Part shown: positions 1-62,504 of the stretch, in pieces
Numbering within the stretch: the stretch's first letter is position 1
Layout: each line of letters starts with the position of its first letter
From: Eubacterium sp.
Lineage (GTDB): Bacteria > Bacillota > Clostridia > Lachnospirales > Lachnospiraceae
Assembly: GCA_024681515.1 (NCBI GenBank)
Contig: JAILAR010000026.1
Coordinates: 72,799-135,302, forward strand
Direction of reading: 5' to 3'
Length of the DNA stretch: 62,504 nt
Made by a program: the position numbers and the translations under genes
Notes under the pieces: model-generated
What the model saw: only the letters and a program-made list of their open reading frames with translations
Told to the model about the DNA's origin: nothing
Databases searched by the model: none

Positions 1-1
1 T

Positions 2-265
2 TTTCTGCGGAGATGGGAGAGGATCCTTTTCCCGACGGAGGACCGTGTTTCCGCGGCCATGGAATATAGCCGTCAGAAGGAAGAGGACCGGAAAGACCCG
101 GATCTGTACAGGAAGATCCGGGGCTATCGGGATCTTTCGGAGTACTCGGATAAGATTCAGGCTCTGGGTGTGCGTATCGCACATGAAAAAGCCGAAACGC
201 TGTCGGATTCTGAAACCGGAGATGCGGAAACAGGAGGATCGGATGAAAAAACTACTGCTGATTGA
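2..265 (+). CDS. C-terminal end of an unidentified protein (5' partial)
   Basis: An open frame enters from the left edge and ends at TGA 263-265, giving about 87 visible residues. The tail is highly charged: it is rich in Arg, Lys, Asp and Glu, then ends in a Ser/Thr/Glu-rich stretch (ETLSDSETGDAETGG). The frame runs 23 bases into polA, and the polA ribosome site AGGAGG lies inside it, which suggests translational coupling. I do not recognise the family from this fragment; no catalytic motif or membrane segment is visible. That it is a real gene is inferred from the uninterrupted frame up to the tight overlap with polA. Confidence 0.5.
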   Translation, partial: FLRRWERILFPTEDRVSAAMEYSRQKEEDRKDPDLYRKIRGYRDLSEYSDKIQALGVRIAHEKAETLSDSETGDAETGGSDEKTTAD

Positions 266-2861
266 CGGGAACAGTATCATGAACCGGGGATTCTATGCGC
301 TTCCGCCGGATCTGACGAACCGGGAGGGACTTCATACGAATGCCCTTCTCGGTTTTTTAAATATCTTCTTTCGAATCTATGAAGAGGAGCATCCTACAAA
401 CATCTGTGTGGCTTTCGACGTCCATGCTCCCACCTTTCGCCATGAACAGTTTAAGGATTACAAGGGGACCAGGCACGGCATGCCGGATGAACTCAGGGAG
501 CAGATGCCTGTGATCAAGGAAATCCTGCATACCATGAAGATCACCACCATGGAATTGCCAGGTTATGAAGCGGATGACCTGCTGGGGACCATGTCCCGGA
601 AGGGGGAGGAGGCAGGCATGGAAGTGACGATCCTGTCCGGCGACCGGGATCTGCTTCAGCTTGCAACGGAAAATGTCATGATCCGCATCCCCAAGACACG
701 TATGGGAAAAACAACGGTGGAGGATTACCACGCGGCGGAGGTACAGTCCACATATGGTGTGACTCCCGAAGAATTCATTGAAATGAAAGGTCTCATGGGA
801 GATACCTCGGACAATATTCCGGGTGTTCCCGGCATCGGGCCGAAGACGGCGGAAAAACTGATCCGTTCCTATCATACGGTGGAATCGGTGCTGGAGCATC
901 TGAATGAGCTACCGCAGAATAAGACCCGTGCGACATTGGAGGAGAATCGGGAAATGGCGCTCTTTTCCCGGGATCTGTCGAGGATCCTGCTGACAGCTCC
1001 GCTGCCGGTGGATGTTTCCGAAACAGCGGTGCAGCGTTCCGATATCCTTTCGGAAGCCGTGAAGAACCGGTTCCTGGATCTGGAAATGAAGAGCCTGCTT
1101 AAGCATTTTACGGATTATGCACCGGAAAAACAGGAATTTCATCTGGAACTTCGGGACGGAAAACTATCGGAGGTGAAAGCCTTTACGGAGCCCGGCAGTG
1201 TTGTGGGATTCTATCCTGTATTTGCGGAGGATATGCTGCTTGGAACTGCATTTTCCATCGGCGGAAATGTGATCCTGACCCAGACAGATGCTGTGGCATC
1301 GGTCTACGAACTGCTTTCCTGGATGCGGTCGAATCAGGTGTCGATCGCTGTGCCGAGTCTGAAACCGCTGATCCGTCCGTTTCATATCACACCGGAGGAA
1401 AACTGGTTTAACATCGAAGTTGCGGCCTATCTGCTGGATCCGCTTGCAGGGGAATATCCCTATCATGTGCTTTTGCAGAAGTATCTGGAATATGAGGTAA
1501 AGAGCGAGAAGGAACTGGTGGGAAAACAGGAACGCAATGTCTTCTCCTTTGCTGTTCCGGAGATGCGGGAATCTTTTGCCATGTGGGCTTATACCGCAGA
1601 AGCGCTTTATTCTGTGCTGAGGGAGAGGCTTGAGAAGACGGATATGATGACGCTGTACCGGACGATGGAGCATCCGGCAACCTTTGTGCTGCAGGATATG
1701 GAGCAGTTCGGGATCCGTGTGGATCGGGATGCGCTTGAAAAATACGGACAGCGGCTGGACAGCCGGATCGATGTACTGATCCGCGAGATCTATACGGATG
1801 CAGGTGAAGAGTTTAATATCAATTCGCCCAAACAACTGGGTCAGATCCTTTTTGAGAAACTGGAGCTGCCCAGCGGCAAGAAGACCAAAAGCGGGTATTC
1901 GACAAATGTGGACGTACTGATGAAACTGCAGGGCGCACACCCCATTGTTCCCCGGATCCTGGAGTACCGGCAGCTGACAAAACTTCGTTCCACCTATGTG
2001 GAGGGACTGATGACTGCGGTTGCGGCAGACGGCAGGATCCACAGCCGGTTCCATCAGACCGTCACGGCCACGGGACGGATCAGCTCGGCAGAACCGAATC
2101 TTCAGAATATTCCCATGCGGACCGAACTTGGGCGGGAACTCAGGAAGGTGTTTATTCCGGAAGAAGGCTTCCTTTTTGTGGATGCGGACTATTCACAGAT
2201 CGAACTTCGGGTCATGGCAGCCATGTCCGGAGACGAGAATCTGATCGAAGCCTTCCGTCAGTCGCAGGATATCCATGCCACCACCGCATCAAAGGTATTC
2301 CATGTACCGCTGGAAGAGGTGGACAGCAGTCTTCGGAGAAAAGCCAAGGCAGTGAATTTCGGGATCATTTACGGCATCAGCTCCTTCGGACTGGGACAGG
2401 ATCTGGATATATCCCGGCAGGAGGCCCAGAGCTATATCGACCAGTATTTTGAAACCTATCGTGGCGTAAAGAATTTCCTGGATCTTCTGGTGGAGACGGG
2501 CAAGGAGACGGGGGAAGTGCGGACGTTATACAAGCGGATCCGGCCGATCCCGGAGCTAAAATCCTCTAATTTCATGACCCGGCAGTTTGGTGAACGGGTT
2601 GCCATGAACAGTCCTATTCAGGGGACGGCGGCGGATATCATCAAGCTGGCCATGATCGCGGTCCGGCAGGAGCTTCTTTCCAGAGGAATGCGTTCCAGGC
2701 TGATCCTGCAGATCCACGATGAGCTGCTGATCGAAGCGGCAAAGGATGAGGTGGAGGAGGTTTGCAGGATCCTGGAAGACAAGATGGTACATGCGGCTGC
2801 GCTGGCAGTACCGTTATATGTGGATATGCATACCGGAGAAAATCTGTACGATACAAAGTAA
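243..2861 (+). CDS. polA: DNA polymerase I
   Basis: Family A DNA polymerase of 872 residues, which fills gaps and removes RNA primers in repair and lagging-strand synthesis. The start at 243 follows AGGAGG with six bases spacing and begins MKKLLLIDGNS, as in the family; the open frame extends further upstream but without a ribosome site. The N-terminal 5'-3' exonuclease shows LSGDRDLL (about residue 132) and the helix-hairpin-helix GVPGIGPKTAEKL. The polymerase domain carries motif A DADYSQIELR (about 645), motif B RRKAKAVNFGIIYG and motif C QIHDELLIE (about 820). The middle 3'-5' exonuclease-like region lacks the DxE metal-binding motif, so proofreading is probably absent, as in many Gram-positive PolA proteins. 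coaE follows 62 bases downstream. Confidence 0.97.
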   Translation: MKKLLLIDGNSIMNRGFYALPPDLTNREGLHTNALLGFLNIFFRIYEEEHPTNICVAFDVHAPTFRHEQFKDYKGTRHGMPDELREQMPVIKEILHTMKITTMELPGYEADDLLGTMSRKGEEAGMEVTILSGDRDLLQLATENVMIRIPKTRMGKTTVEDYHAAEVQSTYGVTPEEFIEMKGLMGDTSDNIPGVPGIGPKTAEKLIRSYHTVESVLEHLNELPQNKTRATLEENREMALFSRDLSRILLTAPLPVDVSETAVQRSDILSEAVKNRFLDLEMKSLLKHFTDYAPEKQEFHLELRDGKLSEVKAFTEPGSVVGFYPVFAEDMLLGTAFSIGGNVILTQTDAVASVYELLSWMRSNQVSIAVPSLKPLIRPFHITPEENWFNIEVAAYLLDPLAGEYPYHVLLQKYLEYEVKSEKELVGKQERNVFSFAVPEMRESFAMWAYTAEALYSVLRERLEKTDMMTLYRTMEHPATFVLQDMEQFGIRVDRDALEKYGQRLDSRIDVLIREIYTDAGEEFNINSPKQLGQILFEKLELPSGKKTKSGYSTNVDVLMKLQGAHPIVPRILEYRQLTKLRSTYVEGLMTAVAADGRIHSRFHQTVTATGRISSAEPNLQNIPMRTELGRELRKVFIPEEGFLFVDADYSQIELRVMAAMSGDENLIEAFRQSQDIHATTASKVFHVPLEEVDSSLRRKAKAVNFGIIYGISSFGLGQDLDISRQEAQSYIDQYFETYRGVKNFLDLLVETGKETGEVRTLYKRIRPIPELKSSNFMTRQFGERVAMNSPIQGTAADIIKLAMIAVRQELLSRGMRSRLILQIHDELLIEAAKDEVEEVCRILEDKMVHAAALAVPLYVDMHTGENLYDTK

Positions 2862-2923
2862 GACGGAATATAAGGACAGCATATCAGGACAAGTTTGGTT
2901 TTATTAAGACAGAGTGTTCAGGC

Positions 2924-3550
2924 ATGGAGAATAAAAACAAAATTGCACAATTATATATCCTCGGCATCACAGGAGGTATCGGTTCCGGCAAGAGCGAGGT
3001 GCTTCGCCTCCTGTCGGAGCAGCCGGATACCTGCATCGTGGAATCGGACAAGCTGGCACACCGGCTGATGGAACCCGGCCATACATGTTATCGGAAGATC
3101 GTGGAAGCGTTCGGGTCGGAGATCCTGGCGGAGGATGCTCGGATCGATCGCGCAAAACTGGGAGCTTTGGTTTTTGCGGATCCCGTAAAACTGGAACAGT
3201 TAAACCGGATCGTTCATCCCGCGGTAAAGCAGAGTATTCGAAACCGGATCCGGCGTGCCGGGGCAAGAGGGCTGAGACTCTTTGTGATCGAAGCGGCGCT
3301 TCTTATCCAGGACGGTTATCGGAGCATCTGTGATGAACTCTGGTATATCCATGTGGAACGCGAAGTTCGGATCCAAAGGCTTCTGGCCGGCCGGGGAGGA
3401 AACCGTGAAAAATGGGAATCCGTGCTGGCCAGTCAGCCGGAGGATACTTTTTTTCTGGAAAATACGGATGTGTCGATCGAAAACAGTGGGTCCTTTGAGG
3501 AACTAAGGCAAGCGGTTCTTTCGGAACTCAGGCGTATATCCGGATCATGA
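2924..3550 (+). CDS. coaE: dephospho-CoA kinase
   Basis: Last step of coenzyme A synthesis: ATP-dependent phosphorylation of the 3'-hydroxyl of dephospho-CoA. The 208-residue protein has the P-loop GGIGSGKSEV near residue 16, the downstream substrate-lid region ESDKLAH, and the RIVHPAV motif typical of CoaE. The length fits the family. The frame is open back into polA, but ATG 2924 is the first start that gives a normal N-terminus; no strong ribosome site precedes it, so expression may depend on coupling to polA. polA-coaE is a common Firmicutes pairing. Confidence 0.95.
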   Translation: MENKNKIAQLYILGITGGIGSGKSEVLRLLSEQPDTCIVESDKLAHRLMEPGHTCYRKIVEAFGSEILAEDARIDRAKLGALVFADPVKLEQLNRIVHPAVKQSIRNRIRRAGARGLRLFVIEAALLIQDGYRSICDELWYIHVEREVRIQRLLAGRGGNREKWESVLASQPEDTFFLENTDVSIENSGSFEELRQAVLSELRRISGS

Positions 3551-3563
3551 CTCTGATATTTCC

Positions 3564-3592
3564 TTGAAGTGTAGCAACAAAAGTGATATAAT
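3564..3592 (+). promoter_or_regulatory. Predicted sigma-A promoter for the diguanylate cyclase gene
   Basis: TTGAAG at 3564-3569, a 17-base spacer and TATAAT at 3587-3592 lie in the gap after coaE, 36 bases before the GGDEF protein start. Spacing and -10 match the housekeeping consensus. Confidence 0.7.
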
Positions 3593-3628
3593 ATCATAGG
3601 TTATTTTTTGCTTGTGGGAGAAGGGCTC

Positions 3629-5512
3629 ATGCCGGAAGAATATAAAACAATTTATATGGCACGACACTTCAAGCTGCATAGAGCTTTCTATGCAGTATTG
3701 TTAAGTGTCGTTCTTTTATGCTATTTCCACAAGATCTCTCCGGAACCGACGACACTGGCATACTATATTATCGCGATCCTTCTCTGCGCCGTCATGGATG
3801 AATATTTTCTCTGGCGGAAATTTGCGGTGCCGAAGAAGTTTTTCAGTGTTCGGGCATTTCTTGCCATTCTGTTTCTTTCAGGCGGGACGGTTTTTGGTCC
3901 GCCGCACCCCATGGAATTCATTCCGTTCCTGTTGTTCGAGATCGTGCTGATCTACGAAGATATGATCCTGAATGATATCTTTGATGATTTTGGGATATTC
4001 ATCCGCCGTGTTCTGTACCTGTTTCTGATCATGGTCAGTATGGCACTGTGTTTCCGGAATCTGCTTTCCGGTGTCTGGGTGATCATTGAGATCCTGATCG
4101 GTGCGTCCATTGTAGGTGTCTGCTTTATCCTGTTTCACAGCTTTGTGGACGGGCTCCGGATGTATGAGAAGAAAGCAACGGACATCCATTTCAAATACGT
4201 GAATCTGGAAGAAGAGCGGAATAAGCTTCTGAAGTACCAGGACCGCGTGGAGCAGGTCAACAGTGAAATCAACTTCCAGAAATTCAATCTGGTAAAGGCT
4301 AACCGTGAGCTGGCCAACAAAAACGAGGAAGTCCGTTCCCTGATCGAGGTGATGAAATACTTCTCGTCCAATTTCGATGTTCCGGAAAATGCAAGGCGAA
4401 TGATGGAAAACATCATGGAACTGAAGAATCCGACGGCCTGCGGCATCTATATCAAGGAGCATGTGTACCTGAACAAGGATCCCTACTGTGCGATCCTTAC
4501 CGGAAATGACAGCTACGAAGAGGCACTGGAACGGGATTTTATCACCATTTATGACATGGTTCAGCGGAGGCGGAGTCCGGATCCGCTGATGCTCTGCGAA
4601 AACGGGGATTTTCTGACGGGTGTGCTCAGTGACACGAATGTAGTGAATGCTCTGGCGATCCCGGCATATATCAATGATGAATATTACGGTGTCATGGTGA
4701 TCATGTCCGGGACTACGGATTTCTTTGAATCCGGATATTCCTTCTATGAATCGTCTCTGGTGGATTTCACCAGCTCCGTACAGAGTGCAAAGCTGTATCT
4801 GCAGATGAAGGACATGGCCGTGAAGGACGGTCTGACCGGAGTATACAACCGGGCTTACTTTAACGAGATCTTCCCCAGCATTTGTGCAAAATGCGTTGTG
4901 GACGGAAAGAGTCTGTCCATGGCGTTGCTGGATATCGACAAGTTTAAGAGTATCAACGATACCTACGGACATCTGGCCGGGGACGAGGTCATCCGAATGG
5001 TGGCTTCCGTAGACCGGAAATACGCGGATCTCTATCATGGCTATGCGGTGCGGTACGGCGGTGAGGAATTCCTGCTGATCCTGCCGGGCTATTCCGTTCA
5101 GGAATTTCGTGAGATCCTGCAAAAGGTACATGACGAGATCGTTCGGAATGTCGTACGTTACGAGAAGGAACAGATCCATGTCAACGCCAGCATCGGAATG
5201 TCGAACTATCCGGAGATCGCAACGGAGATCGTGGATGTTCTGGATCAGTCGGACCAGGCAATGTATTTCAGTAAGGAACACGGACGCGGCATGATCGTTA
5301 TCTATGGCCGTGAAAAGGAGTGCCTGATCGAGGCCGGGCGGACAGAGTATCTGGAAGAAACTACGAAGCCGTATGATTCCGATGATTCCGACAGTTCCGA
5401 TTCGAGTGAAGACGGTGGTTCGGAAGCAGAAAACAGAAATGAAACTGAAAGTACCGGATCGATCGGTGTGATAACGGACATTTCGGAAACCCCTAAAAAA
5501 AAACATGCATAG
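3629..5512 (+). CDS. Membrane diguanylate cyclase (GGDEF domain)
   Basis: Predicted to make cyclic di-GMP. The first 190 or so residues hold about six hydrophobic segments. A short coiled-coil-like region and a GAF-like sensory region follow, then a GGDEF domain with DGLTGVYNR, DIDKFKSINDTYGH and the active-site motif RYGGEEF near residue 478. No RxxD inhibitory site is visible at the usual place five residues before the motif, so product inhibition may be absent. The C-terminus is an acidic Ser/Asp-rich tail of about 45 residues. ATG 3629 follows GGGAGAAGG; an in-frame TTG at 3608 lacks such a site. The gene has its own promoter and is followed by ackA. Confidence 0.9.
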   Translation: MPEEYKTIYMARHFKLHRAFYAVLLSVVLLCYFHKISPEPTTLAYYIIAILLCAVMDEYFLWRKFAVPKKFFSVRAFLAILFLSGGTVFGPPHPMEFIPFLLFEIVLIYEDMILNDIFDDFGIFIRRVLYLFLIMVSMALCFRNLLSGVWVIIEILIGASIVGVCFILFHSFVDGLRMYEKKATDIHFKYVNLEEERNKLLKYQDRVEQVNSEINFQKFNLVKANRELANKNEEVRSLIEVMKYFSSNFDVPENARRMMENIMELKNPTACGIYIKEHVYLNKDPYCAILTGNDSYEEALERDFITIYDMVQRRRSPDPLMLCENGDFLTGVLSDTNVVNALAIPAYINDEYYGVMVIMSGTTDFFESGYSFYESSLVDFTSSVQSAKLYLQMKDMAVKDGLTGVYNRAYFNEIFPSICAKCVVDGKSLSMALLDIDKFKSINDTYGHLAGDEVIRMVASVDRKYADLYHGYAVRYGGEEFLLILPGYSVQEFREILQKVHDEIVRNVVRYEKEQIHVNASIGMSNYPEIATEIVDVLDQSDQAMYFSKEHGRGMIVIYGREKECLIEAGRTEYLEETTKPYDSDDSDSSDSSEDGGSEAENRNETESTGSIGVITDISETPKKKHA

Positions 5513-5538
5513 ACGATAAACAGACAGGAGGCAGACAC

Positions 5539-6735
5539 ATGAAGATACTGGTTATTAACTGTGGTTCCACTACATTGAAATATCAGCTGATCGATTCCGA
5601 CAGCGAGCAGGTTCTGGCAAAGGGCCTGTGCGAACGGATCTTCCTTGACGGACAGATCAAGTTCGATCATCCGAAGACAGGAGAGAAGATTCTGATCAAG
5701 GAGGATATGCCCGATCATGGAACTGCATTAAAGATCGTGATCCGGGAACTGCTGGATCCGGAGCACGGCTCTCTGAAATCTCTGGATGAGATCGATGCCG
5801 TGGGACATCGCGTTGTACATGGCGGGGAGACCTTTTCCACCTCCGTTCGTGTTACGGAGGAAGTCTTAAAGCAGATCGAAGCGGTCAGCGGTCTGGCACC
5901 GCTGCATAATCCGGCGAATCTGCTGGGTATCCGTGCGTGCATGGAACTGATGCCGGGGGTTCCCAATGTGGCAGTCTTTGATACGGCATTTCATCAGACC
6001 ATGCCGGAGAAGGCATTTATCTACGGTATTCCGTACCGCTATTATGAGAAATATAAGATTCGGAAATACGGTTTCCACGGCACCAGCCACAGTTTTGTAT
6101 CAAAAGAGGCTGCAAAGCTTCTGGCAAAGCCCATCGAAGATACGAAGATCATCGTCTGCCATTTGGGCGGCGGCGCCAGTGTGACGGCTGTAAAGGGAGG
6201 AAAGTCCGTAGATACTTCCATGGGATTGACACCGCTGGAGGGTCTGATCATGGGGACACGAAGCGGAAGCCTGGATCCGGCGGTCCTTCAGTACATGGCA
6301 TCCCAGGAGAATCTGACCATGGATGAAGTTCTGACGGTTCTGAACAAGGAATCCGGTCTGTACGGCATCTCCGGTATTTCCAGTGACATGCGTGATATCG
6401 ATGCGGGGGTCGCTTCCGGTGATCCGAAGGCTACGTTGGCATTCCATGCGTTCTGTTATCATATCATCAAGACCATCGGTGCGTATGTGGCGGCTATGAA
6501 CGGTGTGGATATGATCGCATTTACGGCCGGGATCGGTGAATGGGATGCGGATGTGCGCAGGGAGATCATTTCTTCGCTGACCTATCTGGGCATCACTTTG
6601 GATGAAGAAGCAAATCAAAAGAGCGGAAAGAAGACTATCATTTCCACACCGGATTCCAAAGTCATGTGTGCGATCATCCCGACAAACGAGGAACTGGCGA
6701 TCGCGCGAGAGACTCTGAAGTATGCTTTTGACTGA
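5539..6735 (+). CDS. ackA: acetate kinase
   Basis: Converts acetyl phosphate and ADP to acetate and ATP, the ATP-forming step of acetate fermentation. The 398-residue protein shows the ASKHA-fold signatures NCGSTTLKYQL at the N-terminus, KYGFHGTSHSFV, the phosphate loop HLGGGASV and GTRSGSLDPAV, and matches the usual family length of about 400. The ribosome site AGGAGG lies nine bases before the ATG. phosphotransacetylase (pta) is not adjacent; the neighbours are a diguanylate cyclase upstream and rpmF downstream, the latter with its own promoter. Confidence 0.97.
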   Translation: MKILVINCGSTTLKYQLIDSDSEQVLAKGLCERIFLDGQIKFDHPKTGEKILIKEDMPDHGTALKIVIRELLDPEHGSLKSLDEIDAVGHRVVHGGETFSTSVRVTEEVLKQIEAVSGLAPLHNPANLLGIRACMELMPGVPNVAVFDTAFHQTMPEKAFIYGIPYRYYEKYKIRKYGFHGTSHSFVSKEAAKLLAKPIEDTKIIVCHLGGGASVTAVKGGKSVDTSMGLTPLEGLIMGTRSGSLDPAVLQYMASQENLTMDEVLTVLNKESGLYGISGISSDMRDIDAGVASGDPKATLAFHAFCYHIIKTIGAYVAAMNGVDMIAFTAGIGEWDADVRREIISSLTYLGITLDEEANQKSGKKTIISTPDSKVMCAIIPTNEELAIARETLKYAFD

Positions 6736-6774
6736 GTTTCTCTGAAATTAAATTTGAATTTGTGAAAATAATAG

Positions 6775-6803
6775 TTGACAATCAGATGTATCATTTGTAT
6801 AAT
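6775..6803 (+). promoter_or_regulatory. Perfect-consensus sigma-A promoter for rpmF
   Basis: TTGACA at 6775-6780, exactly 17 bases, then TATAAT at 6798-6803. Both hexamers match the consensus fully. It lies between ackA and the rpmF ribosome site (AAGGAGG), fitting high expression of a ribosomal protein gene. Confidence 0.9.
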
Positions 6804-6842
6804 TACGAAAGTGTGATTTTAGGGTAAGGAGGTGTGAACGGT

Positions 6843-7022
6843 ATGTCAATCTGCCCGAAGGGAAAAATATCCAAAGCAAGACGTGATAAGAGAAGAGCAA
6901 ACTGGAAGATGTCTGCTCCGAACCTGGTAAAGTGCAGCAAGTGCGGCTCTCTTATGATGCCTCACCGTGTGTGCAAGAACTGTGGTTCTTACAGCCAGAA
7001 GGAGATCATCTCTGTTAAATAA
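6843..7022 (+). CDS. rpmF: 50S ribosomal protein L32, zinc-binding form
   Basis: A 59-residue L32. It has the basic N-terminus (PKGKISKARRDKRRANWK) and two CxxC pairs, CSKCG and CKNCG, that bind one zinc ion, so this is the zinc-containing paralogue type. ATG 6843 is chosen because AAGGAGG sits about nine bases upstream; an in-frame GTG at 6834 overlaps the ribosome site. In most bacteria the DUF177/YceD gene precedes rpmF, but here only a 107-base gap separates it from ackA and no YceD frame is present. A strong terminator follows. Confidence 0.95.
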   Translation: MSICPKGKISKARRDKRRANWKMSAPNLVKCSKCGSLMMPHRVCKNCGSYSQKEIISVK

Positions 7023-7061
7023 TCTCTTTTGATTTATGAAATTGTTTATTGAAATTAATTG

Positions 7062-7092
7062 CGGCCTGTGCCTTTTGGCACAGGCCGTTTTT
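7062..7092 (+). terminator. Rho-independent terminator after rpmF
   Basis: Perfect 11-bp stem (CGGCCTGTGCC with its complement) around a TTTT loop, followed by five T residues. Confidence 0.93.
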
Positions 7093-7110
7093 CTGTAGTC
7101 TTTGCGATAT

Positions 7111-7163
7111 TTATTCCATACTTCGCGCCTTCCGGCGCTCCGTAGATTATCGCTTCGCACGTA
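7111..7163 (-). repeat. Interspersed hairpin repeat, full-length copy (inverted)
   Basis: Read on the minus strand it begins TACGTGCGAAG, continues to ACGGAGCGCC, a GGAA loop, then GGCGCGAAGTATGG and AATAA. It aligns along its whole length with the copy at 40514-40570. The stem GCGCC/GGCGC is perfect, and the outer TAC pairs with GTA across a purine mismatch loop (GGA opposite GAA). It sits in the gap between the rpmF terminator and plsX. It is the only copy on the minus strand and so does not precede a gene in its own direction. A roughly 20-bp imperfect direct repeat starting CTTTGCGATA (about 7100 and 7203) flanks it. Confidence 0.7.
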
Positions 7164-7302
7164 GTTACCGATCACATTCCTTACAATATTTATACAGTCC
7201 GTGCTTTGCGATAATCATTCCTTGCATTATTAAGCGTTTTCATATAAAATAGTTTAGTCTATGTCCGGATGGGACATGTACTTTTGCGAGGAGGAGCAGA
7301 CC

Positions 7303-8319
7303 ATGAGTGTAAATATCGTCATCGATACATTGGGAGGAGATAACGGCGCACCTGTATGTGTTGCCGGGGCTGTGAAAGGATTGAAAAAAAATCCGGATGT
7401 GAAACTGTATCTGACCGGCAGAAAAAAGGAAATTGACGGTCTGTTGTCCAAGTATGACTATGACAAAAACCGGATCGAAGTGGTTGACTGCTCCGAAGAG
7501 ATCACCTGTCATGATGCGCCCGTAGAGGCGGTCAAGAAAAAGAAGGATTCTTCTCTTGTGGTTGGCCTCAATCTTGTGAAGGAAGGCAAGGCGGATGCAT
7601 TTGTCTCCGCAGGCAGTTCCGGTGCGGTTCTGGCCGGCGGCAGTCTGATCGTCGGACGTGCCAAAGGCGTGAAAAGAACTCCGCTTGCACCGCTGATCCC
7701 CACAACGGAAGGTATGTCTCTGCTCATTGACTGCGGAGCCAATGTGGATGCAAAACCTGAGGTACTTGTCCAGTTTGCCAAGATGGGTTCGATCTATATG
7801 GAAAACATCGTCGGTGTAAAGAATCCGCGAGTTGCCATCGTGAATATCGGAACTGAGGAAGAGAAGGGGAATGCCCTGGTGAAGGAAACCTTCCCCCTGC
7901 TTAAGGCATGCAAGTCCATCAATTTTGTGGGAAGTATCGAGTCCCGGGAGATCCCATTTGGAAAGGCGGATGTCATCCTGACGGAAGCATTTGTCGGAAA
8001 TGTCATTCTGAAACTCTACGAAGGCCTGTCTAAGATGATTCTGAAGGAAATGAAACGGGCCATGATGTCCACCCTGAAAAGTAAGCTTGGGGCATTGATG
8101 ATCAAAAAATCGCTGAAAAAGACGTTAAACAGTTTCAGCGCCAGCAATAAGGGAGGCGCTCCGCTGCTGGGTCTCAAAGGTCTTGTGGTGAAGGTGCATG
8201 GCAATTCCGGCGAGGAAGAGTTCATTTCCGCCATCCGTCAGTGCAGGAACTTTGTAAAAACAAATGTCAGCGGCAAGATCATCGAAGGCCTTATGGATGA
8301 AGGAACCGTCTCGGAGTGA
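7303..8319 (+). CDS. plsX: phosphate acyltransferase PlsX
   Basis: Makes acyl-phosphate from acyl-ACP at the start of membrane phospholipid synthesis, feeding PlsY. The 338-residue protein starts with the family hallmark IVIDTLGGDNGAP. It also has SAGSSGAVLAGG and the LTEAFVGNVILKLYEG segment seen in PlsX. ATG 7303 is preceded by GAGGAGGAG; an upstream in-frame ATG at 7261 would add 14 residues not found in the family. An acpP gene usually lies between plsX and rnc in Firmicutes; here the 100-base gap has no such gene. Confidence 0.95.
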   Translation: MSVNIVIDTLGGDNGAPVCVAGAVKGLKKNPDVKLYLTGRKKEIDGLLSKYDYDKNRIEVVDCSEEITCHDAPVEAVKKKKDSSLVVGLNLVKEGKADAFVSAGSSGAVLAGGSLIVGRAKGVKRTPLAPLIPTTEGMSLLIDCGANVDAKPEVLVQFAKMGSIYMENIVGVKNPRVAIVNIGTEEEKGNALVKETFPLLKACKSINFVGSIESREIPFGKADVILTEAFVGNVILKLYEGLSKMILKEMKRAMMSTLKSKLGALMIKKSLKKTLNSFSASNKGGAPLLGLKGLVVKVHGNSGEEEFISAIRQCRNFVKTNVSGKIIEGLMDEGTVSE

Positions 8320-8359
8320 GCAGCTACGTGATTGAATTCATGGAATCGATATCGTGATC

Positions 8360-8387
8360 CTGGGGGCAAAATACCTTTTGACCCCAG
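8360..8387 (+). terminator. Hairpin between plsX and rnc, possible weak terminator
   Basis: Twelve-base arms (starting CTGGGG and ending CCCCAG) with a single mismatch enclose a TACC loop. There is no T-run on the plus strand after it, so it may slow transcription or protect the mRNA end rather than terminate. Confidence 0.5.
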
Positions 8388-8419
8388 CATCATAATATCA
8401 GAAACAAAAAGGATATGGC

Positions 8420-9112
8420 ATGAATTACGAGGAATTGGATTTCGGGCCGCTGGAGGAACGGATCGGTTATCATTTTAAGGATCCGACGTTGCTCCGTACG
8501 GCACTGACACATAAATCATTTGCGTCGGAATATCATGTTCGGGAAGTGCCGCAGTATGAACGGCTGGAATTTCTGGGTGATTCCATTCTGGAGTATATCT
8601 CCAGTGAGGCGCTTTTTGAACGCTATCCGAAGCTCCCGGAAGGAGAACTGACAAAGAAACGGGCCAGTCTGGTCTGCGAATATACCCTGTCCCAGATCAC
8701 GAAGGAACTTGGCTATGGAGACTATGTGATCCTGGGAAAAGGAGAAGATCTGACAGGCGGACGAGAGCGTCCGTCGATCCTTTGTGATCTTTTTGAAAGT
8801 GTGCTTGGGGCGATCTACCTGGATGGTGGGATGGAGCCTGCGAAAACGTATGTAGAGCGGCATCTTCTGACCGATTTGGAGCATAAGACCCTGTTCACGG
8901 ACGCAAAGACGATCCTGCAGGAATATGCGCAGAGTAATGGTCTGGAACTGACCTATGAACTGCTGGACCAGTCCGGACCGGATCACCTGAAAGTTTATAC
9001 ATCCAGAGTTCTGATGGGCGGTACGCCATGGGAAACCGGACAGGCACATTCCATCAAGGGAGCTCAGATGGAGGCAGCGCATAAAACGCTGCGGAAACTG
9101 GGAATTTCATGA
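8420..9112 (+). CDS. rnc: ribonuclease III
   Basis: Double-strand-specific endoribonuclease that processes rRNA precursors and structured mRNAs. The 230-residue protein has an N-terminal RNase III domain with the signature YERLEFLGDSILE (catalytic Glu and Asp) and the second acidic cluster DLFESVLGAIYLDGG. A C-terminal double-stranded-RNA-binding domain covers roughly residues 155-228. The length is typical. rnc-smc-ftsY is a conserved Firmicutes order, and smc follows after a 46-base gap that carries a copy of the interspersed repeat. Confidence 0.97.
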   Translation: MNYEELDFGPLEERIGYHFKDPTLLRTALTHKSFASEYHVREVPQYERLEFLGDSILEYISSEALFERYPKLPEGELTKKRASLVCEYTLSQITKELGYGDYVILGKGEDLTGGRERPSILCDLFESVLGAIYLDGGMEPAKTYVERHLLTDLEHKTLFTDAKTILQEYAQSNGLELTYELLDQSGPDHLKVYTSRVLMGGTPWETGQAHSIKGAQMEAAHKTLRKLGIS

Positions 9113-9117
9113 CCCAA

Positions 9118-9151
9118 AGAGCGCATAAGCGCGAAGTATGAAATAGATAGG
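9118..9151 (+). repeat. Interspersed hairpin repeat, 3' part
   Basis: AGAGCGC, an ATAA loop, then GCGCGAAGTATG and AAATAGATAGG, directly before the smc start. The inner stem GCGC/GCGC is perfect; the 5' arm of the full-length element is missing. The 3' AGG is the only candidate ribosome site for smc. Confidence 0.65.
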
Positions 9152-9158
9152 ATAAACA

Positions 9159-12100
9159 ATGTATTTAAAGAGTATAGAAGTCAACGGATTTAAATCCTTC
9201 GCGAACAAGATGGTATTCAAGTTCAACGAAGGCATCACAGCAATCGTCGGACCCAACGGTTCCGGCAAGAGTAATATCGGTGATGCAGTTCGCTGGGTAC
9301 TTGGTGAACAGAGTGCCCTGAAACTGCGTGGATCGAAGATGGAGGATGTCATCTTCGCAGGAACCGAACTTCGAAAACCGCAGAGTTTTGCGTATGTTGC
9401 GATCACACTGGATAACTCCGATCACAGTCTGCCTGTAGAGTTCACGGAAGTTACTGTGGCCCGCCGGGTGTACCGCTCCGGTGAGAGTGAATATCTGATC
9501 AACGGAACCGTGACACGTCTCAGGGATGTGGCGGCACTGTTCTTTGATACAGGTATCGGTAAGGAGGGCTATTCCATCATCGGTCAGGGTCAGATTGAGA
9601 GGATCCTGTCCGGAAAACCGGATGACCGCAGGGATCTGTTCGATGAAGCAGCCGGTATCGTAAAGTACAAAAAGAACAAGCAGGCGACTGAGAAGGCACT
9701 GGAACAGGAGCATAACAACCTGAATCGTGTAAATGATATTCTGTCCGGTCTGGAGGAGCGGGTAGGCCCTCTGGAGAAGCAGTCCGAGAAGGCAAAGCAG
9801 TACCTGAAACTGAAGGAAGAGCAGAAACGTCTGGATATCAATCTCTTTAATGTCGAGATCGACCAGATCGAAGAAAAGATCGGGAAGACACAGGAGAAGC
9901 TGGACATTGCCGAAGCGGAGCGCGCACGTCTGCAGGAAGAATATGACCGTACAAAAGAAGAGTATGACCGTCTGGAATCCGAGCTGGAAAAGATAAATGA
10001 GAGAATGCAGGAACTTACGGACGAGTCTCATCGGATCTCTCTGGATAATGAGCATGCGGAAGGCGAGATCCGCGTGCTGCAGGAGAAGATCTCCGCTGCA
10101 AAGAATTCCGAACAGGAAATGCTTTTGCAGATGGAACGGATCGATAATGAGATCAAACGTCTTTCCGAAGAAAAGGCAAAGGTGCAGGAAAACCGTGATT
10201 CTCTCAACGCGGAACTGTCGGCGAAGAAGGATGCCGTAAAACAGCTGGAGGATTCTCTTGAAAAGAAAACAGCAGAGCAGCAGGATATATCCCGGCAGAT
10301 GGATGATGCCAAGGGTGCGATCATCGATTTTATGAACCTGGGCGGTACCGTGAAAGAGAAGGTCGCACGGTATGATACCATGCTGGAGACCATTACGCTT
10401 CGCCGGGCGGAGCTTCGTCAGAAATATCTGTCTGAAAAAAGTGCGGAGCAGAAAGCACAGGACGATCAGAAAGTCCTCGCGGAACAGAAGAAAACCGTGG
10501 GTGACGATCTTTCGGACAATCAAAAACGGCTGGACCGCCTGGAAGCGGATCTTCGTGCCAAGACCGATCGCAGTGTCACTGTCCGGAATGAAATGAACCG
10601 CTATAGCCAGGATCTGATTCGTCTGAAATCCAGATTTGAAAGTCTTCGAAATCTGTCCGAACGGTATGAGGGTTACGGAAACAGTATCAAAAAGGTCATG
10701 GAGCAGAAGGATAAGAACCCGAAGATCGTCGGCGTGGTTGCCGACATCATCGAGGTGGATTCCGAGTATGAGACGGCTATTGAGACAGCCCTCGGCGGCT
10801 CTATCCAGAATATCGTGACCGAAGATGAAGAAACGGCAAAACGAATGATCGCATTTCTCCGCGAAGGAAAGCTGGGACGCGCGACCTTTCTTCCCATCTC
10901 CTCTGTCATGGCCCGTGGATCCGTGAACCCTGACGCACTTCGCGAAAACGGAGTGATCGGGATCGCCTCCGAACTGGTGAAGACGGATCCAAAGTATAAA
11001 ACCGTGATCGAAAGCCTGCTGGGCCGGACCATCGTAGCAAAGGATATCGATGCGGCGATCCGTATCGCTCGGAAATATAAACAGACCCTGCGTCTGGTGA
11101 CACCCAGCGGAGAACTGGTGAGCCCCGGAGGCTCCATGACCGGTGGTGCTTTCCGGAACAACAGTAACCTGCTTGGAAGGAAGCGGGAACTGGATGAGAT
11201 CACCGCAGAGATCGCCGAAATGACGAAGAAGTATTCTGCTGCGAAACAGGAGGATGCGGAGCTCTCCATGCAGAGAGAGGCGCTGAAGGAGCAGAAAGCA
11301 CAGTTCCAGTCCGCAATTCAGAAACGGACTCTGGAGATGAACTCCGTAACCATCAATCTGGAACAGGTAGAAAGCAGGCTGGAGGCACTCACAAAGTCAT
11401 TTGCACTGATCAAAAAAGAAAATGACGAGATGGACGGACAGGTAGCGGACATCAACCGCCACAAGGAAGAGTTGTTCGATACCGAGAAACAGCAGCAGGA
11501 AGCCATCCAGGCCAGAAAGGAAGCCATCGCGGATCTGGAAAAGGAAAGTGAGAAGATCGACGGACAGCTGGCTGCCCTGAATGAACAGCTGGCGGAAGCA
11601 AGGCTTGCACTTGGAACCGTTACACAGAGGGATGAGTTCTATCGGAATGACATATCCCGTCTGGCCGGGGATCTGGAACGGCAGCAGGCGGAGAAACAGG
11701 CAATCCTGGACCGCTCCGGAGAACGGGTACGTGAGGCACAGGAGCTTTCCGACCAGATCACCGAAAGCCGCCGGCTGATCGAGACCAATCAGAAAAAACA
11801 GGAGAAGATCAGCGAAGAGCAGAAAAAGAAACAGACAGAGAAGGAAGCCATCAATAAGACCCACAAGGAGTTTTTCACCAAGCGGGAAGCGCTCACGGAA
11901 GACATGACAGGGCTGGAGAAGGAAGCCTATAAACTGACGAGCACATTGGAGAAGCTGGGAGAAAGCAAGGATTCGCTTACGGAATATATGTGGGAGGAAT
12001 ATGAACTGACTTACAGCGAAACCGAGAAGCTTCGGGATGAGGATGAACGCAGCACCTCGGAAATGCGGAAGGAGATCGCCTCTGTCAAGCAGAAGATCAA

Positions 12101-12716
12101 GGCGCTCGGTGAAGTCCATGTGGGCGCGATTGAGGAGTACAAAGAAGTATTTGAACGCTATACCTTCCTGAAGACCCAGCATGATGATATCATCAAGGCG
12201 GAGGAGAATCTCCGGGGCGTCATTGCAGATCTGGATAAGGCCATGAAGGAAACCTTTGCCGAGAAATTCGGGGAGATCCGGGCCATGTTCAGTAAAGTGT
12301 TCAAGGAACTCTTCGGAGGCGGAAAGGCGGATCTGGAACTGGTGGATGAGGAGAATCTCCTGGAAACCGGTATCGTGATCAATGCACAGCCGCCGGGAAA
12401 GAAGCTGCAGAACATGATGCAGCTTTCCGGTGGTGAGAAGAGTCTGACTGCCATCGCCCTGCTTTTTGCGATCCAGAGCCTGAAACCCTCGCCCTTCTGT
12501 CTGCTGGACGAGATCGAGGCGGCACTGGATGATTCCAACGTAACGCGGTTTGCAAAGTATCTGAAGAAACTGACGAAAGACACCCAGTTTATCGTCATCA
12601 CCCACAGAAAGGGTACCATGGAATGCGCAGATATCCTGTACGGTATCACCATGCAGGAGAAGGGTGTGTCCACGCTGGTATCCGTAAACCTGATCGAAGA
12701 CAAACTGGATGACTGA
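9159..12716 (+). CDS. smc: chromosome segregation protein SMC
   Basis: Chromosome-condensing ATPase of the SMC-ScpAB complex. The 1185-residue protein has the full architecture: an N-terminal head with Walker A GPNGSGKSNI (about residue 31), a long coiled coil, a hinge around residues 520-660, and a returning coiled coil. The C-terminal head has the ABC signature LSGGEKSL (about 1090) and Walker B LLDEIEAALDD (about 1113). The length equals the family norm. scpA and scpB are not nearby, which is common. The start follows a weak site, GATAGG, that comes from the end of an interspersed repeat copy. Confidence 0.98.
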   Translation: MYLKSIEVNGFKSFANKMVFKFNEGITAIVGPNGSGKSNIGDAVRWVLGEQSALKLRGSKMEDVIFAGTELRKPQSFAYVAITLDNSDHSLPVEFTEVTVARRVYRSGESEYLINGTVTRLRDVAALFFDTGIGKEGYSIIGQGQIERILSGKPDDRRDLFDEAAGIVKYKKNKQATEKALEQEHNNLNRVNDILSGLEERVGPLEKQSEKAKQYLKLKEEQKRLDINLFNVEIDQIEEKIGKTQEKLDIAEAERARLQEEYDRTKEEYDRLESELEKINERMQELTDESHRISLDNEHAEGEIRVLQEKISAAKNSEQEMLLQMERIDNEIKRLSEEKAKVQENRDSLNAELSAKKDAVKQLEDSLEKKTAEQQDISRQMDDAKGAIIDFMNLGGTVKEKVARYDTMLETITLRRAELRQKYLSEKSAEQKAQDDQKVLAEQKKTVGDDLSDNQKRLDRLEADLRAKTDRSVTVRNEMNRYSQDLIRLKSRFESLRNLSERYEGYGNSIKKVMEQKDKNPKIVGVVADIIEVDSEYETAIETALGGSIQNIVTEDEETAKRMIAFLREGKLGRATFLPISSVMARGSVNPDALRENGVIGIASELVKTDPKYKTVIESLLGRTIVAKDIDAAIRIARKYKQTLRLVTPSGELVSPGGSMTGGAFRNNSNLLGRKRELDEITAEIAEMTKKYSAAKQEDAELSMQREALKEQKAQFQSAIQKRTLEMNSVTINLEQVESRLEALTKSFALIKKENDEMDGQVADINRHKEELFDTEKQQQEAIQARKEAIADLEKESEKIDGQLAALNEQLAEARLALGTVTQRDEFYRNDISRLAGDLERQQAEKQAILDRSGERVREAQELSDQITESRRLIETNQKKQEKISEEQKKKQTEKEAINKTHKEFFTKREALTEDMTGLEKEAYKLTSTLEKLGESKDSLTEYMWEEYELTYSETEKLRDEDERSTSEMRKEIASVKQKIKALGEVHVGAIEEYKEVFERYTFLKTQHDDIIKAEENLRGVIADLDKAMKETFAEKFGEIRAMFSKVFKELFGGGKADLELVDEENLLETGIVINAQPPGKKLQNMMQLSGGEKSLTAIALLFAIQSLKPSPFCLLDEIEAALDDSNVTRFAKYLKKLTKDTQFIVITHRKGTMECADILYGITMQEKGVSTLVSVNLIEDKLDD

Positions 12717-12723
12717 TGGATCA

Positions 12724-12799
12724 TCACGGAGCACGGACTGTATCAAAGATGTAAAGCAAATAAACGATAATTACGTGCGGAGCAATCGGAGAGGGAGGC
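12724..12799 (+). repeat. Interspersed hairpin repeat, rearranged copy before ftsY
   Basis: Two recognisable pieces of the family occur in the smc-ftsY gap: CATCACGGAGCACGG at 12724-12738 (the middle of the element) and TTACGTGCGGAGC near 12770 (its 5' arm), in swapped order. The second piece runs into AGAGGGAGG. The match is partial, so assignment is less sure than for the full copies. Confidence 0.45.
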
Positions 12800-12828
12800 A
12801 TGGCTCATATAAATAATAAGGAGGAACT

Positions 12829-13818
12829 ATGGGATTTTTCCAGAGATTGAAAGAAGGCCTGAAGAAGACCAGTGCCAGTATCGTAAATGTTTTCCGTGCA
12901 ACGGAGATCACCGACGAGTTCTATGACGAGCTGGAGGAGACACTGATCGAAGCTGATATGGGGTATGAAACCACGGAGCGCGTGATCGAGGACCTCAAAG
13001 CCCAGGTAAAGGCCCAGCACTTAAAGAGTGCGGAAATGACCAAGGATCTGGTCATGAACAATCTGCGTGACCAGATGTCCGTGGATGATTCTGCTTACGA
13101 TTTTGAGGATAAGAAGTCGGTGGTATTCGTCATCGGCGTCAATGGTGTGGGAAAGACCACATCCATCGGTAAACTGGCTGCCAAGTATCGGGCCCGCGGG
13201 AAGAGGGTTCTGATCGCTGCGGGTGATACCTTCCGTGCCGGTGCCGTGGAACAGATCCGTACCTGGGCCCAGCGGGCAGGCGTGGATCTGATCGCACAGG
13301 GAGAGGGCGGAGATCCTTCAGCGGTTGTTTTTGATGCGGTGTCCGCTGCCAAGGCTCGGAATACGGATCTGCTGCTGATCGATACCGCAGGACGTCTTCA
13401 CAACAAGAAAAACCTGATGGACGAGCTGGCAAAGATGCGCAGGATCATTTCCAGGGAATATCCGGAAGCAAATGTGGAGTCTCTGATCGTACTGGATGGT
13501 TCTACCGGCCAGAACGCTCTGGAGCAGGCGCGTCAGTTCTCCAATGTAACGGAGATCAACGGTATCATTCTTACCAAGTTGGACGGAACTGCCAAGGGCG
13601 GTATCGCCGTTGCCATCGAGGCGGAACTGAATGTACCGGTGAAATACATCGGCGTCGGCGAAAAAGTGGAAGATATGGAGCGGTTCGATCCGGATCAGTA
13701 TATCACGGCGTTATTTTCCGGTTTCAGTATGCCCAGTGATACCGATCGTATCGTGGACAGCGATATCGAAAAACAGGAACCGGATGAGAATGCGTTTGAT
13801 GTAGATGGGTTGAAATAA
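12829..13818 (+). CDS. ftsY: signal recognition particle receptor FtsY
   Basis: GTPase that docks ribosome-SRP complexes at the membrane for co-translational insertion. The 329 residues comprise an NG domain: a helical N-domain, the P-loop GVNGVGKTTSIGKLA (about residue 103), DTAGRLHNKKNLMDEL, the G4 motif TKLDGTAKGG, and the FDPDQYITALF end. The acidic A-domain found in E. coli FtsY is essentially absent, as usual in Firmicutes. AAGGAGG precedes the ATG. A short acidic tail after residue 305 is not part of the fold. Confidence 0.97.
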   Translation: MGFFQRLKEGLKKTSASIVNVFRATEITDEFYDELEETLIEADMGYETTERVIEDLKAQVKAQHLKSAEMTKDLVMNNLRDQMSVDDSAYDFEDKKSVVFVIGVNGVGKTTSIGKLAAKYRARGKRVLIAAGDTFRAGAVEQIRTWAQRAGVDLIAQGEGGDPSAVVFDAVSAAKARNTDLLLIDTAGRLHNKKNLMDELAKMRRIISREYPEANVESLIVLDGSTGQNALEQARQFSNVTEINGIILTKLDGTAKGGIAVAIEAELNVPVKYIGVGEKVEDMERFDPDQYITALFSGFSMPSDTDRIVDSDIEKQEPDENAFDVDGLK

Positions 13819-13844
13819 AGAGTGAGTATTACGGAGTGTGTATC

Positions 13845-15068
13845 ATGGATAAAATAACACGGGAAAAATGTGAGCAGGCCTATGAGATCGTATCGAAGGT
13901 GGTTCGTCCCACAAATCTGATCGAGAGTGAATTTCTCAGCAAACAGACGGGAAATAAAGTATATCTGAAGCCGGAAAACATGCAGGTCACCGGTGCATAC
14001 AAGATCCGCGGAGCCTACTATAAGATCAGCCAGCTTTCCGAAGAAGAACGTTCGAAAGGTCTGATCACGGCATCTGCCGGAAATCATGCCCAGGGCGTGG
14101 CCTATGCGGCGCAGGCCTACGGAGTCAAGGCAACCATCGTTATGCCTACATCCACACCGCTGATCAAGGTGAATCGTACCAAATCTTACGGCGCCGAAGT
14201 GATCCTGTACGGCGATGTTTATGATGACTCCTGCGCATATGCACTGGAACTGGCAGAGGAGAAGGGGTATACCTTTATCCATCCCTTCGATGATCTGGAG
14301 GTGGCTACCGGCCAAAGCACCGTGGCCATGGAGATCCTGAAGGAACTTCCCTTTGTAGATATCATCCTGGTACCTATCGGAGGCGGCGGACTTGCCACCG
14401 GCGTATCGACGCTGGCCAAGATGCTGAACAAGGATATCAAGGTGATCGGTGTGGAACCGGCCGGCGCAGACTGTATGAAAGAGTCTCTGAAAGTCGGCAG
14501 TGTCATTTCCCTTCCGGGTGTAAATACCATTGCAGACGGTACTGCGGTCCGGAAACCGGGCGAGAAGATCTTCCCATATATTCAGGAAAATCTGGATGAT
14601 ATCATTACCGTAGAGGACAGTGAACTCATCGTCAGCTTCCTGGATATGATCGAGAATCACAAGATGATCGTGGAGAACAGCGGACTTCTGACCGTAGCGG
14701 CTTTGAAGCATCTTCCCGCAGAGGGAAAGAAGGTGGTCAGCATCCTGTCCGGCGGAAATATGGACGTTATTACGCTTTCCTCTGTCGTGCAGCATGGTCT
14801 TATCGCTCGGAGCCGGATCTTTACGGTATCCGTTCTGCTTCCGGATAAGCCGGGTGAACTGATGGCAGTTTCCCAGATCATCGCGCAGCTGCAGGGCAAT
14901 ATCATCAAACTGGAGCATAACCAGTTTGTATCCCTGAACCGGAATGCGGCTGTGGAGCTGGTGATCACCATGGAAGCTTTCGGACCTGAGCACAAGGAGA
15001 AGATCATCGAAGTTCTGAAGGAAAAGGGCTACCGGCCCATCGACAAGAGCCCAAAGGCTGCTCTGTGA
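13845..15068 (+). CDS. ilvA: threonine ammonia-lyase with ACT domain
   Basis: Pyridoxal-phosphate enzyme converting threonine to 2-oxobutyrate and ammonia. Of 407 residues, the catalytic part holds the lysine-bearing motif TGAYKIRGAYYK (about residue 50) and the cofactor phosphate loop PIGGGGLATG (about 177). The last 75 residues are an ACT domain (LLPDKPGELMAVSQII) for allosteric control. Size and single short ACT domain resemble the TdcB-type or Gram-positive form rather than the long E. coli IlvA, so the role may be catabolic or isoleucine-forming. ATG 13845 is chosen over GTG 13836; ACGGAG lies nine bases before it. The stop overlaps the next frame. Confidence 0.92.
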   Translation: MDKITREKCEQAYEIVSKVVRPTNLIESEFLSKQTGNKVYLKPENMQVTGAYKIRGAYYKISQLSEEERSKGLITASAGNHAQGVAYAAQAYGVKATIVMPTSTPLIKVNRTKSYGAEVILYGDVYDDSCAYALELAEEKGYTFIHPFDDLEVATGQSTVAMEILKELPFVDIILVPIGGGGLATGVSTLAKMLNKDIKVIGVEPAGADCMKESLKVGSVISLPGVNTIADGTAVRKPGEKIFPYIQENLDDIITVEDSELIVSFLDMIENHKMIVENSGLLTVAALKHLPAEGKKVVSILSGGNMDVITLSSVVQHGLIARSRIFTVSVLLPDKPGELMAVSQIIAQLQGNIIKLEHNQFVSLNRNAAVELVITMEAFGPEHKEKIIEVLKEKGYRPIDKSPKAAL

Positions 15069-15076
15069 TAAATACT

Positions 15077-16231
15077 ATGAAACAGTTTTATGCGGCAATC
15101 GATCTGGGAACGACAACGATCGAGGCGTCTTTGCTTCGGACGGATGGGATCGTTTTGGCAAAATATGGATTTCAGAATCCCCAGAGTCGCTTCGGTTCGG
15201 ATGTGATCTCCAGAATGACGTATCTTGGGAAACATCCGGAGTCAGAAGAACTTCGGAAATGTGTATTTGCGAAGATCAGGGAAGTACTTTCCGTGTTGCT
15301 TTCCGGGCAGGGAGCGGAGTATCCGGCAGATCTGGTACGGACCGTGATTACGGGAAATACAGTGATGGCAGCGATCCTTCTGGGGATCAATACGGAGTCT
15401 CTGGGCAGGGCGCCGTTTGCGATGCCCATGACAGAGACCGGAATCTTTCAGCTGGATGGGATCCCGGCATATGTGCCCGTCGGTGCGTCCGCTTTTCTGG
15501 GAAGTGATTCCTGCGGCGGAGCATGGGTGCTTCCTCTGGAGGAAAATGAGCTGCTTTTGGATCTCGGAACCAACGGTGAGATGCTGCTCTGTCATGACGG
15601 CAGGATCCACGGGGCCTCGGCGGCCTGCGGACCGGCATTTGAGAACTGTACCAGGGCGCAGGGGGTATATGGCTCTACGACGCTGGCGGCTATCGCCCGG
15701 CTGATCAAACGGGGAAAACTTCCCGCGGATGGGACGATTCCGGAAGCGGTTGTAAAATACGGGATCTACGAAGACGGAACCATCCCGGAAACATCTTCGA
15801 ATAAAGCGGGCCCTGATCATTTACTGATCACACCGAAGATTTTACAGGAAGTCATGATGGCCGGCGCTGCGATCTATGCTACATTCTGTTTACTGCTGAA
15901 ACGAGAAGAATGCCACGCATCTGATATCAGACGGATCTATCTGGCGGGCGGATTTGGTTTTCATATGTCCCTTCGGGATGCAGGTACGCTTGGGATCCTG
16001 CCGGAGGCACTGCTTGGCCGTGCAACAATCTCCGGAAATACCTCTCTGCTTGCTGCGGAGAAGATGGTATTACAGAACGATGCATCGCAGAGCGGAGGAA
16101 ATGTCGGAGAATATGACTTGTTCCGCAGAAAAGTGATCACACATCAGTTTGCAGGAGACCGGGAATATGAGAAACTTTTCCTGCGATCCCTGAATTTTAA
16201 CAAACGAATTATCTTTGAAACAGAAGAATAA
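15077..16231 (+). CDS. ASKHA-fold ATPase, DUF4445 / RACo C-terminal domain protein
   Basis: This matches the C-terminal actin-like ATPase part of corrinoid-activating proteins (RACo, DUF4445), with phosphate motifs DLGTTTIEASLL at the N-terminus and LLLDLGTNGEMLL in the middle, and the adenosine motif LAGGFGFHMSL. Family members usually carry an N-terminal [2Fe-2S] ferredoxin domain; here it is missing and the protein is 384 residues. The exact substrate is unknown; ATP-driven reactivation of a corrinoid or redox protein is inference from the family. GTG 15065 overlaps the ilvA stop and is an alternative start. An EFR1 ferredoxin two genes downstream could supply electrons. Confidence 0.8.
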   Translation: MKQFYAAIDLGTTTIEASLLRTDGIVLAKYGFQNPQSRFGSDVISRMTYLGKHPESEELRKCVFAKIREVLSVLLSGQGAEYPADLVRTVITGNTVMAAILLGINTESLGRAPFAMPMTETGIFQLDGIPAYVPVGASAFLGSDSCGGAWVLPLEENELLLDLGTNGEMLLCHDGRIHGASAACGPAFENCTRAQGVYGSTTLAAIARLIKRGKLPADGTIPEAVVKYGIYEDGTIPETSSNKAGPDHLLITPKILQEVMMAGAAIYATFCLLLKREECHASDIRRIYLAGGFGFHMSLRDAGTLGILPEALLGRATISGNTSLLAAEKMVLQNDASQSGGNVGEYDLFRRKVITHQFAGDREYEKLFLRSLNFNKRIIFETEE

Positions 16232-16243
16232 AGCAGGTTATTT

Positions 16244-17041
16244 ATGAAAATTATGAACCTCGTCAGCGGCAGCAGCGGGAACAGCACATTGGTCGGTACC
16301 GACCGGGTGAATGTCCTCTGTGACGTTGGCGTCAGCCTGAAAAAGATAGAAGAGTGTCTGAACACTGCAGACCATACGGGAGCGGACATCGATGCGATCC
16401 TGATCACCCACGAGCATATCGATCATGTGAAGGGTCTCGGTGTCTTTCTCCGAAGGCATCCGGTTCCGGTATACACGTCCTACGGAACCATGAAAGCAGT
16501 GCTTCCCATGAGTTCCCTCGGGAGAATGGATCAGGAGCTCTTCCGGCCCTTTCGTCCGGGAGATGTGCTTCAGTTGGAGGACCTGGAGATCAGTACGTTC
16601 CAGGTATCACATGATGCAGCGCAGCCGGTATGCTACAGTTTTTCGGACGGACGGAAGAAAGCGTGTATCGTGACCGATCTCGGCTGTGTGACGGAGGACC
16701 TGATCGACGGATTGCAGGATTCGGATTATCTGATGATCGAGGCAAATCATGATGTTCGTATGCTGGAAGCCGGACCCTATCCCTATCCGGTGAAGCAGCG
16801 GATCCTGGGGAATCAGGGACATCTGTCAAATGAAGCCGGCGGCGCATTCCTGCGGCAGCTTTTGAATGATCATATTAAGGAGATCCGTCTGGGACACATT
16901 TCCAAAGAGAATAACTATCCGGATCTGGCACTGATGACGGTGAAGCAGGAACTGAGGGGGAATCCCTGGGCGCCGAATCCGGAGGATCTGCCTCTATTTG
17001 CGGCTGGCAGAGATCTTGCGGATCCCATCGTCGAATTATAA
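16244..17041 (+). CDS. metallo-beta-lactamase-fold hydrolase, WalJ/YycJ-like
   Basis: A 265-residue protein starting MKIMNLVSGSSGNSTLV, the N-terminus typical of YycJ/WalJ proteins, with the zinc-binding motif THEHIDHVKGL near residue 58 and later metal ligands in NQGHLSNE and LGHISKENN. Relatives are linked to DNA processing and cell-wall control through the WalRK system; walR and walK are not here, so the exact role is open. An in-frame ATG at 16253 is an alternative start. It lies 12 bases after the ASKHA ATPase gene and 17 before the ferredoxin gene, probably one operon. Confidence 0.85.
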   Translation: MKIMNLVSGSSGNSTLVGTDRVNVLCDVGVSLKKIEECLNTADHTGADIDAILITHEHIDHVKGLGVFLRRHPVPVYTSYGTMKAVLPMSSLGRMDQELFRPFRPGDVLQLEDLEISTFQVSHDAAQPVCYSFSDGRKKACIVTDLGCVTEDLIDGLQDSDYLMIEANHDVRMLEAGPYPYPVKQRILGNQGHLSNEAGGAFLRQLLNDHIKEIRLGHISKENNYPDLALMTVKQELRGNPWAPNPEDLPLFAAGRDLADPIVEL

Positions 17042-17058
17042 TTCATGGGGGAAAGAAT

Positions 17059-17835
17059 ATGGTTCTGTATTTTTCTGCCACCGGCAATACAGCGTTTATA
17101 GCAAAACAGATCGCAAAAAGGATCGGGGACGAGACATTGAACCTTCTTCCCAGGATCCAAAGGCAGGACTTTTCCGAAATCCGTTCGGAAAAGCCGTTTG
17201 TGATCTGTGCACCCGTGCATGTTTGTGAGATGCCGCGTTTTCTGGCAAAGTATCTGAAGGAAGTTACACTGTCCGGAAACAGGAAGGTGTACTTTATCTT
17301 TACCAGCGGAGGGTATACCGGTATTTCCGCATCTCTGGCAAAGGGGATCGTTCGAAAGAAACGAATGATCTATATGGGACGTTCGGAATTCCGGATGCCG
17401 CGGAATTATCCGGTCAGCAGATTGTATCCGATGCTTCCGGATGAGGAAGTTAAAGCTCGCCTGCTGAAGGCTGCCCATAAGATTCCAAAGACAGCGGCAA
17501 AGATCCGAAACGGAAAGCGGCTGGGGGGCAGGCCCGTAACCCTGCTGGAAAAACTGATCACTCTGCCGTTTAATCCGCTTTGGGAAAAATACATGCAACC
17601 GACACAGCCATTCTATACGACGGACCGATGCATCGGCTGCGGCAAATGTGCCCGGCTCTGTCCTCTGAATAAGATCACCATGGAGGACGGCCGCCCGAGA
17701 TGGGAAGGCTCCTGTGCCCATTGCATGGCCTGTCTCGGGAACTGTCCTTTTGACGCAATCGAATACCGGGGGCGGAGCGAGAAACAGAGCAAGTATCGTA
17801 TTGATAAATACGTGAAGAAGAAATATCTGATATAA
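17059..17835 (+). CDS. EFR1 family flavodoxin/ferredoxin
   Basis: Electron-transfer protein that joins an N-terminal flavodoxin-like domain (flavin phosphate loop YFSATGNTAFIAK at residues 4-16) to a C-terminal bacterial ferredoxin domain. The latter has two [4Fe-4S] motifs, CIGCGKCARLCP (about 193) and CAHCMACLGNCP (about 218). This is the EFR1 architecture common in gut Clostridia; the physiological partner is unknown. The basic C-terminus ends KYVKKKYLI. GGGGGAAAG precedes the start. It is the last gene before the ECF sigma module. Confidence 0.9.
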   Translation: MVLYFSATGNTAFIAKQIAKRIGDETLNLLPRIQRQDFSEIRSEKPFVICAPVHVCEMPRFLAKYLKEVTLSGNRKVYFIFTSGGYTGISASLAKGIVRKKRMIYMGRSEFRMPRNYPVSRLYPMLPDEEVKARLLKAAHKIPKTAAKIRNGKRLGGRPVTLLEKLITLPFNPLWEKYMQPTQPFYTTDRCIGCGKCARLCPLNKITMEDGRPRWEGSCAHCMACLGNCPFDAIEYRGRSEKQSKYRIDKYVKKKYLI

Positions 17836-17880
17836 AAGTTTAATATTTTTTTGATAAGATCCGGAATTTGTCATCTGTTG

Positions 17881-17910
17881 CTGCAACATTTGGCGGCTCC
17901 GGATTGTATC
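17881..17910 (+). promoter_or_regulatory. Predicted ECF sigma promoter upstream of the sigma gene
   Basis: CTGCAACATT at 17881-17890, 15 bases, then GTAT at 17906-17909. The same -35-like block, spacing and -10-like block occur at 19458-19486 before the lipoprotein gene, with a shared CGG and TCC inside the spacer. The AAC core in the -35 is typical of ECF sigma promoters. This points to autoregulation by the sigma factor encoded next. Confidence 0.65.
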
Positions 17911-17929
17911 ATATTATGAGGAGACATAT

Positions 17930-18586
17930 ATGCAGTATGTGATCAGCATAAATTACATAAAGAGAGGCCTGTTTCGGTGTGTTTTGGATCGCGTAATGCG
18001 GCTGATGATCCGTCTGACGGGGAGCATTTCAAAGATGGCGGAAACTTCCGGATCCATGGAGACTGCCCCGGATTTTCTGAAAAAAGCGGAGACCGCGGAA
18101 GAGAGAAACCGCCGGGCAGAGCATTTTCTGAAGGATTACGGAAATGCCATGCTTCGTCTTGCCTACTCTTATGTGCATAGCATGGCCGACGCGGAGGATG
18201 TGCTTCAGGATACGCTCATCCGTGTACTGGAGGCGAATCCTGTCTTTGAGAATCCGGCTCATGAGAAAGCATATCTAATGACAGCAACGGCAAATATGGC
18301 CAAGAACCGGATCGAGTATAACCGCCGCTGGGAAACAAATGAACTGAATGAAGAACTGGTGGCTGTGGAACGGGAGGATCTGTCCTTTGTATGGGAAGCT
18401 GTAATGAACCTGCCGGAGGTTCAAAGGGAAGTGATCCATCTGCATTATCAGGAAGGATATCAGACTGCGGAGATCGCAAAGATCCTGGGGAGAAAGGAAG
18501 CAACGGTCCGTTCGGATCTGAAACGGGCCAGAGAACGTCTGAGGGAAATCTTAAAGGAGGAATATGACTTTGGGAAAATACAATGA
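17930..18586 (+). CDS. ECF-type RNA polymerase sigma factor
   Basis: Extracytoplasmic-function sigma factor of 218 residues with only the two core regions. Region 2 includes YVHSMADAEDVLQDTLIRVLE and the -10-binding helix near KAYLMTATANMAKNRI. Region 4 is MNLPEVQREVIHLHYQEGYQT followed by the helix-turn-helix KILGRKEATVRSDLKRAR. The N-terminus from ATG 17930 (ribosome site GAGGAG) adds about 45 residues beyond the normal domain; ATG 18035 (preceded by GGGGAG) would give a standard-length protein. The next gene overlaps by 23 bases, as expected for a sigma/anti-sigma pair. A promoter motif found here recurs before the lipoprotein at 19578. Confidence 0.92.
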   Translation: MQYVISINYIKRGLFRCVLDRVMRLMIRLTGSISKMAETSGSMETAPDFLKKAETAEERNRRAEHFLKDYGNAMLRLAYSYVHSMADAEDVLQDTLIRVLEANPVFENPAHEKAYLMTATANMAKNRIEYNRRWETNELNEELVAVEREDLSFVWEAVMNLPEVQREVIHLHYQEGYQTAEIAKILGRKEATVRSDLKRARERLREILKEEYDFGKIQ

Positions 18587-19352
18587 GATCATGGATCATG
18601 TGGAACTGTCGGAAGAAATGCAGAGCCGTATTCTTTCGAATGTGGACAGACATTTTGAAAAAAAGAAAAGAAAACGTCAGCTGCGGATCTGGCTTCCGGT
18701 GATCGGTGTGGCAGCGGCAGCGGCGGTGCTTCTTCTGGTGGTACGGCCCTGGAGCGGAAGAACGACGGTTTCTGACACGGAGAGTGTTACAGAGTCGCAG
18801 ACCGAAGATCCGATTACAGCAGGCACCGAAACAGGAGGACCGATCGTTTCCGGCACGGAGACAGGAGGGACGATCACTTCCGGAACGGAAGATCTTCCGG
18901 GCGGAACAGAGACTGTGACCGAGGTGGATCAGCAGCCCGGGGCTTTCCAGATGACAGAGTACGCCTCGGCAGCGGAGCTGGAAAAGGCGGCAGGATTCCC
19001 GGTCCGGGATCTGAAAACGCTTCCTTTTAACGCTGTGAAATCGGAATACAGGCTGATCGCAGGGACGATCGCAGAGGTAAACTATTACGGAGAAGATACA
19101 AACAAACAGGATCTGGACCTTTCTTACCGCAGATCCAAAGGTGAGGAGGAAAACTCCGGTGTATATAACGAGTATTCAGTGAAGAAAACAGAGATGCTTC
19201 TGGGGGTTCCGATATCCATGCAGGGAGAAGGAGAGCTATTCAACCTGATCTGCTGGTCAGATAAATTCTATTCCTATTCCCTGTATTCAGAGTCCGGGAT
19301 CAGTGAGGCGGCCGCCCTGGAGATGGCGGAAGAGGCGATGAAGGTAAATTGA
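18564..19352 (+). CDS. Single-pass membrane protein, probable anti-sigma factor
   Basis: The 262-residue protein has a cytoplasmic N-terminus of about 40 residues ending in a KKKRKR cluster, one membrane helix (about residues 45-62), then a Thr/Glu/Gly-rich linker with the repeated unit TETGG and an extracellular domain of about 140 residues. The start at 18564 has AAAGGAGG in the end of the sigma gene and overlaps it by 23 bases. This overlap and topology are the basis for calling it an anti-sigma factor; no zinc-binding HxxxCxxC motif is present. The outer domain resembles DUF4367-type domains of other clostridial anti-sigma proteins, but that match is uncertain. The 3' end lies inside a tandem repeat. 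Confidence 0.75.
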   Translation: MTLGKYNEIMDHVELSEEMQSRILSNVDRHFEKKKRKRQLRIWLPVIGVAAAAAVLLLVVRPWSGRTTVSDTESVTESQTEDPITAGTETGGPIVSGTETGGTITSGTEDLPGGTETVTEVDQQPGAFQMTEYASAAELEKAAGFPVRDLKTLPFNAVKSEYRLIAGTIAEVNYYGEDTNKQDLDLSYRRSKGEEENSGVYNEYSVKKTEMLLGVPISMQGEGELFNLICWSDKFYSYSLYSESGISEAAALEMAEEAMKVN

Positions 19353-19408
19353 TGAAGATAAACTGATAAAGGTAAACTGATAAAGGTAAACTGATAAAGG
19401 TAAACTGA
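19339..19408 (+). repeat. Tandem 14-bp repeat, five units, spanning a stop codon
   Basis: Five consecutive 14-base units: TGAAGGTAAATTGA, TGAAGATAAACTGA and three identical TAAAGGTAAACTGA, followed by a partial sixth. The first unit is the last codons of the anti-sigma gene, so the array looks like repeated duplication of the gene end into the gap. Confidence 0.95.
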
Positions 19409-19457
19409 TAAATGAAGGATACCTTTTAAAAAGATTTTTCAAAAAAATATAATACTT

Positions 19458-19486
19458 CTGCAACATTCTTCGGATCCCATATGTAT
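19458..19486 (+). promoter_or_regulatory. Predicted ECF sigma promoter for the cystatin-like lipoprotein
   Basis: CTGCAACATT at 19458-19467, a 15-base spacer and GTAT at 19483-19486, the same arrangement as 17881-17910. The predicted leader is about 85 bases and includes an interspersed repeat copy. Confidence 0.65.
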
Positions 19487-19518
19487 ATAAGGTGTAACAG
19501 ATAAAAACAGAGCACAAA

Positions 19519-19564
19519 AACGTGCGATGTGAGGATAGGCACGCGCAGTATGGAATAAGAAAGG
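19519..19564 (+). repeat. Interspersed hairpin repeat, degenerate copy before the lipoprotein
   Basis: AACGTGCGATGTGAGGAT, then GGCACGCGCAGTATGG and AATAAGAAAGG. The 5' arm and the 3' end match the family; the central stem is shortened. The final AAAGG, with the following GGATGGTAGGA, sits where the ribosome site of the lipoprotein gene should be. Confidence 0.6.
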
Positions 19565-19577
19565 ATGGTAGGATACT

Positions 19578-20423
19578 ATGAGAAAGAACATGAGCATGAG
19601 CATGAGCAAGAACATGAGGAAAAAAACAGTTGTATGGGCACTTACAGGAGTTATGGCATTGGCATTTGTGGGATGCGGAAGTTCCTCCGCAGGTGCTGTG
19701 GGTGATGCAGGAAAAGAGATAGCGGGAACGTCGGATAATGTGAAGGCTGAAAAGATCAATACGATCGTTCCTTCAACCGACAAAAAGGAGGCTGCTGTGG
19801 TTGAAAAAGAGGCAGTAACGGAGGCAGAAGAATCGGGCGTACGGACAGATGAAGAACAGCTCTGCGGCGGATGGTCATCGGAAGTTTCATCCAATATCAC
19901 GGATGCACATAAGGAGCTTTTCAAAAAAGCACAGGAGACCTTGGCCGGTGCGACCTTTACACCGATCGCATTCCTCGGCAGCCAGGTGGTTGCAGGAACG
20001 AATTACCGTTTCCTTTGCCGGATGGATGCATCGGTAGCGGAGCTGAATGCAAAGCCGGTTTATGCGGTCGTTGTGATCTACGAGGATCTGAGCGGAAATG
20101 CAACCATTTCCGAGATAAAGGCTTCCGAGGTGGAGATCCCGGAAACAGAAGCAGAGATGGTTGGCGCATATGAACAGACGGCAGATTTCTCCATGACAGA
20201 GGAATCCTCCAAGGCAATGAAGCTTGCCACTGCAACACTTACAGGTGCTGAATATAAGGCAGTTGCTCTGCTTGGTTCGCAGGTAGTTGCAGGAACGAAT
20301 TACCGGATCCTCTGCGAAGTGAATAATATGACCGAGACCACGGAGACCGGATGGGCGATCCTGACCGTATATGCGGATCTTGAGGGAAATGCTGAAGTAA
20401 CAGAGATCGAAGAGATGAATTGA
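19578..20423 (+). CDS. Lipoprotein with two cystatin-like domains
   Basis: The 281-residue exported lipoprotein has a basic N-terminus, a hydrophobic stretch and a lipobox-like AFVGC (Cys33). After a charged linker come two homologous domains of about 95 residues. Each has a helix (HKELFKKAQETL; SSKAMKLATATL), then a strand leading into the identical octapeptide QVVAGTNY (about residues 136 and 235), then two strands (VYAVVVIYEDLSGNA; WAILTVYADLEGNA). QVVAGTNY is the papain-inhibitor signature QxVxG of cystatins and equals that of human stefins. A GGW before the first helix matches the N-terminal glycines of that family. Cysteine-protease inhibition is therefore possible but unproven. Its promoter matches that of the ECF sigma factor upstream. 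Confidence 0.8.
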   Translation: MRKNMSMSMSKNMRKKTVVWALTGVMALAFVGCGSSSAGAVGDAGKEIAGTSDNVKAEKINTIVPSTDKKEAAVVEKEAVTEAEESGVRTDEEQLCGGWSSEVSSNITDAHKELFKKAQETLAGATFTPIAFLGSQVVAGTNYRFLCRMDASVAELNAKPVYAVVVIYEDLSGNATISEIKASEVEIPETEAEMVGAYEQTADFSMTEESSKAMKLATATLTGAEYKAVALLGSQVVAGTNYRILCEVNNMTETTETGWAILTVYADLEGNAEVTEIEEMN

Positions 20424-20471
20424 TCGATCAGCCTGAGGCGCTGAATAGTTACAATTAAACATTGAAACCAT

Positions 20472-20519
20472 GGGCGGGAATCGTTATAATAAGGATTGCG
20501 ATTCCCGCCCCTTCATTTT
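20472..20519 (+). terminator. Terminator after the lipoprotein gene
   Basis: GGGCGGGAATCG at 20472-20483 pairs perfectly with CGATTCCCGCCC at 20499-20510, followed by CTTCATTTT. The 15-base loop holds TTATAAT. Confidence 0.85.
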
Positions 20520-20576
20520 GGAGGATTTCCCGGATGGCAGCGGAGTATCGACAGATATACAGACAGGAGTATGAAG

Positions 20577-20849
20577 ATGGCAAGAACAATCATAACCGTG
20601 GTAGGCAAGGATAACGTGGGTATCATCGCCAAGGTGTGCAACTACCTGGCCAGCAATAATATCAATATCTGCGACATCACGCAGACCACCATGCAGGGCT
20701 ATTTCAATATGATGATGATCGTAGACACGGATCAGGCGGTAAAGTCTCATGAAGAGATCGCAAGAGAACTGACCTCCGTAGGTCATGAGATCGGCGTGCA
20801 GATCAAAGCCCAAAAGGAAGAAATTTTTGACATGATGCATAGGATCTAG
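20577..20849 (+). CDS. ACT domain protein, UPF0237 family
   Basis: A stand-alone ACT domain of 90 residues (MARTIITVVGKDNVGIIAKV...), of the type found beside DUF711 genes in many Firmicutes. ACT domains bind amino acids or other small ligands; the ligand here is not known. ATG 20577 is chosen because GGAG lies seven bases upstream; ATG 20571 is too close to that site. The stop codon TAG falls inside a perfect hairpin. The DUF711 gene follows after about 120 bases and probably works with it. Confidence 0.88.
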   Translation: MARTIITVVGKDNVGIIAKVCNYLASNNINICDITQTTMQGYFNMMMIVDTDQAVKSHEEIARELTSVGHEIGVQIKAQKEEIFDMMHRI

Positions 20850-20873
20850 TTTTTCTTCAGAAAAACTAGATCC
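20842..20873 (+). terminator. Perfect 15-bp hairpin over the ACT gene stop codon
   Basis: The arms at 20842-20856 and 20859-20873 are exact complements around a two-base loop and include the stop codon of the ACT gene. No T-run follows, so it may be an mRNA-end stabiliser or attenuator rather than a classic terminator. Confidence 0.7.
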
Positions 20874-20882
20874 GTACACGCC

Positions 20883-20949
20883 CACACCCCGAAGGGGTGT
20901 GTCCGAACGAAGTGAGGATTCACGAGCGGCAACCGAAGCCGCGAGTGAA
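20883..20949 (+). repeat. Two further hairpins between the ACT and DUF711 genes
   Basis: CACACCCC/GGGGTGTG encloses a GAA loop at 20883-20901. A second stem has TTCAC at 20919-20923, GA, GCGGC, a seven-base loop, GCCGC, GA, GTGAA at 20945-20949. The paired GA/GA bases form an internal purine loop like the one in the interspersed repeat family, though the sequence is otherwise different. No gene lies in this gap. Confidence 0.7.
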
Positions 20950-20970
20950 GGCCGGTAAAAGGGGAATAAA

Positions 20971-22335
20971 ATGATTACTTTGAATGAGGTCCTCGAGACC
21001 AATGAAATGATATCGAAAATGAATCTGGACGTCCGCACCATCACCATGGGCATCAGTCTTCTGGACTGCATTGGATCCGACGTTCAGGATACCTGTAACA
21101 AAATTTATGAGAAGATTACTACCCGTGCAAAGGATCTGGTGAAGACGGGAGAGGCCATCACGGAAGTGTACGGCATACCCATCGTCCATAAGCGGATCTC
21201 TGTAACTCCCATCGCACTGGTGGGCGGTTCGGTCTGCAAAACCACCTCTGATTTTGTGGAGATCGCAAAGACTCTGGACAGAGCTGCCAGAGAGGTTGGC
21301 GTTAATTTCCTCGGCGGTTATTCCGCTCTGGTATCCAAAGCCATGACCCCGGCGGATGAACTTCTGATCCGTTCCATTCCGGAGGCTCTGGCTGGCACGG
21401 ATGTGGTATGCAGCTCGGTGAATCTCGGTTCCACAAAGACCGGGATCAACATGGATGCGGTGCGTCTTATGGGAGAGATCATCCGTGAGGCCGCGGAGCA
21501 TACAAAGGATCGGGGATCCATCGGCTGTGCGAAGTTGGTGGTATTCTGCAATGCACCGGATGACAATCCGTTTATGGCCGGGGCTTTCCATGGCGTAACC
21601 GAAGGAGACTGCGTCATCAATGTGGGTGTCAGCGGACCCGGTGTTATGCGGAGCGTGCTTTCGGATATCCGAGGAGAATCCTTCGAGGTGCTCTGTGAGA
21701 CAATTAAGAAAACCGCATTTAAGATCACACGTGTAGGGCAGCTGGTTGCAAAGGAAGCATCCCAGCGTCTGGGTGTTCCCTTTGGTATCGTGGATCTGTC
21801 TCTGGCTCCCACGCCGGCCATCGGTGATTCTGTAGCCGATATCCTGCAGGAGATCGGCGTAGATAAGGCAGGAGCGCCGGGAACCACGGCGGCGCTGGCA
21901 TTACTTAACGATCAGGTAAAGAAGGGCGGCATTATGGCTTCCTCTTATGTGGGCGGTCTGTCAGGGGCTTTTATTCCGGTCAGCGAGGATCAGGGAATGA
22001 TCGAAGCGGCTGAGCAGGGAGCTCTGTCCATTGAGAAGCTGGAAGCCATGACCTGTGTCTGCTCCGTGGGACTGGATATGATCGCCATTCCCGGAGACAC
22101 GAAGGTAACCACCATTTCCGGAATCATTGCGGATGAAATGGCGATCGGTATGATCAACCAGAAAACCACGGCGGTCCGCATCATTCCGGTAATCGGCAAG
22201 GGGGTTGGTGACCATGTGGAGTTCGGCGGACTTCTCGGAAGCGCACCCATCATGGCTGTGAATCCCTACGGCTGTGATAATCTGATCGCAAGGACCGGAC
22301 GCATTCCGGCTCCGGTACACAGTTTTAAGAACTGA
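20971..22335 (+). CDS. DUF711 (UPF0210) family protein
   Basis: The 454-residue protein belongs to the DUF711/UPF0210 family, whose members are almost always beside a UPF0237 ACT protein, as here. Visible family segments include the N-terminal [43 protein letters not shown] and the C-terminal [15 protein letters not shown]. The fold is related to glycyl-radical-like proteins by structure prediction, but no glycyl-radical motif is evident and the biochemical role is unknown. The ribosome site is AAAAGGGG, nine bases before the ATG. The gene is complete and of normal length. Confidence 0.9.
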
Positions 22336-22361
22336 TGATGTGAAATACGAGGAATCTATAT

Positions 22362-24311
22362 TTGACAAAATTAGCACTTTCCGATGAGATCCTGATGGCG
22401 GTGGATAAGCCGTCCCGGTATATCGGGCATGAAATCAATATGGTCGAGAAGGATCCTTCATCCGTGGACATCCGGTATGCCATGTGCTTTCCGGATGTCT
22501 ACGAGATCGGGATGTCCTATCTCGGGATCCAGATCCTGTACGATATGTTCAACCGACGGGAGGATACCTACTGTGAGCGGGTGTACTGCCCGTGGCCGGA
22601 TCTGGACAAGGTAATGAGGGAGGAGCGCATCCCTCTTTTTTCGCTGGAAACACAGAGCCCCATCCGGCAGTTTGATTTCCTGGGCATCACGATCCAGTAT
22701 GAGATGTGCTATACAAACATCCTGCAGGTGATCGACCTTTCAGGGATCCCGCTGCTTAGCGCGGACCGGACGGAGGAGGATCCGATCGTGATCGGCGGCG
22801 GACCCTGTACCTATAATCCGGAACCCATCGCAGACTTTTTCGATATTATTTATATCGGTGAGGGGGAGGAGAGCTATGATGCGCTCTTTACTCTGTATAA
22901 AACGTATAAAAACAGCAATATGCCGCGGAGAGAGTTCCTGTACCGCGCGGCACTTATCCCGGGGATCTATGTTCCGTCGCTGTATGAGGTGTCCTACAAT
23001 GCGGATGGAACCATTGAAGCGGTAACGCCGATCCCGTATTCTGCGGACAGCAAAGTCTTTGCTTCGGATCCGGTTGAAGAAAGTACGGACAAAGCGGATC
23101 CGAAGCAGGATGTATGTACGCTCATACCGCCGGCCAGGATCCGCAAGGTCGTGGTGAAGAATTTCGAGGATGCGCCGTATCCTGTGAAACCGGTGGTTCC
23201 GTATCTTCGGGCGACACAGGACCGTGTGGTTCTGGAGGTCATGCGGGGCTGTATCCGCGGCTGTCGGTTCTGTCAGGCGGGCATGATCTACCGGCCGACC
23301 CGTCAGAAACCGGTATCCCTGGTGGAGAGCTACGTGGATACCATGCTGCAGAATACCGGCTATGACGAGATCTCCATCAGTTCCCTTTCCACCAGTGATT
23401 ATGAGGGCCTGCCGGAGCTTATGGATTTCCTGGTAGATAAGATCGACAAGGAGCATATTCAGGTATCTCTGCCGTCCCTGCGTGTGGATGCATTTTCCCT
23501 GGATGTGATGAAGAAGGTGCAGGACATCCACAAAGTGTCCCTGACCTTTGCACCGGAGGCCGGAACCCAGCGGCTTCGGGATGTGATCAATAAGGGACTG
23601 ACCGAAGAGGTGATCCTGAATGGTGTGACCCAGGCTTTTGCCGGCGGCTGGAACAAGGTGAAACTCTACTTTATGATGGGACTCCCGACTGAGACAGAGG
23701 AGGATGTGGAAGGCATCCCGGAGCTTTGTGAGAAGATCTCTGAGGTTTACTTTGATACCGTACCGAAGGATCAGCGGGCAGGAAGTCTGTCCATCACGGC
23801 ATCCGCGTCCTATTTTGTACCGAAGCCCTTTACGCCCTTCCAGTGGGCGCCCATGCTGGACCGGGAAACCTATGTGGCCCACGCGTATCATGTGAAAGAA
23901 CATTTCCGGAAAATGCGAAACACCAAGCGGATGAAATTTGCCTATCATGATCAGGACATTTCCCTGATCGAGGGGATCTATGCAAGAGGGGATCGCAGGC
24001 TTTCCGCACTGGTTCTGGAGGTTTACAGACAGGGAGGGATCTTCGATGCCTGGACCGAATTTTTCAGTATGCAGCGATATACGGATGCCATGGAGAAGCT
24101 GGGGATCGATCAGGAGTTTTATCTTACGCGTCCGCGGGATGTTGCAGAGGTGCTTCCCTGGGATCATCTGGACTGCGGTGTAACCAAGCAGTTCCTGATC
24201 CGGGAATGGGAGCGGGCTCAGCAGGGGATCCGTACGAAGAACTGTCGGGAGCAATGCTCCGGCTGTGGTGCGGCCTGCTTCTCGGAAGGACCGTGCCCGG
24301 CAATGAATTGA
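22362..24311 (+). CDS. B12-binding-fold radical SAM protein, TIGR03960 family
   Basis: The 649-residue protein has an N-terminal cobalamin-binding-like region (DIRYAMCFPDVYEIGMSYLG; IGGGPCTYNPEPIADFFD) and a radical SAM core with the cluster motif CIRGCRFCQ near residue 303 (CxxxCxxC). The cysteine-rich C-terminus (CREQCSGCGAAC) could hold another metal centre. Family members sit next to the DUF2344 gene and the RNase E/G-rplU cluster in most Clostridia, suggesting a role in RNA or ribosome modification, which is not established. The start is TTG 22362 with GAGGAA upstream. Here three genes separate it from its usual neighbours. Confidence 0.9.
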   Translation: MTKLALSDEILMAVDKPSRYIGHEINMVEKDPSSVDIRYAMCFPDVYEIGMSYLGIQILYDMFNRREDTYCERVYCPWPDLDKVMREERIPLFSLETQSPIRQFDFLGITIQYEMCYTNILQVIDLSGIPLLSADRTEEDPIVIGGGPCTYNPEPIADFFDIIYIGEGEESYDALFTLYKTYKNSNMPRREFLYRAALIPGIYVPSLYEVSYNADGTIEAVTPIPYSADSKVFASDPVEESTDKADPKQDVCTLIPPARIRKVVVKNFEDAPYPVKPVVPYLRATQDRVVLEVMRGCIRGCRFCQAGMIYRPTRQKPVSLVESYVDTMLQNTGYDEISISSLSTSDYEGLPELMDFLVDKIDKEHIQVSLPSLRVDAFSLDVMKKVQDIHKVSLTFAPEAGTQRLRDVINKGLTEEVILNGVTQAFAGGWNKVKLYFMMGLPTETEEDVEGIPELCEKISEVYFDTVPKDQRAGSLSITASASYFVPKPFTPFQWAPMLDRETYVAHAYHVKEHFRKMRNTKRMKFAYHDQDISLIEGIYARGDRRLSALVLEVYRQGGIFDAWTEFFSMQRYTDAMEKLGIDQEFYLTRPRDVAEVLPWDHLDCGVTKQFLIREWERAQQGIRTKNCREQCSGCGAACFSEGPCPAMN

Positions 24312-24356
24312 AAGCGGAGCCGGCTTTGAACGCATTGAGAATAAATGGAGAATAAA

Positions 24357-24830
24357 ATGATGACTGTCAGAAATGCAGAGAGATCGGATATACCGAGGAT
24401 CCTTGAACTGCTGGTTCAGGTGGATATGGTTCATCACCTTGGCCGTCCGGACATATTTAAGGGACCGGCTACGAAGTATAGTGCCGGGCAATTGGAAGAA
24501 ATCATTGAGAACGGAGAGACACCGGTCTTTGTCTGCGTGGATGATTTCGGAATGATCCTGGGGCATGCATTCTGTATTCATAAACAGGTCCTGGGTGATT
24601 CGGTCCTGACAGATGTGAAGACCTTGTATGTTGATGATATCTGTGTGGATGAAAAATCCAGAGGGCGTGGTGTCGGGAGAACGCTTTACAACCATGTGAG
24701 GGAGTATGCCGGAACCTGCGGATGCCATAATATTACTCTGAATGTCTGGGAATGTAATCCCGGCGCCAGGGCATTCTATGAAACACTGGGTTTAAAACCA
24801 CAGAAAATCGGTATGGAAGAAGTATTGTGA
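24357..24830 (+). CDS. GNAT family N-acetyltransferase
   Basis: The 157-residue protein has the GNAT fold: N-terminal VRNAERSDIPRILELL, the acetyl-CoA-binding motif A VDEKSRGRGVGRTLYNHV (Q/RxxGxG/A type) near residue 100, and motif B NPGARAFYETLGL near the end. The acceptor substrate cannot be read from the sequence. ATG 24357 has GGAG seven bases upstream; ATG 24345 is an alternative adding four residues. It lies between the TIGR03960 and S1 genes, an unusual position. A tandem 13-bp repeat begins at its stop codon. Confidence 0.88.
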   Translation: MMTVRNAERSDIPRILELLVQVDMVHHLGRPDIFKGPATKYSAGQLEEIIENGETPVFVCVDDFGMILGHAFCIHKQVLGDSVLTDVKTLYVDDICVDEKSRGRGVGRTLYNHVREYAGTCGCHNITLNVWECNPGARAFYETLGLKPQKIGMEEVL

Positions 24831-24862
24831 AGAGTTATTGTAAAGAATTATTGTGAAGAAAA
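24824..24862 (+). repeat. Tandem 13-bp repeat, three units, at the GNAT stop codon
   Basis: Units ATTGTGAAGAGTT, ATTGTAAAGAATT and ATTGTGAAGAAAA. The first contains the stop TGA of the acetyltransferase; the third runs into the ribosome site of the S1 gene. Confidence 0.9.
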
Positions 24863-24875
24863 AAGGGGAGGAAAA

Positions 24876-25601
24876 ATGGAAGAATCAATGAAGGATTTTG
24901 AAGAAATGCTGGAGGAGTCCTACAGCCTTATGGGGGATGGAGTGCATGATACCGATGAGCTTCTGGCATGGAGAAAAGCGGGAGAATTGAAGGAATCACA
25001 GGAGAATATCAAGGTTACGGTCACCGGCGTTGTCAAGGGCGGCGTGGTTGCCGATTTTGAAGGCCTTCGGGCTTTTATTCCCATATCAAAGCTGTCTCTG
25101 GACAGGATCGATGATTGTAATCCGTTTTTGGAACAGGAACTTGAAGTCAGAGTAATCGAAGTGAATATGGATGAGGACAAGCTGATCCTGTCCGCGAAGG
25201 AAATATTGAAGGAAAGACAGGAACAAAGCAAAAAGAAGAAGCTTTCTGATGTTCAGGTTGGGCAGGTATTCCACGGAACGGTCAGAACGATCAAGGATTA
25301 CGGGGCGTTCATCGATCTGCCCGACGGAATGTCAGGTCTGGTCCATATCTCGCAGATCTCTTTTAACAGGATCAAACATCCGGGCGTTGTTTTGCAGGAA
25401 GGCCAGGAGGTGGATGTAAAGGTGATCCAGATCAAGGACGGAAAACTGTCCCTTTCCATGAAGGCACTTTTGGAGAATCCTGAAGAGTCAGAGGCGGCTT
25501 CAGAGGAGGAAGAGTTTGATCTCCCGGAACCTGAAGTCGGAACAGAGTCGATCGGAAACCTGTTTGGAGACTTCTTTAAGAATCTCAAAATTGAGGAATA
25601 A
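24876..25601 (+). CDS. S1 RNA-binding domain protein (two S1 repeats)
   Basis: The 241-residue protein has an acidic N-terminus of about 40 residues, then two S1 domains: one about residues 47-112 (VTGVVKGGVVADFEGLRAFIP) and a more canonical one about 125-195 (GTVRTIKDYGAFIDLPDGMSGLVHISQIS, abbreviated here by its conserved GAFIDL and GLVHIS). An acidic tail ends GNLFGDFFKNLKIEE. It resembles a truncated ribosomal protein S1 or YugI-like RNA-binding protein. It probably binds RNA or ribosomes. The ribosome site GGGGAGG is strong. It lies eight bases before the DUF2344 gene. Confidence 0.85.
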   Translation: MEESMKDFEEMLEESYSLMGDGVHDTDELLAWRKAGELKESQENIKVTVTGVVKGGVVADFEGLRAFIPISKLSLDRIDDCNPFLEQELEVRVIEVNMDEDKLILSAKEILKERQEQSKKKKLSDVQVGQVFHGTVRTIKDYGAFIDLPDGMSGLVHISQISFNRIKHPGVVLQEGQEVDVKVIQIKDGKLSLSMKALLENPEESEAASEEEEFDLPEPEVGTESIGNLFGDFFKNLKIEE

Positions 25602-25609
25602 GGAAAACG

Positions 25610-26392
25610 ATGAAAGTACGTGTGAAATATTCAAAAACCGGTCCGCTTAAATTTATCAGTCATCTGGATGTGATGCGCTTCTTCCAGAAGAGTATCCGCA
25701 GGGCAGGACTGGATATTGCTTATACGACCGGCCTCAGTCCACATCAGGTGATCTCTTTTGCGGCACCTATGCCTCTGATGCTGACGTCGGTGGCCGAGTA
25801 TTTCGATGCGGAGTTTGTGAGCCTCCCGTCTCATGACGAATTCGTTCGGCGGTTAAATGCGGCAGGCCCAGAGCATATGAAGGTCCTGGATGCTGCAGTG
25901 CTTCCGGAGAAGACGCTGAATTCCATGGCTGCGGTAACAGCTTCTTCTTATCAGGTGACGCTGACGGAGAAAGGGGAGGCGGAGATCGGTGAATCCTGGC
26001 GCACCCTTTTTTCGTCTGTGATCGGTGAAATGGCACAGGACGCGGAGATCATTGTCATTAAGAAGACAAAGACGAAGGAAGAACCGACAGATATCCGACC
26101 GATGATCCACAGGCTGGAATTTTGCACGGATAAGACATATGAGGGAGCATGTTCGTCTCTGCCGGAAAGCGGATCGATCTACCTGCTTCTCGCTGCCGGC
26201 AGCAAGGTAAATCTGCGGCCGGAGCAGATCCTTTCGGAGATCTGCAGGAGACTCGGACAGGAGTATAACCGATTCCATTATGACATTTTGCGGCTGGAGA
26301 CTTATATGGATGACGGGCAGGAATCCGGGGAAGACGGAATTATGAAGACGAAATATGCTCCGCTGATCGAGGCCGGAAGCCGCGATTTCTGA
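25610..26392 (+). CDS. DUF2344 (TIGR03936) family protein
   Basis: The 260-residue protein starts with the family pattern VKYSKTGPLKFISHLDVMRFFQ and has the typical TGLSPHQVISFAAPMPLM segment. In many bacteria this domain is fused to the C-terminus of the TIGR03960 radical SAM protein or encoded next to it, so the two are expected to act together. Here they are split by a GNAT and an S1 gene. Function is unknown; RNA modification is a guess from the neighbourhood. The end is followed by copies of the interspersed repeat and a wall-hydrolase gene. Confidence 0.88.
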   Translation: MKVRVKYSKTGPLKFISHLDVMRFFQKSIRRAGLDIAYTTGLSPHQVISFAAPMPLMLTSVAEYFDAEFVSLPSHDEFVRRLNAAGPEHMKVLDAAVLPEKTLNSMAAVTASSYQVTLTEKGEAEIGESWRTLFSSVIGEMAQDAEIIVIKKTKTKEEPTDIRPMIHRLEFCTDKTYEGACSSLPESGSIYLLLAAGSKVNLRPEQILSEICRRLGQEYNRFHYDILRLETYMDDGQESGEDGIMKTKYAPLIEAGSRDF

Positions 26393-26395
26393 TGC

Positions 26396-26496
26396 TGCGC
26401 GCGAAGTATCGCATGCTCATGTATCAGAGCACTGTCGTAAGCTAAAGAGAAAAGCATATAAACGGAAGATACGTGCGAAGTGTGGAATATAAGGGG
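26396..26496 (+). repeat. Interspersed hairpin repeat fragments before the NlpC/P60 gene
   Basis: GCGCGCGAAGTATCGCATG near 26397 and TACGTGCGAAGTGTGG followed by AATATAAGGGG at 26470-26496. The second joins the 5' arm (TACGTGCG) directly to the 3' part (GAAGTGTGG) as if the central hairpin had been deleted. The terminal AAGGGGG serves as ribosome site for the next gene. Confidence 0.6.
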
Positions 26497-26503
26497 GAAA
26501 CAT

Positions 26504-28036
26504 ATGACGAGGGAGAAACATAAGATCACATCTTTTGTGCGAACACGTTACGGATTGAAGCCGCTCATGCTCTCCATAGCGCTTGTAGTTACTATGAGTC
26601 CGTATTCTGCAAACGCCGAGGAGCAGGCGGTGGATGTATTCGATGATGCGGCATATGTGGATGAAGCTGTGGATATAAATGAAATCGAAGAGATAAATGA
26701 AACCGAAGAAGCGGGAGAATCCGCATACTTCGATGAATTCATGTCGGATATGGAGTTGGATGCGATCTCGGCAAATCCGGATCCTGCGGATTTTTCGGAG
26801 ATCGATGCGCTGCTCGCACAGGTCCCTCCGAAGCTTTACCGTTTTTCCGACGCCAGTGCAAAGGCTCTGCAGGATGCCATCGATGCCATCGAACGTAACA
26901 GGACGTCCGAGGATCAGGAGGAAGTGGATGGCTGGGCTGAAGATCTCCGTATAGCTCTGGAAGGCCTCACAAAGGCCGGCTGGCATACGACGGATCAGGG
27001 AATCTGGTATTGTTATGAGGATCAGAAGACCTGGCCCGTAAGTAAATGGGAGAAGATCGACGGTGTATGGTATCATTTCTCAAAGGACGGTTATCTGCAG
27101 AGCGGATGGCTGAAGGACGGAGGACAGTGGTATTATCTGCTGGAAGACGGCTCCATGGCCATCGGATGGCAGCAGATCGGGGGCAAATGGTATTTCTTCA
27201 AAAACACCGGCGTTATGAAGGTAGGCTGGCTTGAGCAGGAAGGTGAATGGTACTACCTGAAGAGCAGCGGCGCTATGGCTACCGGATGGTTTTCGAAGCA
27301 GGGATACTGGTATTTCTTCCGGACAAGCGGGAAGATGGTGACCGGCTGGAAGCAGAGTAAAGGGGAATGGTACTTTTTCGGCGCAGACGGCCGCATGGCT
27401 GTCGGCTGGGTAGAAAGCGGCAAAGCAAAGTATTATATGCAGGCCTCCGGCTGTCTGGCAACGAACGGTTACCTGGTGCGGGACGGACATACCTATCATT
27501 TTGCAAAGGACGGGAAAGTGGATCTGGATACCACGGAGCAGGTACCGATGACATCGATCCCGGGTTATTACGTCAGTCCCATGTATGCAGGAAATTACAA
27601 CACGGCGGAGGAGAGGATCGAGGCTATGATCCGCTGTGCGTATGATTATAAAAACAGCGGCACCACATATAAGATCTGCTGCTCCCAGAAACCCGGACAA
27701 TATGCGGACTGCAGCGGCCTTGTCATGCAGTGTCTTTATGCGGCCGGATTCGATCCGGCACCGGCAACACCGGCTCATCATGCACTTCCGGAAAATGAAT
27801 ATGATTCCCGGACGCTGTATCATAAAGTGGATATGAAGCATGTATCCTATTCGGATCTGAAAAGAGGAGATCTGGTATTCTATCGGAATCCCAAGGGAAA
27901 CATCATCATTCATGTGGCAATCTATCTCGGAGACGGCAAAGTGATCGAATCCTGGCCGCCGGAGGTAACTGACAAATACACCGTTACCCAGAATCCGCAT
28001 ACGACGGTATACGGAGTGGCCAGACCGTTTGAGTGA
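26504..28036 (+). CDS. Secreted NlpC/P60 cell-wall hydrolase with wall-binding repeats
   Basis: The 510-residue exported protein has a signal peptide (basic start, hydrophobic LKPLMLSIALVVTMS, likely cut after SANA) and an acidic segment. A helical FIVAR-like stretch follows, then eight or so cell-wall/choline-binding-type repeats of about 20 residues with the pattern GW...G.WYYF (about residues 160-335). The C-terminal NlpC/P60 peptidase has catalytic Cys in YADCSGLVMQ (about 403) and His in IIIHVAIYLG (about 470). It is predicted to cut peptidoglycan peptides (D-glutamyl-meso-diaminopimelate bonds in the family). ATG 26504 has AAGGGGG upstream; GTG 26480 is rejected as it precedes that site. 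Confidence 0.92.
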   Translation: MTREKHKITSFVRTRYGLKPLMLSIALVVTMSPYSANAEEQAVDVFDDAAYVDEAVDINEIEEINETEEAGESAYFDEFMSDMELDAISANPDPADFSEIDALLAQVPPKLYRFSDASAKALQDAIDAIERNRTSEDQEEVDGWAEDLRIALEGLTKAGWHTTDQGIWYCYEDQKTWPVSKWEKIDGVWYHFSKDGYLQSGWLKDGGQWYYLLEDGSMAIGWQQIGGKWYFFKNTGVMKVGWLEQEGEWYYLKSSGAMATGWFSKQGYWYFFRTSGKMVTGWKQSKGEWYFFGADGRMAVGWVESGKAKYYMQASGCLATNGYLVRDGHTYHFAKDGKVDLDTTEQVPMTSIPGYYVSPMYAGNYNTAEERIEAMIRCAYDYKNSGTTYKICCSQKPGQYADCSGLVMQCLYAAGFDPAPATPAHHALPENEYDSRTLYHKVDMKHVSYSDLKRGDLVFYRNPKGNIIIHVAIYLGDGKVIESWPPEVTDKYTVTQNPHTTVYGVARPFE

Positions 28037-28091
28037 TGCTGTTTGGATGTTTTTGAAATATTTTTTGAGATGAAATATTTTACAAAATTGA

Positions 28092-28120
28092 TTGCATAAA
28101 ATGTCGAAATTGTCTATAAT
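28092..28120 (+). promoter_or_regulatory. Predicted sigma-A promoter for the zinc-ribbon/RNase G unit
   Basis: TTGCAT at 28092-28097, 17 bases, TATAAT at 28115-28120. The leader to the start at 28212 is about 85 bases and holds CGCA...TGCG followed by GAAATACATTAAGGGAGG, which resembles a diverged 3' end of the interspersed repeat. Confidence 0.75.
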
Positions 28121-28211
28121 CGTAAGTGAGAGTATGTTATGAGAAATGTGTAGGGTACACCTCATGCTCGAACGCAAATTGAAATGCGAAATACATTAAG
28201 GGAGGTGCGGC

Positions 28212-28382
28212 ATGGGCCTGTTTGACATTTTTAAAAAAGGAAACAGCGGAATACGTGAGTGTCCGTCCTGCGAGTCCAGGGATGTAAGTCCTGCGACTGC
28301 CGAGCAGCTTGTCGGCGTGAAGCAGGAAAACGGCACACCGTATTTTTGCAATAACTGCGGAAAAATATTTTATATGAAATAG
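28212..28382 (+). CDS. Small zinc-ribbon protein (56 residues)
   Basis: The protein starts MGLFDIFKKGN, has CPSC at residues 17-20 and CNNC at 46-49, and ends KIFYMK. Two CxxC pairs about 26 residues apart suggest a single zinc site. The ribosome site GGGAGGTG is strong, and the stop TAG abuts the start of the RNase E/G gene, so the two are probably co-translated. I do not know the family; it may bind RNA or protein in partnership with the nuclease. Codon use and the clear signals support a real gene despite its size. Confidence 0.75.
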   Translation: MGLFDIFKKGNSGIRECPSCESRDVSPATAEQLVGVKQENGTPYFCNNCGKIFYMK

Positions 28383-28391
28383 GTGCGTGGT

Positions 28392-29630
28392 TTGAAAGCG
28401 GACGTTGTTGTAACAACATACAGAGATACGAAGATGGGCTTCCTGTTCGAGGATATGAACTTGACGGAAGCCCAGTTCTTTTGTGGACAGGAAACGGTCG
28501 GAAGTATCTGTACGGCTACTGTAGAGAAGATCGTTCCTGCCATGGACGCGGCATTTCTTCGGGGACCGGACGGAATTGTTCTCTTTTATCAGTTAAAGGA
28601 GAATCAGGGACAGCATATCATACTCCGGGATCGGGTTTTTGGTTCGAATCCGGGGCAGGGAAAACGTCGGAGGTCCGGGGAGATCGCCGTCGGTGATACG
28701 CTTCTGGTTCAGATCCATGCCGAGGCACAGAAAAACAAGCAGGCGGCGGCTACGGCAAAACTGTCTCTGACAGGAGATGTCGTGGTCGTAAACCGCAGTG
28801 GGGTAATCGGACTGTCAAAGAAGATCAGAGCATCAGAGCGGCAGGAGGAACTAAAAGAACTGCTGACGGAGATACTTTTGGATTATAACACGAAGGAAAC
28901 GGCTTCCTGCGGTGTGATCGCACGGACTGCGGCGGAGCATTCTGAAGACGAGCATATCATAGAAGTTACCATAAGATTATTATGTAAACTTCGCGATCTG
29001 ATCCGTTCTGCAGAGACTGTGCCGGAGCATAAATGGCTTTATAAAACAGGACGAACCCCGGAGGCGTATGCAGAAGAACTGGCTGCCAGAGGAAGCTATG
29101 ACGGCATCACGGTCCATACGGATCTTCCATGGGAGAATAAAAGGATCTCGGAGGATGGGGGAGCTTACATTCTTCATAATCTGGATCCGCGGATGGAAAG
29201 TCCGCTTGTGATATTTAATATTCCGGTGTTATTGGAGAAGGCGCTGGCTAAGAAGGTGTTTCTGAAAAACGGAGGCTATCTGTATGTCGAACCGACAGAG
29301 GCTATGACGGTCATCGATGTGAATTCCGGCAGGAATACAAAGGAGATGGGGCATGAAGAGGGGGCGTTTCTTCAGAATCTGGAAGCTGCTGCTGAGATTG
29401 CACGGCTGCTCCGTCTCAGAAATATATCCGGAATGATCATGATCGATTTTATCAGTATGAAAAGTACGGAACATGAAAAGCAGCTTATGGCAGAGCTTCG
29501 GCGACTGACCGCGAACGATCCCTGTCATGTTAAGGTGGTGGATATCACGAAACTGGGGATTCTGGAGATGACCCGGGAGAAAAAACTTCCGCCTTTGGAG
29601 GAAATGATAAGACAGAACCTCACGGACTGA
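28392..29630 (+). CDS. rng: ribonuclease E/G family endoribonuclease
   Basis: Single-strand-specific endoribonuclease for mRNA turnover and rRNA maturation. About 412 residues: an S1-like region near the N-terminus (GSICTATVEKIVPAMDAAF), then the catalytic core with metal-binding Asp residues in MTVIDVNSGRNTKE and GMIMIDFISM. The zinc-link CPxCxG motif and the small domain of E. coli RNase G and E are absent; the protein ends at IRQNLTD. Start choice is uncertain: TTG 28392 has AGGTG six bases upstream, while GTG 28383 abuts the previous stop. The order RNase G, rplU, prp, rpmA, obgE is conserved in Clostridia. Confidence 0.92.
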   Translation: MKADVVVTTYRDTKMGFLFEDMNLTEAQFFCGQETVGSICTATVEKIVPAMDAAFLRGPDGIVLFYQLKENQGQHIILRDRVFGSNPGQGKRRRSGEIAVGDTLLVQIHAEAQKNKQAAATAKLSLTGDVVVVNRSGVIGLSKKIRASERQEELKELLTEILLDYNTKETASCGVIARTAAEHSEDEHIIEVTIRLLCKLRDLIRSAETVPEHKWLYKTGRTPEAYAEELAARGSYDGITVHTDLPWENKRISEDGGAYILHNLDPRMESPLVIFNIPVLLEKALAKKVFLKNGGYLYVEPTEAMTVIDVNSGRNTKEMGHEEGAFLQNLEAAAEIARLLRLRNISGMIMIDFISMKSTEHEKQLMAELRRLTANDPCHVKVVDITKLGILEMTREKKLPPLEEMIRQNLTD

Positions 29631-29651
29631 AATTAAATATAAAAAAACTGA

Positions 29652-29680
29652 TTGACATCTCTGGCAGGGGATGGTATAGT
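29652..29680 (+). promoter_or_regulatory. Predicted sigma-A promoter for rplU
   Basis: TTGACA at 29652-29657, 17 bases, TATAGT at 29675-29680, directly before the rplU leader. Confidence 0.8.
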
Positions 29681-29686
29681 ATTCGA

Positions 29687-29817
29687 GTATGCCGCTCAGT
29701 GGGGTAGAAGTGCGTCTGATCGCATGATTTTTAAAAGCACTTCGCAAGTGTATGGAATCTGTTACGGACATCTGTACCACCGAAATTGGCGAGTTTTAAT
29801 GATAGGAGGTTCACCGT
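29687..29817 (+). ncRNA. Probable L21 leader upstream of rplU
   Basis: A 130-base untranslated leader lies between the promoter and rplU. It can form AAGCACTT-CGC-AAGTG-type pairing near 29735, and contains CTGTTACGGACATCTG. Position matches the Firmicutes rplU leader thought to mediate feedback by L21. I judge it by position and size, not by a covariance model. The piece GCACTTCGCAAGTGTATGGAAT also resembles the 3' end of the interspersed repeat. Confidence 0.5.
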
Positions 29818-30126
29818 ATGTACGCAATCATTGCAACAGGTGGAAAGCAGTACAAGGTAGCTGAGGGAGATATCATTCGGGTTGAAAAGCTCGGCGCAGA
29901 AGACGGCGCAGAAGTGACATTTGACGATGTGATCGCAGTTCAGAATGACAGCGAACTTCTCTTTGGCGATGCCGTAAAGGATGCTGCTGTTAAGGCAACC
30001 GTAGTGAAGACTGCCAAGGCAAAGAAGGTCGTTGTTTACAGATATAAGCGTAAGAGCGGATATCACAAGAAGAACGGTCACAGACAGCCGTATACAGAAG
30101 TGAAGATCGAATCGATCAACGCGTAA
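29818..30126 (+). CDS. rplU: 50S ribosomal protein L21
   Basis: The 102-residue L21 starts with the invariant MYAIIATGGKQYKV and ends with the basic KRKSGYHKKNGHRQPYTEV region that contacts 23S rRNA. AGGAGG precedes the ATG. It is followed by prp and rpmA in the usual Firmicutes order. Confidence 0.98.
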   Translation: MYAIIATGGKQYKVAEGDIIRVEKLGAEDGAEVTFDDVIAVQNDSELLFGDAVKDAAVKATVVKTAKAKKVVVYRYKRKSGYHKKNGHRQPYTEVKIESINA

Positions 30127-30166
30127 GTATGGCAGTTACAGTTTGTATCGCCAAGAGGTCAGAATT

Positions 30167-30490
30167 ATGATCAAGGCAAAATTCTATCTGCATGACAAAA
30201 CCTATTTTGGATTTTCCATGACCGGACATGCGGAATACGCGGATCTGGGGGAGGACATCCTGTGTGCGGCGGTTTCGGCGTTGGCGTTCAATACCGCCAA
30301 TGCGATCGAGGCTCTGACGAAGGACAGACTTGTGGTCGAAAAGGAAGATAATTCTCTTAAGGTCAAGGTACTGGGTCAGGTGAGTGATGCAGGCAACACG
30401 CTCTTCAAAGCGCTTCGGGTAGGTCTCTGTCAGATCTACAAGGATTACGGTGAAGAGTATATTCGAATATTCTTTAAGGAGGTATCTTAA
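30167..30490 (+). CDS. prp: ribosomal-processing cysteine protease Prp
   Basis: Removes the N-terminal extension of ribosomal protein L27 in Firmicutes. The 107-residue protein has catalytic His in [11 protein letters not shown] and Cys in [13 protein letters not shown], the two residues that define the family. ATG 30167 has AGAGGT upstream; the open frame runs further 5' (TTG 30143) without support. Its predicted substrate is encoded immediately downstream, and the L27 start lies one base past the prp stop. Confidence 0.95.
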
Positions 30491-30491
30491 C

Positions 30492-30773
30492 GTGCTGAAG
30501 ATGGATTTACAGTTCTTCGCTCATAAGAAGGGTGTCGGTTCCACGAAAAACGGTCGTGATTCCGAATCAAAGCGCCTTGGAGCGAAGAGAGCAGACGGAC
30601 AGTTTGTAAAAGCAGGAAATATTTTATACAGACAGCGTGGAACAAAGATTCATCCGGGACTCAATGTTGGACGTGGCGGAGACGACACACTTTTCGCATT
30701 GACAGATGGAGTTGTTCGGTTTGAGAGACTCGGAAGGGACAGAAAGCAGGTTTCTGTACATCCGGTAGCTTAA
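30492..30773 (+). CDS. rpmA: 50S ribosomal protein L27 with Prp-cleaved N-terminus
   Basis: The 93-residue L27 begins MLKMDLQFF followed by [15 protein letters not shown]. The first nine residues are the Firmicutes extension that Prp removes before assembly, exposing the functional AHKKG end near the peptidyl-transferase centre. GTG 30492 is preferred because AAGGAGG lies nine bases upstream; ATG 30501 would be too far and would shorten the cleavage site. Confidence 0.96.
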
Positions 30774-30793
30774 TACGACACACGAAACGGAAT

Positions 30794-30826
30794 GGAGCTT
30801 TGTGGAAACACAGAGCTCCTTTTCTT
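30794..30826 (+). terminator. Terminator after rpmA
   Basis: An 11-bp stem (GGAGCTTTGTG with CACAGAGCTCC, one G-T wobble) around GAAA, followed by TTTTCTT. Confidence 0.9.
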
Positions 30827-30899
30827 ATGCCCGGCCCTTTCAAATATAGTTTGGACTTTGACGGGTGAGGGCAATGCACAGGAATCGAGAGGTTGAAAC

Positions 30900-32198
30900 A
30901 TGTTCGCAGACAGAGCGAAAATCTTTGTACGGTCCGGAAAAGGCGGAGACGGTCACGTGTCCTTCCGGCGGGAACTGTACGTCCCGAACGGCGGACCGGA
31001 CGGCGGTGACGGAGGAGACGGCGGAAATGTCGTTTTTGTCGTCGATCAGGGACTGAATACGCTGACGGATTTTCGAAATATCCGAAAATACAAGGCGGAA
31101 GACGGGGAAGAAGGCAGGAAGAGAAACTGCCATGGTGCCAACGGGAAAGATGTGGTACTGAAGGTTCCGCCCGGAACCGTGATCCGTGATTTTGATACAG
31201 GGAAAGTTATTCTGGATATGGCGGATCGAACCGAGCCGGTGGTGTTATTTAAAGGCGGCCGTGGCGGCAAGGGAAATCAGCACTATGTGACCAGTGTCAT
31301 GCAGGCTCCGAAATATGCCCAGCCCGGACAACCGGCCATCGAAAAATATCTCCAGCTGGAGCTGAAAATGATCGCGGATGTAGGACTGGTTGGATTCCCC
31401 AGTGCGGGAAAGTCCACGTTGCTTTCCGTGACAACGAATGCAAGACCGAAGATTGCGGAATATCATTTTACGACTCTGTCTCCGAATCTCGGAGTGGTGG
31501 ATCTTCCGGATGCTCCGGGTTTTGTGATGGCGGATATTCCCGGGATCATTGAAGGGGCCTCTGAGGGCGTCGGTCTGGGATTTGATTTCCTCAGGCATAT
31601 CGAACGGACCCGTGTACTGGTGCATGTTGTTGATGCGGCCGGGGTGGAAGGCCGTGATCCCGTGGAAGATGTGCGCCAGATCAATGAGGAACTTGAAAAG
31701 TATAACGTGGAGCTGGCTTCCCGTCCCATGATCCTTGCCTGCAACAAGCTGGATCTTTTGGATGCTGAGGAACGGGAGATCACCATGCAGTTCCTGCGGG
31801 AAGCATACGAAGACAAGATGGTCAGGATCCTGCCCATTTCCGCGGCGACAAAAGAAGGCGTGAAGGAACTGCTGTATACCATTTCCGATCTCCTGAAAGA
31901 TCTCCCGAAGGAGAAGATCGTCTTTGAGCAGGAGATCGATCCGGATTCCTTCCGTGAGACGGAGCAGCTCTCTTTTACCGTGGAAAAGAGCTCGGAAGAA
32001 GAAGGTGTCTATTTAGTAGAAGGCCCGAAGATCGAACGTATGCTGGGTTATACGAATCTGGAGGATGAGAAGGGATTCCTGTTCTTCCAGCGATTCATGA
32101 AGGAAAACGGGATCCTGCAGCAGCTGGAGGATCTCGGGATCCAGGATGGTGATACCGTGCGGGTATATGGGCACGAATTCGATTACTATCACGAATGA
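30900..32198 (+). CDS. obgE: GTPase ObgE/CgtA
   Basis: Ribosome-assembly and stress GTPase. Of 432 residues, the first 158 form the glycine-rich Obg fold (RSGKGGDGHVSFRRE; GGPDGGDGGDGG). The G domain has P-loop GFPSAGKSTLL, switch II DIPGIIEGASEG, and NKLD. The last 80 or so residues are the OCT domain found in Gram-positive Obg proteins. The ribosome site is GAGAGG. It follows the rplU-prp-rpmA cluster after a terminator and leads a run of ribosome-related genes. Confidence 0.97.
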   Translation: MFADRAKIFVRSGKGGDGHVSFRRELYVPNGGPDGGDGGDGGNVVFVVDQGLNTLTDFRNIRKYKAEDGEEGRKRNCHGANGKDVVLKVPPGTVIRDFDTGKVILDMADRTEPVVLFKGGRGGKGNQHYVTSVMQAPKYAQPGQPAIEKYLQLELKMIADVGLVGFPSAGKSTLLSVTTNARPKIAEYHFTTLSPNLGVVDLPDAPGFVMADIPGIIEGASEGVGLGFDFLRHIERTRVLVHVVDAAGVEGRDPVEDVRQINEELEKYNVELASRPMILACNKLDLLDAEEREITMQFLREAYEDKMVRILPISAATKEGVKELLYTISDLLKDLPKEKIVFEQEIDPDSFRETEQLSFTVEKSSEEEGVYLVEGPKIERMLGYTNLEDEKGFLFFQRFMKENGILQQLEDLGIQDGDTVRVYGHEFDYYHE

Positions 32199-32267
32199 TG
32201 GTGACCCTTCGGCCGATACATTCAAAATGAATGAAGCTTTTACAAAAAGCTAAAGAGGAAGAAAAAA

Positions 32268-32585
32268 ATGACTACGAAAGAACGTGCATATTTAAAGGGA
32301 CTTGCCATGCAGCTGGATCCGATCCTGTCGCTGGGAAAGGCAAGCCTGACGCCGGAATTCACGGAGGCCGTGAATGAGGCGATCACGAAACGGGAACTGA
32401 TCAAGATCAATGTGCTGAAAAACTGCACCGAGGATCCGAATGCATTGGCGGCTACGCTGGCGGAGCGGACACACAGCGAAGTGGTGCAGGTGATCGGCAG
32501 GAAGATCGTTCTATTCAAAAAGAATCAGGAGAAAAGCAAAATTGAGTTCCCCGGCAAAAAAACAAACAGAAAAACGGAAAACTGA
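32268..32585 (+). CDS. yhbY: YhbY family CRM-domain RNA-binding protein
   Basis: The 105-residue protein is a single CRM domain: it starts TTKERAYLKGLAMQLDPILSLGK, has the GxxG-like region, and ends VVQVIGRKIVLFKK. E. coli YhbY associates with pre-50S particles, so a role in 50S maturation is likely. The basic C-terminus overlaps the start of nadD by 44 bases in another frame. AGAGGAAG precedes the ATG. Confidence 0.93.
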   Translation: MTTKERAYLKGLAMQLDPILSLGKASLTPEFTEAVNEAITKRELIKINVLKNCTEDPNALAATLAERTHSEVVQVIGRKIVLFKKNQEKSKIEFPGKKTNRKTEN

Positions 32586-33198
32586 GAAGATCGCCATCTT
32601 CGGCGGAACCTTTGACCCGATCCATAACGGACATCTGGCGGTTGCAAACGCAGCATATCGACAGTTGGGGGTCGATGAGGTGATCTTCATGCCGACGAAA
32701 CTCCGGTATTACAAAAAAGACCGGGCCGGTTCCGAGGTGTATGACCGTGTTGCCATGTTGGCGCTGGCCATTGATCCGTACGAATATATGCGATATTCGG
32801 ATATGGAACTGAAAGCCCGCCCCAGTCAGAACTACACCTATCTGACTTTGGGTCGGCTGAAGCGTCTGCATCCCAACTGTGAGCTGATCTTTGTTCTTGG
32901 AGGAGATTCTCTGGAATATCTGGCGACCTGGAGAGAACCAGAAAAGCTGCTCAGCTTTGCAACCTTCGCAGCTGCCGTAAGAGATGATGTGGACGAAAAG
33001 CGTGCGAAGGAACTGATCGCAAATTATGAAAGAGATTATCCGGGATCCAGATTCCGGCTTCTTCGCATGAAACCCTGCGCCATATCCTCCACGGATATCC
33101 GTAACCGGGCCGACAGGGCGGAGAGCCTGGCAGGGCTTGTCCCGGAAGCAGTGGAGCGCTATATCCGGAGGAATCGGATCTATAAAAAAGGAGTTTGA
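32542..33198 (+). CDS. nadD: nicotinate-nucleotide adenylyltransferase
   Basis: Adenylates nicotinate mononucleotide in NAD synthesis. The 218-residue protein has the nucleotidyltransferase motif FGGTFDPIHNGHLAVA with the HxGH active site (about residue 27), and the ISSTDIRNR motif near the end. The start is TTG 32542, the only reasonable start before the first strand; AGGAG is 11 bases upstream and the gene overlaps yhbY by 44 bases. The next gene, yqeK, lies one base beyond; this pairing is typical of Firmicutes. Confidence 0.94.
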   Translation: MSSPAKKQTEKRKTEKIAIFGGTFDPIHNGHLAVANAAYRQLGVDEVIFMPTKLRYYKKDRAGSEVYDRVAMLALAIDPYEYMRYSDMELKARPSQNYTYLTLGRLKRLHPNCELIFVLGGDSLEYLATWREPEKLLSFATFAAAVRDDVDEKRAKELIANYERDYPGSRFRLLRMKPCAISSTDIRNRADRAESLAGLVPEAVERYIRRNRIYKKGV

Positions 33199-33199
33199 T

Positions 33200-33760
33200 A
33201 TGGAACGAGAAGAAATGCTGCAGTTTCTGAAAAAGAAATTACCACCCAAGCGGTACATCCATTCCATCGGCGTGGAGTATACCGCCGCATGTATGGCATT
33301 TGTCTATGGAGAAGATGTAGAACGCTGCAGATTAGCCGGTCTGCTGCATGACAACGCCAAGTACATGAACGATTCGGAAAAACTGAAAAAAGCAGAAAAA
33401 TATAGTCTTCCCATCAACGATTGCGAGCGAAGGAATCCGGATCTCCTGCATGGAAAACTTGGGGCTTATTATGCAGAGAGGCGGTTTGGGATCGTAGATC
33501 CGGAGATCCTTTCGGCAATCACATATCATACCACCGGAAGACCGGATATGACACTGCTTGAGAAGATCGTCTTTGTTGCGGATTTTATCGAGCCGAATCG
33601 AAAAATGATAAAAGAGCTGCCGGAAATCCGGAAAGAAGCTATGACCGATCTGGATAAATGTGTTGTACATATTCTCCGGAGAACACTGGAATATCTGTCG
33701 GTAAAAGGCGTGGCGATCGATGACATGACCGAAAAAACCTATGATTTTTATACCAGATAA
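33200..33760 (+). CDS. yqeK: HD-domain hydrolase YqeK (diadenosine tetraphosphatase type)
   Basis: The 186-residue HD superfamily protein shows RYIHSIGVEYTA, the metal-binding LLHDNAKYM, HGKLGAYYA and a late Asp in LEKIVFVADFIEPNR. YqeK enzymes symmetrically hydrolyse Ap4A. ATG 33200 follows AAAGGAG. A 17-bp tandem duplication starts at its stop codon. Confidence 0.92.
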   Translation: MEREEMLQFLKKKLPPKRYIHSIGVEYTAACMAFVYGEDVERCRLAGLLHDNAKYMNDSEKLKKAEKYSLPINDCERRNPDLLHGKLGAYYAERRFGIVDPEILSAITYHTTGRPDMTLLEKIVFVADFIEPNRKMIKELPEIRKEAMTDLDKCVVHILRRTLEYLSVKGVAIDDMTEKTYDFYTR

Positions 33761-33789
33761 AAGGGAAGACCGGATAAACGGGAAGATCG
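33756..33789 (+). repeat. Tandem 17-bp duplication at the yqeK stop codon
   Basis: GATAAAAGGGAAGACCG followed by GATAAACGGGAAGATCG; 15 of 17 positions agree. The first unit contains the stop TAA. Confidence 0.9.
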
Positions 33790-33816
33790 CCCAAATGTGA
33801 AAATAGCAAGAAAAAA

Positions 33817-33844
33817 GTGAGAGAATCAAAGCGAGAGAATAAAA
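33817..33844 (+). repeat. Tandem 14-bp duplication before rsfS
   Basis: GTGAGAGAATCAAA followed by GCGAGAGAATAAAA; the second unit ends on the A of the rsfS start codon and supplies the only purine-rich ribosome site. Confidence 0.85.
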
Positions 33845-34185
33845 TGGAAGAGAAGATTTCAATGCTGCAGGTTGCCGTAGCAGCGCTGCAGGATAAAAAA
33901 GGAGAATCCATCGTACAGCTGCATGTCGGCGAGCGGTCCGTTATTGCGGATGATTTTCTGATCGTCAGCGGAAGCAGCCGGTCCCAGATGGATGCGCTCA
34001 TGGACGGCGTGGAAGAAGCTATGGGAAAAGCCGGATATCGGATGCGTGACCGCGAAGGAAGCTCAGACGGTGGATGGATCCTGCTGGATTATAATGACCT
34101 GATCGTACACATTTTCCTGAGGGAAATGCGGGAGTTTTATGATCTGGAACATACATGGAGAGATGTGAGTCGGACTGCGTACTGA
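33844..34185 (+). CDS. rsfS: ribosomal silencing factor RsfS
   Basis: Binds L14 on the 50S subunit and blocks subunit joining when nutrients are low. The 113-residue protein has the family segments DDFLIVSGSSRSQMDAL and GGWILLDYNDLIVHIF, with the end FYDLEHTW. The ATG at 33844 is inside a 14-bp tandem duplication; in-frame GTG 33817 is the corresponding base in the first copy and is unlikely to be used. Confidence 0.95.
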   Translation: MEEKISMLQVAVAALQDKKGESIVQLHVGERSVIADDFLIVSGSSRSQMDALMDGVEEAMGKAGYRMRDREGSSDGGWILLDYNDLIVHIFLREMREFYDLEHTWRDVSRTAY

Positions 34186-34273
34186 CAAGCTGTGTCTGAA
34201 AATGCTGTACCAAGATAAGAAAATGATATCTGATCATAATTTCTCCGGTGCTTCGGATTTGATGAACTAACGG

Positions 34274-34302
34274 TTCACAGTGCTTCGAAAAAATGGTATA
34301 AT
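34274..34302 (+). promoter_or_regulatory. Predicted sigma-A promoter for the HD-GYP gene
   Basis: TTCACA at 34274-34279, 17 bases, TATAAT at 34297-34302. The gap from rsfS to this gene (about 210 bases) otherwise holds only the 15-bp repeat. Confidence 0.72.
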
Positions 34303-34351
34303 ACCTTCGGATGTTTTTGTTATGATATACAGAAACAGCCTGGGAATTCGT

Positions 34352-34396
34352 TTGGGTAATCTTTGATTGGGTAATCTTTGATTGGGTAATCTTTGA
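34352..34396 (+). repeat. Tandem 15-bp repeat, three perfect units, abutting a start codon
   Basis: TTGGGTAATCTTTGA occurs three times without change and ends one base before the ATG of the HD-GYP gene. Because the unit is 15 bases, each copy is the same in-frame mini-ORF (TTG to TGA), and the last TGA touches the ATG. Confidence 0.97.
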
Positions 34397-35584
34397 ATGG
34401 ATAAGAAATATATGCGCAGCAGGAATACAGCCGACATCAACCGGGTATCTGCCCGGTGTCTTCGCGTGGTTGTATATTTTCTTGCTGTTTTTTATGCCTA
34501 TCTTCTGATCCTGAAGGATTACAATATGTGGATCCTCTCGGTCAGTTTCGGTGCGGCTGTGATATTTGCCCTGATTCCGGCAATCATGATCAGTGTATTC
34601 AAGCTGGAGAGCAGGAAACTTACACAACATGTGATGCTCTGGTGTACGGTGATCGTCTCCGTGATCCTGATCACGGAGCTGAACTATTCAGGGTATCCGT
34701 TTATTATGTTCCCGCTGCTTTTGGCGTCGCTCTATTATAACCGGACCTTTGTATTATACGCTTCCCTGCTTATGAACGCCGGTATCCTTGCATCTGCAGT
34801 GGTGCAGATCGAGATCCCGGATATCGTGCTGAATCCGATCTTTTACGAGTATGATGCCCGATTTGCGGAAATGATCATTCCGCTGATCATGATCGAGATC
34901 ACCATGTCCTTCGTGGCTTTCTTTATCGTGGACCGGAATTCGCTGATGATCGATAAATACATCGATTCTGCCGCCACAATGCGGGAAAATGAGAACTATT
35001 TAATCTATGCTTTTTCGGAGATCAGTGAGAATAAGTCCAAGGAAACCGGCGAGCATATCCGACGTGTGGCTGAATACATGAAAGTGCTTGGACTTGCTTC
35101 CGGTTTTGACCGGGAATACTGTGAGAAACTGGCGGCTGGTGCCATGATGCATGATATCGGGAAGCTGATGATCCCGGAGGAAATACTGGACAAGCCTTCC
35201 AGGCTGACGGATGATGAATATCAGATCATGAAAAACCATGTTCTGTATGGCGAAGCACTTTTGAAAGACTGTCCCGGCGAGATCATGCGGATCGCGTCTA
35301 TTCTGGCGAAGGAACATCATGAACGCTGGGATGGAAAGGGGTATCTGGGAATGAAAGGACAGGAGATCGCCTATATTTCCAGATTGATCTCCGTATGCGA
35401 TGTGTTTGATGCACTGACCACGGCTCGGTCCTATAAAAAAAGCTGGACGGTGGATGAAGCCTATAATGAGATCGTAAAAAACAGCGGGACGCAGTTTGAT
35501 CCTTCCGTGGTCCGGCTGTTCATAGCGAAATTTGACGAATTCCGGGAGATCCATGACCGGATCCCGGACAAGAAAATATATTGA
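34397..35584 (+). CDS. Membrane HD-GYP domain phosphodiesterase-like protein
   Basis: The 395-residue protein has about five or six membrane segments in the first 190 residues, then an HD-GYP domain. Visible are GEHIRRVAEYM, the HD pair MMHDIGKLMIP (about residue 255), NHVLYGEALL, EHHERWDGKGY and ISVCDVFDALTTARSYK. The metal ligands are present, but the GYP triplet reads GYL and the usual PxGLxG stretch reads LGMKGQE. It may cleave cyclic di-GMP, opposing the cyclase at 3629, or act on another nucleotide. No Shine-Dalgarno sequence precedes ATG 34397; a 15-bp tandem repeat does. Confidence 0.88.
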   Translation: MDKKYMRSRNTADINRVSARCLRVVVYFLAVFYAYLLILKDYNMWILSVSFGAAVIFALIPAIMISVFKLESRKLTQHVMLWCTVIVSVILITELNYSGYPFIMFPLLLASLYYNRTFVLYASLLMNAGILASAVVQIEIPDIVLNPIFYEYDARFAEMIIPLIMIEITMSFVAFFIVDRNSLMIDKYIDSAATMRENENYLIYAFSEISENKSKETGEHIRRVAEYMKVLGLASGFDREYCEKLAAGAMMHDIGKLMIPEEILDKPSRLTDDEYQIMKNHVLYGEALLKDCPGEIMRIASILAKEHHERWDGKGYLGMKGQEIAYISRLISVCDVFDALTTARSYKKSWTVDEAYNEIVKNSGTQFDPSVVRLFIAKFDEFREIHDRIPDKKIY

Positions 35585-35606
35585 ATCGATTAATAGGAGG
35601 CCTGCC

Positions 35607-35939
35607 ATGTTTCGCGTGATGAATGAATACCTTGCGAAAGTTCATCTGGAGATCGATGAACGTTTTTCGCAGAAAATGGATCTCTTTCTCTCGGATCGGA
35701 AAGAGATTGTAAAATACTGCATCAACATCAATTACAACAAGTATGTGGTGGATGTACACCTGAAGAAGTATTCCATCGAAGCAGCGGATAAACTGTTCTG
35801 TGATCTTGCGGCGCAGATTGCTTATCCGTATTCCCATATGTCTCTCCGATATAACGAGGGAGATCAGGTAAGATACCGGTTTGTGACCTGCAATGAAGAG
35901 AAGAGTGCGGTTTATATGGATCTGGTACTCGAAAAATGA
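35607..35939 (+). CDS. Small conserved-looking protein of unknown function
   Basis: The 110-residue soluble protein starts MFRVMNEYLAKVHLEIDER; it mixes charged helices with a few Tyr-rich strands (YCININYNKYVVDVHLKKY) and has no signal peptide, membrane segment or known motif. AGGAGG precedes ATG 35607, 23 bases after the HD-GYP gene, so the two are probably one operon and may share a signalling role. I do not recognise the family. The stop overlaps a terminator. Confidence 0.7.
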   Translation: MFRVMNEYLAKVHLEIDERFSQKMDLFLSDRKEIVKYCININYNKYVVDVHLKKYSIEAADKLFCDLAAQIAYPYSHMSLRYNEGDQVRYRFVTCNEEKSAVYMDLVLEK

Positions 35940-35972
35940 GGGAATTCCAATTAAGGAATCCCCTCATTTTTT
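35932..35972. terminator. Bidirectional terminator between the 35607 gene and lexA
   Basis: AAAAATGAGGGAATTCC and GGAATCCCCTCATTTTTT form a stem flanked by A's on the left and T's on the right, so it can end transcription from both the plus-strand operon and the convergent lexA gene. Confidence 0.88.
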
Positions 35973-36013
35973 AGTGATTTTGAATTGAATGCAAATAAAT
36001 AATGTGGTTATTA

Positions 36014-36643
36014 TTATCGGAGAACCCGGAATACACCAACCACGCGTCCGAGAATCTGGCAGTCCGGAACGATAATGGGTTCCATGGTATCATTCTCAGG
36101 CTGAAGCCGAATCTGATTCAGCTCTTTATAAAATGTTTTTACGGTCGCGGAATCATCAACCAAAGCAACGACGATATCTCCGTTTCGGGCAACGTTGGTC
36201 TGTTCCACGATCAGAAGATCCCTGTCAAAAATGCCGACATTAATCATACTGTCACCCTTGACACGAAGCATAAAACATTCTCCGCTCGGAAGATATTCCG
36301 GCAGAAGAGGAATATAATTCTCTATGTTTTCCGTTGCCAGGATTGGCTGCCCTGCGGCAACCTGACCGAGAAGCGGCACATTCACGACTTCTCTTCGGGA
36401 CAGGTTGAAATCATCATCACCAACAATCTCGAGAGTACGGGGCTTCGTAGGATCTCTTCGTATGTAGCCTTTCTTTTCCAATGTATTCAGCTGGGAGTGT
36501 ACGGAAGAAGTAGAACTGAGGTTCACTGCATCACAGATCTCACGAACAGAAGGCGGATAGCCCTTCGAAAGAATGCACTGTTTGATAAAATCCATGATCT
36601 CTTTCTGCTTTGAAGAAAGCTTTGGTTTTTCTGAATAACTCAT
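36014..36643 (-). CDS. lexA: LexA repressor
   Basis: SOS regulator of 209 residues: an N-terminal winged helix (KQKEIMDFIKQCILSKGYPPSVREI), a linker with the self-cleavage site Ala-Gly in GQVAAGQPI, and the S24 peptidase domain with catalytic Ser in VKGDSMINVGI and Lys in DSATVKTFYKEL. It is the only regulator on the minus strand here. The ribosome site on its strand is CAGGAGA, eleven bases before the ATG. An SOS box lies in its promoter, so it is autoregulated. Confidence 0.97.
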   Translation of the reverse strand: MSYSEKPKLSSKQKEIMDFIKQCILSKGYPPSVREICDAVNLSSTSSVHSQLNTLEKKGYIRRDPTKPRTLEIVGDDDFNLSRREVVNVPLLGQVAAGQPILATENIENYIPLLPEYLPSGECFMLRVKGDSMINVGIFDRDLLIVEQTNVARNGDIVVALVDDSATVKTFYKELNQIRLQPENDTMEPIIVPDCQILGRVVGVFRVLR

Positions 36644-36748
36644 ATCCGGCGGTCTCCTGAAAAATATAAATTATAAATAATAAAACTGCTAATATGATGG
36701 AAATCATAATCAAGATATCTTTATCAAGATATTTCTTTTTCATATGGG

Positions 36749-36777
36749 AGTATAACATATTTGAAATGGAAATGCAA
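36749..36777 (-). promoter_or_regulatory. Predicted lexA promoter
   Basis: On the minus strand: TTGCAT (36777-36772), 17 bases, TATACT (36754-36749). The leader to lexA is about 100 bases. The SOS box overlaps the -35. Confidence 0.75.
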
Positions 36778-36787
36778 ACAAATGTTC
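36776..36787 (-). promoter_or_regulatory. SOS (LexA) operator
   Basis: GAAC-ATTT-GTTT on the minus strand, one base away from the Firmicutes consensus GAAC-N4-GTTC, with ATTT in the spacer as in strong B. subtilis boxes. It overlaps the -35 of the lexA promoter. Confidence 0.75.
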
Positions 36788-36991
36788 TGAAAAACGAAAA
36801 TTTTTTGCATTTTTTTGGATTGATTTTGTTAAATCAATTGTATTTATGAAATATAATATTTGCCAAATTAATCATGTTGCCTGTTGCACGTTATGCAGTG
36901 TTTTGTTAGAATAATGAGGAGTGTGGGTGATCTTTGGGGGAAGATCATGCTCGATTATTCATTTTATTAAATTTTATGGAGAGTGTTACAT
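36788..36991. promoter_or_regulatory. Intergenic region between lexA and the 36992 gene: palindrome and plus-strand promoter
   Basis: AT-rich and gene-free. TTGATTT/AAATCAA forms a 7-bp palindrome with a TGTT centre at 36820-36837. A likely plus-strand promoter has TTGCAC at 36884-36889, 17 bases and TAGAAT at 36907-36912. ATCTTTGGGGGAAGAT around 36930 can form a small hairpin in the leader. Confidence 0.6.
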
Positions 36992-38323
36992 ATGTGGGTA
37001 TGCCTGAATTGTAAAAATGACAACAGGGATAAGGATGAGATCTGTGCTTTTTGCGGGACGTCCCGTGATCTGATTCAACCTGACATGATGGTCGCGGAGG
37101 AAGGAAGAAAACGTGCGAAAAAGGTCCAGAGCATAGATCTGATGGATCTGGGCAAAGAGCAAACGCCGTATACGGAGAATCTTCGTGCGAAAAAGACGTC
37201 CCCCGCCGATCCGGCAGAAACAGATGTTCTTCGGTTCCGTTCGGAAGAGGAAACGGATGACTATGACGATTCCATGGAGGCAACGGTTGTCCTCAGCAAT
37301 CCGGATGATCCGTCCGGAACGGATGTAAGTCGGGAACCGCTGAAACCCAGAAAACAGAAGAAAGTTGATACGACAACTGCGGCAATTACGTCCAAAGACG
37401 CGGTATCTGCGTCCGGAAATGCGTCTTCCGCAGCCGGAAAAGGAACTTCCACACCCGGAAATGCAACATCTGCATCCGGAAGGGCAGCTTCCTCTGTGGA
37501 TAGCGGTTCCGATGCAGGTGCTGATCCCATATCCCCGGCTGGCTCCGGAAGACCGGAAAGGGATCCTGAAGCAGAAGAACTGGCCAGAAAAAAAGAGGAA
37601 AAGGCAAAGATGATCCGGATCGCCATCGGAGCGGCCGTTGTATCGGCTATCGCACTTCTCCTGATCCTGCTTCTTCCGAAAAACGATACAGAGCGTCAGG
37701 AGAATACGGCAACAACTGCGGCCCAGCCGGCCACATCTTCTTTTACAGCAACCACCGAGGCGCCGACCACAGAGAAGATCACCGAGCCGGATACAGAAAA
37801 GGTGACAGAAAAAGCAACTGAGGTGATCAAAGAGGGTTGGGTCGAGATCGACGGCAAGACCTATTATTACAAAGAGAAAAATGTGGCGGCAACCGGATGG
37901 ACGGAATATTCCGGCGTGTGGTACTATTTCAATTCCATGGGCGTCATGCAGACCGGATGGCTCACGGATAAAAATCAGAAATATTATCTGGATGAACGTG
38001 GCGTTATGGCCGTCGGGTGGCTGGAACTGGACGGAAAGTATTATTACTTTAACGAAAAAGGACAGATGCAGACCGGATGGCAGGAGATCGAAGGCGCAAA
38101 GTATTATTTCCGTGCGGATGGTACAAATGTCACGGAAGAGTGGGTAGACGGTCTCTGGCTTGAAAAGAACGGAAGACAGATCTACGAATACAAGGGAGAG
38201 TTCCACGAGGATGAGAAGGGCAAGTGGTTCGGGGATGAATCCGGGTGGTTCGCAAAGAACCGGAAACTGACCATCGACGGTGTGGAATACGAGTTTGATA
38301 AGAAAGGCTATCTTGTAAATTGA
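36992..38323 (+). CDS. Zinc-ribbon membrane protein with extracellular wall-binding repeats
   Basis: The 443-residue protein has an N-terminal zinc ribbon (CLNC at residues 4-7, CAFC near 19-22) and a long linker, acidic then rich in Ser, Ala and Gly with about six repeats of the type SASGNA. One membrane helix (about 206-228) follows, then a Thr/Glu-rich stalk and five or so GW...YYF wall-binding repeats (about 285-380) with a divergent end. Topology is predicted zinc ribbon inside, repeats outside, which would tie a cytoplasmic partner to the wall. The repeats are similar to those of the NlpC/P60 protein at 26504. ATG 36992 has GGAGAG upstream. Confidence 0.82.
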   Translation: MWVCLNCKNDNRDKDEICAFCGTSRDLIQPDMMVAEEGRKRAKKVQSIDLMDLGKEQTPYTENLRAKKTSPADPAETDVLRFRSEEETDDYDDSMEATVVLSNPDDPSGTDVSREPLKPRKQKKVDTTTAAITSKDAVSASGNASSAAGKGTSTPGNATSASGRAASSVDSGSDAGADPISPAGSGRPERDPEAEELARKKEEKAKMIRIAIGAAVVSAIALLLILLLPKNDTERQENTATTAAQPATSSFTATTEAPTTEKITEPDTEKVTEKATEVIKEGWVEIDGKTYYYKEKNVAATGWTEYSGVWYYFNSMGVMQTGWLTDKNQKYYLDERGVMAVGWLELDGKYYYFNEKGQMQTGWQEIEGAKYYFRADGTNVTEEWVDGLWLEKNGRQIYEYKGEFHEDEKGKWFGDESGWFAKNRKLTIDGVEYEFDKKGYLVN

Positions 38324-38338
38324 TTTGCAGGACGAATG

Positions 38339-38386
38339 AAACGGCATTGGTCTTTGCCCCGGGGCAGAGATCATGGCCGTTTTCTT
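38339..38386 (+). terminator. Terminator after the 36992 gene
   Basis: AAACGGC pairs with GCCGTTT on the outside, and TGCCCC/GGGGCA lies inside, followed by TTTCTTT. Confidence 0.85.
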
Positions 38387-38454
38387 TGTGCGGGACTACG
38401 AAAAATATTGCAAAAATGCATAAAATATAAGTAAAAACAATAATAAAGAAAAAC

Positions 38455-38483
38455 TTGAAACTACCGGACATTTGCATTATCAT
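38455..38483 (+). promoter_or_regulatory. Candidate promoter of the his operon
   Basis: TTGAAA at 38455-38460, 17 bases, TATCAT at 38478-38483. The leader to hisZ is about 60 bases; no T-box or His-codon leader peptide is seen. Confidence 0.5.
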
Positions 38484-38552
38484 ATAGATATCTCTGTGCG
38501 AGAGTGAAATACCAGGAAAAATATAGTAGTAATTATCAGGAGAATACAGGCT

Positions 38553-39821
38553 ATGAAGGAAACCTTGCTGCATACGCCGGAGGGTGTGCGAGACATTTAC
38601 GGTGATGAGTGCCGTCAGCGCAATCAGCTGCTTCGGAATATTCATCATGTACTGCACCTCTACAGCTATCATGATATCGAAACACCCAGTTTCGAGTATT
38701 TCAATATCTTTAATATGGAAAAAGGTTCCGCCCACTCCAACGAAATGTATAAGTTCTTTGACCGGAACAACAATACATTGGTGCTCCGGCCGGATTTTAC
38801 CCCCAGTGTGGCCAGATGCGTCGCAAAGTATTATGTGGATGAGGAACTCCCTATCCGGCTTTGCTACGAAGGTACTACTTACAGGAACGTACTGCAGCAT
38901 CAGGGCAAGAGAAATGAATCCATGCAGATCGGCTGTGAGCTGATCAACGATGATTCCTCCGCGGCGGATGCGGAAATGATCTCCTGCGTGATCGATGCCA
39001 TCAAATCCTCGGGTCTGACGGAATTTCAGGTGGCCATAGGGCAGGTGGAGTTTTTCATGGGCCTGATGGAAGAGGCAGGAGCTTCAAAAGAGGAAGAGGA
39101 GACAATCCGTGATTTTATTCAGATCCGGAATTTCTTCGGCCTGTCAGAGTATGTGGAGCATCTGGATATCCCCGCAAAAACAGCAAACGCACTTCGCCGG
39201 TTCGACCAGCTCTTCGGAAATCAGGAAGCGCTGGATCTGGCGGAAAGCTTTACGGATAACCACCGCGCCCTGGAAGCGATCGAACGTCTTCGCAAGGTAT
39301 ATGCGGCAGTTTCCTATTATGGTTATGAGAACTATATCGGCATCGATCTCGGTATGCTGAATGCAAATGATTATTATACAGGGATCGTTTTCAGCGGTTA
39401 CACCTACGGAACCGGTGCTGCCATTGCCAAGGGCGGAAGATATAACGCCCTTCTGCAGCAGTTTGGCAAGGATGCTCCGTCCATCGGGTTTGCCATCGAT
39501 CTGGATGAAATGATGACGGCTCTGTCCCGCCAGCAGATCCTGCCGGACAGTCCGGTAGATCGCACGCTGGTCATATATCCGGTGGAGAATCAGGAATCCG
39601 CTGTCATGCTCGGAAAGCGGCTTCGCACGGCCGGCGTGAAGACGGAACTGATCCGGAAGTCCACACGCCATGCACTTACCGAGTATCTGACCTATGCGGA
39701 CCGGAACCGGGTCAAGACCGTATATTTCTTCCTGTCCAGTGACCGCATTCTGGTCTGCGACAGACTGAAGAAGACACAGAAGGAAATGAACTATTCAGAG
39801 ATCAAAGAGGAGGATTTTTAA
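38553..39821 (+). CDS. hisZ: ATP phosphoribosyltransferase regulatory subunit
   Basis: The 422-residue histidyl-tRNA-synthetase-like protein combines with short HisG to form the first enzyme of histidine synthesis. It shows the class II synthetase core ([46 protein letters not shown]) and a C-terminal domain like the anticodon-binding fold. It differs from HisS in its looser motif 3 region, and it lies before hisG, which supports the call. AGGAGAA precedes the ATG. The stop overlaps the hisG start (TAATG). Confidence 0.95.
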
Positions 39822-40471
39822 TGCGTTATCTGACATTTGCCCTGGCAAAGGGAAGACTGGCAAAAAAATCCATGGCTCTCTTTGAGAAGATCGGGATCAC
39901 CTGTGAAGAGATGAAGGAGCCGGGTACCCGAAAGCTGATCTTCACAAATGAAGAACTGGGCTTTCGGTTCTTCCTGTCCAAACCCAGCGATGTTCCGACT
40001 TATGTGGAATACGGAGTTGCCGACATCGGCGTGGTGGGAAAGGATACTCTGCTGGAAGAAAACCGGAATCTTTATGAAGTGCTGGATCTGGGCTACGGTG
40101 CCTGCCGGATGTGTGTCTGCGGACCGGAGAGTGCCAGAGAGCTTCTGAAGCGAAATGAGATCATCCGGGTGGCTTCCAAGTATCCCAATATCGCACAGAA
40201 CTATTTCAGAAATAAAAAGAATCAGAGCGTGGAAGTGATCAAACTGAACGGCTCCGTAGAGCTGGCACCCATCGTCGGCCTGGCAGATGTCATCGTGGAT
40301 ATCGTTGAAACCGGTTCCACCCTGAAGGAGAACGGACTGACGGTTCTGGAGACCGTCTGCGACCTGTCTGCCCGGATCGTCGTGAACCAGGTGAGTCTGA
40401 AAATGGAGCATGCACGGATCCGCCGCTTCCTGACGGATGTGGCAGAAGCCCTGCAGGCGGAAGAAGACTAA
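39821..40471 (+). CDS. hisG: ATP phosphoribosyltransferase, short catalytic subunit
   Basis: First committed step of histidine synthesis, condensing ATP with phosphoribosyl diphosphate. The 216 residues match the short form that needs His[30 protein letters not shown], and the PRPP-binding [14 protein letters not shown]. The C-terminal regulatory domain of long HisG is absent. It overlaps hisZ by one base. Confidence 0.97.
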
Positions 40472-40513
40472 GCACGGACTCAAAACAGAAATGTACGTAG
40501 ATAAAACGCAAAA

Positions 40514-40570
40514 TACGTGCGTAGTGATGATCTCACGGAGCACGTAAGCGCGAAGTGTGGAATAGAAAGG
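40514..40570 (+). repeat. Interspersed hairpin repeat, full-length copy before hisD
   Basis: TACGTGCGTAG, then TGATGATCT, CACGGAGCAC, a GTAA loop, GCGCGAAGTGTGG and AATAGAAAGG. Compared with the copy at 7111-7163, the outer pair TAC/GTA has become CAC/GTG, a compensatory change. The final AAAGG is the ribosome site of hisD. Confidence 0.75.
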
Positions 40571-40580
40571 ATTTTCTGAT

Positions 40581-41873
40581 ATGAGAATCATTAAACTGAC
40601 CGGTGAGACGAGAGCAAACCTGCTTTCGGATCTTATCAAACGCAGCCCCGACGATTACGGCCCGTATGAAGCCACTGTCAAGGAGATCGTTGCCGACGTT
40701 CATAAGCGCGGCGATGAAGCTGTACTGGACTATACAGCAAAGTTCGACAAGGCAGATCTTACTCCCGAGACCATGCGTGTCACGGAAGCAGAGATCGAAG
40801 AGGCTTACGCCGCAGTGGATCCGAAACTTCTGGACGTGATCCGCAAAGCGATCAAAAACATTGAAGAATATCATGAGCTGCAAAAGAGGAACAGCTGGAT
40901 CACTACGAAGCCGGACGGAACTGTCCTCGGACAGAAGATCGCACCGGTTGAGTATGCAGGAGTCTATGTCCCCGGCGGAAAAGCAGCTTATCCCTCCACC
41001 GTTCTCATGAATGTGGTACCTGCCAGAGTAGCAGGGGTTCCCCACATCGTCATGACTACCCCCTGCAATGCACAGGGCAAGGTCTATCCGAATACTCTGG
41101 TGGCGGCAAAGGAAGCCGGTGTTACGGAGATCTACAAATGCGGCGGCGCACAGGCTATCGCGGCACTGGCATACGGAACCGCGACCATCCCGAAGGTGGA
41201 TAAGATCGTGGGCCCCGGAAATATTTTCGTGGCCATCGCTAAACGGGTGGTCTTCGGACATGTAAGCATCGATTCCATCGCCGGTCCCAGTGAGATTTTA
41301 GTACTGGCGGACGAAACCGCAACCCCGAAATATGTTGCGGCTGACCTTCTGTCCCAGGCAGAGCATGACGAACTTGCTTCTGCGATCCTGGTGACCACCA
41401 GCGAAGATCTGGCCAAGCAGGTTTCCGACTGGACGGATAAATTTACCGCAGAACTGGAAAGAAAAGAGATCATTCAGAAATCTCTGGATAATTTCGGATA
41501 TATCCTTGTGGCAGAAACTATGGAAGATGCGATCGAGACTGCAAATACTATCGCACCGGAGCATCTGGAGGTCCTGACGAAGGATCCCTTCCAGACCATG
41601 ACAAAGATCCGCAATGCAGGTGCCATCTTCCTCGGAGAATACTCCTCCGAACCTTTGGGTGATTATTTCGCAGGTCCGAACCATGTGCTTCCGACCAACG
41701 GAACTGCACGGTTCTTCTCACCTCTGGGTGTGGATGATTTCGTAAAGAAATCCAGTATCATCAGCTATTCCAGAAAGGCACTGGAAGCCGTTCATACGGA
41801 TATCGAGACCTTCGCAAAGTCCGAAGGCCTGACGGCACACGCAAACTCCATCAAAGTTCGATTCGATGACTGA
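40581..41873 (+). CDS. hisD: histidinol dehydrogenase
   Basis: Last two oxidations of histidine synthesis, histidinol to histidine with NAD. The 430-residue protein has PVEYAGVYVPGGKAAYPS, the KCGGAQAIAALAYGT segment, the GPGNIFVAIAKR block and the catalytic DLLSQAEHDELA region. The zinc ligands lie in LSQAEHD and SSEPLGDYFAGPNHVLPT. Length is typical. It is spaced 110 bases from hisG, with an interspersed repeat between them. Confidence 0.97.
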   Translation: MRIIKLTGETRANLLSDLIKRSPDDYGPYEATVKEIVADVHKRGDEAVLDYTAKFDKADLTPETMRVTEAEIEEAYAAVDPKLLDVIRKAIKNIEEYHELQKRNSWITTKPDGTVLGQKIAPVEYAGVYVPGGKAAYPSTVLMNVVPARVAGVPHIVMTTPCNAQGKVYPNTLVAAKEAGVTEIYKCGGAQAIAALAYGTATIPKVDKIVGPGNIFVAIAKRVVFGHVSIDSIAGPSEILVLADETATPKYVAADLLSQAEHDELASAILVTTSEDLAKQVSDWTDKFTAELERKEIIQKSLDNFGYILVAETMEDAIETANTIAPEHLEVLTKDPFQTMTKIRNAGAIFLGEYSSEPLGDYFAGPNHVLPTNGTARFFSPLGVDDFVKKSSIISYSRKALEAVHTDIETFAKSEGLTAHANSIKVRFDD

Positions 41874-41939
41874 TCCGGACGGATAAGACATTCAGAAAAA
41901 CAGTCAGAAAACATGTAATGTTTACGGGAGGAAGTACAA

Positions 41940-42533
41940 ATGGACGAAAGAAAGAGTTCCATCGCAAGAACAACCAGCGAGACAGACATTTCTCTGGCTC
42001 TGAATCTTGACGGCTCCGGTGTTGCAAGTGTCGATACCGGGATCGGATTCTTTGATCATATGCTGAAAAGCTTCGCAAAGCACGGATTCTTTGATATGAG
42101 TCTGGTAGCAAAGGGTGATCTGTATGTGGACAGCCACCACACGATCGAAGATACCGGCATCGTCCTCGGACGCGCTATCAAGGAAGCAGTGGGAGACAAG
42201 GCAGGCATCCGCCGGTATGCATCCTTTACGATGCCCATGGATGATGCGCTGATCCTGTGCGCCGTGGATCTGTCCGGACGTCCGTATCTGTCCTACGATC
42301 TGGATCTTACGGTTCCGAAGGTTGGATATTTTGATACGGAAATGGTGAAGGAATTCTTCTATGCCGTATCCTACGCCGGAGAGATGAACCTGCACTTAAA
42401 GCAGCTGTCCGGATCCAATAACCATCACATCATTGAGGCCGCCTTCAAGGCATTTGCAAATGCGCTCTGCCAGGCTACCCGCATCGATGAACGGCTGAAG
42501 GGCGAGATCCTTTCTACGAAGGGATCTCTGTAA
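41940..42533 (+). CDS. hisB: imidazoleglycerol-phosphate dehydratase
   Basis: Sixth step of histidine synthesis. The 197-residue monofunctional HisB has [16 protein letters not shown], the manganese ligands in [16 protein letters not shown] and [16 protein letters not shown], and [22 protein letters not shown] precedes the ATG. Confidence 0.97.
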
Positions 42534-42559
42534 AGTGTAAAAAACAGGAGGAATGTGTT

Positions 42560-43825
42560 ATGGACGGAAAGGTGAAGATCATCCCCTGCGTCACACTGGA
42601 TAATCCGGTGGAAGAAGCAAAGTTCTATAATGATACCGGCGCAGATGCCGTAGCATTCTTTGACAGCAAGGCATCCCGTGAGGGACTGGAGAAGAATATT
42701 CCGGTCATTAAAGAGATCGCCCGGGAAGTCGATATTCCCATCATCGCCTGCGGCGGCGTGCGCAGACTGGAGGATGTGAAGAAACTGCTCTATGCAGGCG
42801 CTTCCAAGGTCTGCATGAAATCCGCTCCGCTGGATGATATTTCCATCGTAAAAGAAGCATCGGAACGTTTTGGTTCCGAGCGGATCATCGTCACCATTGA
42901 TCTCACGGACTGCGAGGATCCGGTGACTTACGGCAAAGCACTGAAAGAAGCCGGAGCAGGTGAACTGCTTCTGGTACACTACGGAAAACTGAATCGGTAC
43001 AATGAGTATGTGAAGCAGGTTAAGAAAGAAGTCGGTCTTCCCATCATCGTTTCCTCCTACAGTACGGAAGGAGAAGAGATTGCCGAACTGCTGAATGATA
43101 CAAATGCCGAGACCATCAGTCTCTATAATCTGCAGCAGCATGATGTGATGCAGCTGAAGCTGGCCTGCAGGGAAAAGGGCGTTCCCGTAAATCTTTACGA
43201 GAGTGCGGTTCCCTTCTCCGAGTTCAAGACCGATGACAAGGGACTGGTTCCCTGCATCGTGCAGGATTATAAGACCAAGGATGTCCTGATGATGGCCTAT
43301 ATGAATGCGGAATCCTTTGAGAAGACACTGAAGACCGGAAGGATGACCTATTTCTCCAGAAGCAGAAATGAACTCTGGACGAAGGGAGAGACCAGCGGAC
43401 ATTTCCAGTATGTGAAGTCCCTGGCCATCGACTGCGATAAGGACACCATCCTTGCAAAGGTCTCCCAGGTGGGAGCTGCCTGCCATACCGGCAACCGCAG
43501 CTGTTTCTATACACCGCTGGTGGAGAAAGAATACAATGATACCAACCCGCTGACCGTATTCCAGGATGTATATGATATCATCATGGATCGGAAGAAACAT
43601 CCGAAGGAAGGCTCTTACACCAATTACCTCTTTGACAAGGGTATCGACAAGATCCTGAAGAAGGTCGGCGAAGAGTGCACGGAGGTCGTGATCGCGGCCA
43701 AGAATCCGGATAAGGACGAGCTGAAATACGAGATCTCCGATCTGCTTTATCACCTGATGGTCCTTATGGCAGAGCGCGATACTACTTGGACTGAAGTTAT
43801 TAGAGAGCTTGCTGAACGCAGATAA
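42560..43825 (+). CDS. hisIE: HisF-like domain fused to phosphoribosyl-AMP cyclohydrolase / phosphoribosyl-ATP pyrophosphatase
   Basis: The 421-residue three-domain protein has residues 1-210 resembling the HisF/HisA barrel ([44 protein letters not shown]). Residues 220-320 are HisI, with [31 protein letters not shown], metal site DCDKD and CHTGNRSCF. Residues 325-421 are HisE ([36 protein letters not shown]). HisI and HisE look fully active. The barrel lacks the usual CLDVKDG loop, the DGTKxGYD motif and the second phosphate loop, so cyclase activity is doubtful. hisA, hisF, hisH and hisC are not in this operon. Confidence 0.92.
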
Positions 43826-43872
43826 CGATTCAGTCAGCGAAGAACACGGACTTTAACAGAAGGAGACACATC

Positions 43873-44033
43873 ATGGGAGATGTATGGGCCGAACTCGGCA
43901 CTTATTTATTAAAATACGGAGTGTTTCTGATCCTTGCGATCCTTGGCTTCATCTGCGGCACCAAATGGCGCAAGGCCAAGAATTCCAAACAGGAGCAGAT
44001 AACTACGCAGGAGACGATGGAGGAAAGTAAACA

Positions 44034-44037
<4 letters not shown>
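43873..44037 (+). CDS. Small single-pass membrane protein (54 residues) upstream of alaS
   Basis: The protein starts MGDVWAELGTYLLKYGV, has one hydrophobic helix (VFLILAILGFICGT, about residues 17-30), a basic patch KWRKAKNSK and a Gln/Thr/Glu-rich tail. AAGGAGA precedes the ATG. The stop overlaps the alaS start (GTGA), so translation of alaS is probably coupled to it. No known family is recognised; the N-terminus is likely outside and the basic side inside by the positive-inside rule. Confidence 0.75.
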
Positions 44038-46694
<2,657 letters not shown>

Positions 46695-46739
46695 TGCATA
46701 AGCTGATTCTTTGATGACCTGAAACTTTGGAATAAAAAA

Positions 46740-46769
46740 ACGAGAAGAAAATATAGAACGAGAAGAATG
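46740..46769 (+). repeat. Partial 18-bp tandem duplication at the start of the 46767 gene
   Basis: ACGAGAAGAA at 46740-46749 recurs at 46758-46767; the second copy runs into the start codon and provides the purine-rich ribosome site. Confidence 0.7.
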
Positions 46770-47435
46770 AATAACATGAATAAAAAAGCAGTCTGCTGTC
46801 AAAAGAAGTGGATCCTTCTGATACTGACATTGGTTCTGACATTTGCACTCACTGCCTGCGGCAGTGGTTCGGATGATGTGGCGAAGGCGGCCAGTGGAGA
46901 CGCGGATTACCTTGGTACCTATACGGAAACCACATATCGAAACGAACGTTTCGGACTGTTGTTCACCGTGCCGACAAAGGATTTTGAGTTTGCCATGATG
47001 GATGATATCCTGACGGCAAATAATATCAAGGAAGATGACTTCAGCAATACCCGCGTTCCCGAAATCCTTGCAGAGGGACAGGATTATATGGTTATGTATG
47101 GCGGGGATAAAACGGCAAAAACGTCTACCTCTGTCGTGATCTCTCCCAGTTCCAAAGGCATCGAGCCGGAGACATTTGTACAGAATACCGCGGATCAGAT
47201 CAAGGCATCACTGGAAGCAGATACGAGTATTACCGTAAAGGAATGTGAACTGAAGACCGGAAGTCCGATCGGGTATGATAAATATCTGGTTTACACGATC
47301 CAGTCCAACCAAAGCATCTTCTATACCGAGCAGTTCTTCAGTTTTACGGATATCAATGTGGCCTCGATCACCATTTCCTCTGATTCAACCGGACAGATCA
47401 AGACCATGAATGGGGCCTGGAGAAAATTGAATTAA
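46767..47435 (+). CDS. Predicted lipoprotein of unknown function
   Basis: The 222-residue protein has a signal peptide with lipobox LTAC (about residue 31) and then a mature domain of about 190 residues (RNERFGLLFTVPTKDFEFAMMDD...), rich in Asp, Thr and Ser. The fold looks like the small PsbP-like or lipoprotein domains often found in clostridial surface proteins, but I cannot name it. In-frame ATG 46776 is an alternative start. It stands alone between alaS and rpsU. Confidence 0.72.
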   Translation: MNNMNKKAVCCQKKWILLILTLVLTFALTACGSGSDDVAKAASGDADYLGTYTETTYRNERFGLLFTVPTKDFEFAMMDDILTANNIKEDDFSNTRVPEILAEGQDYMVMYGGDKTAKTSTSVVISPSSKGIEPETFVQNTADQIKASLEADTSITVKECELKTGSPIGYDKYLVYTIQSNQSIFYTEQFFSFTDINVASITISSDSTGQIKTMNGAWRKLN

Positions 47436-47440
47436 TAAAA

Positions 47441-47454
47441 CATAATTAATTATG
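47441..47454. repeat. Perfect 14-base palindrome before the rpsU promoter
   Basis: CATAATTAATTATG reads the same on both strands and ends 12 bases before the rpsU -35. It could be a repressor site or just AT-rich symmetry. Confidence 0.4.
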
Positions 47455-47466
47455 CTGAATTAAAAC

Positions 47467-47494
47467 TTGACATTCATATCGTGTATGGTATAAT
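47467..47494 (+). promoter_or_regulatory. Predicted sigma-A promoter for rpsU
   Basis: TTGACA at 47467-47472, 16 bases, TATAAT at 47489-47494. The leader holds CGTCGG-GAGA-CCGATG, a small hairpin. Confidence 0.85.
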
Positions 47495-47569
47495 GTCAAA
47501 TGCACGTGTCGTCGGGAGACCGATGATAATCACGTCCGAAGTCCACAACTGGAGGGGGGGGATAAAAGA

Positions 47570-47749
47570 ATGTCAAGCGTAATCGTAAAAGAAGGCGAGA
47601 ACCTGGATGCTGCACTTCGTCGTTTTAAGAGAAACTGTGCAAAGGCAGGTATTCAGCAGGAAATTCGCAAAAGAGAACATTACGAGAAGCCTTCAGTTAG
47701 ACGTAAGAAAAAGTCTGAGGCAGCAAGAAAGCGTAAGTTCAACAAATAA
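47570..47749 (+). CDS. rpsU: 30S ribosomal protein S21
   Basis: The 59-residue basic protein starts [21 protein letters not shown] and continues with the [16 protein letters not shown] pattern of S21, which sits by the anti-Shine-Dalgarno end of 16S rRNA. A very strong GGAGGGGGGG lies upstream of the ATG. It is followed by a terminator, then phoH. Confidence 0.97.
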
Positions 47750-47765
47750 CTTATAATATTTATAA

Positions 47766-47800
47766 CAGCACCTCGGGATCTCCTGAGGTGCTGTTTGTTT
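47766..47800 (+). terminator. Terminator after rpsU
   Basis: CAGCACCTC at 47766-47774 pairs with GAGGTGCTG at 47785-47793, followed by TTTGTTT. Confidence 0.92.
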
Positions 47801-47825
47801 AGTACGAGATCTGTCGGTTTATATC

Positions 47826-47857
47826 AGGTTACTTATTTAAGAGGTTACTTATGGCGT
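47826..47857 (+). repeat. 16-bp-period partial duplication at the phoH start
   Basis: AGGTTACTTAT appears at 47826-47836 and again at 47842-47852; the second copy includes the phoH ATG and its GAGG ribosome site. Confidence 0.75.
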
Positions 47858-48900
47858 ATACGGAAAAAGAAATCACGCTTCCGGCGGGAAGCATGCAGAC
47901 GGTTTTCGGGCAATTTGACCGGAATGTACGGAAACTGGAAAGAGCCCTTGGTATCAGTTACGTGGTCCGGGAGGACCGGCTGCTGATCTCCGGAGAAGAA
48001 TACCGGGTTGAGCAGGCGTCACGGGTATTACAGGATCTTGCCGGGATGGCAGAGTCAAAATCCGAGATCACGGAACAATCGGTTGATTACGCAATCTCTC
48101 TGGTAATGGAGGAACGCTCGGAGCGGGTCAGTGACCTTGACAGAGAGGTGATCTGTCACAGTATTACAGGCCGTCCGGTGAAGCCCAAAACCTACGGACA
48201 GCGAAAATATGTCGAAGCCATCGACAAAAACATGATCGTCTTCGGAACCGGCCCGGCCGGAACCGGTAAGACGTATCTTGCCATGGCAAAAGCCATAACC
48301 GCATTTAAGAAAAATGAAGTGGAGCGGATCATCCTGACGCGCCCGGCCATCGAAGCCGGGGAACGTTTGGGGTTTCTTCCGGGAGATCTGCAATCCAAGA
48401 TCGATCCGTATCTTCGGCCGCTGTATGATGCACTTTATGATATCATGGGCGGTGAGCAGTTCACGAAGAATATGGAAAAGGGACTGATCGAAGTGGCGCC
48501 GCTGGCTTATATGCGGGGGCGTACGCTGGACAATGCATTTATCGTACTGGACGAGGCACAGAACACAACTCCTGCGCAGATGAAGATGTTTCTGACCAGG
48601 ATCGGATTCGGATCGAAAGCGATCATCACCGGTGATGCAAGCCAGAAGGATCTGGCCGCCGGCATGACCAGCGGGCTGGATATGGCACTCCGCGTAGTGA
48701 AGGGGATCGAAGGAATCGAGATCTGTGAACTGACCTCTAAAGATGTTGTCCGCCATCCGTTGGTTCAGAAGATCGTAGAGGCCTACGAGATCTATGAGAA
48801 GAAACATGGACAAAATGGTGCCGGAACGGAAGGTCAATCCGGCGGAAGGCGTGATCATTTTCATAATTCCCGTCCTTCCTATGATAATCACAGGAAATGA
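47851..48900 (+). CDS. phoH: PhoH family ATPase
   Basis: The 349-residue protein has an N-terminal KH-like region and then the PhoH P-loop ATPase with Walker A GPAGTGKTYLAMA (about residue 134), RIILTRPAIEAGERLGFLPGD, and Walker B IVLDEAQNTTP. PhoH proteins pair with the endonuclease YbeY in RNA metabolism, and ybeY is the next gene. A His/Arg/Asn-rich tail of about 30 residues ends the protein. It is separated from rpsU by a terminator. Confidence 0.95.
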   Translation: MAYTEKEITLPAGSMQTVFGQFDRNVRKLERALGISYVVREDRLLISGEEYRVEQASRVLQDLAGMAESKSEITEQSVDYAISLVMEERSERVSDLDREVICHSITGRPVKPKTYGQRKYVEAIDKNMIVFGTGPAGTGKTYLAMAKAITAFKKNEVERIILTRPAIEAGERLGFLPGDLQSKIDPYLRPLYDALYDIMGGEQFTKNMEKGLIEVAPLAYMRGRTLDNAFIVLDEAQNTTPAQMKMFLTRIGFGSKAIITGDASQKDLAAGMTSGLDMALRVVKGIEGIEICELTSKDVVRHPLVQKIVEAYEIYEKKHGQNGAGTEGQSGGRRDHFHNSRPSYDNHRK

Positions 48901-48922
48901 CAGGGCAGATACAGTGTTTTAC

Positions 48923-48951
48923 TTCACAAAATTCGCAACATGTAGTAAAAT
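48923..48951 (+). promoter_or_regulatory. Candidate promoter for ybeY
   Basis: TTCACA at 48923-48928, 17 bases, TAAAAT at 48946-48951, in the 77-base gap after phoH. Confidence 0.5.
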
Positions 48952-48977
48952 GAGTCATGGAATAGGAGGAGTTGCCT

Positions 48978-49514
48978 ATGTCAGTCATTACGGATGTTCA
49001 GTTTTGTGCCGAGCCGGAAAAGGGTCCGGATTTGGAACGCATGGAAGAAATCGTCAGAAATGTGATCGACAAAGCGCTGGATTATAAGTCCTGTCCATAT
49101 GAATGCGAGATCAGTGTGCTTTTTACGGACAACGAAACGATCCGCGAGATCAACCGGGACAATCGGGGGATCGATGCTCCGACGGATGTCCTGTCATTTC
49201 CGATGCTGGAATTTGAGACACCCGGAGATTTTTCGTTTCTGGAAAACGAAGACAGTTCTAATAATATCATCGGTTCATTCAATCCTGAGAGCGGGGAACT
49301 GATCCTCGGAGATATTGTTATCTCGTTGGAACGTGCCGCCTCGCAGGCGGAGGAGTACGGACACAGCCTGACAAGGGAGATTGCATTCCTGACGGCTCAC
49401 AGCATGCTGCATCTGTTCGGATATGATCATATGGAAGAAGCGGAGCGGCTTGAGATGGAACGGATGCAGGAGGAGATCCTGGCGGCCGGAGGTTATACAC
49501 GGGACTGTGAGTAA
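48978..49514 (+). CDS. ybeY: rRNA maturation endoribonuclease YbeY
   Basis: Metal-dependent endonuclease for 16S rRNA 3'-end maturation and ribosome quality control. The 178-residue protein has the zinc motif HSMLHLFGYDHM (HxxxHxxGYDH) near residue 138, and the family segments RGIDAPTDVLSFPM and LGDIVISLERA. ATG 48978 has AGGAGG seven bases upstream, and TTG 48972 overlaps that site. Confidence 0.96.
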   Translation: MSVITDVQFCAEPEKGPDLERMEEIVRNVIDKALDYKSCPYECEISVLFTDNETIREINRDNRGIDAPTDVLSFPMLEFETPGDFSFLENEDSSNNIIGSFNPESGELILGDIVISLERAASQAEEYGHSLTREIAFLTAHSMLHLFGYDHMEEAERLEMERMQEEILAAGGYTRDCE

Positions 49515-49575
49515 CTGAAAAATTAAGCATGATTTTAGATCGAAAACAATTCGATGAAAAAACCGGGGAGAGAAT

Positions 49576-50829
49576 ATGAGAGTAGACAGAGGGGACAGAC
49601 AGAATAAGACTATAAATAAAATCAGAAATAAAATCGGCCGGATCTCGGCGATGATGCTGGTTTCCGCATTTCTTCTGACCGGGTGCGGCAACAGTGAAGA
49701 AACCGAATCATCTTCGGCGGTGCCTTCCGTATCCACGGAAGCTTCCAGCGAGGAACTACCTGCAGTGACTTTGACGGTGAAGGACACACCTGCAATGCAG
49801 GATGCAAACAAAGTATCCCTGGCAAAGGACGGCATGGTCAAGAATCCGCTGACGGGTTTATGGATCGACGAATCCTATGAGAATATGCGGCCGATCTCCA
49901 TCCAGATCAGCAATGTGCTTCCGGCCATCCCGCAGATCGGAATCGCACGGGCTGACATCGTCTATGAAATGCTGGTGGAGGGCGGAATTACACGTCTGAA
50001 TGCGATCATCACGGAGTATCAGGGGATCGAGAAACTCGGCCCCATGCGTTCCGCTCGCCATTATTATGACAGAAAAGCGCTGGAGTATGACGCGATCTTC
50101 TTCTGCTGGGGTACATCCATCTATGCTCAGGCCGATATTGACGGCGGACTGGCAAATCTGGAAGCCGTGGATCTGAACTGGGAACCCGGTGGATTCCGAA
50201 GTGATGACCGGTATGCACCGCATAACGCTTATACAAATTCCGACGGCATCAATAAACGGATCGAAACGAAAGGCTTCAGTAAAGAACATCGTTCCGGTCT
50301 TTATCAGCGGATGTACAAGTTCAATGATGAGTTTACACCGATCAACGGAAACCCTGCTGACAAAGTGATCACAAAGTATCACAATAACCGTCAGCCCTGG
50401 TTTGAGTATAATGAGGAAGATCAGCTTTACTATCGGTTCCAGTATGGGGAAGAGCAGATCGATGACGAAACCGGTGAACAGCTTGCTTATACCAATGTTC
50501 TGATCCAGTTTGCAAAGCATACTCCCATGCCGGATCTTCCGGAGCTGTGGGATATTGACTGGACCGGAGAGGGCGATGGATATTACTGTACCGGCGGCAA
50601 AGTAATTCCTGTAACATGGAAGTACACCAACGGTGTGACACGCTGGTACACATCGGATGGTCAGGAACTCAGCATGAATCCCGGAAAGACCTGGATCACG
50701 GTGTTCCAGAACAGCAACCGGGATGGAATCGTATTTGAAAGCGCGAAAAAAGAGGTAGACAGCTCCGAGACGGACGCATCTTCTGACGGCAGTTCAGATG
50801 ACGATTCAGATCAGGATTCTGATGAATAA
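49576..50829 (+). CDS. DUF3048 (YerB-like) lipoprotein
   Basis: The 417-residue protein has a signal peptide with lipobox LLTGC (Cys about residue 37), a Ser/Glu-rich linker, then the DUF3048 domain. Family hallmarks include NPLTGLWIDESYENMRPISIQISN, RADIVYEMLVEGGITRLNAI, LGPMRSARHYY and the C-terminal WKYTNGVTRWYTSDG. B. subtilis YerB is membrane-attached; function is unknown. The C-terminus is Asp/Ser-rich. GGGGAG precedes the ATG. The last codons overlap the next gene's start. Confidence 0.9.
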   Translation: MRVDRGDRQNKTINKIRNKIGRISAMMLVSAFLLTGCGNSEETESSSAVPSVSTEASSEELPAVTLTVKDTPAMQDANKVSLAKDGMVKNPLTGLWIDESYENMRPISIQISNVLPAIPQIGIARADIVYEMLVEGGITRLNAIITEYQGIEKLGPMRSARHYYDRKALEYDAIFFCWGTSIYAQADIDGGLANLEAVDLNWEPGGFRSDDRYAPHNAYTNSDGINKRIETKGFSKEHRSGLYQRMYKFNDEFTPINGNPADKVITKYHNNRQPWFEYNEEDQLYYRFQYGEEQIDDETGEQLAYTNVLIQFAKHTPMPDLPELWDIDWTGEGDGYYCTGGKVIPVTWKYTNGVTRWYTSDGQELSMNPGKTWITVFQNSNRDGIVFESAKKEVDSSETDASSDGSSDDDSDQDSDE

Positions 50830-52042
50830 GAAAATGAAAGATAATTTCTTCTATGACGCCTGTGTGATCGGGGCCGGAGCCTCCGGCCTCGCGGCGGCGT
50901 CCGAACTGGCGTCACGTGGGTATCGTACAGTACTCATTGAACAGAATAAAAAGAGCGGTAGAAAGCTCTATGCGACAGGCAACGGCAGATGCAATCTTGC
51001 AAATGCCGTTCTTTCTGATTCTGCCTATTATGGAAATCTTTTTGCAAAATCCGTGGTTTCAGCGGAATCCGTGCAGGATCTGACGGACTGGCTGGAAGGA
51101 ATCGGTATCCCACTGACAGACAGAAACGGATATCTGTATCCGAAAAGTCTGCAGGCCTCTTCCGTGGTATGGGCTCTGACGGATGCGGCGCGTCTGGCAG
51201 GAGCGGAATTTCTGTATGATACCAAAGTGACTGAGATCTGCTCCGATTCCGGGAGGTCCTGGATCATTAAAACCGAAGGAACAGCAGCGCGGACGATCCG
51301 GTCAGAGAGACTGGTATTATCCATGGGAAGTCCTGCGGCCAGGGGGCTTGGCGCTGCGAAAGCTTCCGAGCTTTATTCTTTATTTGATAATCTGTCTTTG
51401 GAATACCGTCCCTACCAACCGGCACTTTGTCCGCTGGAGACCGAGGAGGACGTGCGCCTGCTTTCCGGAGTGCGGGCAGGATGCCGGATGACGCTTCTGC
51501 ACGGAGATTCCCGAGAAGAGGAAGAAGGCGAAGTCCAGTTCACGGAATATGGGATCTCCGGAATCGTAACCTTTAATCTTGCCACCCTTGCAGATGTAAA
51601 AGATACTGTTCTTTTGAATCTTCTGCCAGAATGGGCATCCGACGATGAACTGCTTTCTTTTTTGCGGGGACAATCACAAAAACGAAGTGCTTTTGGCGCG
51701 TTTAACGGCGTTTTACATGAAAAAGTCATATCCTACGCCTTTGAGCGTTTAAGCCTCGGAAAAGGGAAGAGAGCGCTGTCAGAATGGCAGGATCAGGAAC
51801 TGATCCGTATCATCGGCCACCTTGGGAACATGCCGCTGACGGTTTCCGGAAAAAAAGGCGACCAGGGGCAGGCTGCATGCGGAGGAGTTCTGTGCCGGCT
51901 CCTGGATCCTGACACGATGCAGGTGAAAGGAAGACCGACACTTGCCATAACCGGAGAGGTAACGGATGTGGTAGGACGCTGCGGAGGTTATAATCTGATG
52001 TACGCATTGATCAGCGGGCTCCGGGCAGGAAGAAATCTGTAA
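50822..52042 (+). CDS. FAD-dependent oxidoreductase, HI0933/YhiN family
   Basis: The 406-residue flavoprotein has the dinucleotide motif VIGAGASGLAAASELASRG, the HI0933 signature SGRKLYATGNGRCNLAN and the C-terminal TDVVGRCGGYNLMYALISGL. The family includes BaiN-like reductases, but the substrate here is unknown. ATG 50822 overlaps the DUF3048 stop by eight bases. A second, different FAD oxidoreductase follows. Confidence 0.92.
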   Translation: MNKKMKDNFFYDACVIGAGASGLAAASELASRGYRTVLIEQNKKSGRKLYATGNGRCNLANAVLSDSAYYGNLFAKSVVSAESVQDLTDWLEGIGIPLTDRNGYLYPKSLQASSVVWALTDAARLAGAEFLYDTKVTEICSDSGRSWIIKTEGTAARTIRSERLVLSMGSPAARGLGAAKASELYSLFDNLSLEYRPYQPALCPLETEEDVRLLSGVRAGCRMTLLHGDSREEEEGEVQFTEYGISGIVTFNLATLADVKDTVLLNLLPEWASDDELLSFLRGQSQKRSAFGAFNGVLHEKVISYAFERLSLGKGKRALSEWQDQELIRIIGHLGNMPLTVSGKKGDQGQAACGGVLCRLLDPDTMQVKGRPTLAITGEVTDVVGRCGGYNLMYALISGLRAGRNL

Positions 52043-52065
52043 GTATGAATCTGTCATTCAATCAT

Positions 52066-52100
52066 TCACGGAGCGCTTCGGGCGCTAAGTGTGTAAGCAT
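52066..52100 (+). repeat. Interspersed hairpin repeat, central copy
   Basis: CACGGAGCGC, a TTCGG loop, GCGCTAAGTGTG. The inner stem is AGCGC/GCGCT: the A-G mismatch of other copies is here an A-T pair, and the outer pair is CAC/GTG. The 5' arm and terminal AAAGG are not seen. It lies in the gap before the next gene. Confidence 0.65.
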
Positions 52101-52122
52101 TTAATCAGTCAGGAGCGTGTTC

Positions 52123-53748
52123 ATGCTTCAAATCCGAAACATCAAACTCAAAGTATCATATACGCAGAAGGATCTGATCCGGGCCTGTGAAAGAGTTCTT
52201 CGAAAAAGACCGCTTCCGGATGTACGGATCCTTCGGCGTTCGCTGGATTCCCGGAAGAAGGATCATATTTTTTATCTGGTTTCAGCCGGAGTTTTCGGTC
52301 TGTCTGAAGCCGAGGAAAAGAAGATCATTCGTATGGTTAACGATAATAATATTATGTTAACAAACGAGAAGAAATATGTCTTTCCATACAGTAATATGCC
52401 TTTGGAAACCGATCAGCGTCCGATAATCATCGGTACGGGACCGGCAGGGTATTTTGCAGGATATGTGCTTGCAAATGCCGGCTTTCGCCCAATCCTGTTG
52501 GAACGCGGAAAACCGGTGGAGGAGCGCTCTGCGGACGTAAATGCCTTCTGGGACGGTGGGCCGCTGGATCCGGAAAGTAATGTGTCTTTTGGTGAAGGAG
52601 GAGCCGGTACATTTTCCGACGGAAAGCTTTATACAGGAAACAAAGACAAAGACGGGATCCAGCAGTTTGTTCTGGAAACATTTCATCATTACGGGGCTCC
52701 GAAGGAGATCACCTTTGATGCAAAACCGCATATCGGCACCGATGTACTTTACCGCATCATGCAGAATATGAGACGGGCGATCCTGGATGCCGGCGGAGAG
52801 ATCCTTTTTTCTCACCGTGTGACAGAGATCAGTCGCATACACAAAGGCACGGAGTTCTCGGGATATCGAGTATCAGGAATCTCAGGGGATCCGGATCATT
52901 CGTTTCAGTTTGAAACACCGGCCGTTGTCCTTGCTATCGGACACAGCGCCAGAGATACCTTTGCCATGCTTCTGAACCATGATCTGCAAATGGAGAAGAA
53001 ACCATTTGCCATGGGACTTCGGATCGAGCATCCCCGTACGCTGATCGACCATGCCAGATTCGGAGATCTTGCCGGAATTCTTCCGGCAGCCGATTATAAG
53101 CTGGTGGCGCATACCACAGAGGATCGCGCAGTTTTTTCCTTCTGTATGTGTCCCGGCGGCTATGTGGTCAATGCTTCCACGGAAGACGGAGGAACCGTGG
53201 TCAACGGTATGAGTTACAGCGGCCGCAGCAGCAGAAATTCCAACAGTGCCATCGTGGTAAATGTTCTTCCCGGAGACATTCCCGGAGACAGTCCCATGGA
53301 TGCGGTAGAATTCCAGAGAAATCTGGAGCGCTCTTTCTATCAGGCCGGGCAGGGAAATGTACCTGTCCAGCGACTTGGTGATTTTTGCGAGAACCGGACC
53401 GGACCGTTATCGGAATCATTTCAGCCATGTATCAAAGGAAAATATCAGACGGCCAATCTACGTGATTGTTTACCGGATACCCTTTCTCGTGCTATAATAG
53501 AGGCGATGCCCGTGTTCGATCGGGAGATCCCCGGCTTCGCCATGGATGACGCGATCCTGTCCGGGATCGAAAGCCGGACCTCGTCGCCGGTACGGATCCT
53601 CCGTGATGAATCCCTGCAGGCAACGGATCATCCCGGATTTTTCCCCTGCGGTGAAGGTGCCGGGTACGCCGGAGGGATCATGTCTGCGGCTGTGGACGGA
53701 ATCCGCGTGGCCGAGAAAGTGGCAGAAATGCTTGCACGGACTGAATAA
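52123..53748 (+). CDS. NAD(P)/FAD-dependent oxidoreductase (COG2509-type)
   Basis: The 541-residue protein begins with about 80 residues of ferredoxin-fold-like sequence (LQIRNIKLKVSYTQKDL), then an FAD-binding domain with IIIGTGPAGYFAGYVLANAG, FGEGGAGTFSDGKLYT, AIGHSARDTF and MGLRIEHP, ending GEGAGYAGGIMSAAVDG. Relatives are annotated as uncharacterised FAD-dependent dehydrogenases. ATG 52123 follows CAGGAG; GTG 52117 lies too close. proB follows. Confidence 0.9.
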   Translation: MLQIRNIKLKVSYTQKDLIRACERVLRKRPLPDVRILRRSLDSRKKDHIFYLVSAGVFGLSEAEEKKIIRMVNDNNIMLTNEKKYVFPYSNMPLETDQRPIIIGTGPAGYFAGYVLANAGFRPILLERGKPVEERSADVNAFWDGGPLDPESNVSFGEGGAGTFSDGKLYTGNKDKDGIQQFVLETFHHYGAPKEITFDAKPHIGTDVLYRIMQNMRRAILDAGGEILFSHRVTEISRIHKGTEFSGYRVSGISGDPDHSFQFETPAVVLAIGHSARDTFAMLLNHDLQMEKKPFAMGLRIEHPRTLIDHARFGDLAGILPAADYKLVAHTTEDRAVFSFCMCPGGYVVNASTEDGGTVVNGMSYSGRSSRNSNSAIVVNVLPGDIPGDSPMDAVEFQRNLERSFYQAGQGNVPVQRLGDFCENRTGPLSESFQPCIKGKYQTANLRDCLPDTLSRAIIEAMPVFDREIPGFAMDDAILSGIESRTSSPVRILRDESLQATDHPGFFPCGEGAGYAGGIMSAAVDGIRVAEKVAEMLARTE

Positions 53749-53791
53749 GTGTTGGTATGGAAAATATGGAATAAACAGAAAGGCAATATAT

Positions 53792-54646
53792 ATGAACCCG
53801 AGAGACTTTTTGAAAGATAAACACCGGATCGTAATCAAGATCGGCTCCAGTTCCCTGGTCCACAAGGAAACCGGCGAACTGGATCTTCTCAGGATCGAGA
53901 AGCTGATCCGTATCCTCAGTGATCTGAAAAATCAGGGGAAGGACGTGGTGCTGGTATCCTCCGGTGCCATCGTTGTCGGATGCAAAGCACTTGGCCTGAA
54001 GAAACGGCCGGAGGTACTGTCCATGACCCAGGCATGTGCAGCGCTGGGACAGCTGGAACTCATGATGCTGTACCAGAAACTGTTTCTGGAATATAATCAT
54101 CGGGCAGCGCAGGTACTTCTGACCTTTGATGTCATCACATCCCAGGAACGTCGGATCAATGCGACCAATACTTTGAAGCAGCTGCTGGATCTGGATGTGA
54201 TCCCGGTCGTAAATGAGAACGATACGGTGGCAACCGAAGAGATCGAGTTCGGCGATAACGATACGCTGTCCGCAATCGTTGCGTCTTTGATCAAAGCAGA
54301 CCTTTTAGTACTTCTTACGGATATCGACGGCCTTTATACCGACGATCCAAGGAAGAATCCGGATGCAAAGAAGATCTCCATCGTGGAGCAGATCGATGAC
54401 AAAATGATGAAGATGGCCAAAGGGACAGCGACCGGTTTCGGGACGGGCGGAATGTTCACCAAGCTGTCTGCCGCAAGGATCGCTACGGATTCCGGTGCGG
54501 ATATGGCCATCTGTGATTCATCGGATCTGGAGATCATTCTTCGCCTGCTGAACGGAGAGGATGAAGGGACCTTATTCCTTGCACATGAAGACGATTCCTT
54601 TGACACCACTGATTTTATCGTAAATAAGCGCTATCTGGAGCGCTAA
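53792..54646 (+). CDS. proB: glutamate 5-kinase, without PUA domain
   Basis: First step of proline synthesis, phosphorylating glutamate. The 284 residues comprise only the amino-acid kinase domain: HRIVIKIGSSSLV, VLVSSGAIVVGCKALG, NENDTVATEEIEFGDND, TDIDGLYTDDPR, GTGGMFTKLSAA. The PUA domain of E. coli ProB is absent. The open frame extends upstream through the oxidoreductase gene; ATG 53792 gives the normal start, preceded by GAAAGG within a sequence (TATGGAATAAACAGAAAGG) like the 3' end of the interspersed repeat. Confidence 0.95.
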   Translation: MNPRDFLKDKHRIVIKIGSSSLVHKETGELDLLRIEKLIRILSDLKNQGKDVVLVSSGAIVVGCKALGLKKRPEVLSMTQACAALGQLELMMLYQKLFLEYNHRAAQVLLTFDVITSQERRINATNTLKQLLDLDVIPVVNENDTVATEEIEFGDNDTLSAIVASLIKADLLVLLTDIDGLYTDDPRKNPDAKKISIVEQIDDKMMKMAKGTATGFGTGGMFTKLSAARIATDSGADMAICDSSDLEIILRLLNGEDEGTLFLAHEDDSFDTTDFIVNKRYLER

Positions 54647-54649
54647 AAA

Positions 54650-54684
54650 TACGGAGCGATTTAACGCGAAGTATGGAATGAATA
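54650..54684 (+). repeat. Interspersed hairpin repeat, central copy before the MTHFS-ProA gene
   Basis: TACGGAGCG, an ATTTAA loop, CGCGAAGTATGG and AATGAATAA. Inner stem GCG/CGC, outer pair TAC/GTA. It begins six bases after the proB stop. Confidence 0.7.
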
Positions 54685-54691
54685 ATCAACT

Positions 54692-56512
54692 ATGAATCTG
54701 AAAAAAGAATATCGAAAAAAGATACGCGTTCTTCGGAACAATCTGACGCCGGAAGAGGTTACCGGCAGATCCGGTCAGATCATGAAGCAGATCATGGATC
54801 TTCCGGAGTATCGCAAAGCAAAAAATCTCCTCTGTTACAGTTCATTCCGAAACGAAGTTGACTGTAAAAATATTATGTCAACTGCACATAAAGATGGAAA
54901 ACAAATTTACCTTCCAAGAGTGGAGGGAGAAGAGATGCATTTTTACCGGTTCGATCCGGAGCATCCCAAATTGGAGATCAGTTCCATGGGAATCGAAGAG
55001 CCTTTTCCGGAAGATCCTTTTGATCCAAAGGAGGCTCCGGAAAGTTTCATGATCCTTCCCGGACTGGTCTTCGACAGAAACTGTACCCGGTTTGGTTATG
55101 GCGGCGGATTTTATGATCGGTTTCTGGCAGATTGCCATATTCCAAATGCTGCGGTAGCCTATGACCTGCAGATCGTAAATGAAACATTACCGAAGGAACC
55201 GACGGATATCTCTCCGGATTTGGTCGTTACGGAAACACAGATCTATCAACGAAAGGAATTAAAAATGAGCGAGATCATCGAACTATGCAAAAAAGCCAAA
55301 ACTGCTTCTGCGGAAATGAGTCGTCTTGGCACGAAAGAGAAAAACAAGGCACTTCTTGCGGTAGCGGATGCCCTGGTGGAACGTCATTCGGAGATCATCA
55401 AAGGAAACAAGGTCGACATGGAAAATGCCGAAGAAAACGGCATGTCCGACGCTCTGAAGGACCGGCTGCTCCTTACGGAGGCACGTTTGGAGAGTATTGC
55501 CGAAGGCGTCCGTCAGGTTGCTGCCCTGGATGATCCCATCGGAGAGATCCTTTCCATGAAGAAACGTCCGAACGGCCTGATGGTCGGACAGATGCGGGTG
55601 CCCATGGGAGTGATCGGGATCATTTATGAGTCCCGTCCGAATGTTACCGTGGATTCCTTTGCACTGACCTTTAAGACGGGAAATGCCACGATCCTCCGCG
55701 GCGGAAGTGACTGCATCCATTCCAACATCGCACTGGTTCGGGTGATCCGGGATGCACTGGCGGCATCGGGAGTTCCTGTGGATGCGGTTCAGCTGGTTGA
55801 AAATACGGACCGTGCATTGGTAACGGAACTCATGCAGCAGAGGGACTATGTGGATCTTCTGATCCCCCGCGGCGGCGCCGGCCTGATCCGTTCGGTGGTT
55901 GAAAATGCAAAGGTTCCCGTCATTGAGACCGGTACCGGAAACTGCCATATCTACATTGACAAAACTGCGGATCTGGACCAGGCTGTACAGATCGTAAGAA
56001 ATGCCAAGCTTCAGCGCCTCGGCGTCTGCAATGCAGCGGAATCTCTGGTCATCCATAAGGATATCGCGGAAATGGCACTGCCTCTGATCGCCGCGGATCT
56101 GGCCAGTGAAAACTGTGAGATCCGTGGGGATGAAACGGCGCAGAAGATCAGCAATCTGGTGGTTCCCGCAACGGAAGAAGACTACGGAACCGAGTATCTT
56201 GCGAAGATCATTTCCGCAAAGATCGTAGATTCACTGGATGAGGCAATCGCACACATCAACAAATACAGCACCGGTCATTCGGAGGCGATCCTGACGAAGG
56301 ATTATGCATCGGCGCAGAGATTCCTGCGTGAGATCGATTCGGCCTGTGTTTACGTGAATGCATCTACGCGATTTACGGACGGTTTTGAGTTCGGTTTCGG
56401 TGCTGAGATCGGAATCTCCACGCAGAAACTGCATGCCCGCGGACCGATGGGGCTGCTGGCGCTGACCTCAACAAAATATATCGTTTACGGAGACGGACAG
56501 ACCCGGCCGTAG
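54692..56512 (+). CDS. proA: 5-formyltetrahydrofolate cyclo-ligase fused in frame to glutamate-5-semialdehyde dehydrogenase
   Basis: One frame of 606 residues. Residues 1-191 are a complete MTHFS: KKEYRKKIRVLRNNL, CYSSFRNEVD, the ATP loop RFGYGGGFYDRFL and the end DLVVTETQIY. Residues 192-606 are a complete ProA beginning MSEIIELCKKAK, with GVIGIIYESRPNVTVD, catalytic Cys in RLGVCNAAESLVIH and GFGAEIGIST. No stop separates them. The ProA part has its own ATG (55265) with GAAAGGA upstream, so both a fusion and a free ProA may be made. Its place after proB fits proline synthesis; the folate enzyme is a guest. Confidence 0.93.
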   Translation: MNLKKEYRKKIRVLRNNLTPEEVTGRSGQIMKQIMDLPEYRKAKNLLCYSSFRNEVDCKNIMSTAHKDGKQIYLPRVEGEEMHFYRFDPEHPKLEISSMGIEEPFPEDPFDPKEAPESFMILPGLVFDRNCTRFGYGGGFYDRFLADCHIPNAAVAYDLQIVNETLPKEPTDISPDLVVTETQIYQRKELKMSEIIELCKKAKTASAEMSRLGTKEKNKALLAVADALVERHSEIIKGNKVDMENAEENGMSDALKDRLLLTEARLESIAEGVRQVAALDDPIGEILSMKKRPNGLMVGQMRVPMGVIGIIYESRPNVTVDSFALTFKTGNATILRGGSDCIHSNIALVRVIRDALAASGVPVDAVQLVENTDRALVTELMQQRDYVDLLIPRGGAGLIRSVVENAKVPVIETGTGNCHIYIDKTADLDQAVQIVRNAKLQRLGVCNAAESLVIHKDIAEMALPLIAADLASENCEIRGDETAQKISNLVVPATEEDYGTEYLAKIISAKIVDSLDEAIAHINKYSTGHSEAILTKDYASAQRFLREIDSACVYVNASTRFTDGFEFGFGAEIGISTQKLHARGPMGLLALTSTKYIVYGDGQTRP

Positions 56513-56545
56513 GCACGAAATAAGAAAAACAGGGGGTTACATAGT

Positions 56546-57838
56546 TTGGCAGAGGATATGAATCTCTTTGAAAAAAGAGCTGCTGCCCAAAGGGAAGGCG
56601 GCATGCTCATGTTATACAGCCTGGTCGAGGACGGAACGATCGATATTGCTGCCGCCTCGAAAAAAGCAGGTATGACGGAAGAAGAATTCCGAAAGAATAT
56701 GACTTCGGCAGGTTTTTCTGTCTCTTCAAAGAATACTGAAAAATCCGGAGATACCTCATCTGCATATACCGAGATTCCATCCCCGGATGCAGGGTCCGAA
56801 TATTCCGAGGTACCATCTGCGGATGCAGGATCTGAATATTCCGAGGTACCATCTACCGATGCAGGTCAGGGTTCCGAATGCTACTCCGAGGTACCTGCCT
56901 CGCAGCCGGCTTTGGAAGCAAAAACCTATGGCCCGGATGATGTGGGCCTGGTCCTGTCCGGCGGAGGTGGAAAAGGCGCCTATCAGATCGGTGTTCTCCG
57001 CGCTTTGGCCGAGGAAGGACAGTTAGACAAGGTTGTTGCAGTTGCAGGGACATCCATCGGTGCGGTCAATGCCGTACTTTATGCGCAGGGGGACTTTGAT
57101 AAAGCCTACAAAACATGGGACGATATCGACATGGGTGTCCTCTTTGATTTTGATCCTGCGATGCTGGCCCAGGGGAAGATCTGTTTTTCCAGGGACGAAA
57201 TGAACCGCCTGATGAACCAGTATATCGACTATGACAAAATTGCAACGAGTGAGCTGGAAATCTACTGCGGCGTTGCAGAGGAACTGGGAGTCGATAATTA
57301 CCGCCCGGAATATATGAAACTGAACGGACGGAGTGTCAGTGAGATCCAGAATATCCTCATGGCTTCCACGGCGTTGCCGGTCGTTTATGATACTGTTGTG
57401 ATCGGCGGAAAGCATTATCGGGACGGCGGTGTGGTAGATAATGAACCGGTAAAACCGCTTTATGATGCCGGAATCCGGAAGTTTATCCTGGTCAATCTGG
57501 ACTATGCCAGAGTCTTCAAGCCGGAACAGTTCCCCGGAGCAGAGTTCATTATCATCGATCCCAGCAGAGACCTGGGCGATATCTTCGACGGTACACTGAA
57601 TTTCAGTAAAGGTGATAAAACCATTAAGCGGACTCTGGGTTATAAGGACGGAAAACGCGCGATCAAGGTGCTGATCGAAAAGGATCCTTCATACATTTCC
57701 ATGGCTCCGGCCCTGGCAGCCAGGGATTATGAGGAAACCGTCCTGGAATATGAACGCGAGAAACGGGTCACCGCTCTGGAACAAAGCGTCAGTAGCAGCT
57801 TCGATTATATTGCGGAGCTTGAAAAGAAATATCAGTAA
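56546..57838 (+). CDS. Patatin-like phospholipase
   Basis: The 430-residue protein has an N-terminal 130 residues that are not patatin and include three near-identical 12-residue repeats (DAGSEYSEVPS). The patatin domain follows: oxyanion loop LSGGGGKGAYQIG (about 137), nucleophile GTSIGAVNA (Ser about 167) and catalytic Asp in DGGVVDNEPV. It probably hydrolyses acyl lipids in the cytoplasm or at the membrane. The start is TTG 56546 with AGGGGG upstream; ATG 56558 is possible. Confidence 0.9.
   Translation: MAEDMNLFEKRAAAQREGGMLMLYSLVEDGTIDIAAASKKAGMTEEEFRKNMTSAGFSVSSKNTEKSGDTSSAYTEIPSPDAGSEYSEVPSADAGSEYSEVPSTDAGQGSECYSEVPASQPALEAKTYGPDDVGLVLSGGGGKGAYQIGVLRALAEEGQLDKVVAVAGTSIGAVNAVLYAQGDFDKAYKTWDDIDMGVLFDFDPAMLAQGKICFSRDEMNRLMNQYIDYDKIATSELEIYCGVAEELGVDNYRPEYMKLNGRSVSEIQNILMASTALPVVYDTVVIGGKHYRDGGVVDNEPVKPLYDAGIRKFILVNLDYARVFKPEQFPGAEFIIIDPSRDLGDIFDGTLNFSKGDKTIKRTLGYKDGKRAIKVLIEKDPSYISMAPALAARDYEETVLEYEREKRVTALEQSVSSSFDYIAELEKKYQ
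56780..56900 (+). repeat. 36-bp tandem repeat inside the patatin gene
   Basis: Three copies of a 36-base unit containing GATGCAGG and TATTCCGAGGTACCATC encode the in-frame 12-residue repeats. The third copy has an extra six bases and more changes. Confidence 0.85.
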
Positions 57839-57865
57839 ACGGAGTACTCATAAGGGGGTGGATTT

Positions 57866-58486
57866 ATGGAGAAGGTTCTGATCACCATCGGCAGACAGTT
57901 TGGTTCAAATGGCCGGATCATCGGGGAAAAGGTAGCGGAGAAATTGGGGATTCCCTGCTACGATAAGCAGCTCATCAAGCAGGTTGCAAAAGAAAGCGGT
58001 CTCTGGGAGAATCTGCTGGACGAACTGGACGAGAAACATTCGAACAGTTTCCTGTATTCCGTTGTCATGGATCCGTATGCATTTGCACATTCTTTTGATA
58101 ATAATCAGGGGTATGGAATGAGCCTGAATCAGCGGGCGTTCATGGCAACCTACAATACTATTGAAAAGATCGCACAGGAAGGTTCGGGCGTTTTTATCGG
58201 ACGATGCTCGAATTATGTGCTCCGGAATATGGATCCGGTGCTGAACATTTTCCTGTACGCACCGACAGAGGTCCGTGTCCGAACGGTCATGGATCGTTTC
58301 AGTCTGTCCGAAAAGCAGGCAAAGGATCAGCTTCAAAAGGAAGATAAGGCAAGGGCCTCTTATTATAACTATTATACGTCCATGAAATGGGGGCGTATGG
58401 ACAGTTATGATCTTTGCATCGACACCTCCAAACTGGGGGTAGAGAAAACTGCGGAGCAGATCATAGCATTTGCGGAGCAGCTTTAA
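57866..58486 (+). CDS. Cytidylate kinase-like family protein
   Basis: The 206-residue protein belongs to the cytidylate-kinase-2 family (PF13189). It starts VLITIGRQFGSNGRIIGEKVAEKLG, in which the P-loop is the degenerate GRQFGSNGR typical of this group, and continues with PCYDKQLIKQVA and the late SYDLCIDTSKLG. The true nucleotide substrate is not established for these proteins. GGGGGTGG precedes the ATG. It is 27 bases after the patatin gene. Confidence 0.9.
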   Translation: MEKVLITIGRQFGSNGRIIGEKVAEKLGIPCYDKQLIKQVAKESGLWENLLDELDEKHSNSFLYSVVMDPYAFAHSFDNNQGYGMSLNQRAFMATYNTIEKIAQEGSGVFIGRCSNYVLRNMDPVLNIFLYAPTEVRVRTVMDRFSLSEKQAKDQLQKEDKARASYYNYYTSMKWGRMDSYDLCIDTSKLGVEKTAEQIIAFAEQL

Positions 58487-58531
58487 GTAAGCAACGATAA
58501 GTAATGCAAAGTAACTCTGGGAGATAAGGGA

Positions 58532-60394
58532 ATGGAAAAGATCAAAGCCTGGTTTGAAAGACAGCAGGATCGTCTGTCAGGCGTGTTCAGAAAATTCCTC
58601 GGGACATTGTTCCTGACATTGGTTCTTTGTGTGTTCTGGGATTCCGTTGAGATCTCCGGCAGACGGCCGGGGAATACGGAAGAGTATGTCGTCATTTTTC
58701 TTGCGATGGCGATCGTCGGTACATTTTTTACAGAATGTGCACTCAGAGGACAAAAGAGTAAAGAGGCAACGATCACGGGATATGTTTTTGCGGGACTTGG
58801 GGCATTTCTCTGGGTGATCCTTGACGTCATCTGCAAATCCGATGTATCGGACATCACAAGATACTACATGCTTGTATCTGCCGTATTGTATGTTCTGGTA
58901 TTGCTCGGACTTGCATTTCTTGCTTTGATCAAAGAAAGCGGTCTCTCTTTTGAACAGTATACACTGCGGATCATCATAGCATCCCTGCGGATGCTGGCGA
59001 TCCTGGTGGTACTGAATCTCGGAATTCTTCTGATCCTCTGGCTGTTCAGCACATTGATCACCAAGTTTGATTACACCAACTGGCTGTATTATACGGAAAT
59101 CATACTTTTTGCACTGGTATATGTTCCCTATGGATTGTCCTGTCTGATCGACCGGACAGAACCGGAACAGACAAAATTTGCCAGGGGCCTGGTTTTGTAT
59201 GCGCTGATGCCCATGCTGATCGCTTCCATGGGGATCGTTTATATCTACATGATCAAGCTTGTCGTGACCTGGGATTTCCCGTCCAATCAGGTATATCTGA
59301 TCTGTGCGGCGCTTTTCTGCGTTGGATTTCTGATCTGGACCATGGCTTATGCCTACACCCGCAGAAATGTCAGCGTGATCTACAATAAGATCATCCGTTA
59401 TATGAAATACATCTATGCACCGTTTATCCTGCTGGAAAGCTATGCCATCGGCGTCAGGATCGCGGAACACGGCTGGACCATCGTTCGTTATGCAGCGGTT
59501 GCATTTATCGTGCTCCAGGTGGTCTACATTGCCTGGGAACCCATTGCGAATCTGGTGCTTTTGATCTGCCGGAAAAAGAAAATCCATTATGCGGAGCATT
59601 ATGAATGGATCATATATGTGGCGTTCGGTCTGGCTTTTTTTGCACTGGTCTTTCCCTGGAGCAGCGCAGAATATGTGGAATATGCTTCTCAGAAATCCAG
59701 ATTTGAGAAGGTGTATGCGGATGTTCAGAAAATGTATGAGATGGACCGGATGTGGACCCCGGAAGAGTATCAGGAGGTTGCAAAGCTGCAGTATTCCGGG
59801 CGTAGTATCCAGAGAGTCCTTCAGTCCAACGTATACGGAGAAGATTATCTTACGGTAAATTATGTGGCAAATGAACTCAGCCGCGTCTTCAGCATGGACA
59901 GTAGCCGGATGTACGGAAAAGGGAATACGGAACCGACGGATCCGACGGGGAACATTGATATCAGCGATTATTTCAGCGGAGGTCTGGATGAAACAAAGGG
60001 GCTTCCGATCGAGAATTACAGACGGATGTATACCACATCGCTGTTTTTGGCGTATGATACGCCTGTGGAATGGATGGAACTTACGCATCTGGAACTGTCT
60101 TACGGGGATGGAAATGTGGTCCATGTGGATCTGTCGGACAGCATCGCAAATATGATATCGGAGGCCAACCGTACTGACAAAAAAGAAGCGGACGCCGGGA
60201 GAGAAAATGCGGGAAACACCACCGATTTCGCTACCGAAGCATCCGCTGAAATGATCGAACAAAGAGAAAGAGAATTATTTGAATTAAAAGTGGAAAACGG
60301 AGTTCTGCTGATCACGCAGATCACGTTCCGTTATGATTCTCAGCTGAAAATGGTCTATAATCTGAGCGTGAATGGTTACCTGCTGGTGGAGTGA
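58532..60394 (+). CDS. DUF4153 multi-pass membrane protein
   Basis: The 620-residue protein has ten or eleven hydrophobic segments in the first 390 residues, with the DUF4153 arrangement (short cytoplasmic N-terminus, RTEPEQTKFARGL loop), and then a soluble extracellular part of about 220 residues (YASQKSRFEKVYADVQKMYEMD onward). Function of the family is unknown. GGGAGATAAGGG precedes the ATG. It is the last plus-strand gene before the convergent recombinase; the two coding regions meet at 60394/60395 with no terminator between. Confidence 0.85.
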   Translation: MEKIKAWFERQQDRLSGVFRKFLGTLFLTLVLCVFWDSVEISGRRPGNTEEYVVIFLAMAIVGTFFTECALRGQKSKEATITGYVFAGLGAFLWVILDVICKSDVSDITRYYMLVSAVLYVLVLLGLAFLALIKESGLSFEQYTLRIIIASLRMLAILVVLNLGILLILWLFSTLITKFDYTNWLYYTEIILFALVYVPYGLSCLIDRTEPEQTKFARGLVLYALMPMLIASMGIVYIYMIKLVVTWDFPSNQVYLICAALFCVGFLIWTMAYAYTRRNVSVIYNKIIRYMKYIYAPFILLESYAIGVRIAEHGWTIVRYAAVAFIVLQVVYIAWEPIANLVLLICRKKKIHYAEHYEWIIYVAFGLAFFALVFPWSSAEYVEYASQKSRFEKVYADVQKMYEMDRMWTPEEYQEVAKLQYSGRSIQRVLQSNVYGEDYLTVNYVANELSRVFSMDSSRMYGKGNTEPTDPTGNIDISDYFSGGLDETKGLPIENYRRMYTTSLFLAYDTPVEWMELTHLELSYGDGNVVHVDLSDSIANMISEANRTDKKEADAGRENAGNTTDFATEASAEMIEQRERELFELKVENGVLLITQITFRYDSQLKMVYNLSVNGYLLVE

Positions 60395-61558
60395 TCAATC
60401 CTTTTTCTCACCAGTTTCGGATTTCTTCCCGGTTTTGGTGGCCTGGGTAGAAGTCTTGCCTTTTTTTGCGGATTTCCCTGACTCAGTGGTTGGGATCACA
60501 GGCACAGGGCGGTCCGATTCCCGAAGCTGCACATCATTCCTGGCACGCCATTTTTTATGATCATCCAAGGCTGCGTAATGCTTTCGGGTGGTATTTACAT
60601 CTTTATGTCCGAGGACGGATGCAACCAGATAAATGTCGCCGGTTTCCTGATAAAGAGCTGTGCCGTAGGTGCTTCGCAGCTTATGCGGTGTGATCTTTTT
60701 CAGCGGTGTGGAGATCCGGGAATACTTTTTCACCATATATTCCACATTTCTCTGGGTGATCCGGGATCTGTGAGAGGAGAGGAAGAGTGCGTCTTCGGAC
60801 CCTTTTACGGCATCGATCTTTTTACGTTCTTCCATGTATTCCAAGAGGACTTCGGCGGCCTCATCCGAAAAATAAACCACATCCTCATTACCCCCTTTTC
60901 TGACGACACGGATCGAGGTCCGGTCAAAATCTACATCATCGATATTGATCCCGACACATTCCGATACACGGATACCGGTGGAAAGCATAAGCGTGAGGAT
61001 CGCAAGATCCCTGAGCTTGTTTTTTTCGTGAAACCGCAATTGACCTTTTGTCAGGCGTTCGCCATATTCGACAGTATCCAGAAAATCAGCCACTTCATTG
61101 GATTCCATACGTATGATATTTTTCTCATGGATCTTCGGAGTTTTTACCTTTTCCGTGACGTTCTGATCCAATTTGTCCGACTGGTAAAGAAAACGGAAAA
61201 AAGCCCGAAGAGCTACAAGTTTACGTTTCTTGGCAGGCGCATCATTGGTATATTCACGGCCGTTTTTGGTATAAAGGGACAGATAATCCAGATATTCCTC
61301 AAAATCCGAGGCAGTCAGCCGGTTTAACGTATCCAGAGAAATTTCTTTGGGTGAAAGCCCGGAAAGAGACGGATTCTGGTCGATCAGCCACTCAAAAAAC
61401 AGCTTAATGTTATAGGCATACGCCGTACGTGTCCTTGGCTGGGTCGTTTCCGAAATGCTGCGGAAATATTCTTTAACATAAGGCGGTAAATCATCCGTGA
61501 CGTCACGCAGACGTTTTGTTTCTTCACGCGCAACCTGTTTATGATAGGATTCAGACAT
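60395..61558 (-). CDS. Tyrosine recombinase (XerC/XerD/phage-integrase family)
   Basis: The 387-residue site-specific recombinase has a core-binding (SAM-like) N-terminal domain (about residues 25-140) and a catalytic domain with all active residues: Arg in STGIRVSECVG, Lys in VVRKGGNEDV, HxxR in PHKLRSTYGTAL, His in LGHKDVNTT and the nucleophile Tyr in RKHYAAL. A Lys/Thr/Ser-rich tail of about 40 residues follows. ATG at 61558 has TGGAGG on its strand. It may be the cell's Xer recombinase or an integrase of a lost element; no phage or transposon genes are adjacent. Confidence 0.92.
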   Translation of the reverse strand: MSESYHKQVAREETKRLRDVTDDLPPYVKEYFRSISETTQPRTRTAYAYNIKLFFEWLIDQNPSLSGLSPKEISLDTLNRLTASDFEEYLDYLSLYTKNGREYTNDAPAKKRKLVALRAFFRFLYQSDKLDQNVTEKVKTPKIHEKNIIRMESNEVADFLDTVEYGERLTKGQLRFHEKNKLRDLAILTLMLSTGIRVSECVGINIDDVDFDRTSIRVVRKGGNEDVVYFSDEAAEVLLEYMEERKKIDAVKGSEDALFLSSHRSRITQRNVEYMVKKYSRISTPLKKITPHKLRSTYGTALYQETGDIYLVASVLGHKDVNTTRKHYAALDDHKKWRARNDVQLRESDRPVPVIPTTESGKSAKKGKTSTQATKTGKKSETGEKKD

Positions 61559-61576
61559 GGATACCTCCAAACGATC

Positions 61577-61610
61577 ATTGACAGTCAATCATTGAACATC
61601 AAATGTCAAT
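61577..61610. repeat. Inverted repeat ATTGACA...TGTCAAT before the recombinase
   Basis: ATTGACA at 61577-61583 and TGTCAAT at 61604-61610 are complementary with 20 bases between them; TGACAGTCA at the left arm is itself palindromic. On the minus strand the right arm starts with the -35-like TTGACA. It could be a binding site for the recombinase or a repressor. Confidence 0.4.
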
Positions 61611-62001
61611 ACTCATTTATAGTCTATTGATTATATACATCAAATAAAATCATTCATTTAATCGGTTTTTTTGATTTCATGTGCCGGATACAGAATACCA
61701 CTCTTCGAGCCTGATTTCAATGCTATTATTTCGGAAAACTATGGTTTCACGAAATATTCCAGACCGAAGGATACGAGGGGACTACTGCTGTTTCCCCTTA
61801 TTTTATGCGGATTTTCGGTAAGTTTCTTCATGTTGATCCAATTATGATCAAATTGTTTTAACTCATTTTGGATTTTTCGTTTTTCGTTTATAATACAGTC
61901 TACGCGCAACCAAATCGGCTGCGCGTAGTTTTTCGTTTGTTTCTGAATGATATTGAGATCATGTCGAAATTATTTTTTATTATTTCTCGGAATTCATCAG
62001 A
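61589..62001. other. Gene-poor 410-base region between recombinase and last gene
   Basis: No coding region is supported. It holds AT-rich sequence near the recombinase start, a hairpin ATTTCG...CGAAAT near 61727-61754, a stem AGGGGA...TCCCCT around 61780-61800, and a strong plus-strand terminator at 61900-61933 that has no upstream plus-strand gene nearer than 60394. A small RNA on the plus strand is possible but unproven. Confidence 0.4.
61900..61933 (+). terminator. Orphan plus-strand terminator
   Basis: CTACGCGCA at 61900-61908 pairs with TGCGCGTAG at 61920-61928, followed by five T's. No plus-strand gene ends here. TTGGAT (61868) and TATAAT (61889) just upstream have only 15 bases between them. 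Confidence 0.8.
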
Positions 62002-62499
62002 TCATGCCCACGGATCCTGGGCTTCCGGGATCCGGATATCCACGATCAGAATTTGTTCCCAAAGGAACCACTGACCGGTGGACGGTTTTAAACGTAATGT
62101 CACAGGACGCGGTGAATCCGCGCCGCCGCTGAATACATCATATTTCTTGTATCCCTGATCCGCGATCTGAGCAAATGAATCCTGAAAATGCACGGTATAC
62201 GGCTGTGTGGGCTCGTAATTGTTCTTCGGCGTTGCGCCTTCGATATATGAACGCGCAATATATGCCTTGCCGCCGCCCAGGCGTTCTTTCAGAAACTGTT
62301 GTTCATAATTGGATAACGGCTGCGGTCCCTTCAGGAAATTCAGCATGGCGATGCTTTCCTGGGGATTCTTCTCATAAGCATTTAACGCGGCAACGGTCAT
62401 GGCCACTACTGCTTTCGGCTGTGTCAGGGCCGCCTCCGGTAAAGCCTGTAATTCCGCCAATGTCGTCGGAAACTGACTGAGTGTTACATGATAATCCAT
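62002..62499 (-). CDS. Unidentified protein, probably truncated by the window edge
   Basis: A 165-residue frame on the minus strand ends at TGA (62004-62002). It begins DYHVTLSQFPTTLAELQALPEAAL and has a central FLKGPQPLSNYEQQFLKERLGGGKAYIARSY region (quoted by its ends PQPLSNYE and GGGKAYIARSY) and a C-terminus with FLWEQILIVDIRIP. It looks like a cytoplasmic Leu/Pro/Tyr-rich domain without signal peptide. ATG 62499 could be the start, but the frame stays open to the right edge, so the gene may be longer. Not recognised with certainty. Confidence 0.6.
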   Translation of the reverse strand: MDYHVTLSQFPTTLAELQALPEAALTQPKAVVAMTVAALNAYEKNPQESIAMLNFLKGPQPLSNYEQQFLKERLGGGKAYIARSYIEGATPKNNYEPTQPYTVHFQDSFAQIADQGYKKYDVFSGGADSPRPVTLRLKPSTGQWFLWEQILIVDIRIPEAQDPWA

Positions 62500-62504
62500 T
62501 TTGT

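What the first reader, a model, noticed from the sequence alone, without database searches (positions are those of the whole stretch)
7111..54684. Dispersed intergenic hairpin element with compensatory changes and a conserved purine internal loop
Copies or parts occur at 7111-7163 (minus), 9118, 12724, 19519, 26396, 40514, 52066 and 54650, with weaker echoes at 28170, 29735 and 53760. The core is ACGGAGC + loop + GCGAAGT. It folds with outer pair TAC/GTA (7111, 54650) or CAC/GTG (40514, 52066), then GGA opposite GAA (purine mismatches), then a GC stem whose sequence and loop differ between copies but still pairs (GCGCC/GGCGC, GCGC/GCGC, GCG/CGC). In the 52066 copy, one mismatch becomes an A-T pair. 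Changes on both sides of the stem suggest selection on a folded RNA or DNA hairpin. The 3' end (TGGAATAnAAAGG) supplies the ribosome site of several genes, so the elements sit in leaders. I do not recognise it as a named family.
Basis: seen in the sequence. Interest (0 to 1): 0.78.

Follow-up and report, generated by a model that had tools for sequence, protein, structure and literature searches.

The report
Portable hairpin leader before many genes
One gut-type bacterium carries at least 147 copies of a two-hairpin RNA-like cassette, almost always pointing the same way as the next gene and usually sitting just before its ribosome-binding site, while close relatives hardly have it.

Summary
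A covariance model finds 147 copies in the own genome, a lower bound. An HpB pattern gives 110 copies here, 7 in one sister MAG, 1 each in two others, 0 in 57 other genomes of the genus. Covariation is well above shuffled and slid controls. No Rfam match.

Placement is the unusual feature. Of 146 copies with a known downstream gene, 144 are sense to it; 105 of 142 intergenic ones end less than 30 nt before an in-frame start, beside the Shine-Dalgarno sequence. A second hairpin family in the same genome shows no sense bias (17 copies). BOX, RUP and SPRITE repeats of pneumococcus are instead enriched between convergent genes.

Best reading: a lineage-specific, modular, dispersed RNA-leader cassette forming hairpins next to an open ribosome site. 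How it spreads, and whether it changes expression, is unproven; one Y1-transposase fragment and no RVT_1 were found.

The parts
7106..7219 (-). Full-length element, HpA + HpB + tail; one of the two copies antisense to the next gene; it lies between two + genes (acetate kinase family 5539-6735; FA_synthesis family 7276-8319)
   Evidence: R1 118.1 bits; context; Pfam; RNA fold gives both hairpins, z -4.3
7145..7216 (-). HpA of that copy: outer stem GATTATCGC/GCGATAATC, loop AAA/GAA, inner stem GCACG/CGTGC
   Evidence: alignment A1, fold
7119..7144 (-). HpB of that copy: TAC-GGA-GCGCC-GGAA-GGCGC-GAA-GTA
7112..7118 (-). 3' tail TGGAATA
40457..40570 (+). Full-length element before a histidinol dehydrogenase gene (start 40581); its HpA outer stem is decayed and it does not fold as the two hairpins
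   Evidence: R1 78.4 bits; Pfam; fold
12716..12842 (+). HpA-type copy between smc and an SRP54-type (probably ftsY) gene; HpB replaced by another module (CGGAGAGGGAGGCATGGCTCATAT)
   Evidence: R1 50 bits (the hit's end runs into the gene start at 12829); element absent from the same spacer in relative G052; Pfam
9115..9145 (+). HpB-type copy between the gene ending at 9112 and smc (start 9159)
   Evidence: R1 22.3 bits over 9021-9151; coordinates
19497..19563 (+). Degenerate copy before the ORF starting at 19578 (no Pfam match)
   Evidence: R1 14.6 bits, E 0.039; Pfam
26419..26495 (+). HpA fused directly to the TGTGGAATA tail (HpB lost); before an NlpC/P60 and choline-binding-repeat gene
   Evidence: R1 33.5 bits; Pfam
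26401..26415 (+). Possible remnant of a second copy (GCGAAGTATCGCATG)
   Evidence: 3 substitutions from the 15-mer; such matches are expected 3.65 times per shuffled window, so weak on its own
52041..52104 (+). HpB-only copy (hairpin 52067-52091) with one mismatch turned into A-T, before an FAD-dependent-protein gene
   Evidence: R1 23.5 bits
54610..54686 (+). HpB-only copy (hairpin 54650-54673) before the gene starting at 54692
   Evidence: R1 32.6 bits
53734..53773 (+). Decayed copy: HpA 5' arm followed by TATGGAAAATATGGAATA
   Evidence: read from sequence; not an R1 hit

Best explanation
A lineage-specific, dispersed leader cassette. Shown: a ~114-nt modular sequence ([outer stem - purine loop - GC stem] = HpA, then [CAC-GGA-GC stem-GAA-GTG] = HpB, then TGGAATA) is repeated at least 147 times in one genome, nearly always sense to a gene and mostly with its 3' end next to that gene's Shine-Dalgarno sequence; base pairing is conserved across most copies while sequence varies; at a locus shared with a sister genome a whole 104-nt unit and an HpA are present in one and absent in the other. 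Inferred: it is transcribed as part of the mRNA, folds into two hairpins ending just 5' of the ribosome site, keeps that site single-stranded and shields the downstream cistron from upstream sequence and 5' decay, so insertion there is tolerated or favoured; HpA-only and HpB-only forms arise by deletion between motifs shared by the two hairpins; the family spread recently as a non-autonomous repeat moved by an unidentified enzyme or by recombination between copies.
For: Copies and distribution. Covariation in 41 aligned copies: 91.3% of cells paired, 15 of 21 pairs with changes on both sides (shuffles 8.2 on average, 0 of 500 as high), score 0.290 against 0.131; slides by 1-3 columns give at most 52.6% paired. 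Outer-stem pairing within a copy 5.68 of 7 against 4.57 when mates are swapped, maximum 4.92 in 500; 37 of 75 perfect. Tetraloops in 67 of 100 HpB copies, 52 of them GNRA. Placement: 144 of 146 sense; 105 of 142 intergenic sense copies have an in-frame start less than 30 nt after the tail; this holds when the upstream gene is far or opposite (33 of 42 within 25 nt) as well as near (65 of 93); 10 of 11 copies at minority-strand genes are sense. Shine-Dalgarno-like motif in 85 of 102 short spacers; the 7 nt after the tail are more often predicted unpaired (0.68, n=56) than positions -14 to -8 of 250 genes without element (0.50). In 9 of 9 comparisons with G052 the spacer lacks the element, by eye; 104-nt unit and 72-nt HpA present/absent against a locus 91-92% identical in G019.
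Against: No expression data. Copies are paralogues and appear to exchange parts, so covariation counts are not independent events. The outer stem of HpA is poorly paired (under 5 of 7) in 20 of 75 copies. G-T against A-C mismatches, a sign of RNA-level selection, is 27:10 in three stems (p 0.008 if independent) but 33:19 (p 0.07) when the outer HpB pair is added. Two of ten folded copies do not form HpA, the outer 3-bp stem of HpB is often shifted or lost in the predicted fold, and two copies fold hardly better than shuffles (z -1.49 and -0.83). 37 of 142 copies are 30 nt or more from a start; some are upstream units of tandem arrays. One Y1-transposase fragment and no RVT_1 were found; other enzymes were not searched for; no target-site duplication could be read. 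Low copy number in sister species argues against a deeply conserved function.
Confidence: 0.5

Rival explanations
1. A purely parasitic miniature element whose unknown enzyme targets the Shine-Dalgarno region on the coding strand; hairpins serve mobility, not the host.
For: One-species amplification; unit presence/absence; a constant 3' tail TGGAATA that could be an enzyme's end; co-orientation would follow from a GGAGG-like target; pneumococcal small repeats are considered parasitic by their authors.
Against: The 5' end is not constant: outer-stem 5' strands take 22 forms in 55 copies while pairing is kept; one truncated Y1 transposase and no RVT_1; no target duplication could be read.
Confidence: 0.27
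2. A cis-regulatory leader: each copy binds one shared protein or ligand and the downstream genes form a regulon.
For: Conserved apical nucleotides in HpA (GGAC, TAAAG) and purine loops could be a recognition surface; it sits at the ribosome site.
Against: Downstream genes in the window are unrelated (smc, SRP54-type, histidinol dehydrogenase, NlpC/P60, FAD-dependent protein; genes elsewhere were not classified); most genomes of the same genus lack it; no CsrA in the genome; HpB or HpA is often missing.
Confidence: 0.12
3. A DNA-level hairpin (cruciform or single-strand substrate) whose paired arms are kept by template-switch repair of imperfect palindromes, with no RNA role.
For: Quasi-palindrome repair can mimic compensatory change (recalled); the differences from G019 lie between direct repeats flanking hairpins, as in slippage; the G-T/A-C test is not decisive.
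Against: The GGA/GAA mismatches should be erased by such repair but persist; GNRA loops predominate among tetraloops; strict sense orientation relative to genes is unexpected for a DNA-only feature.
Confidence: 0.08

Closest known systems
BOX elements of Streptococcus pneumoniae (Croucher 2011, PMC3049150; passages and section 6 read)
   Same: Small dispersed modular repeat with hairpin RNA fold, variable number of internal modules, size differences between genomes
   Different: BOX is over-represented between convergent genes and 60.8% on the leading strand; here 144 of 146 are sense and most are start-locked. Sequence similarity to BOX was not tested.
REP / RAYT-associated GTAG and CGTC palindromes (PMC3733652; passages read)
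   Same: Short palindromes in high copy; a purine-rich tetranucleotide (GGAG in 38 of 41) at the 5' foot of HpB
   Different: No consensus GTAG/CGTC tag, no RAYT found, two hairpins in direct orientation, gene-oriented
TGTCATTCTGAG-stem-CGAAGAATCC repeat found here in the same genus (no name known to me)
   Same: Same build: outer stem, tandem GA/GA mismatch, GC stem of varying sequence, often a GNA/GNRA-type loop
   Different: Outer sequence constant, present in 21 of 61 genomes, no sense bias in 17 copies (9 antisense, 4 sense between tandem genes)
ERIC and Correia/NEMIS elements (as described in the PMC3049150 background passages)
   Same: Repeats that, when in transcripts, are proposed to be cleaved by RNase E or RNase III
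   Different: Different sequence and hosts (recalled; not compared); start-locked sense placement is not mentioned in the passages I read

Membership tests
REP (GTAG/CGTC) repeats | tetranucleotide tag GTAG or CGTC at one end of the palindrome | tested here: not met
   In 41 aligned copies the HpB foot is GGAG (38) or GAAG (3); the HpA foot is GGAG (17), AAAG (8), AGAG (7), others (9). GTAG occurs somewhere near a hairpin foot in 3 of 41 copies, CGTC in none of the stretches looked at
REP (GTAG) repeats | RAYT (Y1 tyrosine transposase) in the genome, flanked by the repeats | tested here: not met
   Own genome: one PF01797 match, cut off at a contig end; IS200/IS605-like by my recall of such leaders (sequence seen). 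Genome is 97.4% complete, so a missed gene is possible
BOX elements | modular composite with a variable number of internal units | tested here: met
   HpA-only, HpB-only, tandem HpB and tandem whole-unit copies
BOX elements | enriched between convergent genes, no strict gene orientation | tested here: not met
   1 convergent copy against 144 upstream of a sense gene, compared with 31 convergent of 450 gaps of 60 nt or more (gaps holding elements included): Fisher p 0.002
BOX elements | boxA/boxB/boxC sequence | not tested
   no BOX sequence was fetched
MITE | terminal inverted repeats of constant sequence shared with a transposon | tested here: not met
   the outer stem pairs but has 22 distinct 5' strands in 55 copies and closes only HpA, not the whole element; a transposon with matching ends was not searched for
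MITE | target-site duplication | tested here: inconclusive
   15 orthologous comparisons, too diverged or too rearranged to read a duplication
Any Rfam release 15 family | covariance-model score at gathering threshold | tested here: not met
   0 matches in the window at gathering. At E up to 5 on L028 and L058 none overlaps their strong copies (L028:688-800, 3156-3269; L058:2593-2706, 3284-3502); two matches far below gathering (L20_leader 27.2 bits, Ms_IGR-8 18.3 bits) overlap a low-scoring R1 hit at L058:5740-5874
Intrinsic terminator | GC hairpin followed by a U run | tested here: not met
   HpB is followed by TGGAATA and usually a Shine-Dalgarno
CsrA-controlled leader | CsrA present in the genome | tested here: not met
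   no PF02599 match
Retroelement / SINE-like | reverse transcriptase in the genome | tested here: not met
   no RVT_1 match; genome 97.4% complete

The most novel reading that the evidence does not exclude
A self-spreading, RNA-structured ribosome-binding-site cassette: an unknown mechanism places a folded leader beside Shine-Dalgarno sequences on the coding strand, giving over a hundred unrelated genes of one species a shared 5' leader within the time separating close species. It would belong to a wider class of 'GA-hairpin' repeats (outer stem, tandem GA mismatch, freely changing GC stem) that includes the TGTCATTCTGAG family of the same genus.
Probability: 0.25. Interest if true: 0.85.

Novelty: new variant of a known kind. 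Interest (0 to 1): 0.62.

Why it matters
Small dispersed repeats in bacteria are often taken as parasites parked where they do least harm, after genes. This one sits where it should do most harm or good, mostly directly before the ribosome site, and nearly always in the sense direction. If it modulates translation or mRNA decay, it is a natural example of one RNA leader being copied across a genome and rewiring expression of many genes in one species. It also gives well over a hundred natural variants of one RNA motif for structure and function work.

Tried and rejected
Promoter in the element: the HpA 3' strand reads GATAAT in 14 of 41 copies, but GATGAT in 10, GATTCG in 7 and other things in 10, so a -10 box is not conserved. 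Terminator: no U run. CsrA leader: no CsrA, and HpB loops without GGA are common. Retrotransposition, suggested by 5'-shortened copies: no RVT_1; the shortened forms are better explained by deletion between the repeated motifs CACGGAGC and GCGAAGT (inference). RAYT/REP: no consensus tag, no RAYT found. Phage or plasmid origin: one full-length copy had no match in phage or plasmid records, and an HpB pattern none in viral contigs. Replication-strand effect instead of gene orientation: rejected by minority-strand genes (10 of 11 sense; majority strand judged from the fetched stretches only, and weak on two contigs). The regex was too loose (648 matches, mostly noise); replaced.

Literature: searches listed no paper on this element (listings show the best 5 to 20 only; one search matched 5,316 papers, 12 shown); one search searched six exact repeat strings and found none. 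I read passages of PMC3733652 and passages plus section 6 of PMC3049150; other papers only as search listings. The library lacks most subscription journals. That 5'GGA/3'AAG internal loops form stable sheared pairs in RNA is recalled; one search did not bring a paper on it.

Rows dropped: alignment A1 uses 41 of the 46 copies; I left out five (one near-identical tandem copy, one second unit of a tandem, three with odd spacing). One search used the best 75 of 147 hits, 20 of which pair poorly in the outer stem and are not in its 55-copy counts. One search used 56 of those 75 (start codon 5-25 nt away). One search used 99 sources, leaving out duplicates and stretches without strong hits; its alignment A2 was not used further. 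Genes were called with a simple script of my own, whose start sites are sometimes wrong. One search scored only 150 candidates.
Full report
What is there. All eight are found by a covariance model in the window, one only weakly. The hairpin is the second half of a longer element. Forty-six full-length candidates were extracted from the genome and 41 aligned. The consensus is: outer stem (for example ATTATCGC/GCGATAAT or GAATCATG/CATGATTC), a purine loop, inner stem GCACG/CGTGC or GCGCG/CGCGC, an apical region of mostly 38-39 nt (66 of 75) with conserved GGAC and TAAAG (together HpA); then (T/C)AC-GGA-GCGC...GCGC-GAA-GT(A/G) (HpB); then TGGAATA, usually followed by a Shine-Dalgarno sequence and a start codon.

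Structure. On the 41 copies, 91.3% of cells in a 21-pair structure are paired and 15 pairs show changes on both sides; shuffling 3' letters gives 8.2 such pairs on average and none of 500 shuffles reaches 15; the covariation score is 0.290 against 0.131. Sliding the partners by one to three columns gives at most 52.6% paired. In 75 stronger hits the outer stem of HpA has on average 5.68 of 7 Watson-Crick pairs with its own mate, against 4.57 with swapped mates (maximum 4.92 of 500). Thirty-seven are perfect and 20 have fewer than five pairs; in the 55 with five or more, the 5' strand takes 22 different forms. HpB loops are four long in 67 of 100 copies, and 52 of these are GNRA. The internal loop of HpA is 3 x 3 in 43 of those 55 copies, GGA/GAA being the commonest (9), then AAA/GAA and GGA/GAC (5 each). 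G-T against A-C mismatches is 27:10 in three stems (p 0.008) but 33:19 with the outer HpB pair (p 0.07), so an RNA-strand signal is suggested, not established. RNA folding gives HpA and the inner HpB stem in 8 of 10 copies tried; the outer HpB pairs are often shifted or lost; the window copy at 40457 and the copy in L045 do not form HpA; z-scores range from -4.93 to -0.83. All these counts come from paralogous copies that appear to exchange parts, so they are not independent events.

Number and spread. The 15-mer GCGAAGTRTGGAATA occurs 85 times in the genome, the reversed control never. The covariance model gives 147 matches at E up to 0.01, a lower bound because only 150 candidates were scored. 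In 61 genomes of the genus, an HpB pattern gives 110 copies here, 7 in G019, 1 each in G017 and G013 (the G013 match has no paired stem and may be chance), and 0 in 57. In 397 genomes sampled over the family it gives 85 here, 1 in one other, 0 in 395. The more sensitive model, at E up to 0.1, finds 12 in G019, 7 in G017, 5 in G052, 3 in G002, many of them partial, and 0 in six others. In the named genome collection an HpB pattern hit three stretches: two of one Lachnospiraceae MAG and one of a Colwellia MAG, the last probably chance and not followed up. G019 is that Lachnospiraceae MAG, by identity of contig lengths. So the family existed at low copy in the clade and was amplified in this lineage. 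The tools did not name the window's organism; its assembly is 97.4% complete with 4.6% contamination in 197 contigs.

Placement. Gene calls were made by a simple script over 832,848 bases holding all 147 hits. The next downstream gene is sense to the element in 144 copies, antisense in 2, unknown in 1; 2 of the 144 lie inside a called gene. Of 142 intergenic sense copies, 105 have an in-frame start less than 30 nt after the tail, 77 of them at 10-19 nt; 37 are farther, some being upstream units of tandem arrays. The lock is seen when the upstream gene is 60 nt or more away or on the other strand (33 of 42 within 25 nt, median 14) and when it is near (65 of 93, median 14), so it is not simply a result of short spacers. 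It follows genes, not the contig's majority strand: 10 of 11 copies at minority-strand genes are sense. A Shine-Dalgarno-like motif lies in 85 of 102 short spacers, and the seven bases after the tail are predicted unpaired more often (0.68, 56 copies) than positions -14 to -8 of 250 genes without the element (0.50). The 5' end is less fixed: in 26 of 63 copies with a sense upstream gene the stop codon lies near the element's start, from 10 nt before it to 40 nt inside.

Within-genome control. The genus also carries another hairpin repeat, TGTCATTCTGAG-stem-CGAAGAATCC, with the same build (outer stem, tandem GA mismatch, GC stem of free sequence); 56 copies here, present in 21 of 61 genomes. 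Its 17 copies in the same stretches show no sense bias: 9 antisense and 4 sense between tandem genes, 2 inside called ORFs, 2 other. The sample is small, but it shows that the gene calls alone do not produce the bias of the main element. Against published repeats, BOX, RUP and SPRITE of pneumococcus are over-represented between convergent genes and 60.8-63.3% on the leading strand (PMC3049150 section 6); the element here is the reverse, with 1 convergent copy.

Turnover. Fifteen comparisons with relatives were possible among the 147 copies, using the parts of relatives that had been fetched. In the nine with G052 (86% identical Smc) the spacer lacks the element, judged by eye; not all nine have clean flanks on both sides. 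Between smc and the SRP54-type gene it is a short spacer with its own Shine-Dalgarno. Against a locus of G019 that is 91-92% identical, a 104-nt unit is present here and absent there, between copies of AGGCGCGAAGTATGGAA, and a 72-nt HpA between short GCGA repeats; which state is older is not known. HpA-only and HpB-only forms are what deletion between CACGGAGC or GCGAAGT motifs, shared by the two hairpins, would give. Other G019 loci hold tandem HpB units with periods of 33 nt (L096/L080) and 37 nt (L088), and one (L086) has an element where the homologous place here has none.

What moves it is open. The genome has no RVT_1 match and one Y1 transposase fragment at a contig end; other enzyme families were not searched. 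One full-length copy had no match in phage or plasmid records, and no viral contig holds the HpB pattern searched. The 5' end varies in sequence, the 3' tail TGGAATA is constant.

Most likely mechanism. The cassette is part of the mRNA, folds into one or two hairpins with purine-rich internal loops, and leaves the ribosome site open; it probably insulates that site from upstream sequence and may protect the downstream cistron from decay. Steps shown: sequence, copies, pairing, placement, presence/absence of units between genomes. Steps inferred: transcription, folding in the cell, effect on translation or decay, and mode of spread. Window genes that follow copies are unrelated in function (smc, SRP54-type, histidinol dehydrogenase, NlpC/P60 with choline-binding repeats, FAD-dependent protein, 5-FTHF cyclo-ligase with aldehyde dehydrogenase domain, one without Pfam match), which argues against one regulon; genes outside the window were not classified.

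Novelty. Rfam 15 has no match, and the paper searches named in Tried and rejected listed no description. As a kind, it is a small dispersed palindromic repeat; its strict sense, mostly start-locked placement and freely drifting but paired stems make it an unusual variant.

Noticed in passing
G000 genome-wide (56 copies); relatives G011 134, G051 105, G072 68, G052 51: A second dispersed repeat, TGTCATTCTGAG-[GC stem, often a GNA/GNRA-type loop]-CGAAGAATCC, with a stem that varies in sequence but pairs and a tandem GA/GA mismatch; in 21 of 61 genomes of the genus. No name known to me, no exact-string hit in the paper library.
   Followed up: partly
L017, L019, L030 and other G000 stretches: Further palindromic modules beside the elements: GGGTTATGAGCCGGCTTCCGTGGCCGGCTCATAAGGC, GGATTCGATTCTCC...GGAGAATTGAATCC, and CGGAGAGGGAGGCATGGCTCATAT (3 copies in the stretches searched).
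   Followed up: no
L096 positions 8-103 (same contig as L080, G019 contig 47); L088 1510-1584: HpB units in direct tandem, three at 33-nt period and three at 37-nt period, a sign that HpB plus tail can multiply alone.
   Followed up: partly
L084 (G017) and L181 (G052): The same HpB-only copy with identical sequence before the same gene in two species, apparently an ancestral or transferred copy.
   Followed up: no
54692-56512: One ORF of 606 aa joins a 5-formyltetrahydrofolate cyclo-ligase domain to an aldehyde dehydrogenase domain, directly after a gene that looks like proB (recalled motif).
   Followed up: no
L066 (G017) and L001 (G000 contig 2): A 3-kb region 94-97% identical between genomes whose Smc proteins are 83% identical, so perhaps recently transferred; the element array differs in length between them.
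   Followed up: partly
19337-19412: A short tandem array of 14-nt units (GATAAAGGTAAACT and variants) upstream of the copy at 19519.
   Followed up: no
L058:5740-5874: A weak R1 hit coincides with a sub-threshold L20_leader match (E 0.079), so that hit may be a ribosomal-protein leader rather than an element copy.
   Followed up: no
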